Shown: positions 1 to 64,000 of the stretch, in pieces
Position numbering within the stretch: position 1 is the stretch's first letter
Layout: every line of letters begins with the position of its first letter
Assembly (NCBI RefSeq): GCF_001570765.1
Contig: NZ_BCSH01000007.1
Location: 62,001-126,000, forward strand
Length of the DNA stretch: 64,000 nt
Direction: 5' to 3'
Source of the DNA: Nocardiopsis listeri NBRC 13360
GTDB lineage: Bacteria > Actinomycetota > Actinomycetes > Streptosporangiales > Streptosporangiaceae
The notes under the pieces: model-generated
The model's database searches: none
Told to the model about the DNA's origin: nothing
Seen by the model: only the letters and a program-made list of their open reading frames with translations
Position numbers and translations under genes: made by a program

Positions 1-2
1 CA

Positions 3-560
3 CCGTCAGGCCCCGTTCCTCGGAAACCCGGGGAGGTGCCGCAGGTGGGATCCGAGGAGCTGACGGCGAGCGGGGTGCGGGTGGGCGTGCGTCCGGTACG
101 CGGTCAGTCGACGCACTTCGCCCTTCCCGGGCACAGCACCCGCGCCTGGCCGGTGGTGCGGTTCGGAGAACGCGACTACTTCGTGAGCGCCGCCGCCCCC
201 GACCGGGTGATCACCGCCGACACCTGGGAGCCCGAGGCGGGGTTCGACCACCGGGCGACGGCCTCGGGGCTGCTGAGCAATCTGTCCACGGCCCTGGAAT
301 TGGCCGAGGCGACCGTGGTCCGGACCCGGGTGGGGTTCCGTCCGGGCACCCACGATGGAGTGCAGTTGTCGGGGTCGATCGAACGGCTGCCCGGTGTGGT
401 GGTGGCCACCGGGCTGGGCTCTCAGGGGCTGACCTTCGGGCCGTTCCAGGGGACGGTGGCCGCGCGGCCGGCGATGGGGGAGGACCCGGGCCTGGACCTG
501 TCGGCCTTCGTGCCCGATCGCACGCAGAAGCCGGGCCGAGCGATCGGGTCCGGGTTTTGA
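3..560 (+). CDS. FAD-dependent D-amino-acid/glycine oxidase-type oxidoreductase, C-terminal part
   Basis: The reading frame is open from the first full codon of the window, so the 5' end lies outside; 185 residues remain. The segment ATGLGSQGLTFGP followed by LDLSAFVPDR is the usual C-terminal FAD-binding loop and tail of the DAO family (glycine oxidase, D-amino-acid dehydrogenase), which oxidise amines or D-amino acids with FAD in the cytoplasm. The GTG at position 36 is only an internal codon, because the frame stays open and family-like upstream of it. The N-terminal Rossmann dinucleotide motif is not visible, so the substrate cannot be judged. Family confidence is good, exact enzyme unknown. 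Confidence 0.75.
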   Translation, partial: PSGPVPRKPGEVPQVGSEELTASGVRVGVRPVRGQSTHFALPGHSTRAWPVVRFGERDYFVSAAAPDRVITADTWEPEAGFDHRATASGLLSNLSTALELAEATVVRTRVGFRPGTHDGVQLSGSIERLPGVVVATGLGSQGLTFGPFQGTVAARPAMGEDPGLDLSAFVPDRTQKPGRAIGSGF

Positions 561-574
561 GTAGGCGTACTCAA
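557..574. promoter_or_regulatory. perfect 7-bp inverted repeat, possible operator
   Basis: TTGAGTA (557-563) and TACTCAA (568-574) form a perfect dyad with a GGCG spacer. It overlaps the stop codon of the oxidoreductase gene and lies 35 bp before the YiaA/B-like gene. Such a short AT-richer palindrome in very GC-rich DNA suggests a protein-binding site for the downstream gene. It lacks a T tract, so it is less likely to be a terminator. Confidence 0.4.
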
Positions 575-608
575 GCCCGGCAGTCGGGTGTTCGCGCACC
601 ATGAAGGC

Positions 609-896
609 ATGAACACACCCCTCCCTCAACCCCGGTCCACCTCACAGTTCTACCTCCAGTCGATCATCGCCTTCGCGGTGTCCACCGTCGGTGTCGGTGC
701 CGGAATCATCTTCTTGCCCGTCGACCTGTGGATGCGCGCCTTCCTGGGCATGAGCGTGCTGTTCGTGATCACGTCCGCGTTCACCCTGGCCAAGTGCGTG
801 CGGGACCGCCAGGACGACGAGATCGCGGCCGAGCAGGCACAGCTGTACCAGCAGATGCCGATCTGGCAAGGAGACCCCGCCCGACAGCGCGGTTGA
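609..896 (+). CDS. YiaA/YiaB-type two-helix inner membrane protein
   Basis: A 95-residue protein with two hydrophobic helices (about residues 16-36 and 41-61) followed by a charged tail. The spacing FYxQxxIAFAVS, LPVDLWxRAFL, and FTLAKCVRDRQ matches the YiaA/YiaB domain (Pfam yiaA/B), a membrane family of unknown function common in actinobacteria. I chose the ATG at 609 because the family match starts just after it. An in-frame GTG at 588 would add seven residues with no family similarity. It is monocistronic, between an inverted repeat (557-574) and a hairpin (909-938). Confidence 0.75.
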   Translation: MNTPLPQPRSTSQFYLQSIIAFAVSTVGVGAGIIFLPVDLWMRAFLGMSVLFVITSAFTLAKCVRDRQDDEIAAEQAQLYQQMPIWQGDPARQRG

Positions 897-908
897 GAGG
901 TCCCAGCA

Positions 909-938
909 GTGGGCACCGTGGGGAAGCGCGGTGCCCAC
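909..938 (+). terminator. hairpin after the YiaA/B-like gene
   Basis: GTGGGCACCG (909-918) pairs perfectly with CGGTGCCCAC (929-938) across a 10-nt loop, 13 nt after the stop codon. There is no U tract, as is usual for actinobacterial intrinsic terminators. Confidence 0.6.
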
Positions 939-1177
939 ACGCGTGTCCCGGGACGGGATTCCCGCGGGGACCGCCGATGAGATCGCTATCAGGCAGGTGA
1001 GGACTACCCTCTGCACGGTTATGGAAAGTATTCGTAGTAAAGTCCCCGCAGTCTGTTGAAGGCCAAACATCGGAGCGTGTTCGGCCACGTCAGCGTTGCG
1101 TTCTCGCATGCCTTGGACCCGTTGGGCACCGTGGTGCCCGACGGGAACTCAGGTGTGCCCGGGGGAAGGAGCTCCAA

Positions 1178-2602
1178 GTGAGCCATGCCAGCACGGGCGG
1201 GGTGGGCCACCAGGACGGTGGTGCCAACCTCGCCCACGTGACCATGATCGCGGCGGCCGCCGCGATGGGCGGTTTCCTGTTCGGTTACGACAGCGCCGTC
1301 ATCAACGGCGCCGTCGACGCCATCCAGGAACGCTTCCATGTGGGTCCGGGGGTCCTCGGATTCACCATCGCCGCCGCTCTGCTCGGATGTGTGGTGGGCG
1401 CGGGCACGGCCGGCAACATCGCCGACCGCCTCGGCCGCATCCGTGTCATGCAGATCGCCGGTGTCCTCTTCGCGATCAGCGCGATCGGCTCGGCGCTGCC
1501 CTTCAGCGTGTGGGACCTGACCGTCTGGCGGATCGTGGGCGGTGTGGCCATCGGTATGGCCTCGGTGATCGCGCCCACCTACATCGCCGAGGTCTCTCCG
1601 GCGGCCTACCGCGGACGCCTGGCCTCACTGCAGCAGCTGGCCATCGTGCTGGGCATCGCCGCCTCCCAGCTGGTCAACTACGCCATCGCCGCGGGAGCCG
1701 GTGGCAGCGCGCACAACGCGATCGGCCCGATCCAGGCCTGGCAGTGGATGCTGGCCGTGGAGGTGCTGCCCGCCCTGATCTACCTGGGGCTGAGCCTGGT
1801 CATCCCCGAATCGCCCCGATACCTGGTGCGGGTCGGCAAGACCGATCAGGCCCGCAAGATCCTGGCCGAGGTCGAGGGCGGCGGAGACGAGCGCGTCGAC
1901 GGGCGCATCAACGAGATCCGCGAGGCGCTGGGCTCGGAGGTGCGGCCCAAACTCCGCGACCTGACCGGACGCTACGGTCTGTTGCCCATCGTGTGGATCG
2001 GTATGGCCGTCTCCGCCTTCCAACAGTTGGTGGGCATCAACGTCATCTTCTACTACTCCAGCTCGCTGTGGCAGTCGGTCGGTGTGGCGGAGTCCGACTC
2101 CCTTTTGTTGAGCCTGTTCACCTCGATCGTCAACATCGTGGGTACCGTGATCGCGATCATGCTGGTGGACAAGATCGGCCGCAAGCCGTTGCTGCTGACC
2201 GGTTCGGCCGGTATGACGGTGGCGCTGGCCGGCGCGGCCTTCGCCTTCAGCAACGCCCGGGTGGAGGGTGACGAGGTCACGCTGGCCTTCGGGTGGGCCG
2301 CGACGGCGCTGGTCGCCGCGAGCTCGTTCGTGCTCTTCTTCGCCCTGTCATGGGGTGTGGTGGTGTGGGTGCTGCTGGGGGAGATGTTCCCGCTGCGCAT
2401 CCGCGCGGCCGCCATGGGCGTGGCCACCGCCACCCAGTGGTTGGCCAACTGGTTGGTCACCGTCAGCTTCCCCTCGCTGCGCGACTGGAACCTGTCGGGG
2501 GCCTACCTGATGTACGCGGCGTTCGCGCTGATCTCGTTCTTCCTGGTGCTCAGGTTCGTCAAAGAGACCAAGGGCAAGACCCTGGAGGAGATGCAGGGCT
2601 GA
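1178..2602 (+). CDS. sugar porter (MFS) transporter
   Basis: A 474-residue sugar:proton symporter of the MFS sugar-porter family (GLUT/XylE/GalP-like), predicted to have 12 membrane helices and to import a monosaccharide or polyol. Family marks are GYDSAVINGA near residue 36, DRLGRIR after helix 2 (83-89), PESPRYLV at 210-217 before the central loop, QQLVGINVIFYYS at 282-294 in helix 7 (sugar-binding QQxxGxN), and ETKGKTLEEM at the C terminus. The GTG start is supported by GGAAGGAG eight bases upstream. It is followed by a strong terminator (2629-2659), so it is probably a single-gene unit. The substrate is not readable from sequence. Confidence 0.9.
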   Translation: MSHASTGGVGHQDGGANLAHVTMIAAAAAMGGFLFGYDSAVINGAVDAIQERFHVGPGVLGFTIAAALLGCVVGAGTAGNIADRLGRIRVMQIAGVLFAISAIGSALPFSVWDLTVWRIVGGVAIGMASVIAPTYIAEVSPAAYRGRLASLQQLAIVLGIAASQLVNYAIAAGAGGSAHNAIGPIQAWQWMLAVEVLPALIYLGLSLVIPESPRYLVRVGKTDQARKILAEVEGGGDERVDGRINEIREALGSEVRPKLRDLTGRYGLLPIVWIGMAVSAFQQLVGINVIFYYSSSLWQSVGVAESDSLLLSLFTSIVNIVGTVIAIMLVDKIGRKPLLLTGSAGMTVALAGAAFAFSNARVEGDEVTLAFGWAATALVAASSFVLFFALSWGVVVWVLLGEMFPLRIRAAAMGVATATQWLANWLVTVSFPSLRDWNLSGAYLMYAAFALISFFLVLRFVKETKGKTLEEMQG

Positions 2603-2628
2603 GGCACGCGGCCTGATCCGGTGCGATA

Positions 2629-2659
2629 ACGGGGGTGACCGGACATCGGTCACCCCCGT
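2629..2659 (+). terminator. intrinsic terminator of the sugar porter gene
   Basis: ACGGGGGTGACCG (2629-2641) and CGGTCACCCCCGT (2647-2659) form a perfect 13-bp stem with a 5-nt loop, 27 nt after the transporter stop codon. Confidence 0.85.
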
Positions 2660-2712
2660 CGCGCATTACTACGAACAGTGGTCCCCGGACTGTCGGCGTG
2701 GGTGTCGTGGGC

Positions 2713-2808
2713 AGCACGAAACCGCATCCGGCCTGGGATTTCACGGTGCGAGACCCCGAGGGCGACCTGTGGTCCTTCGGCACCTACCCGGGGGAGCCCG
2801 CGCCCTGG
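2713..2808 (+). pseudogene. remnant of a VOC/glyoxalase-fold protein C terminus
   Basis: The plus frame here reads KPHPAWDFTVRDPEGDLW followed by SFGTYPGEP. The motif DFxxRDPEGxLWxFGTY is the conserved last beta strand region of glyoxalase/bleomycin-resistance (VOC) proteins of the PhnB type. Nothing upstream in the frame resembles the rest of the family: it runs into the sugar porter terminator. Downstream it runs into the ABC-F gene on the other strand. I read it as the decayed 3' end of a lost gene. Confidence 0.5.
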
Positions 2809-2883
2809 TCCGACTCACGCGACCGGCACGACGGCACCTTCGAAGGTGCACCGCACCGGCCGCGTGAGTGCGACGATCGGGGC

Positions 2884-4551
2884 TCAGTCCCGTTCGGGCT
2901 CGCGCCCCTCCAGCAGGTCGTGGACCTGCTCGGCGGTGGTCTCGCGTAGTTCCTCGCCCAGGAACAGCCAGCGGGTGATCCCCACCGATTCCAGGAACGG
3001 CAGGTCGTGCGAGGCCACCAACAGGGCGCCCTCGTAGGCGGACAGGGCGTCGGTCAGCTGCCGGACACTGGACACGTCCAGGTTGTTGGTGGGCTCGTCC
3101 AACATCAACAGCTGTGGGGCCGGGGCGGCCAACATGGTCATGGCCAGGCTCGCCCGGAAGCGTTCCCCGCCCGAGAGCGTGCCGGCCGGCTGCGCGGCAC
3201 GCGCACCACGGAACAGGAACCTGGCCAACTGGGCGCGGATGTGCTGCCCCGACACACCGGGGGCGGCGTCGGTGACGTTGTCGACCACCGACCGTTCCTC
3301 GTCCAGCAGGTCCAGGCGCTGGGGCAGGAATCGCAGTGGCACCATCACCCGCGCTTCGCCCTCCAACGGGTCGAGTAGCCCGGCCAGGGTGCGCAACAGC
3401 GAGGTCTTGCCCGCACCGTTGCGGCCCACCAGGGCGACCCGCTCGGGACCGCTCACCAACAGGTCCGCCCCACGCAACCGGCCATGGGCCGGACGCAACC
3501 CGCTGACGCGCACCACGTCTCGCCCGTTGGGCACGGCGGTGTGCGGCAACTCCACCCTGATCTCGGCGTCGTCTCGGACCGCTTCGGCGGCCTCCTCCTT
3601 GCGTTCGCGTGCCTCCTGGAGGCGGTCTTCGTGCGTCCCCTTGAGTTTGCCCGCCGACTCCTGGGCGGCCCGCTTCAGAGCGCCTTGGACGATCTTGGGG
3701 ATGCCCTTCTCCGCGGCGGCCTTCTTCGCGGTGCGTTGACGTCGGGCCAGCTTGATCTGGGTCTGGGCGAGTTCCTTCTTCTGTTTTCGCACGTCGGACT
3801 CGGCGGCGCGCAGGGTCCGCTCGGCGGCCTCCTGTTGGACGCCCAGGGCCTCCTGGTAGGCGGACCATCCGCCGCCGTACCAGGTGACCTCGCCCTTGCG
3901 CAGTTCGGCGGTGCGGTCCACGCGCTCCAGCAGGTCCAGGTCGTGACTGACCACGATCAGGGTGCCCGAGCGCCAGGAGTCCACGGCCTCGTACAGGCGT
4001 CGGCGGGCGAACAGGTCCAGGTTGTTGGTGGGCTCGTCCAGCAACAACACGTCGGGGCGTTCCATGAGCAGTGCGGCCAGGCGCAGCAGGACGGTCTCAC
4101 CGCCGGAGAGTTCGCCGACGGTGCGGTCCAGGCCGATGCCGTCCAACCCCAGTGTTCCCAGGGTGGCCAGTGCGCGTTCCTCCACGTCCCAGTCATCGCC
4201 GATGACCTCGAAGTTGGCTTCGGAGGCGTCGCCGGACTCGATGGCGCCCAGGGCGACGCGTTTGTCCGCGATGCCCAGGGCGTGGTCGACGGCCGGTTCG
4301 GTGTCGAGCGTGATGTTCTGCGGCAGGTAGGCCAGGCGGCCGTGGACGGTCACCGAGCCGCGGGCCGGGCTCAGGTGTCCGGCCAGGAGCTTGAGCAGGG
4401 TGGACTTGCCCGAACCGTTGGCACCGACCAGGCCGATGCGTCCTCGGCCCGTGGACAGGGACAGCCCATCGAAGACGGTGGTGCCCTCCGGCCAGGCGAA
4501 GGTCAGGTCGGAACAGGCCACCGAGACGTCGGTGGTGACGGGTTGAGACAT
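2884..4551 (-). CDS. ABC-F family ATPase (ribosome-protection / antibiotic-resistance type)
   Basis: A 555-residue protein with two ABC ATPase domains and no membrane segments, the layout of ABC-F proteins that act on the ribosome. Domain 1: Walker A GANGSGKST (43-51), signature LSGGE (148-152), DEPTNNLD (172-179). Domain 2: GRNGAGKTS (376-384), LSGGE (459-463), DEPTNNLD (485-492). Between them a charged helical linker (about 230-335) corresponds to the P-site tRNA interaction motif that reaches the peptidyl-transferase centre. Many actinobacterial members protect against macrolides, lincosamides or streptogramins; others are housekeeping translation factors, so the drug class is open. It has its own promoter and a leader of about 215 nt with a 7-codon ORF, which favours drug-induced expression. 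Confidence 0.85.
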   Translation of the reverse strand: MSQPVTTDVSVACSDLTFAWPEGTTVFDGLSLSTGRGRIGLVGANGSGKSTLLKLLAGHLSPARGSVTVHGRLAYLPQNITLDTEPAVDHALGIADKRVALGAIESGDASEANFEVIGDDWDVEERALATLGTLGLDGIGLDRTVGELSGGETVLLRLAALLMERPDVLLLDEPTNNLDLFARRRLYEAVDSWRSGTLIVVSHDLDLLERVDRTAELRKGEVTWYGGGWSAYQEALGVQQEAAERTLRAAESDVRKQKKELAQTQIKLARRQRTAKKAAAEKGIPKIVQGALKRAAQESAGKLKGTHEDRLQEARERKEEAAEAVRDDAEIRVELPHTAVPNGRDVVRVSGLRPAHGRLRGADLLVSGPERVALVGRNGAGKTSLLRTLAGLLDPLEGEARVMVPLRFLPQRLDLLDEERSVVDNVTDAAPGVSGQHIRAQLARFLFRGARAAQPAGTLSGGERFRASLAMTMLAAPAPQLLMLDEPTNNLDVSSVRQLTDALSAYEGALLVASHDLPFLESVGITRWLFLGEELRETTAEQVHDLLEGREPERD

Positions 4552-4727
4552 GGTTTTCTCTCGCAGTCGGAAGCGTTGTGGAAAAGGGCTTCGTATGCGA
4601 GCACCACGCGGCCTGGGGCCGGGCAGAAGGCGAAAGAGGTCCTGTGGAACGGGGACGGCTCATGCACCGAGGTTGCAACCACGCTGAACAGACGGCCAGT
4701 GGCCGTACCGCGTGATGATCGCGAACC
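4552..4727 (-). promoter_or_regulatory. 5' leader of the ABC-F gene, possible attenuator
   Basis: Between the putative leader peptide stop and the ABC-F start the transcript holds palindromes ACGGCCA-C-TGGCCGT (4692-4706), GGTTGCAACC (4671-4680) and a GGCC-rich segment (about 4612-4622). These could form alternative stems. I could not fold the RNA, so the attenuation role is inferred from the layout: promoter, tiny ORF, structured leader, resistance-type gene. Confidence 0.4.
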
Positions 4728-4751
4728 TCAGATGCGCAACGTCCACCTCAT
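4728..4751 (-). CDS. putative 7-residue leader peptide MRWTLRI of the ABC-F gene
   Basis: ATG AGG TGG ACG TTG CGC ATC TGA begins about 16 nt after the predicted transcription start of the ABC-F promoter and ends 176 nt before the ABC-F start codon. Short leader ORFs in this position control ABC-F and erm genes by drug-dependent ribosome stalling. No strong Shine-Dalgarno is seen, and a 7-codon ORF can arise by chance. Confidence 0.4.
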   Translation of the reverse strand: MRWTLRI

Positions 4752-4773
4752 TCGTCGACGACAGGACGTTCGT

Positions 4774-4801
4774 ACCCTACCCATCCACCGGTGGGTGTCA
4801 A
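4774..4801 (-). promoter_or_regulatory. vegetative-type promoter of the ABC-F gene
   Basis: On the minus strand TTGACA (4801-4796) and TAGGGT (4779-4774) are separated by 16 bp, close to the consensus for the principal actinobacterial sigma factor. Transcription should start near 4767. Confidence 0.65.
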
Positions 4802-4827
4802 TCCTTTTCGCGGTGGCAGGCGGGTCC

Positions 4828-5076
4828 TCAGCGTTCCAGGTCGATCTTGCGCTGTAGGAACTCCTCACGATCGATCTCACCCCTGGCGTAGCGCAACCGC
4901 AGCTCGTTCTCGGCCGCGTCCAAGGGTGGGGGAACGGGCGGATACGGACGCGTCCGCGCGGCCCGCCCGGACCGGTGCTGTTGGGTGACCCGCCCGACCT
5001 CTCCGATGGTGAGCACGAAGAAGAAGGCCAGCGGCAGGACGATCAGGATCATGATCATCGCGGTGAAGACGGCCAT
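4828..5076 (-). CDS. small membrane protein with SHOCT domain
   Basis: An 82-residue protein: one hydrophobic helix (about residues 4-26), an Arg/Pro-rich linker, and a C-terminal LRLRYARGEIDREEFLQRK, the hallmark of the SHOCT (short C-terminal) domain, which mediates oligomerisation of many small membrane proteins. The ATG at 5076 is chosen because GGGAG lies six bases upstream and the helix begins right after it. The frame continues open upstream only as a shadow of other sequence. Its function is unknown. It is convergent with nothing and divergent from pabAB, and its 3' end is near the ABC-F promoter. Confidence 0.8.
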   Translation of the reverse strand: MAVFTAMIMILIVLPLAFFFVLTIGEVGRVTQQHRSGRAARTRPYPPVPPPLDAAENELRLRYARGEIDREEFLQRKIDLER

Positions 5077-5262
5077 GTGCCACTCCCTGGTCCGCACGAG
5101 GGGCCGGACCCCTCGTCCTCTATCTTCCTGTGTACCCGGACAGGAGCCCGCGCACCAGGGCTCGCGCCGGATCTGTGGACGACCGACACCGCGCGCAGGT
5201 GAGGACATCGACCGCCGTAACCTGGAATGTCGCAATCCGGCCGCACCGGCCGCACCGGCCGC

Positions 5263-5298
5263 GAACGCCGCGCCGATTGAGAACGCTGCGCCGATTGA
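5263..5298 (+). repeat. tandem 18-bp duplication upstream of pabAB
   Basis: GAACGCCGCGCCGATTGA (5263-5280) is repeated as GAACGCTGCGCCGATTGA (5281-5298) with one mismatch, and a third partial unit GAACG follows. It lies just before the ribosome binding region of pabAB. CCGCACCGG is also repeated just upstream. Confidence 0.6.
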
Positions 5299-5313
5299 GA
5301 ACGAAAGGGCGGG

Positions 5314-7335
5314 ATGCGGGTCCTCCTCGTGGACAACCACGACTCCTACACCTTCAACGTCTTCCAACTCCTGGCCCGTGTCCTGGGCCAAGAGCCGCTG
5401 GTGTTGACCAACGACGATCCCGCCTGGGCCGGTTTCGACCCGGGCACGGTGGACGCCGTGGTCGTCTCTCCAGGCCCCGGACGCCCACAGACCACCCGTG
5501 ACCTGGGGAGGGTCCCCGACCTGTTGGCCCATACCCACCTGCCGGTGTTGGGGGTGTGCCTGGGTCATCAGGCCATCGCCCACCTGGCCGGAGCCTCGAT
5601 CGAATCCGCGCCCCAGCCCCGGCATGGCCACCTGAGCCGGGTCCGACACGACGGCGACGGGCTCTTCAACGGCATCGCGCAGGACTTCACCGCCGTGCGC
5701 TACCACTCCCTGGCCGTGGCCGAACCCCTGCCGACCACGTTGAGGGTCACCGCGCGGGCCGAGGACGACGTGATCATGGGGCTGGAACACCGTGAACTGC
5801 CCCGCTGGGGGGTGCAGTTCCACCCCGAGTCGGTTGCCGGTGAACACGGCGCGGAGTTGATGGCCAACTTCCTGGACCTGGCCCGCCCGCACAGGCGCTC
5901 ACGCGCCCTCCCCGTACCGCCGCCACCCACGCGTGACCCGCGACGACCCACGCAGGCCCCCGAACCCGTGGTGGTCGAACTCGACCACATGGTCGACACC
6001 GAAAAGGCCTTCGCCCACCTGTACGCCGACGCCGAGTACGCGTTCTGGCTGGACAGCTCCCGGCCCGAGGGACCGGCTCGGTTCTCCTTCCTGGGCGCGG
6101 CCCAAGGCCCCACCGCCGAGGTGCTCACCTACGACGTGGGGCGGGAGGGCGTCCGTGTGCACGACGCCCATGGAACCCGCACCGAACCGGGCACCGTCTT
6201 CGAGGCCCTGGAACGCCGCACCGACGCCGCCCCCTCCCCGCACGGGCTGCCCTTCGACTTCACCGGCGGCTACGTGGGCTACCTGGGCTACGAACTCAAG
6301 GCCCACACCGGGGGAGAGCGCGCCCACAGCGCACCCACCCCGGACGCGGTGTGGATGCGCTGCGATCGTTTCGTGGCCGTGGACCACCACCAGGGACGCA
6401 CCTACGTGGTGTGCGCCGACGGGGCACCTGACGCCCACTCCTGGGTGGAGCACACCCGCACGGAGTTGCTCGACCTTCCCGACCCGCACGAACCCGCCCC
6501 ACCCGCCGACCCGGTGGACCTGCCCGCCCTGTTGGAGCGCCCCCACGCCGGATACGTCGACGACGTCAAGGAGTGCCTGGCCCACCTCACCCAGGGAGAA
6601 AGCTACGAGATCTGCCTGACCAACCGGGTCCGTCTGCCCGAGCGGGGCGGGGACCTGGACTTCTACCGAAGGCTGCGCGCGGCCAACCCCGCTCCCTACG
6701 CCGCCTACCTGCGCCTGGGCGAAGTGAGCGTGCTCAGTGCCTCCCCTGAACGCTTCCTGCGCGTTGACTCAGACCGCGTGGCCGAGAGCCGACCCATCAA
6801 GGGCACCGCGCCGCGCCACCCCGACCCGCGCGTCGACGCGCGGGCGGCCGAGCGACTGCGCACCGACGCCAAGACCCGAGCCGAGAACCTGATGATCGTG
6901 GACCTGCTCCGCAACGACCTGGGCCGGGTGTGCGAGGTGGGTTCGGTGCGGGTACCGGCGTTCATGTACACCGAGTCCCACACCACCGTGCACCAGCTCG
7001 TCTCCACCATCGAGGGCCGGCTCCGACCGGAGGTGTCGACGATGGCGGCGGTGCGCGCCTGCTTCCCCGGCGGCTCGATGACGGGCGCGCCCAAGGTGCG
7101 CACCATGGACATCATCGATCGGTTGGAGTCCTCGGCGCGCGGGGTGTACTCCGGGGCGCTGGGGTACCTGTCGCACTCCGGTGAAGCGGATCTGAGCATC
7201 GTCATCCGCACCGCCGTGCGCGCCGGCGGGGAGCTGACCATCGGGGCGGGCGGGGCGATCGTACTGGACTCGGATCCGGAGGAGGAGTACGAGGAGATGC
7301 TGTTGAAGGCCCAGGTCCCGGCCCGCGGCCGGTGA
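5314..7335 (+). CDS. pabAB: fused aminodeoxychorismate synthase (PabA-PabB)
   Basis: A 673-residue fusion. Residues 1-190 are a class I glutamine amidotransferase with nucleophile Cys82 in GVCLGHQA and His170/Glu172 in FHPES. Residues from about 205 are a chorismate-binding domain. The motif PIKGT (494-498, Lys496) marks aminodeoxychorismate synthase; anthranilate synthases have PIAGT. The enzyme makes 4-amino-4-deoxychorismate, precursor of p-aminobenzoate for folate. In actinomycetes fused PabAB also supplies antibiotic starters such as those of chloramphenicol and candicidin. No aminodeoxychorismate lyase or biosynthetic cluster lies beside it here, so folate use is the simpler reading. 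The start follows GAAAGGGCGGG. Confidence 0.9.
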   Translation: MRVLLVDNHDSYTFNVFQLLARVLGQEPLVLTNDDPAWAGFDPGTVDAVVVSPGPGRPQTTRDLGRVPDLLAHTHLPVLGVCLGHQAIAHLAGASIESAPQPRHGHLSRVRHDGDGLFNGIAQDFTAVRYHSLAVAEPLPTTLRVTARAEDDVIMGLEHRELPRWGVQFHPESVAGEHGAELMANFLDLARPHRRSRALPVPPPPTRDPRRPTQAPEPVVVELDHMVDTEKAFAHLYADAEYAFWLDSSRPEGPARFSFLGAAQGPTAEVLTYDVGREGVRVHDAHGTRTEPGTVFEALERRTDAAPSPHGLPFDFTGGYVGYLGYELKAHTGGERAHSAPTPDAVWMRCDRFVAVDHHQGRTYVVCADGAPDAHSWVEHTRTELLDLPDPHEPAPPADPVDLPALLERPHAGYVDDVKECLAHLTQGESYEICLTNRVRLPERGGDLDFYRRLRAANPAPYAAYLRLGEVSVLSASPERFLRVDSDRVAESRPIKGTAPRHPDPRVDARAAERLRTDAKTRAENLMIVDLLRNDLGRVCEVGSVRVPAFMYTESHTTVHQLVSTIEGRLRPEVSTMAAVRACFPGGSMTGAPKVRTMDIIDRLESSARGVYSGALGYLSHSGEADLSIVIRTAVRAGGELTIGAGGAIVLDSDPEEEYEEMLLKAQVPARGR

Positions 7336-7412
7336 GACCGCACGGGGCCGCCCCCGGCCACCGGGCGGTGCCCGACCGACGTGGCGAATGAGAACACGTT
7401 CCAGTTCGGTGT

Positions 7413-7418
7413 TAGGTT
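7413..7418 (+). promoter_or_regulatory. -10 element of a leaderless amidase transcript
   Basis: TAGGTT lies six bases before the amidase ATG (7425), so transcription would begin at or next to the start codon. No Shine-Dalgarno is present, consistent with a leaderless mRNA. Confidence 0.45.
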
Positions 7419-7424
7419 CCGGGC

Positions 7425-8948
7425 ATGCGAGTTGACGAGTATCTGCGACACGACGCCGTCGGACTGGCCGAACTGGTCCGGGCCGGGGAGGTCACCTCCA
7501 CCGAACTGCTGGACGTGGCCATCGAACGCGCCGAGCAGGTGAACCCCGCGCTCAACGCGATCATCCTGCCCATGTACGAGGAGGCGCGCCGCCTGGCCGC
7601 GACCGCGCCCGAAGGCCCCTTGGGCGGGGTGCCCTTCCTCCTCAAGGACCTCTTCCAGGACTACGCCGGATACCCCACCTCCTGTGGGAACCGTGCCCTG
7701 CGCCACGTTCCCGCCTCCGGCCACGCCGAGGTCGTGCACCGCTGGCTGAAGGCCGGCCTGGTGCCCTTGGGCAAGACCAACGTCCCCGAGTTCGGCGCCA
7801 AGGCCGTAACCGAGCCCTTGGAATTCGGCCCCACCCGCAACCCCTGGAACACCGGCCACACCCCTGGCGGCTCCTCCGGTGGTTCGGCGGCGGCGGTGGC
7901 CGCGGGGATCACCCCCGCCGCCGGAGCCAACGACGGTGGCGGCTCCATCCGCATCCCCGCCGCGGCCTGCGGCCTGTTCGGGCTCAAACCCGGGCGCGGA
8001 CGGGTGCCGTTCGGACCACTGCGGGGCGAACCCATGAACGGTGCCTCGGTCAACGGTGTCCTGACCCGCACCGTGCGCGACAGTGCCGCGCTGCTGGACG
8101 TCATGGCCGGTTCCGAACCGACCTCGCCCTACCCCATCGCTCCTCCCGAACGCCCCTACGCCCAAGAGGTGGGCCACCCCCCGGGCCGACTTCGGATCGG
8201 ATTCAGTCAACGCTCACCCCTGGGCACTCGGGTGCACCCCGAGGCGGTGCGCGCCGTACGCGAGGCGGCGGCGCTGTTGGAGGAGTTGGGCCACGAGGTC
8301 GTCGAGGCCGAGCCCGCCATCGACGGCCGCTCACTGACCGAGGACTTCCTGACCATGTGGTATGGGTCCATGGCGGCACTGGTGGACGGCATCAAGGCCG
8401 ACACCGGCTGCGCCGACGACGACTTCGAACCCGACACCCTGATGTTGGCCGCCATGGGGCGGGCCCGCAGTTCGGCCGACTACGTGCGCGGTCACGACCG
8501 CTGGAACCAGCACATCCTGGCACTGGCCGACTTCCACTCCCGTTACGACCTGCTGTTGACACCCACCATCGCCGGGCCCCCGGTGACCATCGGCCGCCTG
8601 GACCCGCCCACCTGGCTGCGCACCGCCGAACGTCTGTTGGTGCGCACCCGCACCGAACGGATCGTCACCGCCACCGACATGGTGGCCACCGAGGTGATGA
8701 ACAACCTCACCGCCACCCCGTTCACGATGACCGCCAACCTGACCGGTACCCCCGCTATGTCGGTGCCCCTGCACTGGACCGACTCCGGGCTGCCGTTGGG
8801 CGTACAGTTCATCGCCGCCGCGGCCGGTGAGGGCCTGCTGCTGCGCCTGGCCGCCCAACTGGAACAGGCCCGCCCCTGGGAACGGCGTCGTCCCACCGGG
8901 GTACCGTTCCCCACCTCTGTCAGCTCCCGCGACGGAGCAGCCTCCTGA
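7425..8948 (+). CDS. amidase signature family hydrolase
   Basis: A 507-residue amidase-signature enzyme that hydrolyses a carboxamide bond in the cytoplasm. The Ser-cisSer-Lys triad is visible: Lys74 in GVPFLLKD, cis-Ser150 in GGSSGGSAAA, and nucleophile Ser174 in GGGSIR, with the usual 24-residue spacing between the two serines. There are no GatCAB partners nearby, so it is not the tRNA amidotransferase subunit. Its overall form resembles aryl acylamidases and 6-aminohexanoate-cyclic-dimer hydrolases. Its 3' end overlaps the convergent membrane protein gene by 29 bp. Confidence 0.9.
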   Translation: MRVDEYLRHDAVGLAELVRAGEVTSTELLDVAIERAEQVNPALNAIILPMYEEARRLAATAPEGPLGGVPFLLKDLFQDYAGYPTSCGNRALRHVPASGHAEVVHRWLKAGLVPLGKTNVPEFGAKAVTEPLEFGPTRNPWNTGHTPGGSSGGSAAAVAAGITPAAGANDGGGSIRIPAAACGLFGLKPGRGRVPFGPLRGEPMNGASVNGVLTRTVRDSAALLDVMAGSEPTSPYPIAPPERPYAQEVGHPPGRLRIGFSQRSPLGTRVHPEAVRAVREAAALLEELGHEVVEAEPAIDGRSLTEDFLTMWYGSMAALVDGIKADTGCADDDFEPDTLMLAAMGRARSSADYVRGHDRWNQHILALADFHSRYDLLLTPTIAGPPVTIGRLDPPTWLRTAERLLVRTRTERIVTATDMVATEVMNNLTATPFTMTANLTGTPAMSVPLHWTDSGLPLGVQFIAAAAGEGLLLRLAAQLEQARPWERRRPTGVPFPTSVSSRDGAAS

Positions 8949-9384
8949 GGACCACCGCGGCCAGTACCGCCCACACCGCGCAGTAACCACCGAAGAGCGC
9001 CCCGCCGGAGTCGGTGAACACGGCCCGACCGGTCATGCCCACCGCTCCGGCCACGGCCACGACCGTGAACAGACCGACCGGCACCGCGAGCGGCCACCTG
9101 GGAAGCCTTGCGGCGAAGGGGAGGGCGCACAAGACGAACAACGCCAGCACCGCGACGCCCACACCGGCGTTGGCCCACTGCGCCGCGGCCACTTCCCCCG
9201 GCCCGTAGTCGGCGTAGGAGGCCGCCTCGACCTCGGGCCCACCGGTCACCCCCAACCGACCACTCAGGGCGTAGACCACCTTGGAGACCACATACGGCAG
9301 GGTCCAGGCCGCGGTGGCCCAGGCCCATGGCGCACGTGTCCGGTGGCCGGGTTCGACACTTTCGTTACCGGTCGGGGTGTCCAT
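8920..9384 (-). CDS. four-helix membrane protein of unknown function
   Basis: A 154-residue protein with four hydrophobic segments (about residues 19-38, 67-88, 97-119 and 127-147) and a short polar N terminus. I do not recognise the family. The ATG at 9384 is preferred over an in-frame codon at 9417 because a GGTGGAG motif sits upstream of it and the extra residues are polar and unlike a conserved start. It overlaps the amidase 3' end tail-to-tail. Confidence 0.65.
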   Translation of the reverse strand: MDTPTGNESVEPGHRTRAPWAWATAAWTLPYVVSKVVYALSGRLGVTGGPEVEAASYADYGPGEVAAAQWANAGVGVAVLALFVLCALPFAARLPRWPLAVPVGLFTVVAVAGAVGMTGRAVFTDSGGALFGGYCAVWAVLAAVVLRRLLRRGS

Positions 9385-9400
9385 GCACCCAGTCTCCACC

Positions 9401-9460
9401 GTTGACTTCCTCCCCACGGCTGAAGCAGGGCGTGTGCGCCACTAAGAAGGATCACCCCGT
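9401..9460. mobile_element. possible scar of an IS200/IS605-type element end
   Basis: The string TTGACTTCCTCCCCACGGCT (9402-9421) followed by GAAGCAGGGCG resembles the subterminal hairpin end that borders many actinobacterial IS200/IS605 elements (ACTTCCTCCCC, a GAAG-containing loop, then a GGGCG-rich arm). No transposase reading frame is present. The resemblance rests on memory of such ends and the hairpin is imperfect. Confidence 0.25.
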
Positions 9461-9537
9461 CTCTACCCCCCGATCGCAGGGGATCGTGCGTTCGTGCCTC
9501 CCTCGCGCGGGGCAAGCACCGACCCGTTCCAGGGCGG

Positions 9538-10500
9538 TCAGTCGTTCTCGGCGACCAGGACGATCTTGCCGGTGGTGTGCCCCTTCTCGCCCAGGGCGTG
9601 CGCCTTGGCGGCCTGGTCCATCGGGAAGGTCGCCTCCACATGGGCCCGCAAGGCGCCTCGCTCCACGAGGTCGGCGATGGAGCGCATCCCCTCATGGTCG
9701 GCCTCCACCAACATCGTCTCCGCCCGAACACCCGACTCCTCGACCTTGGCCGCCTCGTCGGGGTCCTGACCGGGCAGCAGCGAGACCAGGACACCACCCG
9801 GGCGCAACAGGTTCAGGGATCGGACCCGGGTGTCGCCCGACACCGGGTCCAGGACCACGTCCACCTCATCGACCACCTCGGCGAAGTCGACCTCGCGGTA
9901 GTCGACGACCTCGTCCGCGCCCAACTCGCGCAGGAAGTCGTGCTTGGGCGTGCTCGCGGTGCCGATGACGTGCGCCCCGTGCGCCTTGGCGATCTGCACC
10001 CCCAAGTGGCCCACCCCACCGGCGGCCGCGTGCACCAGCACCCGCTGTCCGGCACCGACGCGGGCGGTGTCGACCAGGGCCTGGTGGGCGGTCAACGCGG
10101 CCAACGGAAGCGCCCCGACCTGGACGTGGCCGACCCCGGAGGGCTTGTGGGTGAAGGCACGCGCCGGGCCCAGCGCGTACTCGGCGTGCGAACCCACCCC
10201 GTGCGGGTAGGGCAGCATCCCGAAGACCTCCTCGCCGGGCTTGAACAGGGTGACGCCATAGCCCACCTGTTCGACCACACCGGAAACGTCCCAACCCAGG
10301 ACGAGGGGGAGCCGGTTCAAGAACACGCCCTGGGCGCGATGCTTCCAGTCGGTGGGATTGACCCCGGCGGCCCGGACCGCGACCAGGATCTGCCCCGGCC
10401 CGGGCTCGGGTCGAGGCACCCTGGCCCATTCCAGCACCTCGGGACCGCCGTAGGTGCTCTGTCTGTTGGCGAACATGGTCGCCGTGGTGTGCTCGCTCAT
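9538..10500 (-). CDS. NADPH:quinone oxidoreductase-type zinc-independent MDR protein
   Basis: A 320-residue medium-chain dehydrogenase/reductase. The N terminus has the GroES-like fold (AAGVNPTDWKHR, GWDVSGVVEQVG), and the middle has the Rossmann motif VLVHAAAGGVGHLGVQIAK that binds NADPH. The cysteine and histidine ligands of zinc alcohol dehydrogenases are absent, which places it with quinone oxidoreductases and enoyl reductases. The ATG at 10500 gives the normal family N terminus; the longer open frame is a shadow. It is divergent from a DJ-1/PfpI-family gene across 159 bp, suggesting shared control of two electrophile- or oxidant-stress genes. Confidence 0.88.
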   Translation of the reverse strand: MSEHTTATMFANRQSTYGGPEVLEWARVPRPEPGPGQILVAVRAAGVNPTDWKHRAQGVFLNRLPLVLGWDVSGVVEQVGYGVTLFKPGEEVFGMLPYPHGVGSHAEYALGPARAFTHKPSGVGHVQVGALPLAALTAHQALVDTARVGAGQRVLVHAAAGGVGHLGVQIAKAHGAHVIGTASTPKHDFLRELGADEVVDYREVDFAEVVDEVDVVLDPVSGDTRVRSLNLLRPGGVLVSLLPGQDPDEAAKVEESGVRAETMLVEADHEGMRSIADLVERGALRAHVEATFPMDQAAKAHALGEKGHTTGKIVLVAEND

Positions 10501-10659
10501 GTTCCCCAGGCTGCCCGAACGCACCCGCGCGAACACCTTGACCTTGCTCTCCGGCGATCCCATTGGCCATCGGTGGGCCCGCACCGCTACGTTCGAGAAC
10601 CCGTGGCACAACCGCCCGAACCACAAACCAGAGCACACGTTCGGAAGAGTGCGAGCACC

Positions 10660-11355
10660 ATGTCCAAGATCCTGTTCGTGATGACCGGTGTCGACCACTG
10701 GACCCTGGCCGATGGAACCCGGCACCCCACCGGTTTCTGGGCCGAGGAGGCCGTGGCGCCCTACGAGATCCTCACCGAGGCCGGACACCAGGTCGTCGTG
10801 GCCACCCCTGGAGGGGTCGAACCCACCGTCGACGAGGCCAGTCTGACCGCCGACGCCAACGGTGGCGTCGAGGGCGCCGAACGCGTCGCCTCCGCCCTGG
10901 CGTCCATGACGGAGTTGGGCACGCCGATCCGATTGGAGGAGGTCGACCTGGACGACTACGACGCCGTCTACTACCCCGGTGGGCACGGGCCCATGGAGGA
11001 CCTGGCGGTCGACTCGCTCTCCGGTGACCTGCTCACCGCCGCCCTGGAATCGGGCAAACCGCTGGGCGTGGTCTGCCACGCCCCTGCCGCGTTCTTGGCC
11101 GCCGAACGCCCCGATGGCACCAACACCTTCGCCGGCTACCGGGCGGCGGCCTTCACCAACGCCGAGGAGACCCAGGCCGGGCTGGCGGACAAGGCCCGCT
11201 GGCTATTGCAGGACCGCCTCACCGAGGCCGGCGTCCAGGTCGAGGAGGGCGAACCGTGGGCGCCCCACGTCGTGGTCGACCGCACCCTGGTCACCGGCCA
11301 GAACCCGGCCTCTTCCGCGCCCCTTGCCCGGAAGCTGCTCGAACGCCTGGGCTGA
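10660..11355 (+). CDS. DJ-1/PfpI family protein (Hsp31-like)
   Basis: A 231-residue class I glutamine-amidotransferase-like protein. The nucleophile elbow is GVVCHAPAA with Cys139 followed by His140, and the N-terminal TGFWAEEAVAPY carries the conserved glutamate that activates the cysteine, the pattern of Hsp31-type glyoxalase III/deglycase proteins. These handle methylglyoxal or protect proteins under stress. The ATG at 10660 follows GGAAGAG. It is divergent from the quinone oxidoreductase gene. Confidence 0.85.
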   Translation: MSKILFVMTGVDHWTLADGTRHPTGFWAEEAVAPYEILTEAGHQVVVATPGGVEPTVDEASLTADANGGVEGAERVASALASMTELGTPIRLEEVDLDDYDAVYYPGGHGPMEDLAVDSLSGDLLTAALESGKPLGVVCHAPAAFLAAERPDGTNTFAGYRAAAFTNAEETQAGLADKARWLLQDRLTEAGVQVEEGEPWAPHVVVDRTLVTGQNPASSAPLARKLLERLG

Positions 11356-11496
11356 AGGCGCCCGCCCGCACCGGAGCGGAGCGGGAAGCAAGAGGACGCC
11401 CTGGCGCGCCCACGCCCGACGGCCAGGGCATCGGCCCGGTCCGTCCACCCACGAAGCGCCGATCGACGTGGGAAGACGGACCCGGCCGGGAGAGGG

Positions 11497-12435
11497 TCAG
11501 GGATGGGCCCGTGTGATGGCCCGGGAGGTACTGCGGTCGTGCGTGGACACCCAGGCCACCCCGCAGGTGAAGGGCATCTCCACACACCCCTTGGACAGAC
11601 ACGGCGCCCAGGATCGGCGGCGGGGGACCGGCGATTGGGCGGCCACGCATTCGGGGTCGGTCTCGACCGGGCCCAGGGTCGCCAGCAGCGCGTGCGCCCG
11701 GTAGGGGCCGAAGGCGGCCACCGCACGGTCGCGCAATCGTTGTTCCAGTACCGGACCCAGCCCGTCACGGAAGACCTGTTCCTCGGAGAAGGTCACCATG
11801 GCCAGATCCAGGGCGGCGCGCTGATCCCGCGTCAGGTCCGGATTGGCCAGGTCGAAGCGGCGCAGGTGTTCGGCCCACAGGTCGCGTCGTCGTTCGGGGG
11901 AGAGCTCGGCGAAGATCAACCTGCGTCGCACCAGGGGATGGGCGGCGAACTCGTCGAAGTCGGTGGGCAGCCGGGAACGGTGCTCCTCCACCCACTCGCG
12001 GGCCAACGCCTGGTCCGATCGGGCCAGCTCCGGGGTACGCCGGGCCAGGGTCAGGTCCCACACGGCACGCAGGCCGGCGATCACCCGCCCCCACCGGTGG
12101 TGGTCCTCATGGGGCGCCCGCCGACTGCGACCGAGTTCGCCCAAGACCTCCACGACCCGCAGGCTCGTCCGCGCGCCCAACCCGCGCACCAGCGGTGCGA
12201 TCATCGCCGCCCCGCGCCAACAGCGCACCCGCCGCCCGTACCTGCGGATCAGTGTGGGCACCCACGGGGCCGTCGGTCCCCACTGCCCGGCCCGCCAGGC
12301 CCGCACGTCGGTATGGGTGAGCGGCAGGGTCTCCAACCTGCCCGCCGAGGCCCTCGCCACCGCGGTGGAGATACTCGCGCACCGCTCACACGAGGAGTCG
12401 AACGCCAACACGTACCGAACCCGAACGTCGTCCAT
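11497..12435 (-). CDS. bacteriocin fulvocin C-related protein
   Basis: A 312-residue protein. Near the N terminus CERC (Cys16, Cys19) in AFDSSCERC looks like a thioredoxin-type CxxC after a first beta strand. The middle segment (RRDLWAEHLRRFDLANPDLTR, about residues 190-215) and the Cys-rich tail with CVAAQ, CLSKGC and FTCGVAW resemble proteins annotated as bacteriocin fulvocin C-related in actinomycetes. The function is not established. Possibilities are a secreted Cys-rich effector fused to a thiol-disulfide domain or a membrane-linked redox protein. I see no classic signal peptide. The ATG at 12435 follows GGAAGGGAG. It is monocistronic. Confidence 0.55.
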   Translation of the reverse strand: MDDVRVRYVLAFDSSCERCASISTAVARASAGRLETLPLTHTDVRAWRAGQWGPTAPWVPTLIRRYGRRVRCWRGAAMIAPLVRGLGARTSLRVVEVLGELGRSRRAPHEDHHRWGRVIAGLRAVWDLTLARRTPELARSDQALAREWVEEHRSRLPTDFDEFAAHPLVRRRLIFAELSPERRRDLWAEHLRRFDLANPDLTRDQRAALDLAMVTFSEEQVFRDGLGPVLEQRLRDRAVAAFGPYRAHALLATLGPVETDPECVAAQSPVPRRRSWAPCLSKGCVEMPFTCGVAWVSTHDRSTSRAITRAHP

Positions 12436-12670
12436 CTGCTCCCTTCCTAGCGTCACCACACAGTCTTGTGGCCGGGAAGGCCATTTGGTGCGGGTTTTCG
12501 GAACTCGACTTCGACAATCGAGAACGCCTCAAGCGCAAAACGGCGCGAACTCGGACCAATTCGCGCTCGTTCTGTTCTCGAGAGAATGATTTTCCGAGTT
12601 ACGGTCGGTCCCTGGATCCTCGACCGACACAGCGCGAAATCCAGTGGCACCCGAACACGAAGGGAACACC

Positions 12671-13039
12671 ATGGGCCGAGAAGCCGGCGAAGTGGACGAG
12701 GCCATGGCGGCCGAACGCGCCCTGCTCTCACCCCGAGTGCGCGCCTCACCGGAGTCGTCACGGGAGTTGCTGGACCCCGGGTTCGTGGAGGTGGGCAAAT
12801 CGGGTCGAAGGTGGGACCGCGAGACCATGCTCGCGGAACTTCCCTCGATGACCCCTGCCGAGCCGATCGAGGCACTGGACATGCGCGGGGAGCAGATCGC
12901 ACCGGGCGTGGTCCACCTGACCTACGCCACCGAGTTCGAAGGAGTGCGTGCCCTGCGCGGCTCGCTGTGGCGACACGATGGCCATGGGCACTGGCGTCTG
13001 TACCATCACCAGGGCACCCCGGCAGCCGAACGGCGCTGA
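12671..13039 (+). CDS. NTF2-like (DUF4440) protein
   Basis: A 122-residue cone-fold protein. The layout of an N-terminal helix with AERALLSPRVRASPESSRELLDPGFVEVGKSG, then RETML, and a terminal beta run with WRHDGHGHWRLYHHQGTP, is typical of the DUF4440/NTF2-like family. Members are small enzymes or ligand-binding proteins. No catalytic pair is obvious. GAAGGGA precedes the ATG at a good distance. The 235-bp gap before it is relatively AT-rich for this genome and must hold divergent promoters for it and the fulvocin-related gene. Confidence 0.75.
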   Translation: MGREAGEVDEAMAAERALLSPRVRASPESSRELLDPGFVEVGKSGRRWDRETMLAELPSMTPAEPIEALDMRGEQIAPGVVHLTYATEFEGVRALRGSLWRHDGHGHWRLYHHQGTPAAERR

Positions 13040-13292
13040 GCCCTCTGGCCCGCCCACACCGGTGATCGACGGATGTGCACGCGAGCCGGCCCGGATGAAC
13101 ACCAGCGGTTCGCGCGACGGAGCGTGCACATCCTCCGACCGCACCCGACGCATCGGCGTCTCCGACGCCGAGCACCTGACCCGGGGACGCCCCGCCCGCA
13201 TCCCACAGAACCCGCCTTGCGCCCTCTGATGGGCGAAACGGCGTTGTCCACAGGTGCCGGCGCGGAAATCGTGGCCTCGAAGCGGTCCACGG

Positions 13293-13298
13293 TACGGT
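13293..13298 (+). promoter_or_regulatory. -10 element of a leaderless DtxR-family transcript
   Basis: TACGGT ends seven bases before the ATG at 13306 and no Shine-Dalgarno is present, so the message is probably leaderless. Confidence 0.4.
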
Positions 13299-13305
13299 TA
13301 CGGGC

Positions 13306-14001
13306 ATGGGGCACACACCGGCACGGCCGTCCACATCGGCCGAGGACTACGTGAAGGTCATCTACGACCTCCAAGAGCGCGGCACCGGACCGGTGACCAT
13401 CTCCGGGATGGCCGAGCGACTGGCGGTGTCCAACTCCTCGGTTTCGGGGATGCTGCGCAAGCTCAACGAACTCGGGTTCGTCCAACACCAGCGCTACGGC
13501 AACGTGAGCCTGACCGAGATCGGAACCAAGGCCGCCTTGGCGGTACTGCGCCGACACCGGCTGCTGGAGACCTACCTGGTGGCCGAGCTGGGCTACTCCT
13601 GGGACGAGGTGCACGACGAGGCCGAAATCCTCGAACACGTGGTCTCGGACAAGTTCGTCGACCGCATCGCCTCCCACCTGGGAGATCCGGTGGTGGACCC
13701 GCACGGTGACCCCATCCCCACCCGCGAGGGCACCATCGTTCAGCGCGAGACGGTGTTGTTGTCGGAGGCCGAGGCCCACACCCAAGGGGTGATCGTCCGG
13801 GTCAACGACATCGACCCCGAACTGCTGCGCTACCTGGCCGACATCGACATCGGCATCGGCATGCGCGTCACCGTGGTCGAACGCCAGCCCTTCGCCGGGT
13901 CGATCCAGATCTCGGTGCGCCCGGAGAAGGGCGGCGAGGAACGCGACCAGGCTCTGGGACTGGTCGCGGCCGAAGCCCTGTGGATCAGCCCCGAGGATTG
14001 A
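13306..14001 (+). CDS. mntR: DtxR-family metal-dependent repressor, MntR-like
   Basis: A 231-residue repressor: winged HTH (about 12-75), dimerisation domain (76-145) and a C-terminal SH3/FeoA-like domain (150-228). Aligning key residues to known structures, Asp14 sits where DtxR has Met10 and MntR has Asp8, and Glu107 replaces the DtxR Cys102 as in MntR. His84, Glu88, His103, Glu110 and His111 complete the metal sites. This residue set points to manganese rather than iron sensing. A plausible target is the Mn-type ABC transporter at 44291, whose start codon lies in a GTTAGGC-GT-GCCAAAC dyad. The symbol is by analogy; an iron role cannot be excluded. Confidence 0.75.
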   Translation: MGHTPARPSTSAEDYVKVIYDLQERGTGPVTISGMAERLAVSNSSVSGMLRKLNELGFVQHQRYGNVSLTEIGTKAALAVLRRHRLLETYLVAELGYSWDEVHDEAEILEHVVSDKFVDRIASHLGDPVVDPHGDPIPTREGTIVQRETVLLSEAEAHTQGVIVRVNDIDPELLRYLADIDIGIGMRVTVVERQPFAGSIQISVRPEKGGEERDQALGLVAAEALWISPED

Positions 14002-14118
14002 CCGCCCCGGCCCCACTGTGGCCCTGGTGGTTTCGCCCTCGAGGACCTGCCGGTGATGAAAGCCCCGCCGCGTCGAAAGCTCCTCGGGGTAAGAACTCGC
14101 CCAGACCGCCGGAGAGCA

Positions 14119-14150
14119 CGGGGCCGGCAGGGATCTCCCGCCCGGCCCCG
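14119..14150. terminator. bidirectional hairpin between the mntR-like and phoD genes
   Basis: CGGGGCCGG (14119-14127) pairs with CCGGCCCCG (14142-14150), with an inner GGGA/TCCC extension. It lies between two converging genes and can serve both. Confidence 0.6.
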
Positions 14151-14163
14151 GATCGGGTACGAC

Positions 14164-15768
14164 CTAGGCCAAGGGCCGGGCACCGGGTTCGCCGGACTCG
14201 ATGACGAAACGCGCCCGGTCACGAATCGGGGCGTCCGGTTCACTCACCCGGTCCACCACCCGGAAGTCGGCCGTCCACTCGGTGGGGGTGACGGTGTTGC
14301 GCACGTATCCGCGTTTGCGGTTGATGAACTTGATGTGGGGGTTCTCCCGCAACTGGATCGCGTCACTCGGGTCGTTCTGTTCGACGCCGTCGCGGCCGCT
14401 GGTGAAGGACGTCCCCACCAGTTCGGTGGCCACCGTCGCCGAGTCGGGGTCGTCGAAGTCGGCCTTGACGTCGACCACGTAGTTGGCGTGCACGTCCCCG
14501 GTGAGCACCACGGCGTTGCCCACCTCGGCCAGTTCATCGCGCACCGCGTCGCGTTCGACCCGGTAGTTGTCCCAGGCGTCGTCACTGAAGTCGGTGAGCG
14601 CGCCTTCGGCGAAGTCACGCTGGGAGAAGAACACCTGCTGGGCCAACACGTTCCAGGTGGCGGTGGAATCGCCCAGTCCCTGGGAGAGCCAGCGTCGCTG
14701 ATCGGCGCCCAGCATGCTGCGGTCGGGGTCCCCGCGCTCCTCGTCCGCCACCTGCACGTCCCGGTACTGGCGGGTGTCCAACAGGTGCATGTCGACCAGG
14801 TTCCCGAACACGAGCCGGCGGTACAGGTGCAGGTCGGGTCCGGCCGGGCGTTGGGCCGCGCGCAGGGGCATGTGCTCGTAGTAGGCCTTCAACGCGTTCT
14901 CTCGACGCTGCATGAACTCCTCGGGCGGGACGTCCTCCCCGTAGGAGGTGTCGTCGGCCCAGTTGTTCTCGAGTTCGTGGTCGTCGAAGACCACCGCCCA
15001 GGGGAAGGCCGCGTGTGCGGCCTGCAGGTCGTGGTCGGTCTTGTACTGGGCGTGCCGCAGACGGTATTCGGCCAGGGAACGCACCTCCACCGGGGGCAGG
15101 TGGCCGCGTCCGATGTCGCCTTGGTCCCCGGTCTCGTAGATGTAGTCGCCCAGGAAGGCCACCAGGTCCAGGTCCTCCCGGGCCAGGTGGGCCTGGGCCG
15201 TGTAGTGGCCTTGTGTGTAGCTCTGGCAGCTGGCGATGGCGAACGCGAAGTGGTCCAGGCGAGTGCCCGGGGCCGGGGCGGTGCGGGTACGTCCGACGGG
15301 GCTGATCTCACCGCCGACGCGGAACCGGTAGAAGTAGTCGGCGCGAGGACGTAGACCCTGTGCCTCCACGTGCACGGAGTGGGCCTGATCGGGACCGGTC
15401 TCCACCGTTCCGGCGGCGACCGTACGAGAGAAGTTCTCGTCCTGGGAAATCTGCCATTGGACCTGGACCACACGATCGGGCATGCCGCCCAGGCCGTCCT
15501 CGGCCAGGGGGTCGGGGGCCAGCCGAGTCCACAGGACGACGCTGTCGTGGAAGGGATCACCGGAGGCGACCCCCAGGGTGAAGGGGTCGGAGATCCTGGG
15601 GCCTCGGAGGGTCGAGGTGGCCGCTGACGCGGATGACGCACCGAGGGTCGTACCCAGCGCCGCGGCACTCAACGTGACGGCGCCCATGAGCGCCTGCCGT
15701 CGGGTCGCGTTCACTCCTGGTTCGGGGGAGGAGACGGAAGGGGTACTGAAGTGGGGGGTACCCGGCAT
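14164..15768 (-). CDS. phoD: PhoD-type alkaline phosphatase, Tat-exported
   Basis: A 534-residue secreted phosphodiesterase/phosphomonoesterase that releases phosphate outside the cell using Fe and Ca ions. The Tat signal has twin arginines (Arg23-Arg24 in ATRRQALMG), a hydrophobic stretch and an ASA cleavage site near residue 49. An N-terminal beta domain follows (FTLGVASGDPFHDSVVLWTR), then metal-site motifs GDYIYE, FDDHELENNWADD and LTGDVHANYV. The ATG at 15768 is preceded by AGGAG. PhoD genes are normally under PhoP; a clear pair of direct PHO-box repeats is not seen upstream, only a weak GTTCATTCTCC near 15850. Confidence 0.92.
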   Translation of the reverse strand: MPGTPHFSTPSVSSPEPGVNATRRQALMGAVTLSAAALGTTLGASSASAATSTLRGPRISDPFTLGVASGDPFHDSVVLWTRLAPDPLAEDGLGGMPDRVVQVQWQISQDENFSRTVAAGTVETGPDQAHSVHVEAQGLRPRADYFYRFRVGGEISPVGRTRTAPAPGTRLDHFAFAIASCQSYTQGHYTAQAHLAREDLDLVAFLGDYIYETGDQGDIGRGHLPPVEVRSLAEYRLRHAQYKTDHDLQAAHAAFPWAVVFDDHELENNWADDTSYGEDVPPEEFMQRRENALKAYYEHMPLRAAQRPAGPDLHLYRRLVFGNLVDMHLLDTRQYRDVQVADEERGDPDRSMLGADQRRWLSQGLGDSTATWNVLAQQVFFSQRDFAEGALTDFSDDAWDNYRVERDAVRDELAEVGNAVVLTGDVHANYVVDVKADFDDPDSATVATELVGTSFTSGRDGVEQNDPSDAIQLRENPHIKFINRKRGYVRNTVTPTEWTADFRVVDRVSEPDAPIRDRARFVIESGEPGARPLA

Positions 15769-15948
15769 GTGGGGACTCCTGGGGGGATCGGAGGAAAAGG
15801 ACCGTTGACCATCTCGCCATGAGTCCGAGGAGGTTCCAACCACCGGAGAATGAACATCTCGCGACTTTCCGTGTTTTTCTCGTGACTTAAAGTAACGAAC
15901 TTGGTCCGTAGGATCCTCAATGCCCCTCGTCCTCATGGGAGCCCTTTC

Positions 15949-16431
15949 GTGGGATACACGCTCGAAGCCGTCATCGCCGGTGCCGCACTGATACGCGAGG
16001 CGACGGTCGACCTGCCCCGAGCCCAACGATTCGGACTATCGCAGGGGTTGGCCCTGGTTCCGTTGACCGACGCGCTACACGATTCCCGGCCTTTGGGTGA
16101 GCGTCCCTTCCGTGAGTTCCACCTGTTGCCCGCGTGGCTGTCGCGATGGGCGACCGAGTGGTCGCGTGGTGGGCCACTCGCCTATGTGGAGATCGACTCC
16201 TTCGGCGGAACCATGGCCCAGGCGGCCGCCGTGTGGGAGCACGGCGAGCTCACCCTGGGGCCATTGCGCGTGGGCGCGGACGAACCCGCTCCTGCCGAGG
16301 GATTCCCGCTCTCCAAGGCCCTGCGCCGATTGGGCGTGACCGTGGGTCCCCACGACCAGGACGAGTTCACCGCCGTGGGGTTGGGCGCCCATCGCCACAC
16401 CGAGGACTGGGCCGAACACGCCTGCGACTGA
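15949..16431 (+). CDS. conserved actinobacterial protein of unknown function
   Basis: A 160-residue protein resembling conserved hypothetical proteins of Streptomyces that begin GYTLEAVIAG and contain PLTDALHD, PLAYVEIDSFGG, AAVWEHGELTLGPL and GLGAHRHTEDW. No catalytic signature is evident. I chose the GTG at 15949, eight bases after GGGAG, because conservation begins there; a TTG at 15901 would add 16 unrelated residues. It is divergent from phoD across 180 bp of lower-GC DNA. Confidence 0.7.
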   Translation: MGYTLEAVIAGAALIREATVDLPRAQRFGLSQGLALVPLTDALHDSRPLGERPFREFHLLPAWLSRWATEWSRGGPLAYVEIDSFGGTMAQAAAVWEHGELTLGPLRVGADEPAPAEGFPLSKALRRLGVTVGPHDQDEFTAVGLGAHRHTEDWAEHACD

Positions 16432-16439
16432 GCCGGGTC

Positions 16440-16592
16440 AAAGGCCCTCACGCGCGCGTCCCGGGATTTGGCCGACCGCACCACCACGCTCCCGGCCCCG
16501 CCCGTGGCGCCGCGCACCAGCACACGCTCAACCCTGGTCATGATGGCCGACAGGGGGATCACGGTCGCCACCGAAGCCCAAGCCATGGCCGC
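16440..16592 (-). pseudogene. remnant of an MDR (quinone oxidoreductase) NADPH-binding region
   Basis: The minus frame reads AAMAWASVATVIPLSAIMT then RVERVLVRGATGGAGSVVV and RSAKSRDARV. The run VLVRGATGGAGSxxVxxAK with a preceding hydrophobic segment mirrors the nucleotide-binding stretch of MDR oxidoreductases (compare the intact gene at 9538-10500). The rest of the gene is absent: upstream and downstream the frame loses similarity. I read it as a decayed fragment. Confidence 0.4.
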
Positions 16593-16767
16593 ATCTCGCT
16601 GGCCGAGCACCTACCTGATCCAGGCCTTCGAGGCCGGACCCGGGAGAGCGCCCCTACCTCCGGTGCCACCTCTGGAGTCGCACCCGGACCCGCCCACCGG
16701 CCACTGACGTCGCAAGGGCCTTCGTCCACGGGTCGAAATCCACTCGCGCCGAACCGACCCGCTGTTC

Positions 16768-16773
16768 TAGCCT
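16768..16773 (+). promoter_or_regulatory. -10 element in front of the MRKRR leader ORF
   Basis: TAGCCT lies six bases before ATG 16780, the spacing of a leaderless start, so the first translated codons of the efflux-gene transcript would be those of the tiny ORF. Confidence 0.45.
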
Positions 16774-16779
16774 GGTGGC

Positions 16780-16797
16780 ATGCGCAAGCGACGTTAA
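16780..16797 (+). CDS. putative leader peptide MRKRR of an MFS efflux gene
   Basis: ATG CGC AAG CGA CGT TAA encodes five residues, four of them basic, at what looks like the 5' end of the transcript for the MFS gene 98 nt downstream. Arg/Lys-x-Arg/Lys (+x+) motifs are established macrolide-dependent ribosome arrest sequences, as in the MRLR core of ErmDL. The stop codon is three bases before ATAGCC (16801-16806), which can pair with GGCTAT (16861-16866), so a stalled ribosome would block that stem. The function is inferred. Confidence 0.5.
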   Translation: MRKRR

Positions 16798-16895
16798 GTC
16801 ATAGCCACAGGTCGATCCGCGGCGAACGTTCGAGGACCGCCGGAAGCACTGAACACATCCGGCTATCCCCGAACCGTTCGACGGAAAAGGCCTCC
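16798..16895 (+). promoter_or_regulatory. structured leader, candidate attenuator of the MFS gene
   Basis: The leader contains ATAGCC (16801) complementary to GGCTAT (16861), GCCGG (16839) complementary to CCGGC (16859), and two near-identical palindromes, CGAACGTTCG (about 16823-16832) and CGAACCGTTCG (about 16870-16880). The second palindrome is directly before the GGAAAAGG ribosome binding site. The arms overlap, so mutually exclusive structures are possible. Confidence 0.45.
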
Positions 16896-18083
16896 ATGAC
16901 CACCGTTAACCCACGTGTGTCCCGCACGCGTCTGATCCGGCTGACCTGGCCGGTCTACGGTTACGCCTTCTTCGAGGAGTTCATCCTCCTCTACCCGCTC
17001 TACGCCCTGCTGTTCACCGAGAACGGCCTGACGGTCACCCACATCAGCGCGCTGTTCGTGCTGTGGTCCCTGACCTCGGTGCTGCTGACCGTGCCGGCCG
17101 GTGCCCTGGCCGATCTGGTATCGCGCCGCCACCTGCTCGCGACCGCCCCGCTTCTGACCGGGTCCGCGTTCGCCCTGTGGTCGCTCCTGCCCTCCCCGTG
17201 GGTGTTCGCCCTGGGGTTCGTGCTCTGGGGAGCGGCCGGAGCCTTGTCCTCCGGTGCCTTCGAAGCACTGGTGTACACCGAACTGGACCACCACGAGGCC
17301 ACCGACGCCTATCCCCGCGTGATGGGCCTGACCCGGGCCTTGGGAGTGGCCGCGGTGGGCGTGGCCACCCTGGTGGCCGTTCCCGCCATGACCCATGGCG
17401 GCTACCTGGTCATCGGTCTGGCCAGCGTGACCGCCTGTCTGCTGTGTTCGGTGTGCGCTTTGGCCCTGCCCGAACATCGCGTGCGTGAGCGCGACCCCGG
17501 CGACGAACCCGGCTACCTTCAGACCCTGCGCTCAGGTCTGGCCGAGGTGCGCCACAACCCGAGGGTGCGTCCGGCCTTGCTGTTGGTGGTGCTGGTCAGC
17601 GCTTTTTGGGGGGTGTTGGAGGAGTACGTTCCGCTGCTGGCCCGTGACGCGGGGGTCCCCGTGCAATCGGTGCCGTTGGTGGTGCTGGTGGTGTGGACCG
17701 GGGTGACCCTGGGCGGCCTCTCCGCCGGTCCCCTCTCCCGGCTCCCGAGCCTGGCTCTGGCCGCGCTGATGACCCTGGCCTCGCCGGCCATCGCGGCCGG
17801 AGCCCTGTTCGCCGGCCCCGCGGGTTGGGTGCTGCTCGGTTTCGGGTTCGGGGTGTGCCAGGCGATGATGGTGGTGACCGATGCCCGTCTGCAAGAGAGC
17901 ATCACCGGCCCTGGCCGGGCCACGGTCACCTCGTTGGCGGACCTTGGCACCGAGGCCCTCGGCGTCACCACGTTCCTGGTGTACGCGGGGGTGTTCACCG
18001 CCATGGGCCACGGCGCGGCCTTCGCTCTTTTCGCCACGCCCAACCTGCTCGCCGCCCTGCTCTTGGCACGTCGAGACGGCTGA
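16896..18083 (+). CDS. MFS efflux transporter
   Basis: A 395-residue major facilitator with about 12 hydrophobic segments. The loop after helix 2 reads AGALADLVSRRHLL, the usual MFS GxLaDrxgRR motif A, and the N-terminal half has FEEFILLYPLYALLF. It belongs among drug-efflux-like MFS proteins of unknown substrate. GGAAAAGG precedes the ATG. The gene stands alone behind a candidate attenuator with a +x+ leader peptide, which hints at induction by ribosome-targeting drugs. A strong terminator follows at 18258. Confidence 0.85.
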   Translation: MTTVNPRVSRTRLIRLTWPVYGYAFFEEFILLYPLYALLFTENGLTVTHISALFVLWSLTSVLLTVPAGALADLVSRRHLLATAPLLTGSAFALWSLLPSPWVFALGFVLWGAAGALSSGAFEALVYTELDHHEATDAYPRVMGLTRALGVAAVGVATLVAVPAMTHGGYLVIGLASVTACLLCSVCALALPEHRVRERDPGDEPGYLQTLRSGLAEVRHNPRVRPALLLVVLVSAFWGVLEEYVPLLARDAGVPVQSVPLVVLVVWTGVTLGGLSAGPLSRLPSLALAALMTLASPAIAAGALFAGPAGWVLLGFGFGVCQAMMVVTDARLQESITGPGRATVTSLADLGTEALGVTTFLVYAGVFTAMGHGAAFALFATPNLLAALLLARRDG

Positions 18084-18257
18084 AGGCAGATCCTACGAAG
18101 TTCTGTACAGATTTTCCCGTTCCTTGGGATTTCCGTACGAACCCGAACGCTCCGATGAGCGTCTCCCCAGGTGTCGGGCCGTTCGCGCTCCGGCACCGGC
18201 GCGAGTGGCAGGGCCCACCGTGCCGCACCATGCCCGAGGACGGCGGGCCGTGGTGCA

Positions 18258-18292
18258 CGGGCCGTAGGTGTCGAGGGACCACCTACGGCCCG
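18258..18292 (+). terminator. intrinsic terminator of the MFS gene
   Basis: CGGGCCGTAGGTG (18258-18270) and CACCTACGGCCCG (18280-18292) form a perfect 13-bp stem with a 9-nt loop, followed by a short CTCTT. The 174 bp between the stop codon and the stem show no gene. Confidence 0.8.
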
Positions 18293-18350
18293 CCGCTCTT
18301 CAAGACGTGCCCTATTACTCCCCTTGACCCGGTGAATAGCATCGATTGTT

Positions 18351-19214
18351 GTGGCTCACCAGATGACGAACACCGCGAACCAGGACGACCTGGATACCGC
18401 GTCCGTGCGCGGGATCAGCATCGGTTACACCGATCGTGGGGCGGGATGTCCCGTCCTGTTCCTGCATGGGCATCCCTTCGATCGGACGATGTGGAAACCC
18501 CAGGTCCGGGCGCTGGCCGGACGTGGTTATCGAACCATCGTTCCCGATCTGCGCGGTTACGGCAGCTCCACGGTCGTACCGGGGGTCACCCCCCTGGACG
18601 TCTTCGCGCGGGACATGACCGCGCTGCTCGATCACCTGGGGCTGGACGTGGTCAACGTCGTTGGTGTGTCCATGGGCGGCCAGGTCGCTTTGGAGATGTG
18701 CCGCCTCTTCCCCGACAGGGTCGACTCCCTGACCCTGGTGGCCACCAACCCCCTGCCCGAGACCGAACAGGGTTGCCTGGCCCGTGAACGATTGGCCGCA
18801 CGACTGCGCGAGGAGGGCATGCGCGGCTACGCCGACGACATGCTCGTGGGCATGATGACCGCGGACAACGTTCGCGACCTGCCCGCGGTCGCCGACCACG
18901 TGCGCGACATGATGTGCGCCGCACCTCCCGAGGGGGCGGCCGCCGCCCAACTGGGCCGGGCCCGGCGCCCCGACCACACCCTGCTGCTCAAGCGCATCTC
19001 CGCCCCCACCCTGCTCGTGGTGGGCCAACACGACGGGTTCACCCCACCAGAGGGCGCCGAACTCATGCACGTGCGCGTCCCGGACTCGATCATGGAGATC
19101 ATCGAAGGGGCCGGTCACCTTCCCAACCTGGAGCGCGCCGGCCGCTTCAACGAGGTACTGCGGCGTTTCCTCGAACAGAACCGCCTGCGCCCTCGCCCCT
19201 CCGAGGTCGGCTGA
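18351..19214 (+). CDS. alpha/beta hydrolase
   Basis: A 287-residue alpha/beta hydrolase. The catalytic triad is visible: Ser107 in GVSMGG, Asp228 in GQHDGF and His256 in GAGHLPN. The oxyanion-hole HGHPFDR follows strand 3. It is close to 3-oxoadipate enol-lactonase and haloperoxidase-type esterases, but the substrate is unknown. I use the GTG at 18351 because TAGCAT eight bases upstream could be a -10 of a leaderless message. An ATG at 18363 is an alternative, and neither has a Shine-Dalgarno. Confidence 0.85.
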   Translation: MAHQMTNTANQDDLDTASVRGISIGYTDRGAGCPVLFLHGHPFDRTMWKPQVRALAGRGYRTIVPDLRGYGSSTVVPGVTPLDVFARDMTALLDHLGLDVVNVVGVSMGGQVALEMCRLFPDRVDSLTLVATNPLPETEQGCLARERLAARLREEGMRGYADDMLVGMMTADNVRDLPAVADHVRDMMCAAPPEGAAAAQLGRARRPDHTLLLKRISAPTLLVVGQHDGFTPPEGAELMHVRVPDSIMEIIEGAGHLPNLERAGRFNEVLRRFLEQNRLRPRPSEVG

Positions 19215-19238
19215 GGGCGGCCCCGACCACCTGGCCGA

Positions 19239-19258
19239 GCCCGCGCCCCAGAGCGGGC
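19239..19258. terminator. weak hairpin between convergent genes
   Basis: GCCCGC (19239-19244) and GCGGGC (19253-19258) form a 6-bp stem between the hydrolase and the AraC-type gene, which converge here. Confidence 0.35.
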
Positions 19259-19279
19259 GCACATGTGCCCGTGCCCGGA

Positions 19280-20152
19280 TCAGACCTTCTCCACCGGCAT
19301 CCACAGCTCCCCGCAGGCCAGGCCCTCCTCCTGCTCGTCGTAGTCCACCTTCAGCATGTCCGGCCCCTGCCGGTGCTGGTAGGCGGGGTTGGAGGGAAAC
19401 CACTCGGAGAAGGCGTACGACCAGATCCGCTGGATCTGCTCGGGGAAGGTGTACCGCTCGAAGGGGAAGACCACCCAGGTGCCCGCCGGTACCCGAAGCG
19501 ACTCCATCCCTTCGGGAACCTCGGTGGAGGAGGTGACGGCCGCCTGGTAGTAGTCGACGTCGCCGCCCTCGCCATCGCCCGTCTCCAGGGCGTGGGTGAC
19601 ACCCAGCAGACCGTGTGGCTCCTGGTCGGAAAGTTCCTCGACCCTCTCGCGGGTGGCCTCGTCGATGCCCTTGACGAACTCGATCATGGTCTCGTTGGGG
19701 CCCTCACAGACCAGTGGTACCCGGGCCTTGGGACCGGTGACGGCGAACGCGTCCTTGTCGACGATGCGGTAACGCATGATGGTGTTCCCTTCGATGGTCA
19801 GGTGGAAGGTCAGACGCGATTGGGAGCCGAGCGCGGCGGCGCCGTGGCGGGCCTCGCCCGGGCCGACCCCGTGCACGGACCGGAACGCCCGACCGAACGC
19901 CTCGGCCGAGCCGTAGCCGTAACGCACCGCGATGTCGAGCAAGGTGTCCTTGCCCTGGATCACCTCGGCCCCGGCCAGGGTCAGGCGTCGCCGGCGCACG
20001 TACTCCGAGATCGGCATCCCCGACAGCGTCGAGAACATCCGTCGGAAGTGCTGCTCGGAGACGAACACCGAACGCGCCATCGCGGCCACGTCCACGGGCT
20101 CGTCCAAGTCCCTTTCGACCCGCTCCAGCGCCTCGTTCAACCGGTCCAGCAT
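19280..20152 (-). CDS. AraC-type regulator with GyrI-like effector domain
   Basis: A 290-residue regulator. Residues 1-105 are an AraC double HTH (VDVAAMARSVFVSEQHFRRMF, then DIAVRYGYGSAEAFGRAFRSV). Residues about 125-288 are a GyrI-like small-molecule-binding domain. This architecture is that of Rob/BmrR-like multidrug sensors. It is divergent from an MFS efflux gene (20340) across 187 bp, so the simplest model is drug-responsive control of that pump. GGGAGGAA precedes the ATG. Confidence 0.88.
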   Translation of the reverse strand: MLDRLNEALERVERDLDEPVDVAAMARSVFVSEQHFRRMFSTLSGMPISEYVRRRRLTLAGAEVIQGKDTLLDIAVRYGYGSAEAFGRAFRSVHGVGPGEARHGAAALGSQSRLTFHLTIEGNTIMRYRIVDKDAFAVTGPKARVPLVCEGPNETMIEFVKGIDEATRERVEELSDQEPHGLLGVTHALETGDGEGGDVDYYQAAVTSSTEVPEGMESLRVPAGTWVVFPFERYTFPEQIQRIWSYAFSEWFPSNPAYQHRQGPDMLKVDYDEQEEGLACGELWMPVEKV

Positions 20153-20216
20153 CGGTTCCTCCCTTGCTCTCACCACCCAAGTTACGGACGCCCCATCCAC
20201 CTCGACCCGACAGTTG

Positions 20217-20255
20217 CGGTGCGGTTTCGATCGGGTCGATGCATGCTCCGCACCG
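20217..20255. promoter_or_regulatory. inverted repeat in the regulator/efflux intergenic region
   Basis: CGGTGCGG (20217-20224) and CCGCACCG (20248-20255) form an 8-bp inverted repeat between the AraC/GyrI-type gene and the MFS gene. AraC-family proteins usually bind direct or loosely paired sites, so this is only a candidate. Confidence 0.3.
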
Positions 20256-20339
20256 CCGTTTCCTCCCACGGAGAAAGGACCTGTCCGGACCACCGGCCCT
20301 GTGCCAGTCTGATCGGCGACCCCCTCACCGAAGGACTCC

Positions 20340-21629
20340 ATGGCCGAAAAATCGATCCGAACCGGTGCCGAACATCCCCCTGGTCAACCGCTGGGCCGCC
20401 GATTCGGCATGCTCCTGGGCGCCGTGGGCCTGGGAAACCTGGGTGATGGGATCGCGGTGGTGGCGCTGCCCTGGTACGCCGCCACCCTCACCGACGACCC
20501 CTTCCAGGTGGCACTGGTGGGTGCCGCCACCCGCCTGCCCTGGCTGTTGCTCGCCCTGATCGCCGGGGTGGTGGGCGACCGGGTCGACCACCGTCGACTG
20601 ATGGTGGCCGCGGCGGGAGTCAAGACCGTACTGCTGGTGGGACTGACCACCGCGGTCGCCCTGGGCGCGGGCTCGATCCCGTTGCTGGTCGGCGTCGCCC
20701 TGCTGGTGGGGGCCTGCGAGGTGTTCTTCGACAACACCGCGCAGGCCATGGTGCCCACCCTGGTCCCACGTCAACGGTTGGAGCGGGCCAACGGCCACCT
20801 GCAGGGGGTGGAGCGGGTGCTCAACAAGTTCCTGGGCGCCCCGATCGCCGGCATGCTGCTGGCGGCCTCCACCGCCTGGGCCTTCGGTGCGCAGGCCGCG
20901 CTCATCCTGTCGGCGCTGGTCTGTCTACTGGGTCTGAGCGGCGATCACCACCCGGCGACGGACGGGCGGCGACGCCCCGGCATTCGCGTCATGCTGGGCG
21001 AAGGACTGTCATGGCTGTGGCACCACCCGGTACTGCGCTTGACCACCCTGGTCAGTGGGGCCTCCAATCTGGCCGCGGCGATGATGGCGGCGGTCCTGGT
21101 GCTCTTTGCCCAGGAGGTGCTGGGGGTGGGACCCCAGGGTTATGGGTGGTTGATGACCGTGACCGCGGTGGGCGCCGTCCTGGGCGCACTGGTGGTCCCC
21201 TCCTTCTCCCACCGTGTGCACCCGGCCACCGCCTTGGTCGTGGTCCTGGTGATCCTGGGCATGACCGCTGTGACCGTGGGGCTCACGCGCGACGTTCCGA
21301 TGTTCGTGCTCTGCTACCTGTTCACCGGGTTCGCCGCCACCTGGTGGAACGTCACGCTGATCAGCCTTTTCCAACGTCTGACCCCCGACCTGCTGCGTTC
21401 ACGGGCCTTCAGCGCCCACCGGACCCTGTCGTGGGGGATGCTCTCGGTCGGTATGGCCCTGGGCGGCACACTCGCCTCCGCCCTGGAAGGGACGTTGGGT
21501 CGCGAATGGGCCCTGGCCGTCCCCTACCTGGTGGCGGGAACGATCGGTCTGATCCTGGCCGTGGTCGTCACCCTGAGACTCACACGGGGAGTGATCGACC
21601 GAGCGCTGGACGAAGTCGAACCGGCCTGA
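20340..21629 (+). CDS. MFS multidrug-type efflux transporter
   Basis: A 429-residue MFS protein of the EntS/macrolide-efflux (MFS_3) type: N-terminal LGNLGDGIAVVALPWYAATLT, motif A-like AGVVGDRVDHRRLM, and the conserved FFDNTAQAMVPTLVPRQRLE segment between helices 4 and 5. About 12 membrane segments are present. It is divergent from the AraC/GyrI regulator, which probably senses its substrate. AAGGACTCC precedes the ATG. Confidence 0.88.
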   Translation: MAEKSIRTGAEHPPGQPLGRRFGMLLGAVGLGNLGDGIAVVALPWYAATLTDDPFQVALVGAATRLPWLLLALIAGVVGDRVDHRRLMVAAAGVKTVLLVGLTTAVALGAGSIPLLVGVALLVGACEVFFDNTAQAMVPTLVPRQRLERANGHLQGVERVLNKFLGAPIAGMLLAASTAWAFGAQAALILSALVCLLGLSGDHHPATDGRRRPGIRVMLGEGLSWLWHHPVLRLTTLVSGASNLAAAMMAAVLVLFAQEVLGVGPQGYGWLMTVTAVGAVLGALVVPSFSHRVHPATALVVVLVILGMTAVTVGLTRDVPMFVLCYLFTGFAATWWNVTLISLFQRLTPDLLRSRAFSAHRTLSWGMLSVGMALGGTLASALEGTLGREWALAVPYLVAGTIGLILAVVVTLRLTRGVIDRALDEVEPA

Positions 21630-21789
21630 CTTAGGGCGAACAGGAAAATACTGGAAATCTCCGGGCAACTTCCGTGTCTGATTCGACGTGGCGCCCTTTC
21701 GGAAACCACCATGGACCTTCAGGATCGTCGACAGGCCGACCCCGAGAAGGAGGTGGGCGGGGCGGGGGTACACGCGTCCCGCGAACTTG

Positions 21790-22920
21790 ATGGATCTTGG
21801 TTTTCTGCGACCTCTGTACGAGAGCGACGGCCCCGTGGCATCGGTGCACCTGGACACCAGCCGGGACACCACCGACGCGGACAAGAAGATCGAGTTGCGC
21901 TGGCGGCACCTGCGCGAGGAACTCAAGGCCCTGGGCACCGACGAGGCCACCCTCGACGTCCTGGAGGAAGCCATCGGGGAGGGCAACTCCCGTGCCTACG
22001 GTGACCACGGCCAAGCCGTCTACGCCTCCGAGGGACGGCTGTTGGGCGAGTACACGCTGACCTCCCCACCCGGGCAGGACCGCGCCTCGTTCCTTCCGAT
22101 CCCCGACGCCCTTCCGTTGACCATCGACCGCGGCCGCCGACTGCCCTACGTGCTGGTGGCCCTGGACCGGGTCAAGGCCAAGGTGTACGCCTACGGCGGC
22201 CATCCCAGTGAAGGGCCGGTTCTGGAGTCCGAGAACATCGGCGAGAACATGCAGAACATCGACGGGGCCACCCGGATCTTCCCCGGCCAACGCGGGGACG
22301 CGGGTGGACGCCGAGCCGACACCGGCACCGCCCAGGACATCTGGCGTGAGAACGCCGCAGGGGTCGCCGAACTGGTCCGCAAGGCCGTGGCCAAGGTCGG
22401 GGCCCAGGCCATCATCGTGGGCGGAGACGACGAGGCCATCGCCTACCTGCGTGACAATCTCGGCCCACGGCAACTCACCATCCCCATCAAGGTGGTGGCC
22501 GGGGGCCGCGGAGGAATCGACGCGGAGGAGCGCCTGCAGGAGAGCGCGGAGGAATGCCTGCGCGAGCTGGTCCAGCGGGAACAGGAACAGACCATCGACG
22601 ACTACCACCGCAAGCTCGCCCATGACCAGGCGGTTCGCGGTACCACTCCCACCCTGCCGATGCTGTCGGAGGGCCGAGTGGACACCCTGCTGTTGGGATC
22701 CGACAGGGAGGACGAACCACACCTGTGGGGCTCGACAACCTCCCCGATCCTGGTGGACACCTCGCCTCGAGGACTGGACGACCCGAACTCCGCTTTCCAA
22801 GCTCCGGCCAGCGCCCTGATGCTGCGCTCGGCCGTCCTGTCGGACGCCCGGTTCAGTGAACTGCTGGAGGAGGGCGAACCCAGCGGCGATTCCGGGGCCA
22901 CCCTGCGATTCCCCAAGTAA
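21790..22920 (+). CDS. baeRF2-type (Rv2629-like) release-factor-fold protein
   Basis: A 376-residue protein of the bacterial archaeo-eukaryotic release factor family 2, the group of mycobacterial Rv2629, also labelled Vms1/Ankzf1-like peptidyl-tRNA hydrolase. Marks are the start MDLGFLRPLYESDGPVASVHLD, the central VVALDRVKAKVYAYGG, and AIIVGGDDEAIAYLRDNL. A role in ribosome rescue or hibernation is proposed for the family. I chose ATG 21790 from conservation. The only strong Shine-Dalgarno, AAGGAGGTG (21747-21755), lies 34 bases too far upstream, an oddity of this start. A terminator follows at 22939. Confidence 0.8.
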   Translation: MDLGFLRPLYESDGPVASVHLDTSRDTTDADKKIELRWRHLREELKALGTDEATLDVLEEAIGEGNSRAYGDHGQAVYASEGRLLGEYTLTSPPGQDRASFLPIPDALPLTIDRGRRLPYVLVALDRVKAKVYAYGGHPSEGPVLESENIGENMQNIDGATRIFPGQRGDAGGRRADTGTAQDIWRENAAGVAELVRKAVAKVGAQAIIVGGDDEAIAYLRDNLGPRQLTIPIKVVAGGRGGIDAEERLQESAEECLRELVQREQEQTIDDYHRKLAHDQAVRGTTPTLPMLSEGRVDTLLLGSDREDEPHLWGSTTSPILVDTSPRGLDDPNSAFQAPASALMLRSAVLSDARFSELLEEGEPSGDSGATLRFPK

Positions 22921-22938
22921 CCGCCACCGACCGACACA

Positions 22939-22971
22939 GTGCCCCGCTCCCACCCAAGGGGAGCGGGGCAC
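22939..22971 (+). terminator. intrinsic terminator of the baeRF2 gene
   Basis: GTGCCCCGCTCCC (22939-22951) and GGGAGCGGGGCAC (22959-22971) form a 13-bp stem with a 7-nt loop, then CGTTTCGG. Confidence 0.8.
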
Positions 22972-23145
22972 CGTTTCGGTCGGGTGACCCTGCGGTCGAG
23001 CCCACCCCATCGGTCGATCGGCGCCTGGCATCGATGCGCAACCTTCGACCCGAAGCCGGTGCGACAACCACCCGCACGCACCCCCGAACCGACCCGCTGA
23101 CCACGCCCACCCGCGGTGAGCCCGACGTTGGGAGGGGAACACGGG

Positions 23146-23181
23146 TCGGGCCCCGCTGGGAGTGCTCCCATCGGGGCCCGA
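23146..23181 (-). terminator. intrinsic terminator of the ABC transporter operon
   Basis: TCGGGCCCCG (23146-23155) pairs with CGGGGCCCGA (23172-23181), and TGGGAG/CTCCCA extends the stem around a TG loop with one mismatched step. It lies 28 nt beyond the last gene of the minus-strand operon. Confidence 0.8.
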
Positions 23182-23208
23182 GCTCGACCACGTGCCGCGT
23201 CCGGTCTC

Positions 23209-24522
23209 CTACTGGGAACCGGTGGCGGCCTCCACCTCGGTGATGAACTGCTCGGCCGCCTCCTCCGGCGTGAGGTTGCCGAAGGCCAGTTCATCGGACG
23301 CCCGCTTGGTGATCTCCACGACCTCACCGGCACCGATCGGCGGCGGCGGGTTGCCGTCGACGATGTCGCCCTCCACATCCGACAGGAAGATCGCGCTGCG
23401 CTCGTCGGCCGCGGACAGCGAGCTCAGGATGTGCGCCCGCACGTCGATGTTGGCAGGCAGTCCCAGGTCGGCCAGGATCAGCTCCGCCGCCTGATTGTCG
23501 TTGAGCATGAAGTCCACGAACCGGGCCGCCTCCTGCGGGTGCTCGCTCCCGGCCGAGACGGAGTAGAACATCGCCGGCTTGAAGTACATGCCGGTACGCT
23601 CGCCATCGCTCTCACCCGGGTAGCGCAGCAGCTCCAGGTCACGGTCGGAGGACGCGGTCAGCCCGCCCAGCTGGTTGCTCCAAAAGTGCGCCATCGCGCC
23701 GGTGTTGGTGGCCAGCACCGACTGATCGGGGCCACCCGCCTCGATCTCCACGCTCTGCGAGGCGCCCGGCTGCCCGCCGCTCTCCAGCAGGTCCTCGGTG
23801 ATCTGGAACCACTCGGCGAGGGTCTCGGATGAGAACGCGAGCTCACCGTCCTCGCCGTAGAGGTTCTCCCCGTGCTGACGGGCGAAGATCTGGAAACCGC
23901 TCTCGTTGTAGGCCATGCTCTGGGTCCCCACGATCTCACCGTCGGTGGCCTCGGTGATCTGCGTGGCGATCTCGACGTAGTCGTCCCAGGTCCACGTGGT
24001 GTCGTCGGGCATCTCCACCCCGGCCTCGGCGAAGGCCTCCGGGTCGGCGAGGATGGCGTAGACGTTCACGCCGGAGGCCACCCCGTAGGTCTGACCGTCC
24101 AGGTCACCGCTGTCGGCGATCAGTGGGTCGATCTTGGTCAGGTCCAGCTCGTCAGAGAACTCGTTGAGGTCGGCCAGCGCACCCCGGTCACCGTACTCGC
24201 GCAGGTACCGCTCCTCCTGCATCATGATGTCGGGGGCGTCGTCGGCGGCGGTGCTGGTGGCCAACCGGTCCCAGTACGAGCCCCAGTCGGTGTAGTCGGG
24301 GCTGATCCGGATGTCGGGGTTGTCGGCCTCGAAGATCTCGATGACCTGCTGCATGTTCGAGTGTCGATCGTCCGCTCCCCACCAGGAGAAGCGCAGTTCC
24401 ACCACACCGTCCTCGGCGGAGGAGCCGCCCCCGCAGGCGGATGCGAGCAGTGTGACGGCGGCGGCCAAGGCCAAGGGAGCGGCCGTGCGGCGTGTGCGTA
24501 CGCCGCCGGAGGGGATGTTCAT
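23209..24522 (-). CDS. carbohydrate ABC transporter substrate-binding lipoprotein (copy 1)
   Basis: A 437-residue family 1 extracellular solute-binding protein. The lipobox LASAC (Cys30) follows an Arg-rich, hydrophobic signal, so it is anchored outside the membrane. Core motifs VVELRFSWWG, IEIFEADNPDIRI, WTWDDYVEIA and YFKPAMFYSVSAGSEHPQEAARF are typical of sugar-binding proteins of the CUT1 class. It is the last gene of a minus-strand operon: two permeases, copy 2, then this gene. It is about two-thirds identical by eye to copy 2 over its length, so it arose by tandem duplication. No ATPase gene is in the operon; a shared MsiK-type ATPase is the usual solution in actinomycetes. Confidence 0.92.
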   Translation of the reverse strand: MNIPSGGVRTRRTAAPLALAAAVTLLASACGGGSSAEDGVVELRFSWWGADDRHSNMQQVIEIFEADNPDIRISPDYTDWGSYWDRLATSTAADDAPDIMMQEERYLREYGDRGALADLNEFSDELDLTKIDPLIADSGDLDGQTYGVASGVNVYAILADPEAFAEAGVEMPDDTTWTWDDYVEIATQITEATDGEIVGTQSMAYNESGFQIFARQHGENLYGEDGELAFSSETLAEWFQITEDLLESGGQPGASQSVEIEAGGPDQSVLATNTGAMAHFWSNQLGGLTASSDRDLELLRYPGESDGERTGMYFKPAMFYSVSAGSEHPQEAARFVDFMLNDNQAAELILADLGLPANIDVRAHILSSLSAADERSAIFLSDVEGDIVDGNPPPPIGAGEVVEITKRASDELAFGNLTPEEAAEQFITEVEAATGSQ

Positions 24523-24596
24523 CGGGGGGTCCTCAAGGTCTCGTTCATCGGGTGGGTAGGGTGCGCGGGCGGGGCCACGCCGGGGGGTCGTTCGGG

Positions 24597-25907
24597 TCAG
24601 GTTCCCGAACCGACCGCGCTGCGCAGTTCGGACACGAACTGCTCGGCCGCCTCACTCGCGGTGAGATTGCCGAAGCTGAATTCCTGGTAGGCGCGCCGGT
24701 TGATGTCGACGATCTCGCCCGAGCCCACGGGCGGGGGCGGATTGCCATCGACGACCTCGTCCTCGATGTCGGCGAGGAAGTCGGCACCCCGGGTCTCGGT
24801 CTCGGGCAGGTCGGACATGATGTGCTCACGCACCTCGATGTTGGCCGGCAGGCCCAGGTCGGCCAGTACGGTCTCGCCCACCACATCACTGTTGAGCAGG
24901 AAGTCGACGAATCGGGCCGCCTCCCGGGGGTGGTCGGTCCCGGCCGAGACCGCGTAGTACATGGCGGGCTTGAAGTAGGTGCCGGTGCGCTCGTTCTCGG
25001 TCTCTCCGGGAAAACGCAACAGCTCGATGTCACGCCCGGAGGCCTGTGCGACGGCGCCCAGCTGGTTGCTCCAAAAGTGCGCGGTGGCGCCTGTGTTGGT
25101 GGCCAGCACCGACTGGTCGGGGCCACCGGCGGCGATCTCCACGCTCTGGGAGGCGTCCGGTTGCCCGCCGCCCTCCAAGAGCCGATCGGTGAGCTCGTAC
25201 CAGGACTGCAGGGTCTGTTCGGAGAAGGCGACCTCACCGTCCTCGTCGAAGAGGTTCTCCCCGTGCTGGCGGACGAAGATGTGGAAGGCGTTCTCGTTGG
25301 TCAGGCCCTGGGTTCCCACGATCTCACCGTCGGTGGCCTCGCTGATCTCGATGGAGATCTCCACGTAGTCGTCCCAGGTCCACGTGGTGTCGTCGGGCAT
25401 CTCCACCCCGGCCTCGGCGAAGGCCTCCGGGTCGGCGAGCATCGCCGAGGCGTTGACACCGGTGGGAGCGCCGTAGACCGCACCGTCCACCACCCCGCTC
25501 TGGGCCACCAACGGGTCCAGGCCCGACAGGTCCAACCCCTCCAAGGTGCTCAGATCCGCCATGGCGCCCCGCTCGGCGTACTCGCTCAGGTAGGACTCGT
25601 CCTGCATGAGCACGTCCGGGGCGTCGTTGGCGGCGACACCGGTGGCCAACCGGTCCCAGTAGGCGTCCCAGTCGGTGTAGTCGGGGCTGATCCGGATGTC
25701 GGGGTTGTCGGCTTCGAAGACCTCGATGACCTCCTGCAGGTTGGCGTGCCTCTCGTCCGACCCCCACCAGGAGAAGCGCAACTCCACCACGTCCCCGGAG
25801 CCACCGGAACAGGAGGTCAGGGCCAAGGCCAACGCACCGGTGGCCGCGGCGACCATGGCCGCAGGCGGGTGTCGTCGTGTGGAGCGGACGCGGGTGAGGG
25901 GTGGCAC
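24597..25907 (-). CDS. carbohydrate ABC transporter substrate-binding lipoprotein (copy 2)
   Basis: A 436-residue paralogue of the next gene, with lipobox ALTSC (Cys33) and the same CUT1 motifs (RFSWWGSDERH, WTWDDYVEIS, YFKPAMYYAVSAG). The segment LADPEAFAEAGVEMPDDTTW is identical in the two. Differences cluster in the N-terminal lobe around residues 95-140 and in QGLTNENAFHIF, which in such proteins line the ligand cleft, so the pair may bind related but different sugars. GTG start with AAGGG upstream. It lies 26 bp after the MalG-type permease. Confidence 0.92.
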   Translation of the reverse strand: MPPLTRVRSTRRHPPAAMVAAATGALALALTSCSGGSGDVVELRFSWWGSDERHANLQEVIEVFEADNPDIRISPDYTDWDAYWDRLATGVAANDAPDVLMQDESYLSEYAERGAMADLSTLEGLDLSGLDPLVAQSGVVDGAVYGAPTGVNASAMLADPEAFAEAGVEMPDDTTWTWDDYVEISIEISEATDGEIVGTQGLTNENAFHIFVRQHGENLFDEDGEVAFSEQTLQSWYELTDRLLEGGGQPDASQSVEIAAGGPDQSVLATNTGATAHFWSNQLGAVAQASGRDIELLRFPGETENERTGTYFKPAMYYAVSAGTDHPREAARFVDFLLNSDVVGETVLADLGLPANIEVREHIMSDLPETETRGADFLADIEDEVVDGNPPPPVGSGEIVDINRRAYQEFSFGNLTASEAAEQFVSELRSAVGSGT

Positions 25908-25933
25908 GGGGGGATCCCTTCTGTGGTGCGGCT

Positions 25934-26809
25934 CTACTTGATGCCGGTGGTGGCGATGCCCTTGACCAGGTAGCGCTGACCCGCGAGGAAGAACCCGAAC
26001 ACCGGCCCCAGCGCCACCACCGACATCGCGAACAGCGGACCCCAGGAGGTCTGGGAGCTGGAGTCGACGAAGGTGCGCAGCGCCACCGGAACGGTGTACA
26101 TGTCGGGGCTGGTCAGGAAGATCAACTGACTGAAGAAGTCGTTCCAGGTCCAGATGAAGGTGAAGATCGCGGTGGTGGCCAGGGCCGGCAACGACAGCGG
26201 CAGGATGATCTGGCAGAAGATCCGCACGTGCCCACAGCCGTCGATACGCGCCGCCTCGTCCAGGTCACGAGGCAACCCGCGAATGAACTGGACCATCAAG
26301 AAGATGAAGAAGGCGTCGGTGGCCAGCAGCTTGGGGACGATGAGCGGGTAGAAGGTGTTGATCCAGTCCAGCTGCGCGAACAGGATGTACTGCGGCACGA
26401 TCACCACGTGGATGGGCAGCATGATCGTGGCCAGCATGATCGCGAAGAACAGGCGCTTGCCCCGAAACTCCAGGCGGGCGAAGGCGTAGGCCGCCATGGA
26501 GCACCCGATGAGGTTGCCGACGATGGAGCCGGCCACCACGATCGCGGAGTTGAGCAGGTAGTGGTGGAAGGGGAACTGCAGGGCGCCCCAACCCTCGGTG
26601 TAGTTGCTCGGGGTGAAGCTCCAGGGGATGAGCCCGGGTTCGCGGAAGATCTCCGCGGTGGGCTTGAAGGAGCTGGAGAGCATCCACAGCAGCGGGTAGA
26701 GCATGATCAGGCCGAAGCCGATCAAGCCGATGTGGGTGAGTAGTCGTCGCGTGCGCGCGGACCGGGTCCGAGTGGGGGTGGGAGCCGGTGCCTTGGTCTC
26801 AGTCGCCAT
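25934..26809 (-). CDS. CUT1 ABC transporter permease, MalG-type
   Basis: A 291-residue inner membrane permease with six predicted helices. The EAA loop reads GLPRDLDEAARIDGCGHVRI, the docking site for the ATPase. The start overlaps the stop of the MalF-type gene by 11 bp, showing translational coupling. Together with the partner permease and one of the two binding proteins it should import an oligosaccharide or sugar derivative. Confidence 0.92.
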   Translation of the reverse strand: MATETKAPAPTPTRTRSARTRRLLTHIGLIGFGLIMLYPLLWMLSSSFKPTAEIFREPGLIPWSFTPSNYTEGWGALQFPFHHYLLNSAIVVAGSIVGNLIGCSMAAYAFARLEFRGKRLFFAIMLATIMLPIHVVIVPQYILFAQLDWINTFYPLIVPKLLATDAFFIFLMVQFIRGLPRDLDEAARIDGCGHVRIFCQIILPLSLPALATTAIFTFIWTWNDFFSQLIFLTSPDMYTVPVALRTFVDSSSQTSWGPLFAMSVVALGPVFGFFLAGQRYLVKGIATTGIK

Positions 26810-27767
26810 AGAAAACCCAGTACTTGGAGGCCAGGAAGTTCACGGCGGTGAACCCCCCGATGATCATCAGGAGCAGCCAGGCCATCGCCGAGGCGTAGCC
26901 CATGTCGAACGAACCGAAACCGCGTTGGTACAGGTAGAGCGTGTAGAAGAGGGTGGAGTCCGAGGGGCCGCCGGTGCCACCGCTGACGATGAACGCCTGG
27001 GTGAAGGTCTGGAAGGCGTTGATGATCTGCAGCACCAGGTTGAAGAAGATGATGGGCGTGAGCATCGGAACGGTGATGTTCCAGAACCGGTGGAGGGGAC
27101 CGGCTCCGTCCACGGCGGCCGCCTCGTAGTACATCCGGGGAACCTGACGCAGCCCGGCCAGGAAGATGACCATGGGGGCACCGAAGGTCCACACGTTGAG
27201 CACGATGAGCGTGCCCAGGGCGTAGTCGGGGTGGGACACCCAGCCGTACCCCTGTACCCCGAAGAAGGCCAGGACCTGGTTGACCAGCCCTTCGGCGCCG
27301 AAGACCTGCCGCCACAGGATGGCGACGGCCACGCTGCCGCCCAGCAGCGAGGGCAGGTAGTACACCGAACGGTACAGGGGCAGGCCGCGCACCCCTCGGT
27401 CCAGGACCATCGCCAGCGCCAACGCCAGCGCCAACTGGAGCGGCACCGACACGAACACGTACACGAAGGTGACCCGGAGCGCGCTGAGCAGACGGTCATC
27501 GCTCAGCATGCGTTCGTAGTTCTCCAGCCCCACCCACTGGTGGTCACCGATGAGGTTGTAGTCGGTGAAGGAGAAGTACAACGAGGCCAGCAACGGGCCC
27601 GCGGTGATGACGATCAGGCCTAGGAACCAGGGTGCCAGGAAGGCGTAGGCGGCCAGGTTCTCCTGGCGGCGCCGACCGGTGCCGCGCCCTGCGGACCCTT
27701 TGGCGACGCGGGCCTTGGGCGGGGCGGGATCGACCTTCTTGGGGCTTCGCTGGAGCAGTGCGCTCAC
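26799..27767 (-). CDS. CUT1 ABC transporter permease, MalF-type
   Basis: A 322-residue permease with six membrane helices after a basic cytoplasmic N terminus. The EAA loop is VPRMYYEAAAVDGAGPLHRF. I chose the GTG at 27767, nine bases after GGGAG, over an in-frame codon at 27809. It is the first gene of the operon; a LacI-type operator lies at 27934-27947 and a TTGACA promoter further upstream, leaving a leader of about 190 nt. Confidence 0.9.
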   Translation of the reverse strand: MSALLQRSPKKVDPAPPKARVAKGSAGRGTGRRRQENLAAYAFLAPWFLGLIVITAGPLLASLYFSFTDYNLIGDHQWVGLENYERMLSDDRLLSALRVTFVYVFVSVPLQLALALALAMVLDRGVRGLPLYRSVYYLPSLLGGSVAVAILWRQVFGAEGLVNQVLAFFGVQGYGWVSHPDYALGTLIVLNVWTFGAPMVIFLAGLRQVPRMYYEAAAVDGAGPLHRFWNITVPMLTPIIFFNLVLQIINAFQTFTQAFIVSGGTGGPSDSTLFYTLYLYQRGFGSFDMGYASAMAWLLLMIIGGFTAVNFLASKYWVFYGD

Positions 27768-27933
27768 GGCGCACCACTCCCGGGGCGCACCTGCGTCCGT
27801 GTGGGGCACAGGCGGCGGCTGAGGAGGCTCATGGTCGGGGGACCACCAATCTGGTCAGGGCGGATGCGGAGGACGTGGGGCCGTCTTCACCGACGTGGCC
27901 GAGAACACGTGGCGAACTCGCAGGTTATGGCCT

Positions 27934-27947
27934 GGTAAGCGCTATCC
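27934..27947. promoter_or_regulatory. LacI-type operator upstream of the ABC operon
   Basis: GGTAAGCGCTATCC is a near-palindrome of the LacI/GalR catabolite type, lying about 12 bp after the predicted ABC operon start site. Similar sites stand at 28163, 32610 and 39030. Confidence 0.7.
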
Positions 27948-27965
27948 ATAGTTTAAGATGTTCAG

Positions 27966-27994
27966 TTTCTAGCACCGGGCCAGATGGGTGTCAA
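27966..27994 (-). promoter_or_regulatory. promoter of the ABC transporter operon
   Basis: On the minus strand TTGACA (27994-27989) and TAGAAA (27971-27966) are 17 bp apart. The LacI-type operator is just downstream, suited to blocking initiation or early elongation. Confidence 0.55.
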
Positions 27995-28148
27995 CAGACG
28001 ATCATCCCCACGGGAAACCCCCTCTCCGGATCGTTATCTTCGCCCCGGGCGACTTCGCGAAGCCGAAAAAACAACTCCGGAACCGCGTTCCAGCCGGTCC
28101 GAGCCGCTTTTCCCGCCTTCACGCCCAAGGTAAATCCATGGGCGATCA

Positions 28149-28178
28149 TTGAGTTTCACCCTGGAAAGCGTTTACCCT
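28149..28178 (+). promoter_or_regulatory. promoter with embedded LacI-type operator, leaderless start
   Basis: TTGAGT (28149-28154) and TACCCT (28173-28178) are 18 bp apart and the GTG start codon follows at 28185, so the mRNA is probably leaderless. The operator GGAAAGCGTTTACC (28163-28176) lies inside the promoter and overlaps the -10, a strong repression layout. Confidence 0.6.
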
Positions 28179-28184
28179 GGCCGC

Positions 28185-29498
28185 GTGAACGACACCTCCC
28201 CACGCAGATTCGCCATCATCGGCACCGGGTCCAGAGCGCGCATGTACACCCGCGCCCTCACCGACACCCATCGGGACCTGGGCCTGCTGGTGGCCCTGTG
28301 CGACACCAACGCCACTCGCATGGCCGTGCACAACCGGATCGTCACCGAGGCGGGGCTGGACCCCGTCCCCACCTACCCGGCCGAGGCCTTCGGCCGCATG
28401 CTCCACGAGCAGAAGGTGGACGAGGTCATCGTGTGCACGGTCGACCACACCCACGCCGACTACGTCGTGGCCGCCCTGGAGGCCGGCGTCGACGCCATCA
28501 CCGAAAAGCCCCTCACCGCGGACCTGGACGGGCTCGAACGCATCAACGCGGCCCAGGCCCGCACCGGCCATCGCGTCACCGTCGGATTCAACTACCGCTA
28601 CAATCCCGTCCACCTCAAGCTGCGCGAACTCATCGCCTCCGGAGTCATCGGCGAGGTCGGTTCGGTGCACTTCGAGTGGCTGCTCGATCTGCGCCACGGA
28701 GCCGACTACTTCCGCCGCTGGCACCGCGACAAGGCCAACTCCGGCGGTCTACTGGTGCACAAGGCGAGCCACCACTTCGACCTGGTCAACTGGTGGATCG
28801 GCGCCCGCCCCGAAGAGGTCTACGCCTCGGGTCGGCTGTTCTTCTACGGCGCCGAGAATGGCCACCGCCACGGTGTGGGCGGCGACTACGCGCGCGGGCA
28901 CGCCTCACCCGAGGCCGCTCAGGACCCCTTCGCCCTGCACATGGCCGACAGCCCCGACCTGACGGCCCTGTACCTGGAGGCCGAACACGAGGACGGCTAC
29001 CGGCGCGACCTCAACGTCTTCGGTGAGGGCATCACCATCGAGGACGACATGTCGGTGCTGGTGCGCTACGACAGCGGGGTACGGCTCAGCTACCACCTGG
29101 TGGCCTACGCGCCCTGGGAGGGCTACCGGATCTCCATCACCGGCAGCAAGGGCCGCCTGGAGCTGGACATGACCGAGTTCGCGCACACCTCGCCCGAGCA
29201 GGACGAGCGGCACCCCGTCCGCGGCATGCCCGCCCCCAAGGAGAACAGCACCGCCCGACTGTGGCTGCGCCGTCACTGGCAAGAGCCCGAGGAGATCCCC
29301 GTGACCGTGGGCGGTGGCGGACACGGCGGCGGTGACGTCGCCATGCTCACCGCCCTGTTCGGCCGAGTCGACGACGGTGTCCGCCCCGATCACGCCGACG
29401 GTGGCAACGCCCTGATCACCGGGCTGTGCGCCAACGCCTCCATCGCCTCGGGGCGCCCGGTGCGCGTGGACGAACTACTGGGGCAGGAGGGCCGGTGA
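28185..29498 (+). CDS. Gfo/Idh/MocA family oxidoreductase (first of locus)
   Basis: A 437-residue NAD(P)-dependent oxidoreductase. The N-terminal Rossmann domain starts FAIIGTGSRARMYTRAL, ITEKPLTAD carries the EKP motif that places the nicotinamide, and KASHHFDLVNWW is the catalytic helix with a His pair. Such enzymes oxidise or reduce sugar hydroxyls, often at C1 or C3. The GTG at 28185 is preferred; an in-frame TTG at 28149 falls inside the promoter. It heads an operon of four genes plus the regulator, with the next gene overlapping by 4 bp. It is divergent from the sugar ABC transporter and shares the LacI-type control. Confidence 0.9.
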   Translation: MNDTSPRRFAIIGTGSRARMYTRALTDTHRDLGLLVALCDTNATRMAVHNRIVTEAGLDPVPTYPAEAFGRMLHEQKVDEVIVCTVDHTHADYVVAALEAGVDAITEKPLTADLDGLERINAAQARTGHRVTVGFNYRYNPVHLKLRELIASGVIGEVGSVHFEWLLDLRHGADYFRRWHRDKANSGGLLVHKASHHFDLVNWWIGARPEEVYASGRLFFYGAENGHRHGVGGDYARGHASPEAAQDPFALHMADSPDLTALYLEAEHEDGYRRDLNVFGEGITIEDDMSVLVRYDSGVRLSYHLVAYAPWEGYRISITGSKGRLELDMTEFAHTSPEQDERHPVRGMPAPKENSTARLWLRRHWQEPEEIPVTVGGGGHGGGDVAMLTALFGRVDDGVRPDHADGGNALITGLCANASIASGRPVRVDELLGQEGR

Positions 29499-30682
29499 GC
29501 ACCCGCCCGCTGCCCGAGGGGCCCGTGCCCGTGCTCTTGGTGGGCCTGCACGGGCACGGGCGCTCCCACCTGCGTGCGCTGCGGTCCCTGGGCGAACAGG
29601 GGCTGGTGCGCCTGGTCGGTGTGTGCGATCCCCGCCCACCGGCCCCCGACGACGACCTGGAGGGGCACGGCCCCCTGCCCCACTTCGACGACCTGTCCCG
29701 GGCACTGGAGGAGACCGGCGCCCGGATCACCGTCCTGGTCACCCCCATCCACACCCACCTGCCACTGGCCCGCACCGTACTCGCCCACGGCTCCCACCTG
29801 CTGTTGGAAAAACCCACCACCGCGACCCTGGCCGAACTACACGAACTCACCGACGCCGTCACCGCCTCCGGCCTGGCCTGCCAGGTGGGCTTCCAGAGTC
29901 TGGGATCGACCGCCATCGACCACGTCCGTGGGCTGCTGACCCAAGGAGTCGTGGGCGAGCTGCGCGGCATCGGCGGCGTGGGCACCTGGAAACGCACCTC
30001 GGCCTACTACGACCGCGCCCCCTGGGCCGGACGTCGCCGCATGGGCGGGCACGACGTGGTCGACGGGGCGCTGACCAACCCCTTCGCGCACATGGTCGCC
30101 ACCGCCCTGGCCCTGGCCGACGGCGGCGACCACGCCCCGAGCGAGATCGTCCCCGAACTCTTCCACGCCCACCCCATCGAGGCCGACGACACCTCCTGCC
30201 TACGGTTGCGCACCCACCAGGGCACCCCGGTGTGCCTGGCCGTGACCCTGTGCTCGCCGCGCAGTCTGCCGCCCGCGCTCCACCTGCACGGTGAACACGG
30301 GCACATCACCTTCGAGTACACCCTGGACCGGGTCACGGTGCACCTGCCCGGACAGGACCCGCACACCACCACACACCCGCGCACCGGCCTGATGGAGAAC
30401 CTCATCGCCCACCTGCGCGAGGGGACGCCCTTGCTGGTTCCCCCCACAGCCACCCTGGGGTTCACCCACGTGCTGGAGGCGGTGCGCACCGCCTCCGACC
30501 CCCGCCCCATCCCCGCCCACCACCAGGACGTGTGGCGCGAAGCGGGCATCACCCATCGCACCATTCACGGCATCGACGCCCTGGTCCACCGAAGCGCCCG
30601 GCACATGAGCGGCTTCACCGAGCTCGGAGCCGCCTGGGCCGTGCCCGAACCCACCGCGCGCCCGTTGGAGGCCCGACCGTGA
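29495..30682 (+). CDS. Gfo/Idh/MocA family oxidoreductase (second of locus)
   Basis: A 395-residue protein of the same superfamily as its neighbour but clearly divergent. The Rossmann start is VPVLLVGLHGHGRSHLRAL, the EKP motif is LLLEKPTTAT, and the C-terminal half has GRRRMGGHDVVDGALTNPF, HMVATAL in place of the usual catalytic SHxxDxxxW. The GTG overlaps the previous stop by 4 bp (GTGA) and AGGAGG precedes it, so the two are coupled. It may work with the first oxidoreductase as a paired oxidation/reduction on a sugar. Confidence 0.85.
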   Translation: MSTRPLPEGPVPVLLVGLHGHGRSHLRALRSLGEQGLVRLVGVCDPRPPAPDDDLEGHGPLPHFDDLSRALEETGARITVLVTPIHTHLPLARTVLAHGSHLLLEKPTTATLAELHELTDAVTASGLACQVGFQSLGSTAIDHVRGLLTQGVVGELRGIGGVGTWKRTSAYYDRAPWAGRRRMGGHDVVDGALTNPFAHMVATALALADGGDHAPSEIVPELFHAHPIEADDTSCLRLRTHQGTPVCLAVTLCSPRSLPPALHLHGEHGHITFEYTLDRVTVHLPGQDPHTTTHPRTGLMENLIAHLREGTPLLVPPTATLGFTHVLEAVRTASDPRPIPAHHQDVWREAGITHRTIHGIDALVHRSARHMSGFTELGAAWAVPEPTARPLEARP

Positions 30683-31518
30683 ACCTGTCCCTGAACGGCA
30701 CCACCGTGGCCGTGCACCGCGACGGCACCGACCTGGACCCGGTGCTCTCACCACGACCGTTCCTGCACCCGGTGACCACCCTGGCCGGCACCACCGTCAC
30801 CGAACTACGACCCCAGGACCACGTCCACCACCTGGGGTTCGGCCTGGCCGTACCCGACGTGGACGGCACCAGCTTCTGGGGCGGGCGCACCTTCACCCCG
30901 GACCGCGGTTCGGTACTGCTGGACAACCACGGACGCCAACGGCACGTGCGCACCCTGGAACAGGCCCCCGACCACCACACCGAACTGCTGTCCTGGACCG
31001 ACCCACAGGGCCTGGAACTGATCGCCGAGGAGCGTACGCTGCGCGCGCTACCCCTGAACGAACACACCTGGACACTGCACGCGCGTACGGTCCTGCGCAA
31101 CACCTCGGGACGGGATCTGAGCATCGGCAGCCCCGCCACCAACGGCCGCCCCGGCGCCGGCTACGGCGGCCTGTTCTGGCGTGCCCCCCTGGGCCCACGC
31201 CCACCCGCGGTCACCGGCCCCCACGACCTGAGCGGCGAAGCGGACCTGCACGGTGCACGCGTGCCCTGGCTCGCCATGGCCGGCACCACCGACCAAGGCG
31301 CCCGATGGACCCTACTGCTGCACCAGGTCGGCCCGCACCCGGAACCGTGGTTCCTGCGCGCGCACGAGTACCCCGGAACGGGACCGGCCCTGGCCTGGGA
31401 CGAACGCCTCCCCCTACCGGACGGCGCCCACCTGGAACGCGGCCTGCGGGTGGCCATCGCCGACGGCCACCCCCACGACCTTCCCTCCCTGGCCAAGGCC
31501 GTGGCCGACCAACCCTGA
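30679..31518 (+). CDS. DUF6807 (PmoA-like) family protein
   Basis: A 279-residue beta-rich protein matching DUF6807, often annotated PmoA family: RPFLHPVTTLAGTTVT, PQDHVHHLGFGLAVPDVDG, FWGGRT, and GRPGAGYGGLFWRAP. These proteins travel with Gfo/Idh oxidoreductases in sugar clusters and have no firmly known activity; an epimerase- or mutarotase-like beta-sandwich role is suspected. The GTG start overlaps the previous stop by 4 bp, with GGAGG upstream. Confidence 0.75.
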   Translation: MNLSLNGTTVAVHRDGTDLDPVLSPRPFLHPVTTLAGTTVTELRPQDHVHHLGFGLAVPDVDGTSFWGGRTFTPDRGSVLLDNHGRQRHVRTLEQAPDHHTELLSWTDPQGLELIAEERTLRALPLNEHTWTLHARTVLRNTSGRDLSIGSPATNGRPGAGYGGLFWRAPLGPRPPAVTGPHDLSGEADLHGARVPWLAMAGTTDQGARWTLLLHQVGPHPEPWFLRAHEYPGTGPALAWDERLPLPDGAHLERGLRVAIADGHPHDLPSLAKAVADQP

Positions 31519-31566
31519 CCCACCCCCGGGCCGGGCCACCGCCCCTCACCCGGACCCGACCCACCA

Positions 31567-31599
31567 GGGGCCGCGCCGTCCCCTCTGCGGCGTGGCCCC
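31567..31599 (+). terminator. intra-operon hairpin
   Basis: GGGGCCGCGCCG (31567-31578) and CGGCGTGGCCCC (31588-31599) form a 12-bp stem with one G-U pair and a 9-nt loop. It lies in the 137-bp gap between the DUF6807 gene and the epimerase gene and may lower expression of the distal genes. Confidence 0.55.
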
Positions 31600-31655
31600 G
31601 CTCCCGTTCTCAACACGCCCCGAATCCGCTCGGGGCCCGGAAAGGAAACCCCGCC

Positions 31656-32549
31656 ATGCGCGTGCTCGTCACCGGAGGTTCGGGAAGGCTCGGCCGTAGC
31701 GTGCTGTCGACCCTGGCCGAACGCGGACACCAGGTCACCTCGGTCGACACCACCCCGGCCACCCCACCGCAGGGGGTCGACGCGATCACCGCCGACCTGC
31801 TCGACGCCACCGCGCGCGAGGACGCCTTCACCCGCACCGCGCCCCAGGCCGTGATCCACCTGGCCGGGATCGCCGTCCCCTTCGCCCACCCCGACGTACG
31901 AACCCTGCAGGTCAACACCGGTCTGGCCTGGGCCGTGCTGACCGCGGCCATGGAACACGGTGCCCACTCGGCGGTGGCCGCCTCCAGCCCCACCGTCTAC
32001 GGCTACAACACACCCACCTGGACCCCGCGCTACCTGCCCCTGGACGAGGACCACCCCGTCGAGCCCTGGCACGCCTACGGGCTGAGCAAGCAGATCATCG
32101 AACAGACCGTCCGGGCCCTGGCCCGCACCACCGACACCTGCGTGCTCTCCGCGCTGCGGCCCGGCTACGTGGTGGCCCCCGAGGAATGGGCCGGTGCCCT
32201 CACCCAACAGGGACACACCATGGCCGAGCGCCTGGCCGACCCCGCCCTGGCCGCCGGATCCCTGTTCAACTACGTCGACGCCCGCGACGCCGCCGAACTG
32301 TTCTCCCTGGTCATCGAACACCCCGAACGGGTCCGTCACGGCCAGGTCTACAACGCCGTGGCCGACGACCCCCTGGCACCCGGCCCCGTCGACGAGCTCA
32401 TGGCCCGTCTGCACCCGACCACCGCACCGCACAGCGCCGCCCTGACCGATGGTCGCGCGGTCTTCTCCAACCGGCGGGCCCGCACCGAACTGGGCTGGAA
32501 TCCCACCCGAACCTGGCGCACACAACTGAGCGAAGGGCGGGTCGGCTAG
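31656..32549 (+). CDS. NAD-dependent epimerase/dehydrogenase (extended SDR)
   Basis: A 297-residue extended short-chain dehydrogenase: VTGGSGRLGRSV binds NAD, Asp31 ends strand 2, and the catalytic pair is Tyr141 and Lys145 in YGLSK. In the context of an aldarate-type pathway one reading is a uronate dehydrogenase, which oxidises galacturonate or glucuronate to the aldarolactone; those enzymes are SDRs with a YGVSK-like site. The protein is somewhat longer than typical uronate dehydrogenases and the match is not diagnostic, so a sugar epimerase remains possible. AAAGGAAA precedes the ATG. Confidence 0.8.
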   Translation: MRVLVTGGSGRLGRSVLSTLAERGHQVTSVDTTPATPPQGVDAITADLLDATAREDAFTRTAPQAVIHLAGIAVPFAHPDVRTLQVNTGLAWAVLTAAMEHGAHSAVAASSPTVYGYNTPTWTPRYLPLDEDHPVEPWHAYGLSKQIIEQTVRALARTTDTCVLSALRPGYVVAPEEWAGALTQQGHTMAERLADPALAAGSLFNYVDARDAAELFSLVIEHPERVRHGQVYNAVADDPLAPGPVDELMARLHPTTAPHSAALTDGRAVFSNRRARTELGWNPTRTWRTQLSEGRVG

Positions 32550-32603
32550 GTGCGCGCCCAACCACCTTCCCCCTACGACGACGGTCACCCCCATTCTTCC
32601 ACT

Positions 32604-32623
32604 AACCTGGGAAAGAGTTTTCC
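32604..32623 (+). promoter_or_regulatory. promoter/operator of the LacI gene
   Basis: TAACCT (32604-32609) is a -10 candidate and is immediately followed by the LacI-type operator GGAAAGAGTTTTCC (32610-32623), which would cover the transcription start. This suggests autoregulation. Confidence 0.5.
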
Positions 32624-32631
32624 CACAAGTC

Positions 32632-32655
32632 ATGGCAGAAAGGGCAGGGGCGTGA
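32632..32655 (+). CDS. possible 7-codon ORF coupled to the LacI start
   Basis: ATG GCA GAA AGG GCA GGG GCG TGA ends with its TGA overlapping the GTG start of the LacI gene (GTGA). It could couple translation of the repressor, or be chance. Confidence 0.25.
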   Translation: MAERAGA

Positions 32656-33683
32656 GTTCGTCGTATGTGACGCTGGAACAGGTGGCACAACACGCGGGGG
32701 TGTCGCTGGCCACCGCCTCCCGAGTCATCAACGGCAGCACCCGCCAGGTCAGCGAACGCCTGCGCGAGAAGGTCAACGCCAGCGCCGAGGAACTGGGCTA
32801 CCTGGCCAACGCCTCCGCCCAGACCCTGGCCCGCAACAGCAGTTCCCTGGTCGGCCTGCTCGTCCACGACATCGCCGACCCCTACTTCTCCTCCATCGCA
32901 CGCGGGGTCACCCGCCACACCGAGGAACAGGGACTGGTCACCGTCCTGGGCACCACCCACCGATCCACCCAGAAGGAGAGCACCCTCCTGGCGACCCTGC
33001 GCGCCCACCGCGCCAAGGCCATCGTCCTGGTCGGTTCGCGCTCCACCGACGAGGAGAGCAACACCCGACTGATCCGCGAGATCGAAGCCTTCCAACAACA
33101 GGGCGGACGCGTGGCGTGCGTGTCCCAACCCGGGCTGCCCGCCGACACCGTCAACCCCGACAACCACACCGGAGCCGCGGAACTGGCCCGCCACCTCATC
33201 GCCCTGGGACATCGACGCTTCGCCATCCTGGCCGGCCCCACCAACCTGAGCACCGCACGCGAGCGACTGGACGGCTTCCACTCCGCGCTCTCCGCCGCCG
33301 GCATCGAGCTGGAACACCACAACATCGTGCACGGCGACTTCACCCGCGATGGCGGATTCGAGTCCACCCGACGCCTGATGCGCCTGGGCACCGACGCCAC
33401 CTGCCTGTTCGCGGTCAACGACGTCATGGCCACCGGCGCCATGGCCGCCCTGCGCGATTCGGGCATCCGCGTACCCCAGGAACTGTCCGTGGCCGGGTTC
33501 GACGACATCCCCACCCTGCGCGACCTCACCCCCGCCCTGACCACCGTGCGCCTACCCCTGGAACAGATGGGCGAACGCGCCGCGCAGATGGCACTGGAGA
33601 CCGACCACGAAGGCCAGGACCGCACCGTCAACGTCCAAGGCGAGGTCCTCATGCGCGAGAGCACGCAGCGCCCCGCCCTGTGA
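32652..33683 (+). CDS. LacI-family transcriptional repressor
   Basis: A 343-residue LacI/GalR regulator: N-terminal HTH (VTLEQVAQHAGVSLATASRV, residues about 6-25), hinge near residues 48-60, and a periplasmic-binding-protein-like sugar sensor ending DIPTLRDLTPALTTV. It lies at the end of the catabolic operon and is the natural owner of the operators at 27934, 28163, 32610, 39030 and probably 39200 and 39392. The GTG at 32652 puts the HTH at the usual distance from the start; the longer open frame upstream covers the promoter. Confidence 0.92.
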   Translation: MSSSYVTLEQVAQHAGVSLATASRVINGSTRQVSERLREKVNASAEELGYLANASAQTLARNSSSLVGLLVHDIADPYFSSIARGVTRHTEEQGLVTVLGTTHRSTQKESTLLATLRAHRAKAIVLVGSRSTDEESNTRLIREIEAFQQQGGRVACVSQPGLPADTVNPDNHTGAAELARHLIALGHRRFAILAGPTNLSTARERLDGFHSALSAAGIELEHHNIVHGDFTRDGGFESTRRLMRLGTDATCLFAVNDVMATGAMAALRDSGIRVPQELSVAGFDDIPTLRDLTPALTTVRLPLEQMGERAAQMALETDHEGQDRTVNVQGEVLMRESTQRPAL

Positions 33684-33691
33684 ATCCCCAG

Positions 33692-33727
33692 CGGGGGTGG
33701 TGGAGCGATTCCGCTCCACCACCCCCG
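33692..33727. terminator. strong bidirectional terminator
   Basis: CGGGGGTGGTGGAGCG (33692-33707) and CGCTCCACCACCCCCG (33712-33727) form a perfect 16-bp stem with a 4-nt loop between the LacI gene and the convergent dehydratase gene. Confidence 0.9.
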
Positions 33728-33759
33728 TTCGCGTCCCGTGCCAGAGGACGCGTCCCGTG

Positions 33760-34836
33760 CTAGGGGAGTGGGGACAGATCCCGGGCGAAGGACAGACCGT
33801 GACCAAGGCCGGTCTCAGCGCTCAGCCACCCCTCACCGATCCGCACCCCGCTGGGGGCGGCCAAAGCCCCCAACGCCTCGAACGAGGCGTGGTCGATGTC
33901 CTCGACCATCGCCACCCGGGGCACGCACAACGCCAACTGCCCCGACAACTCCGGCAACAGGTGCGGCGCCACCGGCACACCACGCCGCGCCATCGACTCG
34001 GCCACCCGCAGGAACGGGGTGATGCCACCGACCCGCACCACATTGGGCTGGGCCACATCGCACACCCCCGCCTCGACGAACCGGTCGAACTCCTCGACCT
34101 CGCGCAGGTTCTCACCCAGGGCGAAGGGCACCGCGGTACGCGCCCGCAGGCGTTCATGCGCGGCCAGATCCCGGGCCGGCAACGGCTCCTCCACGAAGAG
34201 CGGATCGTGTTCGACCAACCGATCCAGGGCCCGCACGGCCGTGGGCACGTCCCAACGCTGATTGGCGTCCACCATCAGCGTCCGCTCCGGGCCCAACACG
34301 CCGCGCACCGCGGCGACCCGCTCGACATCGCGCGTCACCTCGGCCGACCCCACCTTGATCTTGGCGGCCCGATGCCCGGACCCGACCCAGGAACCCACCT
34401 GTTCTAGCAGGTCGGCGGAGTCGTAGTCGAGATTGACCCCGCTGCCATAGGCGGCGACCCTATCGCGACGCCGACCGATCAGGTCCACCAGCGACATCCC
34501 TGCCACCTTGGCCTGAACATCCCACAGGGCGATGTCCACCCCGGCCAGGGCCATCAGGGTCAACCCGGTGGTACCCGCCTCGCGCAGATGCCATCGCAAC
34601 TCCTCCCACCGGCTCGGGTGGGCGAGCCCGCCCACCACCACCGGCGCCAGGTCGGTGTTGACCAAGGACACCACCGCCCCCGCCCCGATCAACGGGGTCC
34701 AAGAGAACCCGGTGCCCACCACCCCGGCGTCGGTGGCGACCTGCACCACCACGATGTCGTTGTGATCCACACCGCCGTCCCAGGCCCGCCGCAACGGCAA
34801 ACGGAACGCGCGAGCCGCCACCTCGGTGACACGCAC
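33760..34836 (-). CDS. mandelate racemase/muconate lactonizing-type enolase superfamily dehydratase
   Basis: A 358-residue enolase-superfamily enzyme. The KxK motif (Lys159, Lys161) gives the base, Asp190, Glu216 and Glu242 bind magnesium (VDANQ, FVEEP, LGEN), and His292 in PHLLPELSG is the second base. This set is that of acid-sugar dehydratases and galactarolactone cycloisomerase. Because the next gene upstream looks like 5-dehydro-4-deoxyglucarate dehydratase, the likely product is a 4-deoxy-5-keto- or 3-deoxy-2-keto-hexarate from an aldaric acid or its lactone. It is the last gene of the minus operon, GTG start 4 bp after the previous stop. Confidence 0.88.
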   Translation of the reverse strand: MRVTEVAARAFRLPLRRAWDGGVDHNDIVVVQVATDAGVVGTGFSWTPLIGAGAVVSLVNTDLAPVVVGGLAHPSRWEELRWHLREAGTTGLTLMALAGVDIALWDVQAKVAGMSLVDLIGRRRDRVAAYGSGVNLDYDSADLLEQVGSWVGSGHRAAKIKVGSAEVTRDVERVAAVRGVLGPERTLMVDANQRWDVPTAVRALDRLVEHDPLFVEEPLPARDLAAHERLRARTAVPFALGENLREVEEFDRFVEAGVCDVAQPNVVRVGGITPFLRVAESMARRGVPVAPHLLPELSGQLALCVPRVAMVEDIDHASFEALGALAAPSGVRIGEGWLSAETGLGHGLSFARDLSPLP

Positions 34837-34840
34837 TCGC

Positions 34841-35746
34841 TCAGCCCTTCCCGATCAAGGACAGACCCGTCTGGATCAACGCCGACAGCTCGGCCTCCTC
34901 CGCCGAGGTCAGATCGACGAAGGGAGCGCGCACCGCACCCGCCCGCACCCCGCGCAGCCGGGCCCCGGCCTTGACCAACGACACCGCGTACCCCGGGGAA
35001 CGGTCACGCAGCCGCACCAGCGGGTCGTAGAACTCGCTCACCAAACGCCCAGCGAGCGGGTCGGCGGAATGGAAGGCCTTGTAGAAGGCGTCGGCCACCT
35101 CCGGGACGAACGCGAAGGCCGCCGAGGAGTACAACGGAACACCCACCCCGGAGTAGGCCGCCACGGTCAGCTCCGCGGTCGGCAACCCGTTGAAGAAGGT
35201 GAAGTCCGCACCGCGCACCGCGCGCACCGCCAACACGACCTGGTGCATGTTCCCCAGATCACCCACACCGTCCTTGATGCCCACCACCCGTGGAATGGCC
35301 GCCAACTCCGCCGCCGAGTCGGGGGAGAACACCATGGAGCCGCGCTGATAGACGATGATGGGGATCTCCACCGCATCCGACACCGCCCTGACGTACTCCA
35401 CCAGACCCCGCTGGGGCGCCGAGACCAGGTAGGGCGGCAACAACAAGATGGCGTCCGCGCCCGACTCCAAGGCGGTCCGCGCCTGCTCGATGGCGGTGCC
35501 CACGCTGCCACCGGCACCGGCCACCACCGGCACGGCACCGTCGACCACCTGAACCGTACGACGCACCACCGCGGCGTGCTCGGCCGCGGACAGGGCGTGG
35601 ATCTCACCGGTGCCACATGCGGTGAAGACCCCACCGGCCCCATGGGCCACCCCCGAGGCCACGTGCTCGGCGAGCACCTCCTGGTTCACCGCTCCGGCGT
35701 CGTCGAAGGGTGTGAGGGGAAAGAACAGGATCCCGTCGAAGTTCAT
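34841..35746 (-). CDS. kdgD: 5-dehydro-4-deoxyglucarate dehydratase-like DapA-family enzyme
   Basis: A 301-residue (beta/alpha)8 class I aldolase-like protein. Schiff-base Lys158 (VVGIKDGVGD), Tyr133 (IIVYQRG) and GTGE (45-48) are in place. The specific stretches LLLPPYL, FNGLPTAE (185-192), YSSAAFAFVP (206-215) and GYAVSLVKAG followed by VRAPFVDLT match 5-dehydro-4-deoxyglucarate dehydratase rather than DapA or NanA. That enzyme dehydrates and decarboxylates the product of glucarate/galactarate dehydration to 2,5-dioxopentanoate. The dehydrogenase that would finish the path to 2-oxoglutarate is not in the window. AAGGAG precedes the ATG. The symbol is by strong resemblance. Confidence 0.8.
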   Translation of the reverse strand: MNFDGILFFPLTPFDDAGAVNQEVLAEHVASGVAHGAGGVFTACGTGEIHALSAAEHAAVVRRTVQVVDGAVPVVAGAGGSVGTAIEQARTALESGADAILLLPPYLVSAPQRGLVEYVRAVSDAVEIPIIVYQRGSMVFSPDSAAELAAIPRVVGIKDGVGDLGNMHQVVLAVRAVRGADFTFFNGLPTAELTVAAYSGVGVPLYSSAAFAFVPEVADAFYKAFHSADPLAGRLVSEFYDPLVRLRDRSPGYAVSLVKAGARLRGVRAGAVRAPFVDLTSAEEAELSALIQTGLSLIGKG

Positions 35747-35801
35747 GTGCTTTGCTCCTTGTCACGAGGGCGCCGCCCCTGGCGGCGGGGTCGGATGTGG
35801 T

Positions 35802-36701
35802 TCACAGGACGTGCTGAACGTGGCGGCGGGCCATGGTCGCGATGACGTCGTCACCGTCGGCGGCCCACACATCGGCGTTGAAGACCTCCCACTCGACGTC
35901 GCCCTCATAACCGGCGGCCCGCACCGCCCGGTACAGGGAACGAACATCGATGTGGCCGTCGCCGACCATGCCCCGACCCAACAGCGGGTCGGCGGGCAGG
36001 GGAAGGACCCAGTCGCACACCTGGAAGGAGGCGATGCGTCCACGCGGACCCGCCCAGGCGATGTGCTCGTACACCGTCGGGTCCCACCACACGTGGTAGG
36101 TGTCCACCACCACGCCCACCTGCTCCGCGGGGAAGGGTTCGGCCCACTCCAGGGCCTGGCCCAGGGTGGACAACACCGCACGATCGGCACAGAACATCGG
36201 ATGCAAGGGCTCCAACCCCAACCGCACACCGCGTTCGGCCGCGTAGGGCGCCAACACCTGTAGGGCCTCGGCCACCCGCTCCCGGGCGCCGACCAGGTCG
36301 CGGTCGCCTTCGGGGAGGCCTCCCACCACCATGACCAGGACGGGGGCACCCAGCTCGGCGGCCTCGTCCAGTGCTCGGCGGTTGTCGTCCAGTGCCGCCG
36401 CGGGGTCGGGGCCGGTGAGGAACCCGCCCCGACAGTAGGTGGACACCCGCAGACCCGAGTCGCGCAGCAGACGAGCCGACACCGCGAGCCCGGCCTCGGC
36501 GACCTGTTCGCGCCAGGGACCGATAGCGGGCACGCCCGCGCGCAGGCAGCCCTCCACCGCCTGCCGCAGACTCCAGTACTTGGTGGTGGCCTGATTGAGG
36601 GAGAGCCGCGACAGGACCGCGTCGCCCGGGACCGGGGTGGGCACCGTGGCCTTGCTCCCGGAAGGCACGTCCACGTCGGTGACCTGAGGGACGATGGTCA
36701 T
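35802..36701 (-). CDS. sugar phosphate isomerase/epimerase-type TIM barrel
   Basis: A 299-residue xylose-isomerase-like TIM barrel. Family features are LSLNQATTKYWSLRQAVEG at the N terminus, the metal-site strand GLEPLHPMF, VVVDTYHVWWDP, and DGHIDVRSLYRAVRAAGYEG with a C-terminal WEVFN. The Glu, Asp and His residues of these strands would bind a divalent metal for enolisation of a keto sugar. Its ATG overlaps the DUF993 stop by 4 bp (ATGA). Such proteins commonly pair with Gfo/Idh oxidoreductases in redox-based sugar degradation. Confidence 0.85.
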   Translation of the reverse strand: MTIVPQVTDVDVPSGSKATVPTPVPGDAVLSRLSLNQATTKYWSLRQAVEGCLRAGVPAIGPWREQVAEAGLAVSARLLRDSGLRVSTYCRGGFLTGPDPAAALDDNRRALDEAAELGAPVLVMVVGGLPEGDRDLVGARERVAEALQVLAPYAAERGVRLGLEPLHPMFCADRAVLSTLGQALEWAEPFPAEQVGVVVDTYHVWWDPTVYEHIAWAGPRGRIASFQVCDWVLPLPADPLLGRGMVGDGHIDVRSLYRAVRAAGYEGDVEWEVFNADVWAADGDDVIATMARRHVQHVL

Positions 36702-37858
36702 CGCTCCACCCCCGAAACACGCAGCAACCGGCCCATGCGCTCCATCGCCAGGTCGGGGTCGCTGAGCGCCCCGGCCCGATCCGCCAGGCGCAGGATCTGC
36801 GCCAGGTGGGGCAACGAACGCGCGCTGTGCAGCCCACCCACCATGTGAAAGCCCTTCTGGTGGCCGTTGAGCCAGGCCAGGAAGGTGATCCCGGTCTTGT
36901 AGTAGAAGGTGGGAGCGGAGAACAGGTGCCGGGCCAAGGGCACGGTGGCGTCCATAAGCTCGCGGTAGCGAGCCGTGTCGCCGTCGTCCAGCGCCGCAAG
37001 GGCACGACCGGCCACCGGGGCGATGGCGGCGAAGACGCCCAGCAGGGCGTCGGAGTGGCCGTACTCATCACCTTGGATCAGCTCGGGATAGTGGAAGTCG
37101 TCGCCGGTGTACAAGCGCACCCCTTCGGGGAGCAGTCGACGCAGACGCACCTCCAGGTCGGCGTCGAGCAGGGACACCTTGATGCCCTCCACGCTCGCGG
37201 CGTGATCGGAGATCAGCTCGGCCACCGGTTCGATCGCCTCGGCCGGGTCGCGGTACCCCCAGTAGCCGGCCAGGGCCGGGTCGAAGGCCTCACCGAGCCA
37301 GTGCAGGATCACCGGACGCTCGGCCCGCTCCAACAGTGAGGCGTAGACCTTGGTGTAGTCGTCGGGGCCCTGGGCCGCGGCGGCCAGCGCACGCGAGGCC
37401 ATCAGCACCGGAGCGGCCCCGGCGCCCTGGACGGTGTCGAGTTGTTCGCCATACGCCTGGACAACGCTTTCCAAAGACTGCTGCGAAGACCCCAGCTGGT
37501 CGGTGCCCACCCCACAGGCCAGGGCGGCACCACGACCGGCGGCCTCGGCGCCCGAACGGCGGATCAGTTCGGCGGTGGCGGGCCAGTCCAACCCCATGCC
37601 GCGCTGGGCGGTGTCCATCGCGTCGGCCACGCCCAGCCCCTGGTCCCACAGGTGGTGCCGGAAGGCCAGGGTGGCGTCCCAGTCCAGGCGGGCCGCTTCC
37701 CCCGGCGCGTTGACGGCGGTGGGGTCGGCGACCACGTGGGCGGCGGCGTAGGCCACACGGGTGCGTGCGGGGGACAGGGGAGCGGTCTCGGCGCGGGGTC
37801 CGGTGGGGGAGAAGGGTGTGGTGCCGCCTTCGGGGGAGGGCAGCATCAGGTCGCTCAT
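36698..37858 (-). CDS. DUF993 family protein (dihydrodipicolinate synthase-like)
   Basis: A 386-residue protein matching DUF993, a branch of TIM-barrel aldolase-like proteins common in actinomycete sugar clusters. RTRVAYAAAHVVADP opens the barrel, PVILHWLGEAFDPAL is a conserved strand, Lys227 in EGIKVSLLD is a candidate Schiff-base lysine, and GDDFHYPELIQGD and TFYYKTGITFLAWLNGHQ are family-typical. No reaction is established for DUF993. Start and stop overlap the neighbouring genes by 4 bp each, so it is tightly coupled to the oxidoreductase and the isomerase and probably acts between them. Confidence 0.8.
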   Translation of the reverse strand: MSDLMLPSPEGGTTPFSPTGPRAETAPLSPARTRVAYAAAHVVADPTAVNAPGEAARLDWDATLAFRHHLWDQGLGVADAMDTAQRGMGLDWPATAELIRRSGAEAAGRGAALACGVGTDQLGSSQQSLESVVQAYGEQLDTVQGAGAAPVLMASRALAAAAQGPDDYTKVYASLLERAERPVILHWLGEAFDPALAGYWGYRDPAEAIEPVAELISDHAASVEGIKVSLLDADLEVRLRRLLPEGVRLYTGDDFHYPELIQGDEYGHSDALLGVFAAIAPVAGRALAALDDGDTARYRELMDATVPLARHLFSAPTFYYKTGITFLAWLNGHQKGFHMVGGLHSARSLPHLAQILRLADRAGALSDPDLAMERMGRLLRVSGVER

Positions 37859-39009
37859 CGGGTCGTCACCTCACTCAGTTCCACGGTGCGTCCGGTGCGA
37901 GCGGAGTCCAGCCCCGCCTCGGCCATCTGGATGCCGCGCGCCCCGGAGAGCAGGTCGTGGGGGAAGTCGGTGCCCAGCACCACGTGCGCCAGGAAGGCCT
38001 CCCACTGGGCCCGGAAACCGTTGGGGAACTCGGTGTTGTCGGGAACCTGTTCCCACTGGTCGCGGTAGCCCCCGGCGTCGGCGGTGTCGGGGTCCCAGGT
38101 CGCCTTGGGGGTGGTGGAACGGTGCTGGATACGGCAGTGGCGCAGGCCGGCCACGGCGCTGCCGTGGGTGCCGTCCACCTGGAACTCCACCAGCTCGTCG
38201 CGGTCCACCCGCACACTCCATGAGGAGTTGATCTGGGCGATGGTGCCGTCGGTGAGTTCGAAGATGCCGTAGGCGGCGTCGTCGGCGGTGGCCCCGTAGG
38301 CCCGCCCCTGCTCGTCCCAGCGATGGGGGATGTGGGTGGCGGTGCGGGCGGTGACGGTGCGTACCGGGGAGAACAGGTGCTCCAGGACGTAGTGCCAGTG
38401 CGGGAACATGTCCAGCACGATGCCGCCGCCATCCTCGGCCCGGTAGTTCCAACTGGGCCGCTGTCCGGGCTGCCAGTCGCCCTCGAAGACCCAGTAACCG
38501 AACTCGCCTCGGATGGAAAGGATCTTTCCAAAGAAACCGCTGTCCACGAGTCTGCGGAGTTTGAGCAGACCGGGCAGGAAGAGCTTGTCCTGGACCACAC
38601 CGTTGCGCACCCCCGCCTGCTCGGCGAGTTTGGCCAGCTCCAGGGAGGACTCCAGGGTGTCGGCGGTGGGCTTTTCGACGTAGATGTGCTTGCCCGCGGC
38701 GATGGCCGAACGCACCGCCGCCTCGCGTGCGTGGGTGATCTGGGCGTCGAAGTAGATCGAGATGCTGTCGTCGTCCAGCACCGTGTCCAGGTCGGTGGAC
38801 CAGCGTTCGATGTCGTGTCGACGGGCGATCTCGCGCAGCTTGTGCTCGGAACGCCCCACCAGCACCGGTTCGGGGATGACTCGGGTGCCGTCGGGCAACT
38901 CCAGGCCACCGGCGTCACGGATCGCCAGGATCGACCGGGTCAGGTGCTGCCGATAGCCCATTCGGCCGGTGACGCCGTTCATCGCGATGCCCAGCACGTG
39001 CTCTGCCAT
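37855..39009 (-). CDS. Gfo/Idh/MocA family oxidoreductase (third of locus)
   Basis: A 384-residue oxidoreductase with an unusual start GIAMNGVTGRMGYRQHLTRS in place of a plain GxGxxG, EKP in YVEKPTADT, and the catalytic-half motif WNYRAEDGGGIVLDMFPHWHYVLEHL. It heads the five-gene minus operon. AGAGGTGG precedes the ATG. A LacI-type operator (39030-39043) lies 21 bp upstream of the start codon. This is the third Gfo/Idh enzyme controlled by the same regulator, a count seen in clusters that oxidise glycosides to 3-keto forms. Confidence 0.88.
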   Translation of the reverse strand: MAEHVLGIAMNGVTGRMGYRQHLTRSILAIRDAGGLELPDGTRVIPEPVLVGRSEHKLREIARRHDIERWSTDLDTVLDDDSISIYFDAQITHAREAAVRSAIAAGKHIYVEKPTADTLESSLELAKLAEQAGVRNGVVQDKLFLPGLLKLRRLVDSGFFGKILSIRGEFGYWVFEGDWQPGQRPSWNYRAEDGGGIVLDMFPHWHYVLEHLFSPVRTVTARTATHIPHRWDEQGRAYGATADDAAYGIFELTDGTIAQINSSWSVRVDRDELVEFQVDGTHGSAVAGLRHCRIQHRSTTPKATWDPDTADAGGYRDQWEQVPDNTEFPNGFRAQWEAFLAHVVLGTDFPHDLLSGARGIQMAEAGLDSARTGRTVELSEVTTR

Positions 39010-39029
39010 GGGTTGTTACCACCTCTCTT

Positions 39030-39051
39030 TGAAAGCGCTTTCCAAAGCGTA
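39030..39051 (-). promoter_or_regulatory. LacI-type operator and -10 of the minus-strand catabolic operon
   Basis: GAAAGCGCTTTC (39031-39042) is a perfect 12-bp palindrome within TGAAAGCGCTTTCC, and TACGCT (minus strand, 39051-39046) just upstream is a -10 candidate, putting the start site inside the operator. Confidence 0.7.
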
Positions 39052-39199
39052 CGGCAAACACGACGATCACACCAGACCCACCTCGAGCGAGGGAGGATCC
39101 GCCGATCCGTCTGCGGACGACCGTACGAGCGGCCGGGACACACCCCTTACGCCACTCGGCTGGCGGCACCACAGCAGGGCGGACCGGGCCATATCGACG

Positions 39200-39213
39200 A
39201 GCAAACGCTTGCC
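39200..39213. promoter_or_regulatory. LacI-type operator-like site, upstream of the pectate lyase remnant
   Basis: AGCAAACGCTTGCC holds the palindromic GCAA-ACGC-TTGC core. It is 315 bp before the remnant start. The 518-bp stretch 39010-39527 has no gene I can support; it contains this site, the one at 39392 and the divergent promoter. Confidence 0.5.
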
Positions 39214-39391
39214 AAGGGTCTCTGAGCGTGATCGGCCCTGTGCGAACACCCGAACGTGCGGGCCGCACGGAAAGATCATCCGAAAGGACCCGCTTCGAAC
39301 TGCCGCTACGCGAGGAAAGAGCGGTCGTGGGCGAACCTTTCGCGTTACCGGTACTGACTGGGATGCAACCGGATCACAGCTTCTTGCGCAC

Positions 39392-39405
39392 GGAAAGCGT
39401 TTGCA
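39392..39405. promoter_or_regulatory. LacI-type operator-like site in front of the pectate lyase remnant
   Basis: GGAAAGCGTTTGCA differs from the operator at 28163 in two positions and lies 122 bp before the remnant's start codon, so the lost lyase was probably in the same regulon. Confidence 0.5.
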
Positions 39406-39527
39406 CGAACGCGGGCCACATTCCCGTCCGGTGCACGGGCCCATTCCCAAGACGCCACCGACCGCACAGCGTTTCCGTTCAGGGGCGTCCCGCGCTTCCC
39501 GCCTCCCGATTCCGAAGGAAATCCGTC

Positions 39528-39816
39528 ATGCGATCCCCGTGACCGACGAACCCCGGGCCCCGTCCGCACGATCCTGCCGGCCGGCAACGCCGCCCGGCAG
39601 GCCTCTCGGGTCGCAGAGAACGGCGGCAGCACCGGCGGTGAGGGTGGCGACGTCGTCACCGTCCAGGAGGGCGGCACCAACGTGGGGAACGACCACGACA
39701 GCTTCACCGGCGGCTACGACGGCGCCGTGGACGTCGAGCGCGAGTGGGACTTCGTGACCGTTTCCTGGAACCACTGCTTCGACCACGACAAGGCGTCCCT
39801 GGTCGGGAGCACTTGC
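39528..39816 (+). pseudogene. decayed pectate lyase (PL1-type) gene
   Basis: An ATG at 39528 with a good GAAGGAA seven bases upstream runs into TGA after four codons. One frame further on the sequence reads SRVAENGGSTGGEGGDVVTV, the N-terminal signature of secreted PL1 pectate lyases (NGGTTGGxGGxxVTV), then jumps directly to NDHDSFTGGYDGAVDVER and DFVTVSWNHCFDHDKASLVG, the central active-site segment (YDGxxDxxxxxxxVTVSWN, HDHDKxSLVG). The signal peptide frame, the middle and the entire C-terminal half are missing. It is therefore an internally deleted, frameshifted remnant of an enzyme that cleaved pectin outside the cell. Confidence 0.75.
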
Positions 39817-39859
39817 GATGTGCGCTTCGAGCAGGCGTGCCGGCCTCGCCCGGTCCCTC

Positions 39860-40828
39860 TCAGGCCGAGGCCATGCCCAGGCGGACCATCAGCTCCGAGC
39901 CGGTGATGATGTCGATGCGCTGGCCCTTGGCGATGTAGGTCTCCGCCTGACGGTGCTTGGAGGTCTTGCCTCCATGGTCGCTGTCGCCGACCACCAGCAC
40001 GTCGGTCTTCTTGGTGACGTTCTTGGCGGGGTGTCCGCCGGCCTCGGCGATGCGCTTCCAAACCTCGGGCTTGTCCATGCCGTTCAGGTCACCGGACACG
40101 CACACCGTACGACCGAACATCGGGCCGGCCGGGTCGGCGTCGGGGGAGGGCTCGGGCAGCGGGGACTGCGCGGCCCGCTGCCAACGACCGAACCTGTCCT
40201 CGGTGGCCGCCGCCCGTACCGTCGCCGGCGCGATGGGTGCGGGCAACATGGTGGCGGCGACCGCCTCGGCCCGGCGCAATGGCATCCGAGAGGCCCGCGC
40301 CAGTTCGGGCAGTGAGGTGGTGCCGTAGTCGCGCATGGCGGCGATCATGATGTGGGCGGCCGCCTCGGCGTCGGCGTCGGCCCGGTGGTGCTGGGTGATC
40401 CGGTGGCCGATGTGCGCGCACACCGTGGGCAGACGGTGGTCCGGCAATTCCCAGGTGCGTCGGGACAGGGCCAGGGTGCAGGCGTAGTCCAGGGCGGGCA
40501 GCTCTTGGCCGGTGTGGGCACAGGCCTGACGCAGCGCACCCATGTCGAAGGCGGCGTTGTGCGCCACCAGTGCCCCGCCCTGGGCGAACTCCAGGATCCG
40601 GTCGCGCACGCCGTGCCAGGTGGGCGCACCGACCACGTCGGCGGCGGTGATGCCGTGCACCGCGGTGTTGTGCCGGGAGAAGAACGAGACCTGCTCCGGT
40701 GGGCGGATCAGGGTGCTGTAGCGGTCCACGACCCGGCCTTGGTCGACGCGCACCAGACCCACCGCGCAGACGCTGCCGCGGTCGGCGTTGGCGGTCTCGA
40801 AGTCGATCGCGGTCCAGGTGTGGGTCAC
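39860..40828 (-). CDS. DEDDh exonuclease with C-terminal BRCT domain
   Basis: A 322-residue protein. Residues 1-165 form a DnaQ-like 3'-5' exonuclease: Asp9 and Glu11 in AIDFETAN, an Asp in AHNAAFDMG, and the HxxxxD pair in HHRADADAEAA. Residues about 235-318 form a BRCT domain (FGRTVCVSGDLNGMDKPEVWKRI, then VLVVGD). This pairing is common in actinobacteria and thought to process DNA ends in repair. The GTG at 40828 follows AAGGAGG at seven bases. It is followed by the unrelated pectate lyase remnant and preceded by the kinase gene, both without shared reading frames. Confidence 0.88.
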   Translation of the reverse strand: MTHTWTAIDFETANADRGSVCAVGLVRVDQGRVVDRYSTLIRPPEQVSFFSRHNTAVHGITAADVVGAPTWHGVRDRILEFAQGGALVAHNAAFDMGALRQACAHTGQELPALDYACTLALSRRTWELPDHRLPTVCAHIGHRITQHHRADADAEAAAHIMIAAMRDYGTTSLPELARASRMPLRRAEAVAATMLPAPIAPATVRAAATEDRFGRWQRAAQSPLPEPSPDADPAGPMFGRTVCVSGDLNGMDKPEVWKRIAEAGGHPAKNVTKKTDVLVVGDSDHGGKTSKHRQAETYIAKGQRIDIITGSELMVRLGMASA

Positions 40829-40895
40829 CCTGGTCCCTCCTTCTGCGCTCAGGGACGAACGCATCGAGGGTACCGCCGCGTGCCCACCGCCGTGG

Positions 40896-42626
40896 TCACG
40901 ACGGGTCGAAGGAGGTGATGGCGTTCTCGCGCAGGTCGCCCTGCCGGGTCCAGCGGCTCTCCTCGGCGGCGAACAGCACCGTGTAGTAGTCACCGTTGGT
41001 CACCGTGATGTTGCGGGCCAGCAGGTGCCGGGGCACTCCGTTCTGAGACCAGGTGAACTCCCAGTCGGCGGCCGAGTGGAAGTCGGTGGCCTCGGTGACG
41101 TCCTCCACCCGGACCCGCTCGTAACCGGGGAAGCGTTCGGCGCCGCCGGAGACCTGCTCCTGGTCCAGTACGTGTTGGTGCTGGTCGTCGGTGGGATGGG
41201 GGGTGCGGTCCACCTGCAGGTAGGAGTTGTCGGTGTGGGAGTCGTAGAAGACGCTGTCGCCCTCGGTCCGGCGGACCCATCCGTCGGGAACGAGCATCGA
41301 GAAGCCCTCGGGGTCCTGGGTCCAGGTCATGCCCGTGGCGGTGGGGTCGCCTTCTGCGTCGGTCTCCACCACGGGGGTGGAGGGCGAGGCCTGGGGTTCC
41401 TCGGCCTCGGTGGGTTCCTCGTCGGACTCCTCCTCGGAGGCGCCGGTGCCGGCCGACACCACACCCTCCTCAGCGCTCCAGGGGTTGAACACGATCAGGG
41501 AGGCGGCCACCACCAGGGAGGCCAGCCCCAGGGTGAGCACGACCACCGGCCAGGACAGGCGACGTGGGCTCTGTGGGGTCACGGGCATGGTGCCCGCGCC
41601 GTTCATCTGGGTGGTGGGGATCGAAAGGTGCGGGGCCACCTGTTGGTGCCCCATCTGCTGCGGTGGCGGCCCATAGGGGTGTGGTGGTCTGGTGCCCGTG
41701 GGCGGGGTGCCCGGGGCGATCATGGTGGTGGGGGGTGTGTCCGCGCCGAGCGCGGCCGTGCCGGTACGGGGGCCGGTGGCGGGTCGTGGTCCGTTGTCGC
41801 CACCGTGTGCGTCCCCGCGTGCCGCGGCCTCCAGTAGGGTCCGGCAGCCGGCCTCGTCCAGGCGTCGGGCGGGGTCCTTGACCAGCATTCCCTGGATCGC
41901 CCCTCCCAGTGGGCCGGGCAGGACGTCGGGAGGTTCGGCGTTGAGCACCGCGTGCAGGGTGGCCGGGATGCCCTCGCGTTGGAAGGGGGAGAGGCCGGTG
42001 GCGGCCTGGTAGAGGGTGGCGCCCAACGACCACAGGTCACCGGCGGGGCTGGCCGGGGACGAGGCCAGGCGTTCGGGGGCCAGGTAGGCCGGTGAGCCCA
42101 TCACCCCGGCGGTCTGGGTGACCGCGGCGGTATCGGCGATGGTGGCGATGCCGAAGTCGGTCAGGACCACCCGGCCCGAGTCGGCGACCATGACGTTCTC
42201 GGGTTTGACGTCGCGGTGGGTGATGCCCTGGGCGTGGGCCGTGCCCAACGCGTCGAGCAGGGACAATCCCCAGGCGGCGGCGCGCTCGGGCTCCAGCGGG
42301 CCCTGATCGCGCACGATCCGGTGCAGGGATTCCCCTTCCAGGAACTCCATGACGATCCAGGGGCGGCCGTCGTCCTCGATGATGTCGTGGACGGTCACGA
42401 TGTTGGGGTGCCGGCCCATGGCGGTGGCCTGGGCCTCACGGCGGGCCCTGGCGGCCATGCGGGTGCGGTCGTCCTCGTCCAGCCCGGGGCCCAGGAGGAT
42501 CTCCTTGACCGCCACGGTGCGGTTGAGCCGTGTGTCGTGAGCCTTCCACACCCGCCCCATGCCGCCCCGGCCGACCTCTGCACGCAATTCGTAGCGTTCG
42601 TGCAGTGTGCGTTGGGAATCGGCCAC
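40896..42626 (-). CDS. membrane-bound Ser/Thr protein kinase (Hanks type)
   Basis: A 576-residue receptor-like kinase. The kinase domain spans about 10-270: GRGGMGRVW, Lys41 (VAVKEI), HRDVKPEN (137-144) with Asp139, DFG (157-159) and GSPAYLAPE. A Pro/Gly/Thr-rich juxtamembrane region follows, one membrane helix lies near 365-390, then an acidic linker (EEESDEEPTEAEE) and an extracellular domain beginning GMTWTQDPEGFSMLVPDGW, which is not PASTA and resembles the DcrB/PsbP-like sensor fold. The ligand is unknown. It is monocistronic. Confidence 0.92.
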   Translation of the reverse strand: MADSQRTLHERYELRAEVGRGGMGRVWKAHDTRLNRTVAVKEILLGPGLDEDDRTRMAARARREAQATAMGRHPNIVTVHDIIEDDGRPWIVMEFLEGESLHRIVRDQGPLEPERAAAWGLSLLDALGTAHAQGITHRDVKPENVMVADSGRVVLTDFGIATIADTAAVTQTAGVMGSPAYLAPERLASSPASPAGDLWSLGATLYQAATGLSPFQREGIPATLHAVLNAEPPDVLPGPLGGAIQGMLVKDPARRLDEAGCRTLLEAAARGDAHGGDNGPRPATGPRTGTAALGADTPPTTMIAPGTPPTGTRPPHPYGPPPQQMGHQQVAPHLSIPTTQMNGAGTMPVTPQSPRRLSWPVVVLTLGLASLVVAASLIVFNPWSAEEGVVSAGTGASEEESDEEPTEAEEPQASPSTPVVETDAEGDPTATGMTWTQDPEGFSMLVPDGWVRRTEGDSVFYDSHTDNSYLQVDRTPHPTDDQHQHVLDQEQVSGGAERFPGYERVRVEDVTEATDFHSAADWEFTWSQNGVPRHLLARNITVTNGDYYTVLFAAEESRWTRQGDLRENAITSFDPS

Positions 42627-42784
42627 CGGATTACTCCTGACGGGGGTTGTGGGGCGTGGGGCCCAAGGGGAAGGGAAGGGGGCGCGCGGGGGCGCGGCGC
42701 GGTGGGGAAGTCCAGTTTACGGATTACCGGCCCTGCCTTGCCCAACGATCCCATGAGCCTCCGACCCGCCGTGCGTTCCAGGCC

Positions 42785-43672
42785 TCACGAACCGGGTTCG
42801 GTTTCGGTGAGGAAGTCGCGCACCAGGCGCCCGACCCGTTCGGGGGACTGGCGGTTGGCCCAGTGCCCCTGACCGGCGAGCAGTTCGACGCGGGCTCCGG
42901 GGACCGCGCGGGCGGCGGCGATGGTGGTGGCGGGCTTGACGCCGATGTCCTTCTCACCGGCGATGAACAGGGCGGGACAGCAGATCTCGCCCAGGCGTGG
43001 CCGCAGGTCCACGTTCATGCGCCAGGGGCCGATGGAGGTGTTCTGCCAGTCCGAGGAACCGGCCCCGTTGGCCTCGATCTCGGCCATGACCTCGTCGATG
43101 ACCTGTTCCTGGTCGGGTGCGGGGCCGGCGAACAGCGTCTTGCGGACGAAGAGCCCCACCTTGTGCCGGTCACCGACCATCAAGCCGGGCAGCGTGGTGT
43201 TGAGCAGGCGGCTCTTGGCGGTGAGCCACAGGAGTTGGTGGTATCCGGGGGCGAAGGAGAGCACACCGCCCGGGTTGATGGCCACGATGCGTTCCACCCG
43301 CTCGGGGTGTTCGATGGCGGTGTCCAGGGTCATCGCCCCACCCTGGGACATGCCCACCACCCCGGCCCGATCCACGTCGTAGTGGTCCAGGACCGCCGTG
43401 ACGCAGCGACGCAGGGCGGCGTGGTGGGCGATCCCCTTCCAGTCACGACTGTGTCCCTGCTTGGGCCAGTCGGGGGCGATGACCCGGTGGTCGCGGGCCA
43501 GGTCGGGGATGAGGTGGCGCCAGCTCAGGGTGGCACTGTCGGCCCCGCCCCCGCTCAGCAACAGCACCGGTGGGGCGTGCGCGGGGCCCCGGGTGATGAC
43601 GCTCAGGCGCCCCTCGGGCATGTCGACGTGGTCGCGGTGGAAGTCATGGGTCTTCGGGCCGCTCTCGCTCAC
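42785..43672 (-). CDS. alpha/beta hydrolase
   Basis: A 295-residue alpha/beta hydrolase with Ser109 in GMSQGG, an Asp in AGEKDIG and a His in GQGHWANR. It resembles the acyl-transfer and C-C hydrolase-like branch; the substrate is unknown. The GTG start overlaps the stop of the GbsR/MarR gene by 4 bp (GTGA), so the two genes form an operon and the hydrolase is under the 30-bp palindrome upstream of the regulator. Confidence 0.85.
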   Translation of the reverse strand: MSESGPKTHDFHRDHVDMPEGRLSVITRGPAHAPPVLLLSGGGADSATLSWRHLIPDLARDHRVIAPDWPKQGHSRDWKGIAHHAALRRCVTAVLDHYDVDRAGVVGMSQGGAMTLDTAIEHPERVERIVAINPGGVLSFAPGYHQLLWLTAKSRLLNTTLPGLMVGDRHKVGLFVRKTLFAGPAPDQEQVIDEVMAEIEANGAGSSDWQNTSIGPWRMNVDLRPRLGEICCPALFIAGEKDIGVKPATTIAAARAVPGARVELLAGQGHWANRQSPERVGRLVRDFLTETEPGS

Positions 43673-44145
43673 GAGGTGTCCTTTCGCTGTCGGTCCCGCC
43701 AACGGTCGAGCAGGGCGGGTAGTTCGGTCTCCAGGAACCCGTAGAGCTCGTGCACGTTCTCCAGACGCTCGCGTCGCTGCGGTGGGGCGTCCTCCAGTGC
43801 GGCCAGTCCGCGTTCGGTGACGCGACGAAAGTCCGTGGTCTGCGCGTAGCGGCGTTGGAGCATGCGGCTCCAGCCGTCGGCGGCGATACGGAAGTACTCC
43901 TGGCGGTGGCCGCGTTTGCGCACCCCCTCCACGAGCCCGCTGGGGGTGAGCATCCTGGTGGCGCTGCCGATGGAGCTACGGCTGACCTGGAGCACCTCGG
44001 CCAGACGGGCCGCGCTCTGTTCGGGCGGGTCACAGACCAGCAACCAGCCGATGACGCGTCCGGCGATCAGCGGCATGCCTTCGCGTTCGAAGAAGACCGC
44101 GAGGTCGTCGACGAAGGCGAGTTCGGCTTCGGTGGGTTCACTCAT
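43669..44145 (-). CDS. GbsR/MarR-type transcriptional regulator
   Basis: A 158-residue regulator: a winged HTH (SAARLAEVLQVSRSSIGSATRML, about 44-66) with the N-terminal FVDDLAVFFEREGMPLIAGRVIGWLL and a long C-terminal dimer helix, as in the GbsR/MarR group. It starts the two-gene operon with the hydrolase. A perfect 30-bp palindrome lies 12 bp upstream of its ATG, over the -10, so autorepression is likely. GGTGAAGG precedes the start. Confidence 0.85.
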   Translation of the reverse strand: MSEPTEAELAFVDDLAVFFEREGMPLIAGRVIGWLLVCDPPEQSAARLAEVLQVSRSSIGSATRMLTPSGLVEGVRKRGHRQEYFRIAADGWSRMLQRRYAQTTDFRRVTERGLAALEDAPPQRRERLENVHELYGFLETELPALLDRWRDRQRKDTS

Positions 44146-44157
44146 GCCTTCACCGTA

Positions 44158-44187
44158 CAGTCATTGCAGTAATTACTGCAATGACTG
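44158..44187. promoter_or_regulatory. perfect 30-bp palindromic operator of the GbsR/MarR gene
   Basis: CAGTCATTGCAGTAA (44158-44172) is followed at once by its exact reverse complement (44173-44187). On the minus strand TTGCAG (about 44202-44197) and TAATTA inside the palindrome, 18 bp apart, form a promoter, so binding would cover the -10. Confidence 0.8.
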
Positions 44188-44283
44188 CACTCCCTGCAAC
44201 TCATCCGAGGGGCGCGAAACGGCCGTATCCCACACCGAGAAGTCGACAGTGGCATGTGTGGGTTCGTCTCGACTGTGGTAAAA

Positions 44284-44299
44284 GTTAGGCGTGCCAAAC
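44284..44299. promoter_or_regulatory. dyad over the start codon of the Mn transporter operon, candidate MntR box
   Basis: GTTAGGC-GT-GCCAAAC is a 16-bp dyad with one mismatch, spanning the GTG start at 44291. TTAGGC/GCCTAA-like dyads are the style of DtxR-family operators, and an MntR-like regulator is at 13306. Confidence 0.5.
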
Positions 44300-45229
44300 A
44301 TTAGAGATGGGTTGTCTTCAAAGACCTGGTTGGTCACGGTTTGCGCCCTGGTCCCCGCTCTCAGCCTGACCGCCTGTACCTCCTCCACCGGACAGGCCTC
44401 CGACGACGACGGCCGCCCCCTGGTCCTGACCACCTTCACCGTTCTGGCCGACATGACCGAGAACATCGCCGCCGACCGTGTACGCGTGGCCTCCCTGACC
44501 CGCCCCGGCGCCGAGATCCACGGCTACGAACCCACCCCCGACGACCTCGTCCGCGGCCAGGACGCCGACCTCATCCTGGAGAACGGCCTGGGACTGGAAG
44601 CCTGGTTCGCCCGGTTCACCGAACGCGTCGAAGCCCCCACCGCCCTACTCACCCAAGACGTCGAGACCATCCCCATCTCCTCCGGCGACCACCAGGGCCA
44701 ACCCAACCCCCACGCCTGGATGTCACCCACCAACGCCCTGACCTACGTCGACAACATCCAGACCGCACTGACCGAACTCGACCCCGAGGGCGCCGACGAC
44801 TACGCCCGAGCCGCCCAGGACTACAAGGACGAGATCGGCGAGGTCTCCACCTACCTGGACACCGAACTGGCCGAGGTCCCCGACAACGCCCGCGCCCTGG
44901 TCACCTGCGAGGGCGCCTTCTCCTACCTGGCCCGCGACGCCGACCTGACCGAGCGATACCTGTGGCCGGTCAACGCCGAACGCGAAGGCACCCCCCAACA
45001 GATCGCCGCCGTGGCCGACTTCGTCCAAGACAACGACGTTCCCACCGTCTTCTGCGAGAGCACCGTCAACGACGGCGCCCAACAGTCGGTGATCCGCGAG
45101 ACCGGAGCACGGATGGGACAGACCCTCTACGTCGACTCACTCTCGGAGGCCGACGGCCCCGTCCCCACCTACCTGGACCTGCTGCGCCACGACGCCGAGG
45201 CCATCGTCGAGGGACTGACCACCACATGA
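44291..45229 (+). CDS. manganese-type ABC transporter substrate-binding lipoprotein
   Basis: A 312-residue cluster A-I metal-binding protein with lipobox LTAC (Cys29). The predicted ligands are His77 (EIHGYEP), His141 (PHAWMSP), Glu207 (CEGAFSYL) and Asp282 (VDSLSE). The Glu at the third position and WPVNAEREGTPQQI match the PsaA/MntA manganese group; zinc proteins of the ZnuA type have His there. No His-rich loop is present, again against zinc. It heads a three-gene operon with ATPase and permease. The GTG start lies within a dyad that could bind an MntR-like repressor. Confidence 0.88.
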   Translation: MPNIRDGLSSKTWLVTVCALVPALSLTACTSSTGQASDDDGRPLVLTTFTVLADMTENIAADRVRVASLTRPGAEIHGYEPTPDDLVRGQDADLILENGLGLEAWFARFTERVEAPTALLTQDVETIPISSGDHQGQPNPHAWMSPTNALTYVDNIQTALTELDPEGADDYARAAQDYKDEIGEVSTYLDTELAEVPDNARALVTCEGAFSYLARDADLTERYLWPVNAEREGTPQQIAAVADFVQDNDVPTVFCESTVNDGAQQSVIRETGARMGQTLYVDSLSEADGPVPTYLDLLRHDAEAIVEGLTTT

Positions 45230-45261
45230 GCCGCCCACCCGCACAAGGCAAGGAGGAGACC

Positions 45262-46005
45262 GTGAGCGCCGCCATCGAAGTCCAAGGCGCCACCGTCCGC
45301 TACGGCGAGGTCCTGGCCCTGGACGACGTGAGCGTGTCCGTGCGACCAGGGCGGGTCTGCGGCCTGCTCGGCATGAACGGATCGGGAAAATCCACCCTGT
45401 TCAAGACCGTGCTCGGCCTGGCCACACCCGACCGCGGCCGCGTGCGCGTCCTCGGCATGAAGAGCGCCGCCGCCCGCCGCAAAGGACTGCTCGGCTACGT
45501 CCCCCAATCCGAACAGGTCGACTGGGCCTTCCCCGTCCGCGTCCGCGACGTGGTCATGATGGGCCGCTACGGCCACATGGGACACCGACGCCGACCGCGC
45601 CCCGACGACCGTGAGGCCGTCGAGCACGCCCTGGCCCGCACCGACCTGACCGATCTGGCCGACCGCCAGATCGGCGCGCTCTCCGGCGGCCAACGCAAAC
45701 GCGCCTTCGTCGCCCGCGCCATCGCCCAAGGCGCCGACGTGCTGCTGTTGGACGAGCCCTTCGCCGGAGTGGACAAACGCTCCGAGGCCACCATCACCGA
45801 CCTGCTCCTCCAACTGCGCCGAGCCGGGCACACCCTGCTGGTGTCCACCCACGACCTGTCCCAGGTGCCCGCGCTGTGCGACGAGGCACTCCTGTTACAG
45901 GGCCGGGTCATCGCCCACGGCCCACCCGAACAGGTACTCGAACCGGACGTGCTGCTGGAAGCGTTCGGCGTCCCGACCTCGAAAGGGGCCACATGGACAC
46001 GGTGA
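45262..46005 (+). CDS. metal ABC transporter ATP-binding protein
   Basis: A 247-residue ATPase: Walker A GMNGSGKST, signature LSGGQRKRAFVARA, Walker B VLLLDEPF, and the switch His in STHDLSQV. YGEVLALDDVSVSV and PQSEQVDWAFPVRVRDVV are typical of the MntB/ZnuC/SitB group. I prefer the GTG at 45262 because AAGGAGGAG stands right before it; an in-frame ATG at 45226 overlaps the previous stop (ATGA) and would add 12 residues. It overlaps the permease start by 13 bp. Confidence 0.9.
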   Translation: MSAAIEVQGATVRYGEVLALDDVSVSVRPGRVCGLLGMNGSGKSTLFKTVLGLATPDRGRVRVLGMKSAAARRKGLLGYVPQSEQVDWAFPVRVRDVVMMGRYGHMGHRRRPRPDDREAVEHALARTDLTDLADRQIGALSGGQRKRAFVARAIAQGADVLLLDEPFAGVDKRSEATITDLLLQLRRAGHTLLVSTHDLSQVPALCDEALLLQGRVIAHGPPEQVLEPDVLLEAFGVPTSKGATWTR

Positions 46006-46868
46006 CCGCGCTCGTGGAATGGTTCACGGTGCCGATGCAGTTCGAGTTCGTCCAACGCGCCCTGCTGGTCAGCGTGGTCGCCGGGCTGGTGTGCGCCGTC
46101 CTCTCGTGCTGGATGACCCTGGTGGGCTGGTCCCTGATGGGCGACGCGGTCTCCCACGCCGTCCTGCCCGGGGTGGTGCTCTCCTACATGTTGGGGCTGC
46201 CCTTCGCCCTGGGGGCCCTGGTCTTCGGCGCGGGTTCGGTGGCGTTGATCGGGGTGGTCAACCGCACCTCCCGGGTCAAGGAGGACGCCGTCATCGGGGT
46301 GGTCTTCACCGCCCTGTTCGCCCTGGGACTGGTCCTGGTCTCCCGGGTGCCCAGTCAGACCGATCTGAGCCACATCCTCTTCGGTAACGTCCTGGGGGTC
46401 TCCGACACCGACATCCTCCAGGTGCTGGTCCTGGCCGCGGTGGTACTGGCGGTGGTCTGGTACAAGCACCGCGACCTGACCATGTACGCCTTCGATCCGG
46501 TCCACGCCCACGCCATCGGCGTCAACCCGCGCCTGCTGGAGACCCTGCTGCTGGGCCTGTTGGCGGTGACCGTGGTGGTGGCGCTACAGGCGGTGGGCAT
46601 CGTTTTGGTCGTGGCCATGGTGATCATCCCCGGCGCCACCGCCTACCTGCTCACCGACCGCTTCGAGCGGATGCTGCTCATCGCCATGGCGGTCTCGGTC
46701 ACGGCCTCGGTGAGCGGGGTCTTCACCAGCTTCCACCTGAACGTGTCCACCGGCGGGTGCATCGTGCTCGCCCAGGCCGCCCTGTTCACCGTGGCCTACC
46801 TGTTCTCACCCCGCCAAGGGGTGCTCTGGCGCGGTCGCACCGCCCGTGCCCTGCGCAACCGGGCTTGA
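45993..46868 (+). CDS. metal ABC transporter permease (ABC-3 family)
   Basis: A 291-residue ABC-3 permease with about eight hydrophobic segments. The conserved SLMGDAVSHAVLPGVVLSYM, GVVFTALFALGLVL and AVGIVLVVAMVIIPGATAYLL identify MntC/ZnuB/SitC-type proteins that form a homodimeric channel for Mn, Fe or Zn. GAAAGGGG precedes the ATG. It completes the operon. Some Mn systems have two permease genes; only one is here. Confidence 0.9.
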   Translation: MDTVTALVEWFTVPMQFEFVQRALLVSVVAGLVCAVLSCWMTLVGWSLMGDAVSHAVLPGVVLSYMLGLPFALGALVFGAGSVALIGVVNRTSRVKEDAVIGVVFTALFALGLVLVSRVPSQTDLSHILFGNVLGVSDTDILQVLVLAAVVLAVVWYKHRDLTMYAFDPVHAHAIGVNPRLLETLLLGLLAVTVVVALQAVGIVLVVAMVIIPGATAYLLTDRFERMLLIAMAVSVTASVSGVFTSFHLNVSTGGCIVLAQAALFTVAYLFSPRQGVLWRGRTARALRNRA

Positions 46869-46889
46869 ACAATCCATTTTGAACATTCT

Positions 46890-46912
46890 GTTGACAACAC
46901 TCTCTTGTCAAC
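46890..46912. promoter_or_regulatory. inverted repeat before the small DNA-binding protein gene
   Basis: GTTGACA (46890-46896) and TGTCAAC (46906-46912) are exact reverse complements with a 9-bp spacer; two TTGAACA direct repeats (46865 and 46879 region) stand just upstream. TTGACA could also be a -35. The location suggests autoregulation. Confidence 0.5.
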
Positions 46913-46925
46913 GCATGGTTGGACC

Positions 46926-47345
46926 ATGAGCACCGAACAGCACCCCTTCAGCCGACCCGACCCCGAACGGGCCCGCCGCGCCCGCGCCCCCGAGGCCCTC
47001 TTCCGCATCACCGAACGCCACGCCACCGGAACGGCGCGCGACCTGTGGCAGGAGCGCCGCCTGCCCATGTTCGCCCACGAGGCCATCCAACGCGTGTGCG
47101 ACCTGGCAGCCGGCAGCGCCGTACCCGACGAAGGCGCCCCGACCGTGGACGAGGCCGACCTGGCCGCCGCCCTGACCCTGGTGCCCCTGGCCCGCGCCGA
47201 GTTCGACCAGATGGAGGTCGGCCTGCTCACCATGGCCAAGGGGCGCGGAATGACCTGGCAGGAACTGGCCTACGGGCTGGGTCTGGGTACCGCCCAGGCC
47301 GCCCGCCAACGCCACGAACGCCTACAGTCCCGCACCGAGCACTGA
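46926..47345 (+). CDS. putative DNA-binding protein
   Basis: A 139-residue protein similar to actinobacterial proteins annotated only as DNA-binding. The C-terminal GRGMTWQELAYGLGLGTAQAARQRHERL is a helix-turn-helix-like segment; the middle (EADLAAALTLVPLARAEFDQMEVGLLTMA) is helical. The ATG at 46926 is taken because conservation starts near it. It lies after the Mn transporter operon but has its own AT-rich promoter region with an inverted repeat, a possible autoregulatory site. Confidence 0.65.
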   Translation: MSTEQHPFSRPDPERARRARAPEALFRITERHATGTARDLWQERRLPMFAHEAIQRVCDLAAGSAVPDEGAPTVDEADLAAALTLVPLARAEFDQMEVGLLTMAKGRGMTWQELAYGLGLGTAQAARQRHERLQSRTEH

Positions 47346-47369
47346 ACCCACCCGGGTCTGACCACGAAC

Positions 47370-47395
47370 GGGCGGGCCCCGAAGGGTGCCCGCCC
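47370..47395. terminator. bidirectional hairpin between convergent genes
   Basis: GGGCGGGC (47370-47377) and GCCCGCCC (47388-47395) form an 8-bp stem, extended inside by CCC/GGG. Confidence 0.65.
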
Positions 47396-47412
47396 CCACA
47401 CGCGAGTAGCCC

Positions 47413-48222
47413 TCAGACCAGCATGGCCAACTGGCGGGCCTGGGCGACCAGGGTGCCCTGACCGTCCCAGATCTCCATGTCCTCCTCGTGCAGACCATGG
47501 GACAGGTGCCTGGTGAACACCCGACAAGCCAACCAACCGGGGGCCGGCCGGGCGCGCACGTGGGTGCTCAACTCCACGGTGATCGTGCCGAACTCACCGA
47601 TCTCCAGCACCGCCGGGACCGCGAAGTCCACCATGGCGGGCAGGGAGTGGGTGTCGGCGTCGCGACCGTCGGCGAAGCGCATCCAGAACTCGACCTCGGG
47701 ACGGCCGTCCTTGCGCCCGTCCAACCAGGCGGGACGCCGCGGGTAGCGGTACTCGACGCGCCTGGCGATGGTGATGCCCTCCACCTCGCCGGAGAACTCG
47801 CTCGGCACCCGACACTCCTCGGGGGCCGGCAGCTCCGGGGGACCTTGAAGGTGCATCTCGCGTCCCTCCACGCTCAAATCGCCGTAGGTGGCGGTGGCGC
47901 GCAGGATCTCCTTGCCGCCCTGCTCGACCACGACGGCGCCGGTGGCCGTGCGGCGCCCCTCACGGATGGTCTCGGTTCGCAGGTTCGCCGGGCCGGGGAC
48001 GGCGGGGCGCAGGTAGAAGGCGGAGACCGCCAGGGGGTCGGGCTGGGCGAGGGTCTGGCCCAGGGCGTTGAGGGCGGTGCCCAACACGTAGCCACCGTTG
48101 GGGTGGGAGGTGAAGGTGGTCCACCCGTCGGTGAGGGTGGCGGTGAACCCGCCATCGGCGCTCTTGTGGACACGGGTGTCCCGGTCGAACTCGTACTCTT
48201 CGGCGGGGCGATCTTGGCTCAT
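47413..48222 (-). CDS. acyl-CoA thioesterase-like double-hotdog protein
   Basis: A 269-residue TesB-like thioesterase-family protein: first hotdog with GWTTFTSHPNGGYVLGTALNAL, DPLAVSAFYLRPAVPG and EILRATATYGDL; second hotdog with EFWMRFADGRD, ISxx-like LPAMVDFAVPAVLEIG and a terminal EDMEIWDGQGTLVAQARQLAML. Such proteins hydrolyse medium or long acyl-CoA, but the family is broad. Monocistronic. Confidence 0.82.
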   Translation of the reverse strand: MSQDRPAEEYEFDRDTRVHKSADGGFTATLTDGWTTFTSHPNGGYVLGTALNALGQTLAQPDPLAVSAFYLRPAVPGPANLRTETIREGRRTATGAVVVEQGGKEILRATATYGDLSVEGREMHLQGPPELPAPEECRVPSEFSGEVEGITIARRVEYRYPRRPAWLDGRKDGRPEVEFWMRFADGRDADTHSLPAMVDFAVPAVLEIGEFGTITVELSTHVRARPAPGWLACRVFTRHLSHGLHEEDMEIWDGQGTLVAQARQLAMLV

Positions 48223-48399
48223 GCACCAATGTTACCGGCGAGTAGCTTTGTCGGCCACAACAACCAGAATCCTATTCGGTCATCCGGTGACCACTCCATG
48301 CCCGCGGCGCCGCCTCCTCTGTCGTCCTCACCACGATGGGTGCACGAGGAACACATACAGGGTTTTTCCGCCGAGCCGGCCCATGACAGGCTCGACCCC

Positions 48400-49086
48400 A
48401 TGATCGAGCCCCTCACACTGTGGGAACACCTGGCCGGAATCGAGGTGAAGGGACCTTTGACCGTGGCCGTGACACCCGGCTCACGTATCTGTCCGCGGGG
48501 TTGGTGTGGCATCGTCCACCTGGACGGACACACCCTGGCCACAGCGCCCACACCCGAACGCGCCTACGCCCTGCACACCGCGTTGGAGACCCTGGACCCG
48601 ACTTCCCACACCGACCCCGAAGCCCTTGCCACCGTGCTCGACCTCGCGCAGGCGCGGGGGCCTGCCACCCTGGCCTACCTGCGCGAAGACGCCTTCCGGC
48701 ACGTTCCCACGCCCACCATCACACGACTACCCGCCGAAAACCCGGCCGTTCGGGCACTGTTGGACCGGGCCGCCCCTGAGGAGGCGAGGGAGAGCGACCT
48801 GGCCGCCCTCACCCACCCCCTGTTCGTCCATCTGGAACAGGGCCGAGCCTTGGCCGCGGCCGGGTACAAGCCCTGGCCGAAGGACGTGGCCCACCTGTCG
48901 GTGCTCACCGACCCCGCCCACAGGGGTCGCGGTCTGGCCACACGGGTGGCCTCGGCCGCGATCACCCACACCCTGGGACGGAAGCTCCTGCCCCAGTGGC
49001 GCGCCCGCCCGCCGGCCCCACGCCGAGTGGCCACCCGGCTCGGATTCGAGGAGAGGGGCTCCCAACTGAGCCTGTCGATGCGCTGA
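48400..49086 (+). CDS. GNAT-family N-acetyltransferase-like protein
   Basis: A 228-residue protein. The C-terminal third carries the acetyl-CoA-binding segment HLSVLTDPAHRGRGLATRVASAAITH (RGRGLA is the pyrophosphate loop) and ends VATRLGFEERGSQLSLSM. The N-terminal 110 residues are a less typical extension. The ATG at 48400 is the first in-frame start after a divergent promoter region of about 170 bp. The substrate is unknown. It is followed at 9 bp by a convergent gene. Confidence 0.75.
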   Translation: MIEPLTLWEHLAGIEVKGPLTVAVTPGSRICPRGWCGIVHLDGHTLATAPTPERAYALHTALETLDPTSHTDPEALATVLDLAQARGPATLAYLREDAFRHVPTPTITRLPAENPAVRALLDRAAPEEARESDLAALTHPLFVHLEQGRALAAAGYKPWPKDVAHLSVLTDPAHRGRGLATRVASAAITHTLGRKLLPQWRARPPAPRRVATRLGFEERGSQLSLSMR

Positions 49087-49095
49087 GCACCCCCT

Positions 49096-49620
49096 TCAGT
49101 CCTCACCGTCCCCGGACCCGTGGTCGTACCGGGTACCGATGATGTCCCCCTGGGCCCGCGCACCACTCATGTCCACGTGGTCGCCCTTGTACTCGTGCAT
49201 ACCGCCGTGCACGTGCCCGGCCTGGATCACGAAGCTGCCACCCCCGATGTCACGGGCGGTGTTGACGATGGTGTCCCCACCCCGCTGGGGAGCGACCTCG
49301 TCCAACAGGGCACGCAACTCGGTGGCGGCCTGGGGGTCCTCACGCAGCAGACGGCGCAGCCGGGTCTTCCACTCCTGCTGTACCTCCTCCAAGAGCGTGG
49401 GATCCTCCTCCAGGTCCGCCCGGGAGCGCTCCAGCTCACCCAGGACCTCCTGCTTCCTGTCCACATCACCCTTGAACAGACGGGTGACCCAGGCCTGCAC
49501 CACGGTCCAGCCGCCCTTGACCATCTCCTGGGTCAGGACCTTGGCACCCTCTTCGAACAACTCCACCGCGTCATCCTCCACCGTCGTCACCAGGACCCTC
49601 ACCGACCCGGAAAGCCCCAC
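49096..49620 (-). CDS. small helical protein with C-terminal RHIM-like motif
   Basis: A 174-residue protein I do not recognise as a whole. Residues 15-112 are predicted helical and charged (VELFEEGAKVLTQEMVKGGW, then RRLLREDPQAATELRALLDE). Residues 120-165 are Gly/His-rich: NTARDIGGGS, FVIQAGHVHGGMHEYKG, then a second repeat-like DMSGARAQGDIIG. The VIQAG core (131-135) fits the (I/V)Q(x)G pattern of RIP homotypic interaction motifs, and similar xVQAGxIHG tails are common on actinobacterial signalling and conflict-type proteins. GTG start. No NTPase or effector neighbour is visible. Confidence 0.6.
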   Translation of the reverse strand: MGLSGSVRVLVTTVEDDAVELFEEGAKVLTQEMVKGGWTVVQAWVTRLFKGDVDRKQEVLGELERSRADLEEDPTLLEEVQQEWKTRLRRLLREDPQAATELRALLDEVAPQRGGDTIVNTARDIGGGSFVIQAGHVHGGMHEYKGDHVDMSGARAQGDIIGTRYDHGSGDGED

Positions 49621-49862
49621 GAATAAGACACGGTAGCCCGCCGAGCGGTTCCGCGTCGGGTCTGGGAAAAACCGCTTCCGGCAACAGCGAGACCACTGTT
49701 AACGTTGACCGACGCGGAGCCGAGAGCCAGCCACCGCAGACCGAGAACGGGTGAGTCGATGACCCTCAGAGCCGGTGCCGCCACGAGCAGCGCCCACAAC
49801 GTCCCCGAACACCGGGCCCTGAGCTGAACAGACGACGGGGCCCACGAACAAAGGTCCTTGAG

Positions 49863-50384
49863 TTGTCCGACCCCACACGAATCTGGTCCACCCGACCCGA
49901 GACCGGTGCCGACATCGGCGCCATCCACACCATCAACGCGGCGGCCTTCGACACCGAGGCCGAGGCCGATCTGGTCCACGCCCTGCGCGCCGACGCCCAG
50001 GCCTGGATCGAGGGATTGTCGATCCTCACCCAGACCGACCACGGCCGGGTGGTGGGCCACGCCCTGTTCACGCGCTGTCACGTGGACGGCGCCCCCGCAC
50101 TGGCGTTGGGCCCGTGCGCGGTCCTGCCCGCCTTCCAGCGCACCGGCGCCGGTGCGGCCGCCATCCACACCGGCCTGGAGAAGGCACGGCACATGGGTGA
50201 GAACCTGGTCCTGGTCCTGGGACACGCCGACTACTACCCAAGGTTCGGCTTCACCCCGGCCTCCGGGTTCGGTGTGCGCGCCCCCTTCGAGGTGCCCGAC
50301 GAGGCCATGATGGCCCTGGCCTTGGACCCCTCGCGACCCACACCGCGCGGGACCATCCGCTACCCGGACGCCTTCGGCGTCTGA
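49863..50384 (+). CDS. GNAT-family N-acetyltransferase
   Basis: A 173-residue YhbS-like acetyltransferase: ALALGPCAVLPAFQRTGAGAAAIHTGLE holds the acetyl-CoA loop (QRTGAG) and VLVLGHADYYPRFGFTPA is the typical YhbS strand. The start is TTG at 49863, because family similarity begins there and AAAGGT lies upstream; no ATG or GTG fits. A very stable terminator follows directly. Confidence 0.82.
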   Translation: MSDPTRIWSTRPETGADIGAIHTINAAAFDTEAEADLVHALRADAQAWIEGLSILTQTDHGRVVGHALFTRCHVDGAPALALGPCAVLPAFQRTGAGAAAIHTGLEKARHMGENLVLVLGHADYYPRFGFTPASGFGVRAPFEVPDEAMMALALDPSRPTPRGTIRYPDAFGV

Positions 50385-50387
50385 AGC

Positions 50388-50429
50388 CACCGAGTGTCCG
50401 CGCCCCGCCCGGGGCGCGGACACTCGGTG
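50388..50429 (+). terminator. very stable intrinsic terminator
   Basis: The arm 50388-50406 (starting CACCGAGTGTCC) pairs perfectly over 19 bp with 50411-50429 across a GCCC loop, four nt after the acetyltransferase stop. Confidence 0.9.
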
Positions 50430-50519
50430 TCGGTGCAACCACACCAGGTGGTGACGGCGTTGGGGAACCCGAGAGGGGCCGACGACGTCGGATAGGGGAC
50501 ATCGAACGGAAGAGGAACC

Positions 50520-50678
50520 ATGGGCGGCAGGTACGGACAGAGCATGAACCTGGGTCTGGGGGTGGCCCTGGGCGTGTCCTTCGGCCTGCTCTTCGACAGC
50601 CTGGCCCTGGGCATCGTCTTCGGCGCGGCATTCGCCCTGTGCTTCGGCGCCTACGGCTCCAAGAAGAACCAGGGCTGA
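50520..50678 (+). CDS. 52-residue glycine-rich small membrane protein
   Basis: MGGRYGQSMNLGLGVALGVS continues into two short hydrophobic segments rich in Gly and Ala (about residues 11-26 and 29-45) and a basic tail GSKKNQG. AGAGGAA precedes the ATG at a good distance and third positions are GC-rich, so it looks like a real small gene. The glycine spacing is zipper-like. The function is unknown. Confidence 0.6.
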   Translation: MGGRYGQSMNLGLGVALGVSFGLLFDSLALGIVFGAAFALCFGAYGSKKNQG

Positions 50679-50699
50679 CCCCGACCCTTGCCACACCCC

Positions 50700-51689
50700 T
50701 CAACGCACGAGCAGACTCTCCTGCACCAGCAAACGCTCGGCCACACGCTCGTACATCAACGACCGGTTGACCGCCAGCATCGCCGTGTTCTCCTGGTCGA
50801 TGGTCACCGCCAACGCCCGCACGTGCGGGAACAGATCATGCACCCGCAACGCCTGGGTGGCCTTGACCCGGCTGGCCAACCTCCGACGACGATGGGCCGG
50901 CATCACCGCGGTGTCGTGCTGATCGGCCACCACCCCACCGGTGACCGTGCACACGGTGGCCGCCACCACCTGATCCGACATCCGATCCAGCGCCGCGCCC
51001 ACCACCAGACGTGAACCGTCCTCGGTGATCTCGCGTTCCCACTCGCGTACCTGCGCCGGTCCCCAGGAGCGGGCCACCATCTGCAACGCCGCTCCGGGCG
51101 CGTCCAACAGGTGTCCCATCACCCGCCCGAACGAGCGCACCAGCCCCTCGGGCGCGGGCCCCTCCCAGTGGGTGAGCCGATAACCGCGCGCCGGGGTGGC
51201 CGCCAGCGACCAACAGCGCCGCAGCGTGGTCTCGTCCAGGCACTGCTCTTGCAGCTCCAACCGCAACAGGGTGCGCAGGTAGGGGCTGGCCCGAGCGAAG
51301 TGTTCACCCGGCTCACCGGCCGGCACGGTGCTCTGGAGCCGCTCCATGCCCAGCGCCCGGGCCCGCTCGACCACCGTCTCGCGCAGCGCGCTCCCCATAC
51401 CCATGCGGCGGGCCACGGGGGCCACGAACAGGCGCAAAAACCCGATCCGTTCATCATGGGGTTGTCCTCGCAGCTCGGCCACCCCCAGCACCGGATCTGC
51501 CGCCGACAGGCGCCCCGCCCACCGCCACCCCTGACCGGCCCGCCGCGAACGCAACCGCATCGCCAGGTCCTCGGCCCGAGGGGCCCCGCCCGACAACTCA
51601 CCCCGCCCGGCGGTGAAGATCGCCGTCCAAGCGGCCAGATCGGAGTGCGGGGCCGTGACGGGGTCGAAGGGTTCCACGAGTGGGCTCAC
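50700..51689 (-). CDS. GNAT-family protein with tandem acetyltransferase domains
   Basis: A 329-residue protein resembling mycothiol-synthase-like double GNATs. Domain 1 holds RLFVAPVARRMGMGSALRETVVERA; domain 2 holds VVADQHDTAVMPAHRRRRLASRVKA and ends ENTAMLAVNRSLMYERV, the usual N-x-x-M-x-x-x-N-x-x-L-x-Y arrangement of GNAT C termini. GTG start. The substrate is unknown. It is convergent with the small membrane protein gene. Confidence 0.8.
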   Translation of the reverse strand: MSPLVEPFDPVTAPHSDLAAWTAIFTAGRGELSGGAPRAEDLAMRLRSRRAGQGWRWAGRLSAADPVLGVAELRGQPHDERIGFLRLFVAPVARRMGMGSALRETVVERARALGMERLQSTVPAGEPGEHFARASPYLRTLLRLELQEQCLDETTLRRCWSLAATPARGYRLTHWEGPAPEGLVRSFGRVMGHLLDAPGAALQMVARSWGPAQVREWEREITEDGSRLVVGAALDRMSDQVVAATVCTVTGGVVADQHDTAVMPAHRRRRLASRVKATQALRVHDLFPHVRALAVTIDQENTAMLAVNRSLMYERVAERLLVQESLLVR

Positions 51690-52099
51690 TCCAACACCGT
51701 TTCACATCCGCCCCCGCACTGTCCCCCTCCCACATGGGACACCTCGCCACCGGTCCCACCAGCGCAACCCCGACCGGGTGAGCCCACCGTTTTCCGCGCG
51801 TTGCCTCACGACGGGTTCCGGCGACCCCGCTTCCTACCGTCGGCCACGACATACGGTCCTCGCCCGGGAAGAGACGGATCTGGACCGCTCACACCGATGT
51901 GCGCGCCGCACACGCACACGCGGCCAACGTGTGGGGGAGGGGCCCAAGGACCTGCCCGGGCCGGGTCGCAGCGCCTTCGAACTCCTCGACGCCCTGGCGG
52001 AGGGGAGGGTCCAGGCCGACCCCACCCCCACCTTCGTGCCCTGAACGACCACACATCCCCAGGGTTTCGGTCCACTCACGCAACCGTTCAGGGCTTACC
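51690..52099 (+). other. 410-bp gap with a possible 3' gene remnant
   Basis: No complete gene is supported. The last part of one plus frame (51964-52041) reads GRSAFELLDALAEGRVQADP then TPTFVP and a stop at 52042. It looks like a natural protein C terminus, but nothing upstream in the frame is protein-like, so it may be a leftover of a lost gene or chance. Confidence 0.25.
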
Positions 52100-52594
52100 T
52101 CAGCGCAGAGACAAACCCACCACACAGCACACCAAAGCGACCACCGACATCAAGGTGCGCACATTGTTCCACCGCACCCACACCTGCTCGAAGGCGGACC
52201 GCGCCGCCGCCACGTCCTCGGCCTCCGCGGCCGGCCCCACCGCGTCCAAGGTGTTGTTGCGCGGAACGTTCACCGTGAAGGTGATGGCGACCGCCACCAC
52301 CAACCCCGCCAACCCCACACCCGTCCAAAGCGCCGAGTGGTGCGCGCCGGCCGCGAAGAAAAGCGCCGTAGACCCCAGCACCGCCACCGGTGCACCCACG
52401 AACACCAGCGCGAACATCGGATTGAGGATGGCGGAGTTGATGCGCTGCATCGACTCCACCATCGCCCGGTCCCGCGCCCTGGCCAGACCGGGCATCACCG
52501 CCATCGAAAAACCCAGGAACAACCCCGCGAACAGGCCCGTCAACACCACGGCCAGCACCGGAACGAAGCCGAACACCACCTGTGTCACATCCAC
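52100..52594 (-). CDS. DUF1772 (anthrone oxygenase-like) membrane protein
   Basis: A 164-residue four-helix membrane protein of the DUF1772 family: LTGLFAGLFLGFSMAVMPGLA, RINSAILNPMFALVFVGAP, FTVNVPRNNTLD and a terminal WVRWNNVRTLMSVVALV. The NVPRNNxLD and WNxxRT motifs are diagnostic. Some members are anthrone or noranthrone oxygenases, others have no known role. The GTG at 52594 is chosen since the family start lies there, with GAGGGAGGG upstream. Confidence 0.85.
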   Translation of the reverse strand: MDVTQVVFGFVPVLAVVLTGLFAGLFLGFSMAVMPGLARARDRAMVESMQRINSAILNPMFALVFVGAPVAVLGSTALFFAAGAHHSALWTGVGLAGLVVAVAITFTVNVPRNNTLDAVGPAAEAEDVAAARSAFEQVWVRWNNVRTLMSVVALVCCVVGLSLR

Positions 52595-52748
52595 ACGCCC
52601 ACCCTCCCTCGCCGGGGACGACCACCCGGGGGAACCGCCCCACAACATCGAAGCACCTCCCCGCGCGGCGCGCTATGGCTCACCCTCACCGCCCACCCCG
52701 AGGCCGAGACCGAAACCGGACGCCCTCCCAACCGAATACCGTTCCTTG

Positions 52749-52772
52749 GGTGCGGGCCCCAGAGCCCGCACC
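52749..52772. terminator. 9-bp hairpin in the divergent gap before the OmpA-like gene
   Basis: GGTGCGGGC (52749-52757) and GCCCGCACC (52764-52772) form a stem with a 6-nt loop in the 298-bp gap between divergent genes. It could lie in the leader of the OmpA-like gene. I see nothing else in this gap. Confidence 0.4.
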
Positions 52773-52892
52773 GACCGGAGTCGCCTTGCCCGACGACCGA
52801 ACCAGAATCGTCTCCCCAACGTCTGAGCAGCCAAGCGATCCACAACCCCCGGCCCTCCCCAACGGCCCAAGACGCACAAGGAGCCCCCGCAC

Positions 52893-54494
52893 ATGTCCCA
52901 ACGAGCCCTCGGCGCGATCGGCGCGGCTCTGGCGCTGAGCCTGGCCCTGAGCTCCTGTGGTCTGCTCCGCGACCTCACCGACGCTGAGGACGAGCCCCCG
53001 CCGCAGGAGAACTCCGAACAGGCCCAGGAAGACCCCGCACCGGAACTGCCCTACACCCGCCAGGGACGCATGTTCGTCGAAGACGGCAACGACGTCGCCT
53101 TCGAAGTCGTCATCAACGCACTCGAATCCAACGGCGAGTACATGATGATCGACGTCACCCACAACATCCTCGAACCCCTGCCCGGCACCGTCACCAGCAC
53201 CGTGGCCCCCATCCGCATGGTCGACCCGCTCTCCGGCGAGGTCCTTCGGGTGTTGAACAACGAAGAGCACGGCGAGAACTACGGCACCTACTTCGAGGAG
53301 GGCGACCCCTTCCTGCCCACCCACGAAGGCCTGCCCCTACCCATGCGCCGCTACTTCCCCGCCCCCAGCGAGGACGTGCAGACCCTCACCTTCACCGGCT
53401 CCGGACTGGGTTACGTCCCCGGAATCCCCATCACCCACGTCGACGAGTTCACCCAGGCCCCCGAACCCAACGTCTACGACCACATCGACCCCCACACCTG
53501 GGAACAGGGCGAACTGCCCGAGGAGATCTTCTACCCCGAGGACGTACCCGAACCGGGCCTGGACGTGGCCCCCTACCGCCAGTCCATGGAAAGCTTCGTC
53601 GACAGCCCCACCGCCTCCACCACCCGCTCCGGTGACCAGGAGACCATCGCCCTGCACTCGGACAACATGTTCGAGGTCGACGAGGCCGACCCCACCGACG
53701 AGGCGGCCGAGACCATCCGCCGGACCGCCGCCTCACTGCGCGAGAACCTGGCCCAGGGCACCGAGATCACCGTCATCGGCCACACCGACTCCACCGGCTC
53801 CCACAGCCACAACCAGACCCTGTCCCAGGAGCGGGCCCAGGCCGCACGCGAACTCATCGAAGAGGAACTGGGGGAGGGCTTCACCTTCGCCACCGAAGGA
53901 CGCGGCGCCGACGAACTCCTGGCCCAGGAGGGCGAGGACGACGACGAGGAGGCCCGCGCCCGCAACCGCCGGGTGGAGTTCTTCTACGAGGTACCCATGG
54001 AGGCCACCGACAGCCAGGACACCGAAGGCCTGGAGGCCGCCCAACGCCACGTGGCCGACCCGGCCCCGTACTTCGAGGAGATGGACGTGCACACCACCGT
54101 CTCCCACAACGACATCGACCTGAACGTCTACCCGCTGGTACGCGACGGCGCCTACCTGTTCCAGGTGGTGGGCTTCCAGAACGCCACCCTGAGCGACTTG
54201 GAGGCGGACCTGGAGGGTGATGAGGCTCGCCTGCCGGGCAGCCCCGCCCAGTACGCCGAAGGCACCATGGGCGGCTTCCGTCTGGAGGAGGCCGACTCCG
54301 GGCTGATCCGCTACGTGATCCGCATCAGTACCGGCGAGGAGGAGTACGAGGACTTCGCCGACGAGATCCACACCCTCAGCCCCGGCGAGGAGTACCTGGC
54401 CCTAGCGGTCTTCCCCGCCCCGGCAGCCGAGGTCACCGAGATGACCCTGTACGCGGGCGCCTTCGGTGAGATCCCCCGGATCCCGATCCAGTAG
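52893..54494 (+). CDS. lipoprotein with OmpA-like peptidoglycan-binding domain
   Basis: A 533-residue exported lipoprotein with lipobox LALSSC (Cys22) and an acidic linker. The middle contains an OmpA/MotB domain (about residues 248-370): IALHSDNMFEVDEADPTDEA, the peptidoglycan-contact GHTDSTGSHSHNQTLSQERA, and ARARNRRVEFFYEV. N- and C-terminal regions resemble each other loosely: both hold VxxDGxY-type beta segments (residues 55-180 and 395-533). It should tie the membrane to the cell wall. Monocistronic, terminator at 54515. Confidence 0.82.
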   Translation: MSQRALGAIGAALALSLALSSCGLLRDLTDAEDEPPPQENSEQAQEDPAPELPYTRQGRMFVEDGNDVAFEVVINALESNGEYMMIDVTHNILEPLPGTVTSTVAPIRMVDPLSGEVLRVLNNEEHGENYGTYFEEGDPFLPTHEGLPLPMRRYFPAPSEDVQTLTFTGSGLGYVPGIPITHVDEFTQAPEPNVYDHIDPHTWEQGELPEEIFYPEDVPEPGLDVAPYRQSMESFVDSPTASTTRSGDQETIALHSDNMFEVDEADPTDEAAETIRRTAASLRENLAQGTEITVIGHTDSTGSHSHNQTLSQERAQAARELIEEELGEGFTFATEGRGADELLAQEGEDDDEEARARNRRVEFFYEVPMEATDSQDTEGLEAAQRHVADPAPYFEEMDVHTTVSHNDIDLNVYPLVRDGAYLFQVVGFQNATLSDLEADLEGDEARLPGSPAQYAEGTMGGFRLEEADSGLIRYVIRISTGEEEYEDFADEIHTLSPGEEYLALAVFPAPAAEVTEMTLYAGAFGEIPRIPIQ

Positions 54495-54514
54495 GTCCCC
54501 GGCCACGACCCGGC

Positions 54515-54543
54515 GCCCCGCCTCCCCGCGCAGGGGGCGGGGC
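54515..54543 (+). terminator. terminator of the OmpA-like gene
   Basis: GCCCCGCCTCC (54515-54525) and GGGGGCGGGGC (54533-54543) pair over 11 bp with one T-G pair, about 20 nt after the stop codon. Confidence 0.7.
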
Positions 54544-54888
54544 ACCGACCCGTCAAGGAGGAGAGCACCGCCCGTCAACGCACCTCGTAGGTGGCCGTGG
54601 CCACCGCCGGCGCCGCATATCCCACAGAACCATGGACACGAACACCGACCCGGACCCCTTCGCGGTGGGCACGGTCAGTGACAGTGCGCCACCGGCCCAG
54701 CCGATGCCCATGCTCGAAGGGCTGTGCTTGCACCCTGTTCACCCGGTCCGGTGAGCACCTCCCCGGCAAGGGCGGTTCGACCTCCCCCAGCGGGTGAAAG
54801 CACCCCGCCCCGGGCCCGAACACGACGAAGGGGCCGGCGCCCTGCCTCGGACACCGGCCCCCGCACACCGATGGGAGGCGCCCTCCGA
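54544..54888. other. 345-bp gap without a supported gene
   Basis: The frames here are open on both strands but show no family resemblance, no ribosome binding site and shadow-like composition. I see no clear operator or repeat. Confidence 0.4.
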
Positions 54889-55533
54889 TCAGCCCTGCTG
54901 GGCGTAGGCCTTGTCCAACGCCGCGCTGAAGACCTCCAGCGGCTGGGCTCCGGAGATGCCCAAGGCCCGATCCAAGACGAAGAAGGGCACACCCGTGGCA
55001 CCCAGACGACGGGCGTCGTCGATGTCGGCGCGCACCTGGTCGGCGTATTGGTCGCCCTCCAACACGGCGCGGGCCCGCTCGGTGTCCAGGCCGATCTCAC
55101 CGGCCAACTCCACCAGGGTGTCCACGTCGTTGAGCACACGTCCCTGCACCAACTGGGCGTTCATCAGCCGCTCGTGCGCCGCATCGCCCAGACCGTGTTC
55201 ACGGGCCAGGTGGGTCAGCCGGTGGGCGTCGAAGGTGTTGACCATGACCCCGCCGGCGAAGTCATAGCTCAACCCTTCCTGGGCGGCGACCTGCTGGACC
55301 TGCTCGGTCATGGCCCGGACCTGCTCGCGTGGGGCGTTCATCTTCTTGGCCAGGGAGTCATAGACCGGCTCGCTCACCCCCTGGGGGAAGGTGGGGTCCA
55401 GCTGGAAGCTACGCCAGAGGACCTCGACCTCGTCGGCGTGCTCGAAGTCCGCCAACGCCCGTTCCAGACGACGCTTGCCGATGTAGCACCAAGGGCAGAC
55501 GATGTCGGACCACACTTCGATTCTCAATGTCAT
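54889..55533 (-). CDS. DsbA-family oxidoreductase (FrnE-like)
   Basis: A 214-residue thioredoxin-fold protein with the CPWC active site (Cys13, Cys16) right after the first strand, an inserted helical domain, and the cis-Pro loop TGVPFFVLD near residue 180. No signal peptide, so it is cytoplasmic like FrnE and 2-hydroxychromene-2-carboxylate isomerase relatives. It lies 6 bp downstream of a small acidic peptide gene whose product ends in two cysteines, and probably shares its transcript. Confidence 0.88.
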   Translation of the reverse strand: MTLRIEVWSDIVCPWCYIGKRRLERALADFEHADEVEVLWRSFQLDPTFPQGVSEPVYDSLAKKMNAPREQVRAMTEQVQQVAAQEGLSYDFAGGVMVNTFDAHRLTHLAREHGLGDAAHERLMNAQLVQGRVLNDVDTLVELAGEIGLDTERARAVLEGDQYADQVRADIDDARRLGATGVPFFVLDRALGISGAQPLEVFSAALDKAYAQQG

Positions 55534-55539
55534 CCCCGC

Positions 55540-55755
55540 TCAGAAACAGATCCCGTCCGAGCACACGGGCGCGTCCTCGGAACCCAACGTCACCAGACCC
55601 TCGACCGAAGGCAGGGCCTGTGCCCACTCCTGGTCTTCGGAGGCCGGTTCGAGCGGGCCCCGCTCATCCTGTTCGGACTCGCCATCGTTCAACTCCAAGG
55701 CCCCTTCCCGGTCGATGAGCGTCGGCTTCGACGATGCCGGAACGTCCGCCGCCAC
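55540..55755 (-). CDS. small acidic protein ending CSDGICF, upstream of the DsbA-like gene
   Basis: Up to 71 residues (GTG at 55755), strongly acidic (many Asp/Glu) with only two Cys, both in the C-terminal APVCSDGICF. Third codon positions are GC-rich, supporting coding. The best ribosome binding site, GGGAAGGGG, would rather serve a TTG about 60 bases downstream of the GTG (the Leu of ELND), giving about 49 residues. The stop is 6 bp from the DsbA-like start. I do not recognise the family. It may be a redox partner, a metal- or thiol-carrying peptide, or a precursor peptide. Confidence 0.5.
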   Translation of the reverse strand: MAADVPASSKPTLIDREGALELNDGESEQDERGPLEPASEDQEWAQALPSVEGLVTLGSEDAPVCSDGICF

Positions 55756-55821
55756 ACACGCTCGATTGTGCGATCACAACACCGAGCAGAGCCGGTTGCT
55801 TCCCACCGCTCACCCCATTTG

Positions 55822-56319
55822 TCACCTTTCCCAGGGTGCCTGCCCTGTGGTTCGCGCCCGGTGGCGCGCCGCCGCCCGCCGCCAGGCCGCACCCACCAGT
55901 TCACGCAACCGCTCACCGGTACGCGGGCCCGGACACAACACCGACACCCACCCCTGCACGGCGTAGACCGGATGCGGCAACAGCCGGTCCGACTCGGTGA
56001 AGTCGACCTCGACCCCGGCTGCGGCGTACTCGGCGGGGGAGTGGCCCACCACCTCGGTGAACAGGGCTCCTCCCACCGCGACGTTGACCCGGAACACCCC
56101 TTCCCGGTCCAGGTCGGAGACGGTGTCGAAACCCGGGTAGTCCTTGGTCACCACCGTCACGAACGGTTGGAACCCCCGCCCACTCGCCCGACCACCGGGC
56201 TCGTAGGTGAGGAAGGTGTCGCCCCAGGCCACCTCGGGCGCCCCACTGTCCTTACTCGCCCGATCCACCCGCACCGACCCCAGGCCGGCCACCAACGCGA
56301 TGATCTCCTCTTCGCCCAT
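55822..56319 (-). CDS. DUF6194 family protein
   Basis: A 165-residue protein matching the actinobacterial DUF6194 family: N-terminal EEEIIALVAGL, PEVAWGDTFLTYEPGG, FVTVVTKDYPGFDTVSDLDRE and GVFRVNVAVG, with a late GWVSVLCPG. No reaction is known. The ATG at 56319 is chosen because AGGGG lies seven bases before it; a GTG two codons earlier is possible. Confidence 0.78.
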   Translation of the reverse strand: MGEEEIIALVAGLGSVRVDRASKDSGAPEVAWGDTFLTYEPGGRASGRGFQPFVTVVTKDYPGFDTVSDLDREGVFRVNVAVGGALFTEVVGHSPAEYAAAGVEVDFTESDRLLPHPVYAVQGWVSVLCPGPRTGERLRELVGAAWRRAAARHRARTTGQAPWER

Positions 56320-56651
56320 CAGCACACCCCTACCTCACGGGCACAGGACCGACCCGGATGTCCGCCCCACTCCTACCTTCGAGTGTGTCATTGAACCGCT
56401 TTGTGAAACCCGACAGCGCCAGAACCCCCACCAACAGCAAAATCAGGAGAGCAACCCTCAAACCAACTCATCCGCTCTCCACGCCCCGACGACCTGCTCC
56501 GCGCAACGACACCGCACCACCATGGAGCGCCACCCCCTCGGCCACCCCATGGCCACAACCGGCAAACCCCGCTCGAGCGCCCCCACCCCAGGGCACACAC
56601 CTCAAGGGACCACCCCCCGGACCGGCCCACCCCAGCCCCGAGAGGACGACC
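56320..56651 (+). other. 332-bp divergent gap without a supported gene
   Basis: An open plus frame leads into the next gene but its residues (Pro/Thr/Arg-rich) have no family pattern. The first 140 bp are lower in GC and probably hold the divergent promoters; I cannot point to clear -35/-10 pairs. Confidence 0.4.
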
Positions 56652-57818
56652 ATGCCCTCACCGCCCCACCCCAAGCGCGACTACCGACGCCCCGAACCCG
56701 ACCGTGCCGCCGGCGCCCTGCTGGGCCCCCTGGCCACCGACGCCCTGGTGGGCACCCCACCCACCAGGCCCACCATCGACCCGACCCTGACCCACCTGAT
56801 CCACACCGCCCTGCAAGGCGCACTCACCACCGTCACCCCCACCGACCCGCCCCCGGACCCCACCGCCCGCGCCTGGGCCCACACCCTGCGCACCCTGGTA
56901 CGCACCGGACAGCTGCCCGACCACCCCGGCGCCCTGGAACACACCCCCGACCACGACCCCCACGGCGTCTCCTGGCGGGCCCTGACCCACACCCCGCCAC
57001 CGGCGCACGACCCCGCCCGCGGAGCCTTCGCCTGCACCCACCTGGTCGACGCCATCAAGGCCGCCCACCGCACCGGCGGCCACACCGCCGCCCTGTACAC
57101 CGCGGCCCTGGCCGGAGCCCGCTGGGGCGCCTCGGCCCTACCACTACAAGCGATGCGCCACCTCAGCGAACACACCGACCCCCACACCCCCATCACCACC
57201 GCCCTACAAGCGATCGCCACCCGCTCCGATCCCACCCAATGGCCACAAGCACCCCTGAACCAAGAGGACCGCCAACGCTTCACCCCCTTCGCCGTTCCCC
57301 ACCCCCTGGACCCCCACGTACTCCTGGGCAACCTGGCCCACCTACGCCACCACCCCACCGCCACCGACGCCGTGGTCTCCCTGTGCCGCACCCACCCCCA
57401 CGACGCACCCCACCTGCCCGGACCCGACTGGGTCCGCGTATGGCTGCACGACGCGCCCGGCGCCAACCCCAACCTGCACTACACCCTGGACCAGGCCGCC
57501 ACGGCCGTGGCCACCCTGCGCGCCGAAGGGAAAAGCGTCCTGGTGCACTGCTGGGCCGGAGCCTCCCGCACCCCCGCGGTGGCCGCCCGCTACGCCATCA
57601 CCACCCTGGGCGCACCACCCCTGCCCACCATGACCACCCTCATCACCGCCGTGGGCGGGCACCTGGACAACCCCACCCTGTCCCAGGCCGTGGCCCACCT
57701 CAGCGGCATCGACCTGCCCGACCCCGCCCACACCCTCTTCAACGGAGACCCACCCCCACGACGCCCCGACCTGCGCACCCACACCTGCCACCACCACACC
57801 CCCGACCCACACCGGTGA
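56652..57818 (+). CDS. degenerate ADP-ribosylglycohydrolase-like domain fused to a dual-specificity phosphatase
   Basis: A 388-residue fusion. The N-terminal part (about 15-190) follows the ADP-ribosylglycohydrolase (DraG/ARH) fold pattern: DRAAGALLGPLATDALVG at the start and TGGHTAALYTAALAGARWGA near residues 150-170. The metal-binding residues are missing: no TDDT-like motif, and the usual GGDTDT is GGHTAA. The C-terminal part (about 220-370) is a DSP/PTP phosphatase with the P-loop HCWAGASR (Cys300, Arg306). So the phosphatase is probably active and the first domain may only bind ADP-ribose or a modified protein. GAGAGGA precedes the ATG. Confidence 0.75.
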   Translation: MPSPPHPKRDYRRPEPDRAAGALLGPLATDALVGTPPTRPTIDPTLTHLIHTALQGALTTVTPTDPPPDPTARAWAHTLRTLVRTGQLPDHPGALEHTPDHDPHGVSWRALTHTPPPAHDPARGAFACTHLVDAIKAAHRTGGHTAALYTAALAGARWGASALPLQAMRHLSEHTDPHTPITTALQAIATRSDPTQWPQAPLNQEDRQRFTPFAVPHPLDPHVLLGNLAHLRHHPTATDAVVSLCRTHPHDAPHLPGPDWVRVWLHDAPGANPNLHYTLDQAATAVATLRAEGKSVLVHCWAGASRTPAVAARYAITTLGAPPLPTMTTLITAVGGHLDNPTLSQAVAHLSGIDLPDPAHTLFNGDPPPRRPDLRTHTCHHHTPDPHR

Positions 57819-58048
57819 GAAGTTCCACAAACCTCCCCTTTCCGGTACCGTTACCCTCGCGTTACTCCTAAGCTCTGCGCTCAGACCCCGTGCAACACCA
57901 TTGACACCGGCGGCCCCACTCCACCCGTGCCGCCCCCACCCCCAGGGGGCCCACACCGGCAGGCGCACCACGCACCCGCCCCTCACCGTGCCCCGCAAGC
58001 ACCAGGAGAGGGACCGCCCTGAACCGTTCCCGTTCGAAGGACTGCGTC

Positions 58049-58798
58049 GTGGGCAAACACCAGCCCCAGAACCCACCGGTGGACGACCACCTCGACGAGG
58101 GCACGGCCACCCACGCCGACGCCCACACCCCAACGGCCCCCGCGCCACTGGGCCCACGTCGAGCAGCCGCACGCTCACGCAAAAAGCGCGCCCTGATCGT
58201 GGCCTCGGCCGCCGGCCTGACCCTGGTCGTGGGCGGCGGCGCCGCGGCCGCCGTCATCTCCTCCGGCGCCGACCCCGACAAGGCCACCACCACCGTGGGC
58301 ATCCCCCAAGCCCAACCCGACCCGCTACAGGCCTCCGCCGACGACCAAGAGGTCACCCCCGAACTACGCGAGCGCGCCGAAAACGCCCGCCAAGGGGCCA
58401 CCCAATCCCAATCGGCCGCCGGCACCACCATCGCCGAAGAACCCGAACCCGAAGAGGAGGAAGAGGAGGAGGAATCCACCACCGAATCCCCCTCCGAAGG
58501 CTCCGGGGAAGGCGGCACCTGCCAGGCCTCCTTCTACGGCGACGGCTTCCACGGTGCCACCACCGCCAACGGCGAAACCTTCGACACCAACGCCATGACG
58601 GCCGCGCACAAGACCCTGCCCTTCGACACCATGGTCCAGGTCACCAACCCCGGCAACGGTAAATCGGTGACCGTGCGCATCAACGACCGCGGACCCTACA
58701 TCGACGGACGCTGCCTGGACCTGTCCACGGCCGCCTTCGACGAGATCATCGGCACCGGCTCCGGAGTGGGCACCGTCTCCTGGCAGGTCGTGGGCTGA
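58049..58798 (+). CDS. RlpA-like double-psi beta-barrel membrane-anchored protein
   Basis: A 249-residue protein: cytoplasmic basic N terminus, one helix (about residues 47-70) and an outside linker with a poly-Glu run ([17 protein letters not shown]), then a C-terminal double-psi barrel (about 155-249): [36 protein letters not shown] and [11 protein letters not shown]. RlpA-like proteins cleave or bind peptidoglycan glycan strands; in actinobacteria this fold also occurs in expansin-like wall proteins. GTG start with GAAGGA upstream. I looked for a ydaO c-di-AMP riboswitch in the 230-bp upstream gap and did not find one. Confidence 0.82.
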
Positions 58799-58817
58799 AA
58801 CACCCTCCACCACCTTC

Positions 58818-58854
58818 GAGGGGCGCCCGGGAATACGATCCCCGAGCGCCCCTC
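58818..58854 (+). terminator. terminator of the RlpA-like gene
   Basis: GAGGGGCGC (58818-58826) and GCGCCCCTC (58846-58854) pair perfectly, with an inner CGGG/CCCG extension, 20 nt after the stop. Confidence 0.7.
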
Positions 58855-59004
58855 GCCCATGTCACCGCCCCACCCGCCCCCGGCGGCGTACAATTCCCGC
58901 CCAGGGACCCCACCTCACCAGCGGACCGCCCCCACACGTCACCCCCACGTGACACAATCCCGCACCACCACGAACACCGAAACACACAAGGGGAGCACAG
59001 GGCC

Positions 59005-62000
59005 TTGTTCCGCACCACCTCCGGCTGGGTCATCTCACCCACCGACCTGGTCGACACCCTCGAATGCGACCACCGCACCGCACTCAAAAGCGCCCTGGCC
59101 GCCCACGTGCCCGGCACACCCCGACCCGAACCCGTCGACGCCCTCGTCGCCCAACACGGCCACGCCCACGAAAAAGCCGAACTCGACCGCCTACGCCACG
59201 TCTTCGGCCAGGTCACCACCATCGCCGACCCCGAACCCGACGACCAGGACCTGGCCCGCGCCGCCCACCAGACCGCCCAGGCCATGGCGGCAGGCGTCCC
59301 CGTCATCTACCAGGGCGTCTTCCACCACCGACTCACCGACCACGTCGCCTTCCACGGACGCGCCGACTTCCTCATCCGCTCCGACCTGGACACCACCACC
59401 GGCCGGCCCCGCCCTGACCACACCGGCGAACCCACCTACGAACCCTGGGACACCAAACTCGCCCGCCGCCCCGGCCCCGCCGCCATCATCCAACTGGCCG
59501 CCTACGCCCAAGCCGTACCCCACCTGCACGGCCCCGCCCCCCACCACATGCACCTGCTCACCGGCGACGGACACACCCACACCCTGCCCACCTCCGACTT
59601 CACCCCCATCCTGACCACCATCACCACCCGCCTACTCGACCACCTGGCCACCCCACCCGCCCTGCCCACCCCCACCTGGGGACAACCCCGACCCACCTGC
59701 GAGGGCTGCGGCTACAACACCTGGTGCTCCCAAGGACGCGTGGTGGCCCGCCACCTGTCCCTGGTCGCGGGCCTGCGCACCGACCAGGCCACCAAACTCA
59801 CCGACGCCGGCCTGAACACCATCGACGCCCTGGCCGCCGCCACCGAACAGGACCGACCCACCACCCTGCCCCGCCGCTCCTTCGACCAACTCCGCGCCCA
59901 AGCCCTCCTCCAAGTACGCCAGGACACCACCCGCACCCCCACCGACCCCCAAGGCACCGTCACCGCCGAGGTCTTCTCACCCGAGGGACTGGCCACCCTG
60001 CCCGCACCCGCCCCCGGCGACCTCTTCTTCGACATGGAGGGCTACCCCTACCACTCCACCCAAGGCGGACGAGGCCTGGAATACCTCTTCGGCGCCACCA
60101 CCGAAGACCCCCAAGGCAACGAAACCTTCCACGCCTTTTGGGCCCACGACCGCGCCCAGGAGAAAAAGGCCCTGGAGGACTTCGTCGACTTCGCCCTGGC
60201 CCGCATCGACACCGACCAGGGCGCCCACATCTACCACTACGCCTCCTACGAAGTGGACCGCCTCAAACACCTCAGCTCCGAGTACAACACCCGCGAAGAG
60301 GAAGTCGACCGGCTCCTACGCGAACACCGCCTCATCGACCTGTACACCGTGGTCCGCAAGAGCCTGCGCGTATCGCAGCGCTCCTACTCCATCAAGTACC
60401 TCGAACCCCTCTACCTGGACACCACCCGCTCCGGCCACGTCACAACCGCCACCTCCAGCATCGACGCCTACGCCGCCTACCTCACCGCCCGCCAAGAACA
60501 CGACCCCACCACCGCACAACGGGTCCTGGACGACATCGCCGCCTACAACCGCGACGACTGCCACTCCACCGCACGCCTACGCGACTGGCTCGAAGAACAC
60601 CGCACCCACCAGGGCATCACCACCCGCCCCCTGATCCAGAGCGAACTCACCGAGGAAGAAGCCGAACGCGCCCGCAAAAGAGCCGAGAAGGCCGCCCGCC
60701 ACGCCGCCCTGACCGGCCCCCTCCTGGAGGGGGTACCCCAAGACCCCGACCAGCGCACCGAAGACGACCACCCCCGCGCCGCCCTGGCCGCCCTGGTCGG
60801 CTACTACCGACGCGAGAACTCCCCGCCCTGGCGCGAACACTTCCAACGCCAAAGCGCACCCCTGCCGGAACTGGAGACCGACACCAACTGCGCCGTGCCC
60901 TGGCAGGTCCACGTGGGCGCATGGCAAGAGCCCACCGGCCGTCAAAAAACCGCACGCCGCGAAGTGGCCATGCGCCTGGACCGCGCCCACCCCAACCCCT
61001 TCGGTGTCGGCGACAGCGTCCACCTACTGCACCCCCAAGCCCCCGGACAGGCCGCCACCACCCACCCCGCCAAGGTCCTGGCCGCCGAACCCGACTCCCT
61101 CGAACTACTGGAGAGCGCCCCACCCGAGGACACCATCTCCGCCGCCCCGGTGGCCGCCCTACCCGGTTCCCCCATCGACCCCAAACCCAAGGACGGCGCC
61201 CTGGAAGGGGTCGCCCACACCGCCGCCCAGGAACTGCCCACCTGGCCCGCCCACCCCGGCCTGGACGCCCTACGCCGCATCCCCCCACGCCTGAACCCCC
61301 CGGGCCCCCTGCCACGACCCACCGGCGGCGGCGACCTCATCGACGCCGCCATCAGCGCAGTGGACCGCCTGGACCACTCCTACCTGGCCGTCCAAGGCCC
61401 ACCCGGAGCCGGCAAAACCTACCTGGCCGCCCAGCTCATCACCCACCTGATCAAACAAGGACGCAGCGTGGGCGTGTGCTCCACCGGCCACAAGGCCGTG
61501 GAGAACGTCATGTCCGCCGCCCTGCGCGCCGCCCAGGACCAAGGCCTGACCCTGGCCGCCGCCAAACGCCCCCGCGGCGGCAAGAAGGACCCCGACGCCC
61601 CCTGGTACCAACCCTCCAGCCAACAGGTCCTGGCCAACTGGCGCACCAAACACACCACCAAGGGCGAACCCGTCCTCATCGGCGGCACCGCCTGGGGCAT
61701 GTCCGGCGCAGACACCATCGCCGACCCCCTGGACGTACTCATCATCGACGAGGCCGGACAATTCGCCCTGGCCGACACCCTGGCCGTGTCCGCCTCCGCC
61801 CACAACCTCGTCCTACTGGGCGACCCACAACAACTACCCCAGGTCGTCCAAGGCGTGCACACCGACGGCGCCGACGCCTCGGCCCTGCAACACCTGATGG
61901 CCGACCAGGCCATCATCGACCCCGCCCTGGGCTACTTCCTGGACCAGACCAGGCGCATGCACCCGGCCGTGTGCGCCCCCGTCTCCACCCTGTCCTACCA

Positions 62001-62574
62001 AGGACGCCTCCAAGCCCACCCCACCACCACGACCCGCACCCTGAGCACCCTGCACCCCGGGGTGTACTCACTCCCCATCACCCACACCGGCCGCACCACC
62101 CACAGCCCCGAAGAGATCGACGCGGTCCTCCAAGCCGCCCTGCGCCTGACCCACGAACACCTCACCACCGACCCCCGACAAGGACCACGCCCCCTGACCG
62201 GCACCGACATCCTGGTGGTGGCCCCCTACAACCTGCAGGTACGCGCCCTACGCCGCGCCCTTGCCCGAGCAGCCAAGGACCACCCCGCCCTGGAAGGGGT
62301 ACGCGTGGGCACCGTCGACAAGTTCCAAGGCCAAGAGGCCGCCGCCGTCATCTGCTCCATGACCACCTCCAACGCCGCACAGACCAGCCGCGGCCCCTCC
62401 TTCGTCCTGGACCGCAACCGACTCAACGTCGCCCTCTCACGCGCCCAACTCCTCGCCCTGGTCATCCACTCACCCGACCTGCTCACCACCACCCCCCGCA
62501 CCGTGGACGAACTACGCCTGCTGGCCTCCTTCACCGGCCTGGTCACCACCGCCCGCCCCTGGCCTTCGAAGTGA
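59005..62574 (+). CDS. TM0106-type RecB nuclease / RNase H-like nuclease / SF1 helicase fusion
   Basis: A 1189-residue three-part enzyme. (1) Residues 1-250: RecB/Cas4-type PD-(D/E)xK nuclease with GRADF, WDTK and IQLAAY and four cysteines (21, 232, 235, 241) placed as in Cas4/AddB iron-sulfur clusters. (2) About 335-560: RNase H-like (YprB/DUF2779) nuclease with Asp343/Glu345 in FFDMEGY and YNRDDC. (3) From about 770: SF1 Dna2/Upf1-like helicase with Walker A GPPGAGKT (798-805), DEAGQ, GDPQQLPQV, and the C-terminal VDKFQGQEAAAVICS and NRLNVALSRA. It resembles TM0106-family proteins; the cellular role (repair or defence) is not settled. TTG start, AAGGGGAG upstream. Confidence 0.88.
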   Translation: MFRTTSGWVISPTDLVDTLECDHRTALKSALAAHVPGTPRPEPVDALVAQHGHAHEKAELDRLRHVFGQVTTIADPEPDDQDLARAAHQTAQAMAAGVPVIYQGVFHHRLTDHVAFHGRADFLIRSDLDTTTGRPRPDHTGEPTYEPWDTKLARRPGPAAIIQLAAYAQAVPHLHGPAPHHMHLLTGDGHTHTLPTSDFTPILTTITTRLLDHLATPPALPTPTWGQPRPTCEGCGYNTWCSQGRVVARHLSLVAGLRTDQATKLTDAGLNTIDALAAATEQDRPTTLPRRSFDQLRAQALLQVRQDTTRTPTDPQGTVTAEVFSPEGLATLPAPAPGDLFFDMEGYPYHSTQGGRGLEYLFGATTEDPQGNETFHAFWAHDRAQEKKALEDFVDFALARIDTDQGAHIYHYASYEVDRLKHLSSEYNTREEEVDRLLREHRLIDLYTVVRKSLRVSQRSYSIKYLEPLYLDTTRSGHVTTATSSIDAYAAYLTARQEHDPTTAQRVLDDIAAYNRDDCHSTARLRDWLEEHRTHQGITTRPLIQSELTEEEAERARKRAEKAARHAALTGPLLEGVPQDPDQRTEDDHPRAALAALVGYYRRENSPPWREHFQRQSAPLPELETDTNCAVPWQVHVGAWQEPTGRQKTARREVAMRLDRAHPNPFGVGDSVHLLHPQAPGQAATTHPAKVLAAEPDSLELLESAPPEDTISAAPVAALPGSPIDPKPKDGALEGVAHTAAQELPTWPAHPGLDALRRIPPRLNPPGPLPRPTGGGDLIDAAISAVDRLDHSYLAVQGPPGAGKTYLAAQLITHLIKQGRSVGVCSTGHKAVENVMSAALRAAQDQGLTLAAAKRPRGGKKDPDAPWYQPSSQQVLANWRTKHTTKGEPVLIGGTAWGMSGADTIADPLDVLIIDEAGQFALADTLAVSASAHNLVLLGDPQQLPQVVQGVHTDGADASALQHLMADQAIIDPALGYFLDQTRRMHPAVCAPVSTLSYQGRLQAHPTTTTRTLSTLHPGVYSLPITHTGRTTHSPEEIDAVLQAALRLTHEHLTTDPRQGPRPLTGTDILVVAPYNLQVRALRRALARAAKDHPALEGVRVGTVDKFQGQEAAAVICSMTTSNAAQTSRGPSFVLDRNRLNVALSRAQLLALVIHSPDLLTTTPRTVDELRLLASFTGLVTTARPWPSK

Positions 62575-62755
62575 GGCACACGCCCCCTCCCAGGTTTCGG
62601 ACACATCCCTGGTGGAGTACGTTTTAGATGGCACACCACCACCCCGGCTCACCCCCGTGACGGGTACCCGGTATGCCCGCGGGCCGCGACGCCGCGCGCC
62701 GCGCCCCCTTGACCCGGACCACCACCCGCATTTGTCGAAAGGCCGAACGGCCCCC

Positions 62756-63079
62756 GTGTCTGAACGACCCTCCGCCCCCCAGGGCGGCCGCAACACCCGC
62801 CACCCCACCGGGATCCGCGTCGTCATCGCCATCCTGGCCCTTCTCGCCCTGGCCCTTGGCCCCCTGGGATATCTGATGGGGTTGGACGCCCAAGCCCACG
62901 CCGGATCGGCCGCCGAATGGTTCACCCTGGCCTTCGGCGCCGCCGTCGGACTCCCCTTCCTGGCCGCCGCCGTGGCCACCGTCGCCGGCGACCGCCGCGC
63001 CGCCCTATGGTCCCTGGCCCTGCTGGCCTGGCCGGTGGTGTTCGTGGTGGTCGTTCACCTGCTGGGCATGGCCGGGTAG
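62756..63079 (+). CDS. small membrane protein, three helices
   Basis: A 107-residue protein with hydrophobic segments near residues 20-40, 53-74 and 83-103 and a short polar N terminus. No family recognised. The GTG at 62756 is the first start downstream of a poor upstream region; a GAAAGG stands somewhat too far away (about 13-15 bp), so the start is uncertain. The next gene begins 10 bp after its stop but has its own -10. Confidence 0.55.
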   Translation: MSERPSAPQGGRNTRHPTGIRVVIAILALLALALGPLGYLMGLDAQAHAGSAAEWFTLAFGAAVGLPFLAAAVATVAGDRRAALWSLALLAWPVVFVVVVHLLGMAG

Positions 63080-63082
63080 GCT
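63077..63082 (+). promoter_or_regulatory. -10 element of a leaderless transcript
   Basis: TAGGCT overlaps the stop codon of the upstream gene and lies seven bases before the GTG at 63090, the leaderless arrangement also seen at 7413 and 13293. Confidence 0.4.
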
Positions 63083-63089
63083 CCGGCCC

Positions 63090-63623
63090 GTGTCACCCAA
63101 GAAGCGCAAACGCCGCAAACCCCAGGAACAACCGGCCACCACCCCTGCGCGGGAGGCCGAACAGGGACGCGTCCTACCGGGCACCACACCCGAAAAACGC
63201 ACCCTCAAACGCACCCCCGTGGTGGTGGCCTCCCCACCCGACCGGCGCCTCACCGCGCTGTGGGTGATCCTGTGGATCGCCTGGGCCCTGGGCACACCCC
63301 TGGCCCTGGCCGGACTGCTCTTCGCCGGACTGGACACCGGCCAAGTCCCCAACGACCCCGGCATGGACGACCCCCAAACAGCCGCCCGACTGATGGCCGA
63401 ACAAGAACGACGAACGATGCGCGCCATGGGCAACACCCTGGTGTGGCTGCTGATCATGGCCTGGGGGGTGCCCGCACTGGGCACCGCCCTGGCCCTGGCA
63501 CTACGCCGCAAGATGGCCGCCCTGTGCTTCGCCCTGGCCCTGGCCCTCTCGGTCACCCTGCTGTTCCTGGTCTCCCCGCCCACCGAGATCTGGGGCGCCC
63601 TGAGCGCCCACCTGTTGGGCTGA
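63090..63623 (+). CDS. three-helix membrane protein of unknown function
   Basis: A 177-residue protein: strongly basic N terminus (SPKKRKRRKPQEQ), helix near 55-78, an acidic loop (DTGQVPNDPGMDDPQ), and two helices at about 113-137 and 140-162. No family recognised. The GTG start has no Shine-Dalgarno but sits seven bases after TAGGCT. Confidence 0.65.
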   Translation: MSPKKRKRRKPQEQPATTPAREAEQGRVLPGTTPEKRTLKRTPVVVASPPDRRLTALWVILWIAWALGTPLALAGLLFAGLDTGQVPNDPGMDDPQTAARLMAEQERRTMRAMGNTLVWLLIMAWGVPALGTALALALRRKMAALCFALALALSVTLLFLVSPPTEIWGALSAHLLG

Positions 63624-63676
63624 AACCCCTCCCACCCGGCCACGCCTGACCCGAGCCCGAACCACCACCGGCCACA

Positions 63677-64000
63677 ATGGAACACGTGGACACCACCCAA
63701 GCACCCACCATCGACACCGACGGCGCACTACCCGTCACCGTACGCAGCCGCCTACGCCACGTGGACCACGGCGTACTCGTGGACACCCGCGCCCTGGAAC
63801 GCGTACGCGAACGCTTCGACGCCGACCAGGCCCACCTACTGGGCACCTTCCTGGCCGGAGCCCAATCCCCGGCCACCCTGCGCGCCTACCGCGCCGACTG
63901 GACCTCCTTTTGCGCCTGGTGCCTGGCCGAGGGCCGCACCTCCCTGCCCGCCGACCCCACCGACGTGGCCGTCTACCTGGCCGTGTGCGCCCGCGCCCGC
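63677..64000 (+). CDS. tyrosine recombinase/integrase, N-terminal part (cut by window end)
   Basis: An open frame of 108 codons from ATG 63677 to the edge. After a 60-residue extension, SPATLRAYRADWTSFCAWCL followed by DPTDVAVYLAV is the SAM-like core-binding domain that grips DNA in phage-type integrases and XerD-like recombinases. The catalytic Arg/His/Tyr region is beyond the window. It may mark the border of an integrated element lying to the right, or be a stand-alone recombinase. Confidence 0.78.
   Translation, partial: MEHVDTTQAPTIDTDGALPVTVRSRLRHVDHGVLVDTRALERVRERFDADQAHLLGTFLAGAQSPATLRAYRADWTSFCAWCLAEGRTSLPADPTDVAVYLAVCARAR

Follow-up and report, generated by a model that had tools for sequence, protein, structure and literature searches.

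A LacI-controlled locus of Nocardiopsis listeri that probably serves the uptake and degradation of a hexuronic-acid glycoside

On balance, a LacI-controlled locus of the soil actinobacterium Nocardiopsis listeri NBRC 13360 probably imports and degrades a hexuronic-acid glycoside by way of two arms, here called modules A and B. It occupies positions 23209 to 39816 of the window, that is, of the whole stretch of 64,000 nucleotides that was analysed. We describe its gene content, operators and synteny, together with the co-occurrence, conserved residues and predicted folds of its products.

Organization and regulation of the locus

Every component named in a preliminary description of this DNA was found in its place (Table 1): two permeases, two binding proteins, three Gfo/Idh proteins, a DUF6807 protein, an SDR, an isomerase, DUF993, MR, a KdgD-like protein and a LacI regulator. 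Start codons of Gfo1, Gfo2, DUF6807, SDR and LacI were picked from the sequence and from homologues rather than from the longest ORF. An SBP2 orthologue (55 to 56% identical) adjoins the permeases in loci L085 and L086.

Table 1. Features of the locus (positions in the window)
Feature	Position	Strand	Basis
SBP2, extracellular solute-binding protein	23209..24522	-	PF13416 103 bits
SBP1, extracellular solute-binding protein	24597..25907	-	PF13416 94.5 bits
PermB, ABC permease	25934..26809	-	PF00528
PermA, ABC permease (true start possibly further in)	26799..27809	-	PF00528
LacI-type operator TGGTAAGCGCTATCCA, in the gap separating the transporter and Gfo1 operons	27933..27948	.	pattern search
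Second LacI-type operator, directly before Gfo1	28162..28177	.	pattern search
Gfo1, Gfo/Idh fold, possible NAD+-dependent uronosidase	28185..29498	+	fold and residues
Gfo2, Gfo/Idh oxidoreductase	29495..30682	+	best PDB relative 3q2k (WlbA, UDP-GlcNAcA dehydrogenase), 57 bits
DUF6807 protein, predicted galactose-mutarotase-like supersandwich fold	30679..31518	+	PF14100 208 bits; model
SDR, candidate uronate dehydrogenase	31656..32549	+	PF01370
LacI-family regulator	32652..33683	+	PF00356, PF13377
Probable bidirectional terminator: inverted repeat where the LacI and MR genes converge	33684..33759	.	read from sequence
MR, enolase-superfamily acid-sugar dehydratase or cycloisomerase	33760..34836	-	PF13378 184 bits
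KdgD-like 5-dehydro-4-deoxyglucarate dehydratase	34841..35746	-	PRK03620 388 bits; 4ur7 202 bits
ISO, AP_endonuc_2 TIM-barrel isomerase-like protein, module A	35802..36701	-	PF01261
DUF993, possibly remotely dihydrodipicolinate-synthase-like, module A	36698..37858	-	PF06187 599 bits
Gfo3, Gfo/Idh dehydrogenase, module A	37855..39009	-	PF22725/PF02894
LacI-type operator before Gfo3	39029..39044	.	pattern search

The proposed LacI-type control with matching operators is supported. A search with the pattern TGGWAAGCGYTWWCCA, allowing up to three mismatches, gave 10 matches at 6 sites, 4 of which match on both strands; 0.95 matches were expected, and 10 were reached in none of 100 shuffles. Of these sites, three precede the transporter operon, Gfo1 and Gfo3 (Table 1), one operator-like site falls within the DUF993 gene (37458-37473), and two weak sites with three mismatches lie at 21358, outside the locus, and at 32609, just before LacI.

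Before Gfo3, all 20 Nocardiopsis-type loci tested have an operator match that agrees in 14 or more of 18 bases. In this set, made up of L003, L005 to L022 and L026, L012 carries the title Glycomyces, and L017 and L020 the title Streptomonospora; two loci cut off by a contig end, L002 and L004, were left out, and several of the 20 end inside the cluster, so that counts of SDR, Gfo1, Gfo2, DUF6807 and permeases in this set are lower bounds. The search before Gfo3 gave nothing above shuffles in L023, L024, L078, L085, L086, L088, L091, L123 and L124; in L085 and L086, a site stands before PermA and Gfo2, not Gfo3.

Module A is a separate cassette around DUF993

Gfo3, DUF993 and the isomerase form a separate cassette, mostly without KdgD nearby. 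The match of DUF993 to PF06187 extends over 380 residues (gathering score, 24), and its PDB relative 4dnh (451 bits) is itself a DUF993 protein, of solved structure and unassigned function. DUF993 matched DHDPS weakly in sequence (E 0.01), and its hhalign alignment with KdgD was also weak, with E 0.0059 but a probability of 6%, the GIK motifs being in register. Its K227 is conserved in 80 of 80 sequences, where, as in the other residue counts, repeat stretches and short search loci were skipped and close relatives counted singly. DUF993 may be remotely related to the dihydrodipicolinate synthase superfamily, whose hallmark is a TIM barrel bearing its Schiff-base lysine within a GIK motif. The PDB relatives of ISO are 7vpf (316 bits) and 3ju2 (253 bits) and that of Gfo3 is 3oqb (481 bits); Gfo3 reached 63 bits against the levoglucosan dehydrogenase model NF052479, whose cut-off is 650. 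In the literature covered, no paper named DUF993 or 7VPF, and none gave a function under the SMc0413x names.

DUF993 occurred in 24/296 genomes of the actinobacterial phylum and 25/289 of the alphaproteobacterial class, about 1 in 12 of those sampled. Neighbourhoods were compared in 20 of the 24 actinobacterial genomes (omitting our own, G013 with a 6.7 kb contig, G227, which is a piece, and the marginal G294), in 20 loci from 19 of the 25 alphaproteobacterial ones (omitting G488, G496, G533, G419, G574 and G296, the last covered as L027), and in 12 plasmid loci. KdgD was found near module A in 3/20 actinobacterial loci, 0/20 alphaproteobacterial loci and 1/12 plasmid loci, the last being picked by hand and not a random sample. 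In G257 and G617, which have both modules, module A lies 2.2 and 0.9 Mb, respectively, from the KdgD array. These distances and the rarity of KdgD nearby do not support the earlier proposal of a sugar opened by the isomerase and DUF993 to supply KdgD.

They also weigh against the single linear pathway of that proposal, in which Gfo3, ISO and DUF993 would open a uronate-containing sugar and pass the product to MR and KdgD, as does L168, a locus with a glucuronate isomerase route (see below) that still has module A, 10 kb away. Such a pathway would fit the uninterrupted row Gfo3-DUF993-ISO-KdgD-MR in 14 of the 20 Nocardiopsis-type loci, the direct run of module A into SDR-KdgD-MR in L085 and L086, and the presence of another enolase-superfamily gene (MR11) in or beside the cassette in 8/20 alphaproteobacterial loci; we nevertheless regard it as unlikely. 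On a Palleronia plasmid, module A has as neighbours an aldehyde dehydrogenase, a mandelate-racemase gene and a kdgD that scores 398 bits (cut-off, 374).

A glycerate kinase lies within 20 kb of module A in 6/20 actinobacterial loci, with about 0.1 expected by a statistic that ignores kinship and used 30 genes (32 matches in the search, including two fragments that belong to a single gene of G050). The count was 0/20 in Nocardiopsis-type and 1/20 in alphaproteobacterial loci, and the only PF02595 glycerate kinase of our own genome is on another contig. On plasmid pAO1 of Paenarthrobacter nicotinovorans, a GMC oxidoreductase, AldH, a Gfo3 orthologue (63% identity), DUF993 (56%) and glycerate kinase stand in a row. 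We take this to be the pAO1 operon that was reportedly published as an oxidative xylose pathway; its AldH is annotated 'D-xylose catabolic process'. Unlike the present locus, it has no relative of ISO, SDR, MR or KdgD within 33 kb.

Gfo/Idh proteins also accompany TIM-barrel, sugar-phosphate-isomerase-like enzymes in the levoglucosan, puerarin and A. tumefaciens 3-keto-glycoside operons, according to one report (PMC10628242). The present cassette differs from these by its possibly DHDPS-like DUF993, and AtOGE (8BVK) was not among the 24 PDB sequences matched by ISO at E 0.001, although absence from the match lists for ISO, DUF6807 or Gfo1 does not exclude a fold or family.

Module B resembles the oxidative uronate pathway

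The oxidative uronate pathway consists of uronate dehydrogenase, an aldaro-lactone cycloisomerase or aldarate dehydratase, KdgD and 2,5-dioxopentanoate dehydrogenase. The SDR, enolase-superfamily and KdgD-like genes resemble this set, and relatives carry an aldehyde dehydrogenase in the same array. However, the set is preceded here by a Gfo/Idh protein with putatively glycosidase-like residues, is joined to the DUF993 cassette and DUF6807, and includes a KdgD-like protein under the equivalog cut-off. This protein exceeded the PRK03620 subfamily cut-off (278) and has a KdgD, 4ur7, as its best PDB relative; against TIGR03249 it reached 291 bits, short of the equivalog cut-off of 373.95, and is therefore called KdgD-like and not a proven KdgD. 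Its K158, Y133, T46, E48 and S208, which we take to be the Schiff-base lysine and neighbouring active-site residues, were conserved in 25/25 sequences and in the Palleronia KdgD, which passes the equivalog cut-off.

The mandelate racemase subgroup of the enolase superfamily is marked by a KxK motif, three metal acids and an Asp-His dyad. MR carries all of these (K159, K161, D190, E216 and E242 in 27/27, D260 in 25/27 and H292 in 26/26 compared), and it scored 214 bits against the L-talarate/galactarate dehydratase model NF047820, below the equivalog cut-off of 500. For SDR, S111, T113, Y141 and K145 were found in 21/21. A profile search of the PDB placed an uncharacterised SDR first (80 bits) and the engineered Udh 6mfh second (69 bits), with UDP-glucose epimerases at 64 bits and the native Udh 3rft at 48 bits, below many epimerases. 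Judged by its sequence, SDR cannot be clearly assigned to the uronate dehydrogenases and stands as a candidate for one. Single-sequence and profile searches of the PDB were not decisive in identifying either Gfo1 or SDR, with similar scores for many families of Gfo/Idh proteins and SDRs.

As previously noted, no 2,5-dioxopentanoate dehydrogenase was present among the genes scanned, between 20340 and 43702. A candidate is located elsewhere in the N. listeri genome, on a contig bearing no operator. In relatives, an aldehyde dehydrogenase adjoins MR (L085, L086, L089, L144, L155 and L156) or KdgD (L142 and L143); those of L086 and L089 matched no NCBIfam model at E 1e-30. The loci L144, L155 and L156, from three genomes of the same genus, carry module B as one uninterrupted array, and linkage to module A is seen in L089, L156, Nocardiopsis and two loci of another genus, L085 and L086. 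Among the Nocardiopsis-type loci, 6/20 have no KdgD next to the isomerase, and one such genome lacks any good KdgD.

In L168, Gfo1 precedes genes for a glucuronate isomerase (PRK02925, 544 bits; cut-off, 387), a member of the enolase superfamily, a fructuronate-reductase-like protein and Gfo2; a glucuronate isomerase arm replaces the oxidative arm behind the same Gfo1. In L144, module B adjoins ManD (688 bits; cut-off, 550) and another fructuronate-reductase-like protein. Both fructuronate-reductase-like proteins fall below the cut-off of 603, at 302 (L144) and 205 (L168). The isomerase swap in L168 and the dehydrogenase beside MR or KdgD in relatives support the previously proposed dehydrogenase-dehydratase-KdgD route to 2-oxoglutarate, and uptake of a uronate-containing sugar is likewise supported. 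Of the label "uronate/aldarate (pectin)", the pectin part lacks support: no pectinase or known polysaccharide-lyase family was found among the selection of neighbouring ORFs submitted to Pfam.

The swap, the ManD neighbour, MR and the aldehyde dehydrogenase also make it improbable that a neutral glycoside is degraded through oxidation, elimination, hydration and reduction, the steps of the known 3-keto route, with the KdgD-like protein having drifted to another reaction. That protein's score under the equivalog cut-off would agree with such a route, as would the GH43, GH127 and xylan-esterase genes near some copies and the three Gfo/Idh proteins with a TIM-barrel isomerase, a combination reminiscent of the glycoside operons for levoglucosan and of A. 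tumefaciens (PMC10628242).

Gfo1 has putatively glycosidase-like residues and uronate neighbours

The best fold match of Gfo1 was the GH188 NAD+-dependent sulfoquinovosidase (SqgA), at about 24% identity over the aligned part. K108, Y137, H196 and H380 of Gfo1, conserved in 37/37, are the likely counterparts of Lys107, Tyr136, His193 and His321 of the GH188 enzyme ArSqgA, a pairing based solely on position and fold; on the same footing, no clear counterpart was found for Arg166 and Lys172, which bind the sulfonate in ArSqgA. Sequence comparison of Gfo1 does not by itself point to glycosidases in particular. Unlike SqgA, Gfo1 has uronate genes as neighbours, and its predicted structure is compatible with a possible NAD+-dependent uronosidase. 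A sulfoquinovoside as the substrate, with Gfo1 as sulfoquinovosidase, SDR oxidising sulfoquinovose, MR dehydrating, the KdgD-like protein as aldolase and a dehydrogenase yielding sulfolactate, is very improbable, since the glucuronate isomerase of L168 and the ManD of L144 fit a uronate and not a sulfosugar, the carboxylate that KdgD takes off is absent from sulfosugars, and no clear counterpart of the sulfonate-binding pair could be placed by position and fold.

Gfo1 was found in 9/346 genomes and SDR in 7/346, our own included in both, and DUF993 was present in every one of these, against the actinobacterial background given above. Most DUF993 genomes lack Gfo1, with 7 of the 24 actinobacterial ones being among the Gfo1 genomes. 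The predicted structure of DUF6807 (pLDDT 92.8) is mutarotase-like, and a link to methane oxygenase, suggested by source names such as PmoA, was therefore rejected.

Proposed pathway and significance

From these observations we infer the substrate, the reactions and the half of the substrate that module A would handle. The glycoside would be imported by the ABC transporter, and the uronate would be freed by Gfo1 in an NAD+-dependent cycle of oxidation, elimination, hydration and reduction like that of GH188 and GH109, with DUF6807 and Gfo2 possibly assisting on the sugar. In module B, SDR would convert the uronate to an aldaro-lactone, MR, as dehydratase or cycloisomerase, would form 5-dehydro-4-deoxyglucarate, the KdgD-like protein would yield 2,5-dioxopentanoate, and the aldehyde dehydrogenase encoded elsewhere would produce 2-oxoglutarate. 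In module A, a second sugar or sugar acid would be oxidised, then isomerised, and cleaved or dehydrated via a Schiff base on Lys227 of DUF993, giving glycerate or a precursor taken up by glycerate kinase.

More tentatively, Gfo3, DUF993 and the isomerase might constitute an undescribed catabolic cassette that extends across actinobacteria, alphaproteobacteria, Paenibacillus and Erwinia. DUF993 would act in it as a new Schiff-base aldolase of the DHDPS type, splitting a ketone formed by the dehydrogenase into glycerate-level products. In Nocardiopsis and its relatives, the cassette could be coupled to Gfo1 as a new family of NAD+-dependent uronosidases; the two halves of an imported aldobiuronic-type glycoside would then both be burnt with no classical glycosidase or lyase in the locus. 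We consider this full scheme possible, though doubtful.

DUF993 is tied to a fixed dehydrogenase and isomerase and, in some lineages, also to glycerate kinase, which would bring a family of unknown function down to a few concrete enzyme assays. The glycosidase-like Gfo1 precedes one or the other of two alternative uronate pathways, occurs only in DUF993-carrying genomes (9/9), and may represent a candidate family of NAD+-dependent uronosidases.

Organization and conservation of the locus

All fourteen genes of the locus were borne out as real, and the locus as set out in the preliminary description was sound. The genes are arranged as three putative operons in a 5.7-Mb genome close to Nocardiopsis; the closest named DUF993 in the scan was 95% identical and came from an N. 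listeri MAG. A LacI-type operator, predicted from its sequence pattern, precedes each putative operon. The site upstream of the Gfo/Idh gene Gfo3 was kept in 20/20 Nocardiopsis-type loci tested, and that upstream of the permease gene PermA in 9/10 (L142 and L143, repeats of L003 and L008, were left out), the sole miss being L019, whose permease is 30% identical and probably no orthologue. The Gfo3 site was also present in several further actinobacteria, e.g., L028, L079, L083, L084, L087 and L093, and searches did not find it in L023, L024, L078, L085, L086, L088, L091, L123 and L124. The locus in a record titled Glycomyces fuscus (L012) is as near Nocardiopsis as other Nocardiopsis records, and this record may be mislabelled.

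Features of the locus and of related stretches (SDR, candidate uronate dehydrogenase; ISO, AP_endonuc_2 TIM-barrel isomerase-like protein; MR, enolase-superfamily dehydratase/cycloisomerase; C111, a contig of the same genome)
Feature	Position	Strand
Putative transporter operon		-
Putative operon Gfo1-Gfo2-DUF6807-SDR-LacI		+
Putative operon Gfo3-DUF993-ISO-KdgD-MR		-
Strong inverted repeat between the converging LacI and MR genes; probable bidirectional terminator	window 33684-33759	
Operator-like palindrome within the DUF993 gene	window 37458-37473	
TauE/SafE-type gene on C111, ~3 kb away from the aldehyde dehydrogenase gene	L140 5396-6154	
BNR_4-repeat protein adjoining Gfo2 and DUF6807 in genome G257	L144 629-2140	

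Gfo3, DUF993 and ISO form a separate module

The locus had been read as a single pathway. The SDR-KdgD-MR-dehydrogenase part of this reading is supported by an array in relatives, but Gfo3-DUF993-ISO is a separate module, mostly without KdgD nearby. DUF993 was present in 24/296 genomes of the phylum (including one marginal case and one contig-end piece) and in 25/289 genomes of the class containing a Rubellimicrobium genome. Its neighbourhoods were taken from sampled genomes and annotated plasmids, the plasmid loci (n = 12) being picked by hand. Alongside DUF993 we observed Gfo3 in 20/20 actinobacterial and 16/20 alphaproteobacterial loci, and ISO in 20/20 and 17/20, respectively; of the four alphaproteobacterial loci that lack Gfo3, two (L109 and L113) have a GMC oxidoreductase close by. 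KdgD occurred in 3/20 actinobacterial, 0/20 alphaproteobacterial and 1/12 hand-picked plasmid loci. As a rule, the trio is not accompanied by KdgD, MR, SDR or aldehyde dehydrogenase.

DUF993 shows a weak relationship to dihydrodipicolinate synthases (DHDPS), and its K227 (the GIK lysine) is conserved in 80/80 sequences, together with H186, D193, D253, D254, Y320 and K321. Gfo3 conserves the EKP lysine and D200/H204 (68/68), and ISO conserves E164, D200 and H203 (74/74) and D230 and E270 (73/73), as would be expected for a metal TIM barrel. A glycerate kinase lay inside the fetched 20 kb at 6/20 actinobacterial loci versus ~0.1 expected from 32 matches across these 20 genomes, and at 7/12 hand-picked plasmid loci; it immediately follows ISO in L083, L084, L124 and L126. 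From this enrichment and position we propose that the module would finish at the glycerate level. Against such an end, the sole PF02595 glycerate kinase of the window's genome lies on a different contig, alphaproteobacterial loci mostly lack the kinase (present in 1/20), and acyl-CoA enzymes are added in some rhizobial and rhodobacteral clusters. The DUF993 cassette may therefore not be confined to a single substrate.

DUF993 clusters of a second type were seen on plasmids of Paracoccus, Rhizobium, Sinorhizobium and Sagittula (L129, L130, L131 and L134), where, over the stretches viewed, DUF993 and the isomerase accompany acyl-CoA dehydrogenase, CoA transferase and enoyl-CoA hydratase in 4/4, and GMC oxidoreductase, electron-transfer flavoprotein and glycerate kinase in 3/4 each. 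Another remote DHDPS-like protein (cluster c9) was found in 9/20 alphaproteobacterial DUF993 loci (L095, L101, L102, L105-L108, L110 and L111). Some of these nine have a transporter of the NMT1 or tripartite tricarboxylate type, suggestive of an acidic substrate at those loci.

The plasmid pAO1 of Paenarthrobacter nicotinovorans carries an operon with a Gfo3 orthologue (63%), DUF993, AldH and glycerate kinase, presumably that reported as a pathway for xylose. We take SMc04132 and SMc04133 to be the S. meliloti DUF993 and Gfo3. Our literature search returned no paper naming DUF993; it gave three papers for DUF6807, PF14100 or PF06187, from which the passage retrieved holds a bare mention of the DUF number. 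In an excerpt of a Sinorhizobium proteome table, the entry for SMc04132 reads uncharacterised protein and that for SMc04133 putative oxidoreductase.

The remaining genes point to a uronate

MR, the KdgD-like protein and the dehydrogenase are components of the established aldarate route to 2-oxoglutarate. Gfo1-SDR-KdgD-MR-aldehyde dehydrogenase forms a single array in three genomes of one genus (L144, L155 and L156). In another genus (L085 and L086), these genes have the DUF993 module inserted downstream of Gfo1, with DUF6807, Gfo2, LacI and a transporter alongside, and in a third (L089), SDR-KdgD-MR-dehydrogenase lies close to Gfo1 and the DUF993 module. The aldehyde dehydrogenase is therefore a regular member, though it is not in the window. 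In N. terrae and N. algeriensis (L142 and L143), dehydrogenase and KdgD lie just past the binding proteins. In the window's genome, the L086 dehydrogenase has a 57% identical copy on C111, where a search for the operator found none. KdgD is absent between isomerase and MR in six Nocardiopsis loci (L003, L008, L015, L016, L018 and L019): two hold a 49% KdgD and aldehyde dehydrogenase beyond the transporter, three hold a 42-43% copy elsewhere, and for one no good KdgD match was found.

A Palleronia plasmid has the DUF993 module beside dehydrogenase, kdgD (398 bits, equivalog cut-off 374) and a mandelate-racemase gene. In genome G204, the gene behind Gfo1 encodes glucuronate isomerase (544 bits against a cut-off of 387). 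Next come an enolase-superfamily protein, a fructuronate-reductase-like protein that scores under its cut-off (302 bits versus 603) and Gfo2; the DUF993 module lies 10 kb off (L087). Here an isomerase arm has replaced the oxidative arm behind the same first enzyme, Gfo1, with the DUF993 module retained. In G257, the SDR-KdgD-MR-dehydrogenase array is bordered by ManD (688 bits against a cut-off of 550) and by another fructuronate-reductase-like protein (205 bits versus 603). The aldarate-route parts, the isomerase swap and the G257 flanks all point to a uronate substrate.

The earlier interpretation of a pectin uronate locus gains real support for the uronate. GH43, GH127, xylan esterase and arabinopyranosidase-like genes at L155, L156 and L169 (two genomes of one genus) would match the side chains of plant hemicellulose more closely than pectin. 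An NAD+-dependent uronosidase at the head of the locus is possible. The locus is best described as oxidative uronate catabolism, a known kind of pathway, in a new arrangement, and the DUF993 cassette beside it as separate, widespread and uncharacterised.
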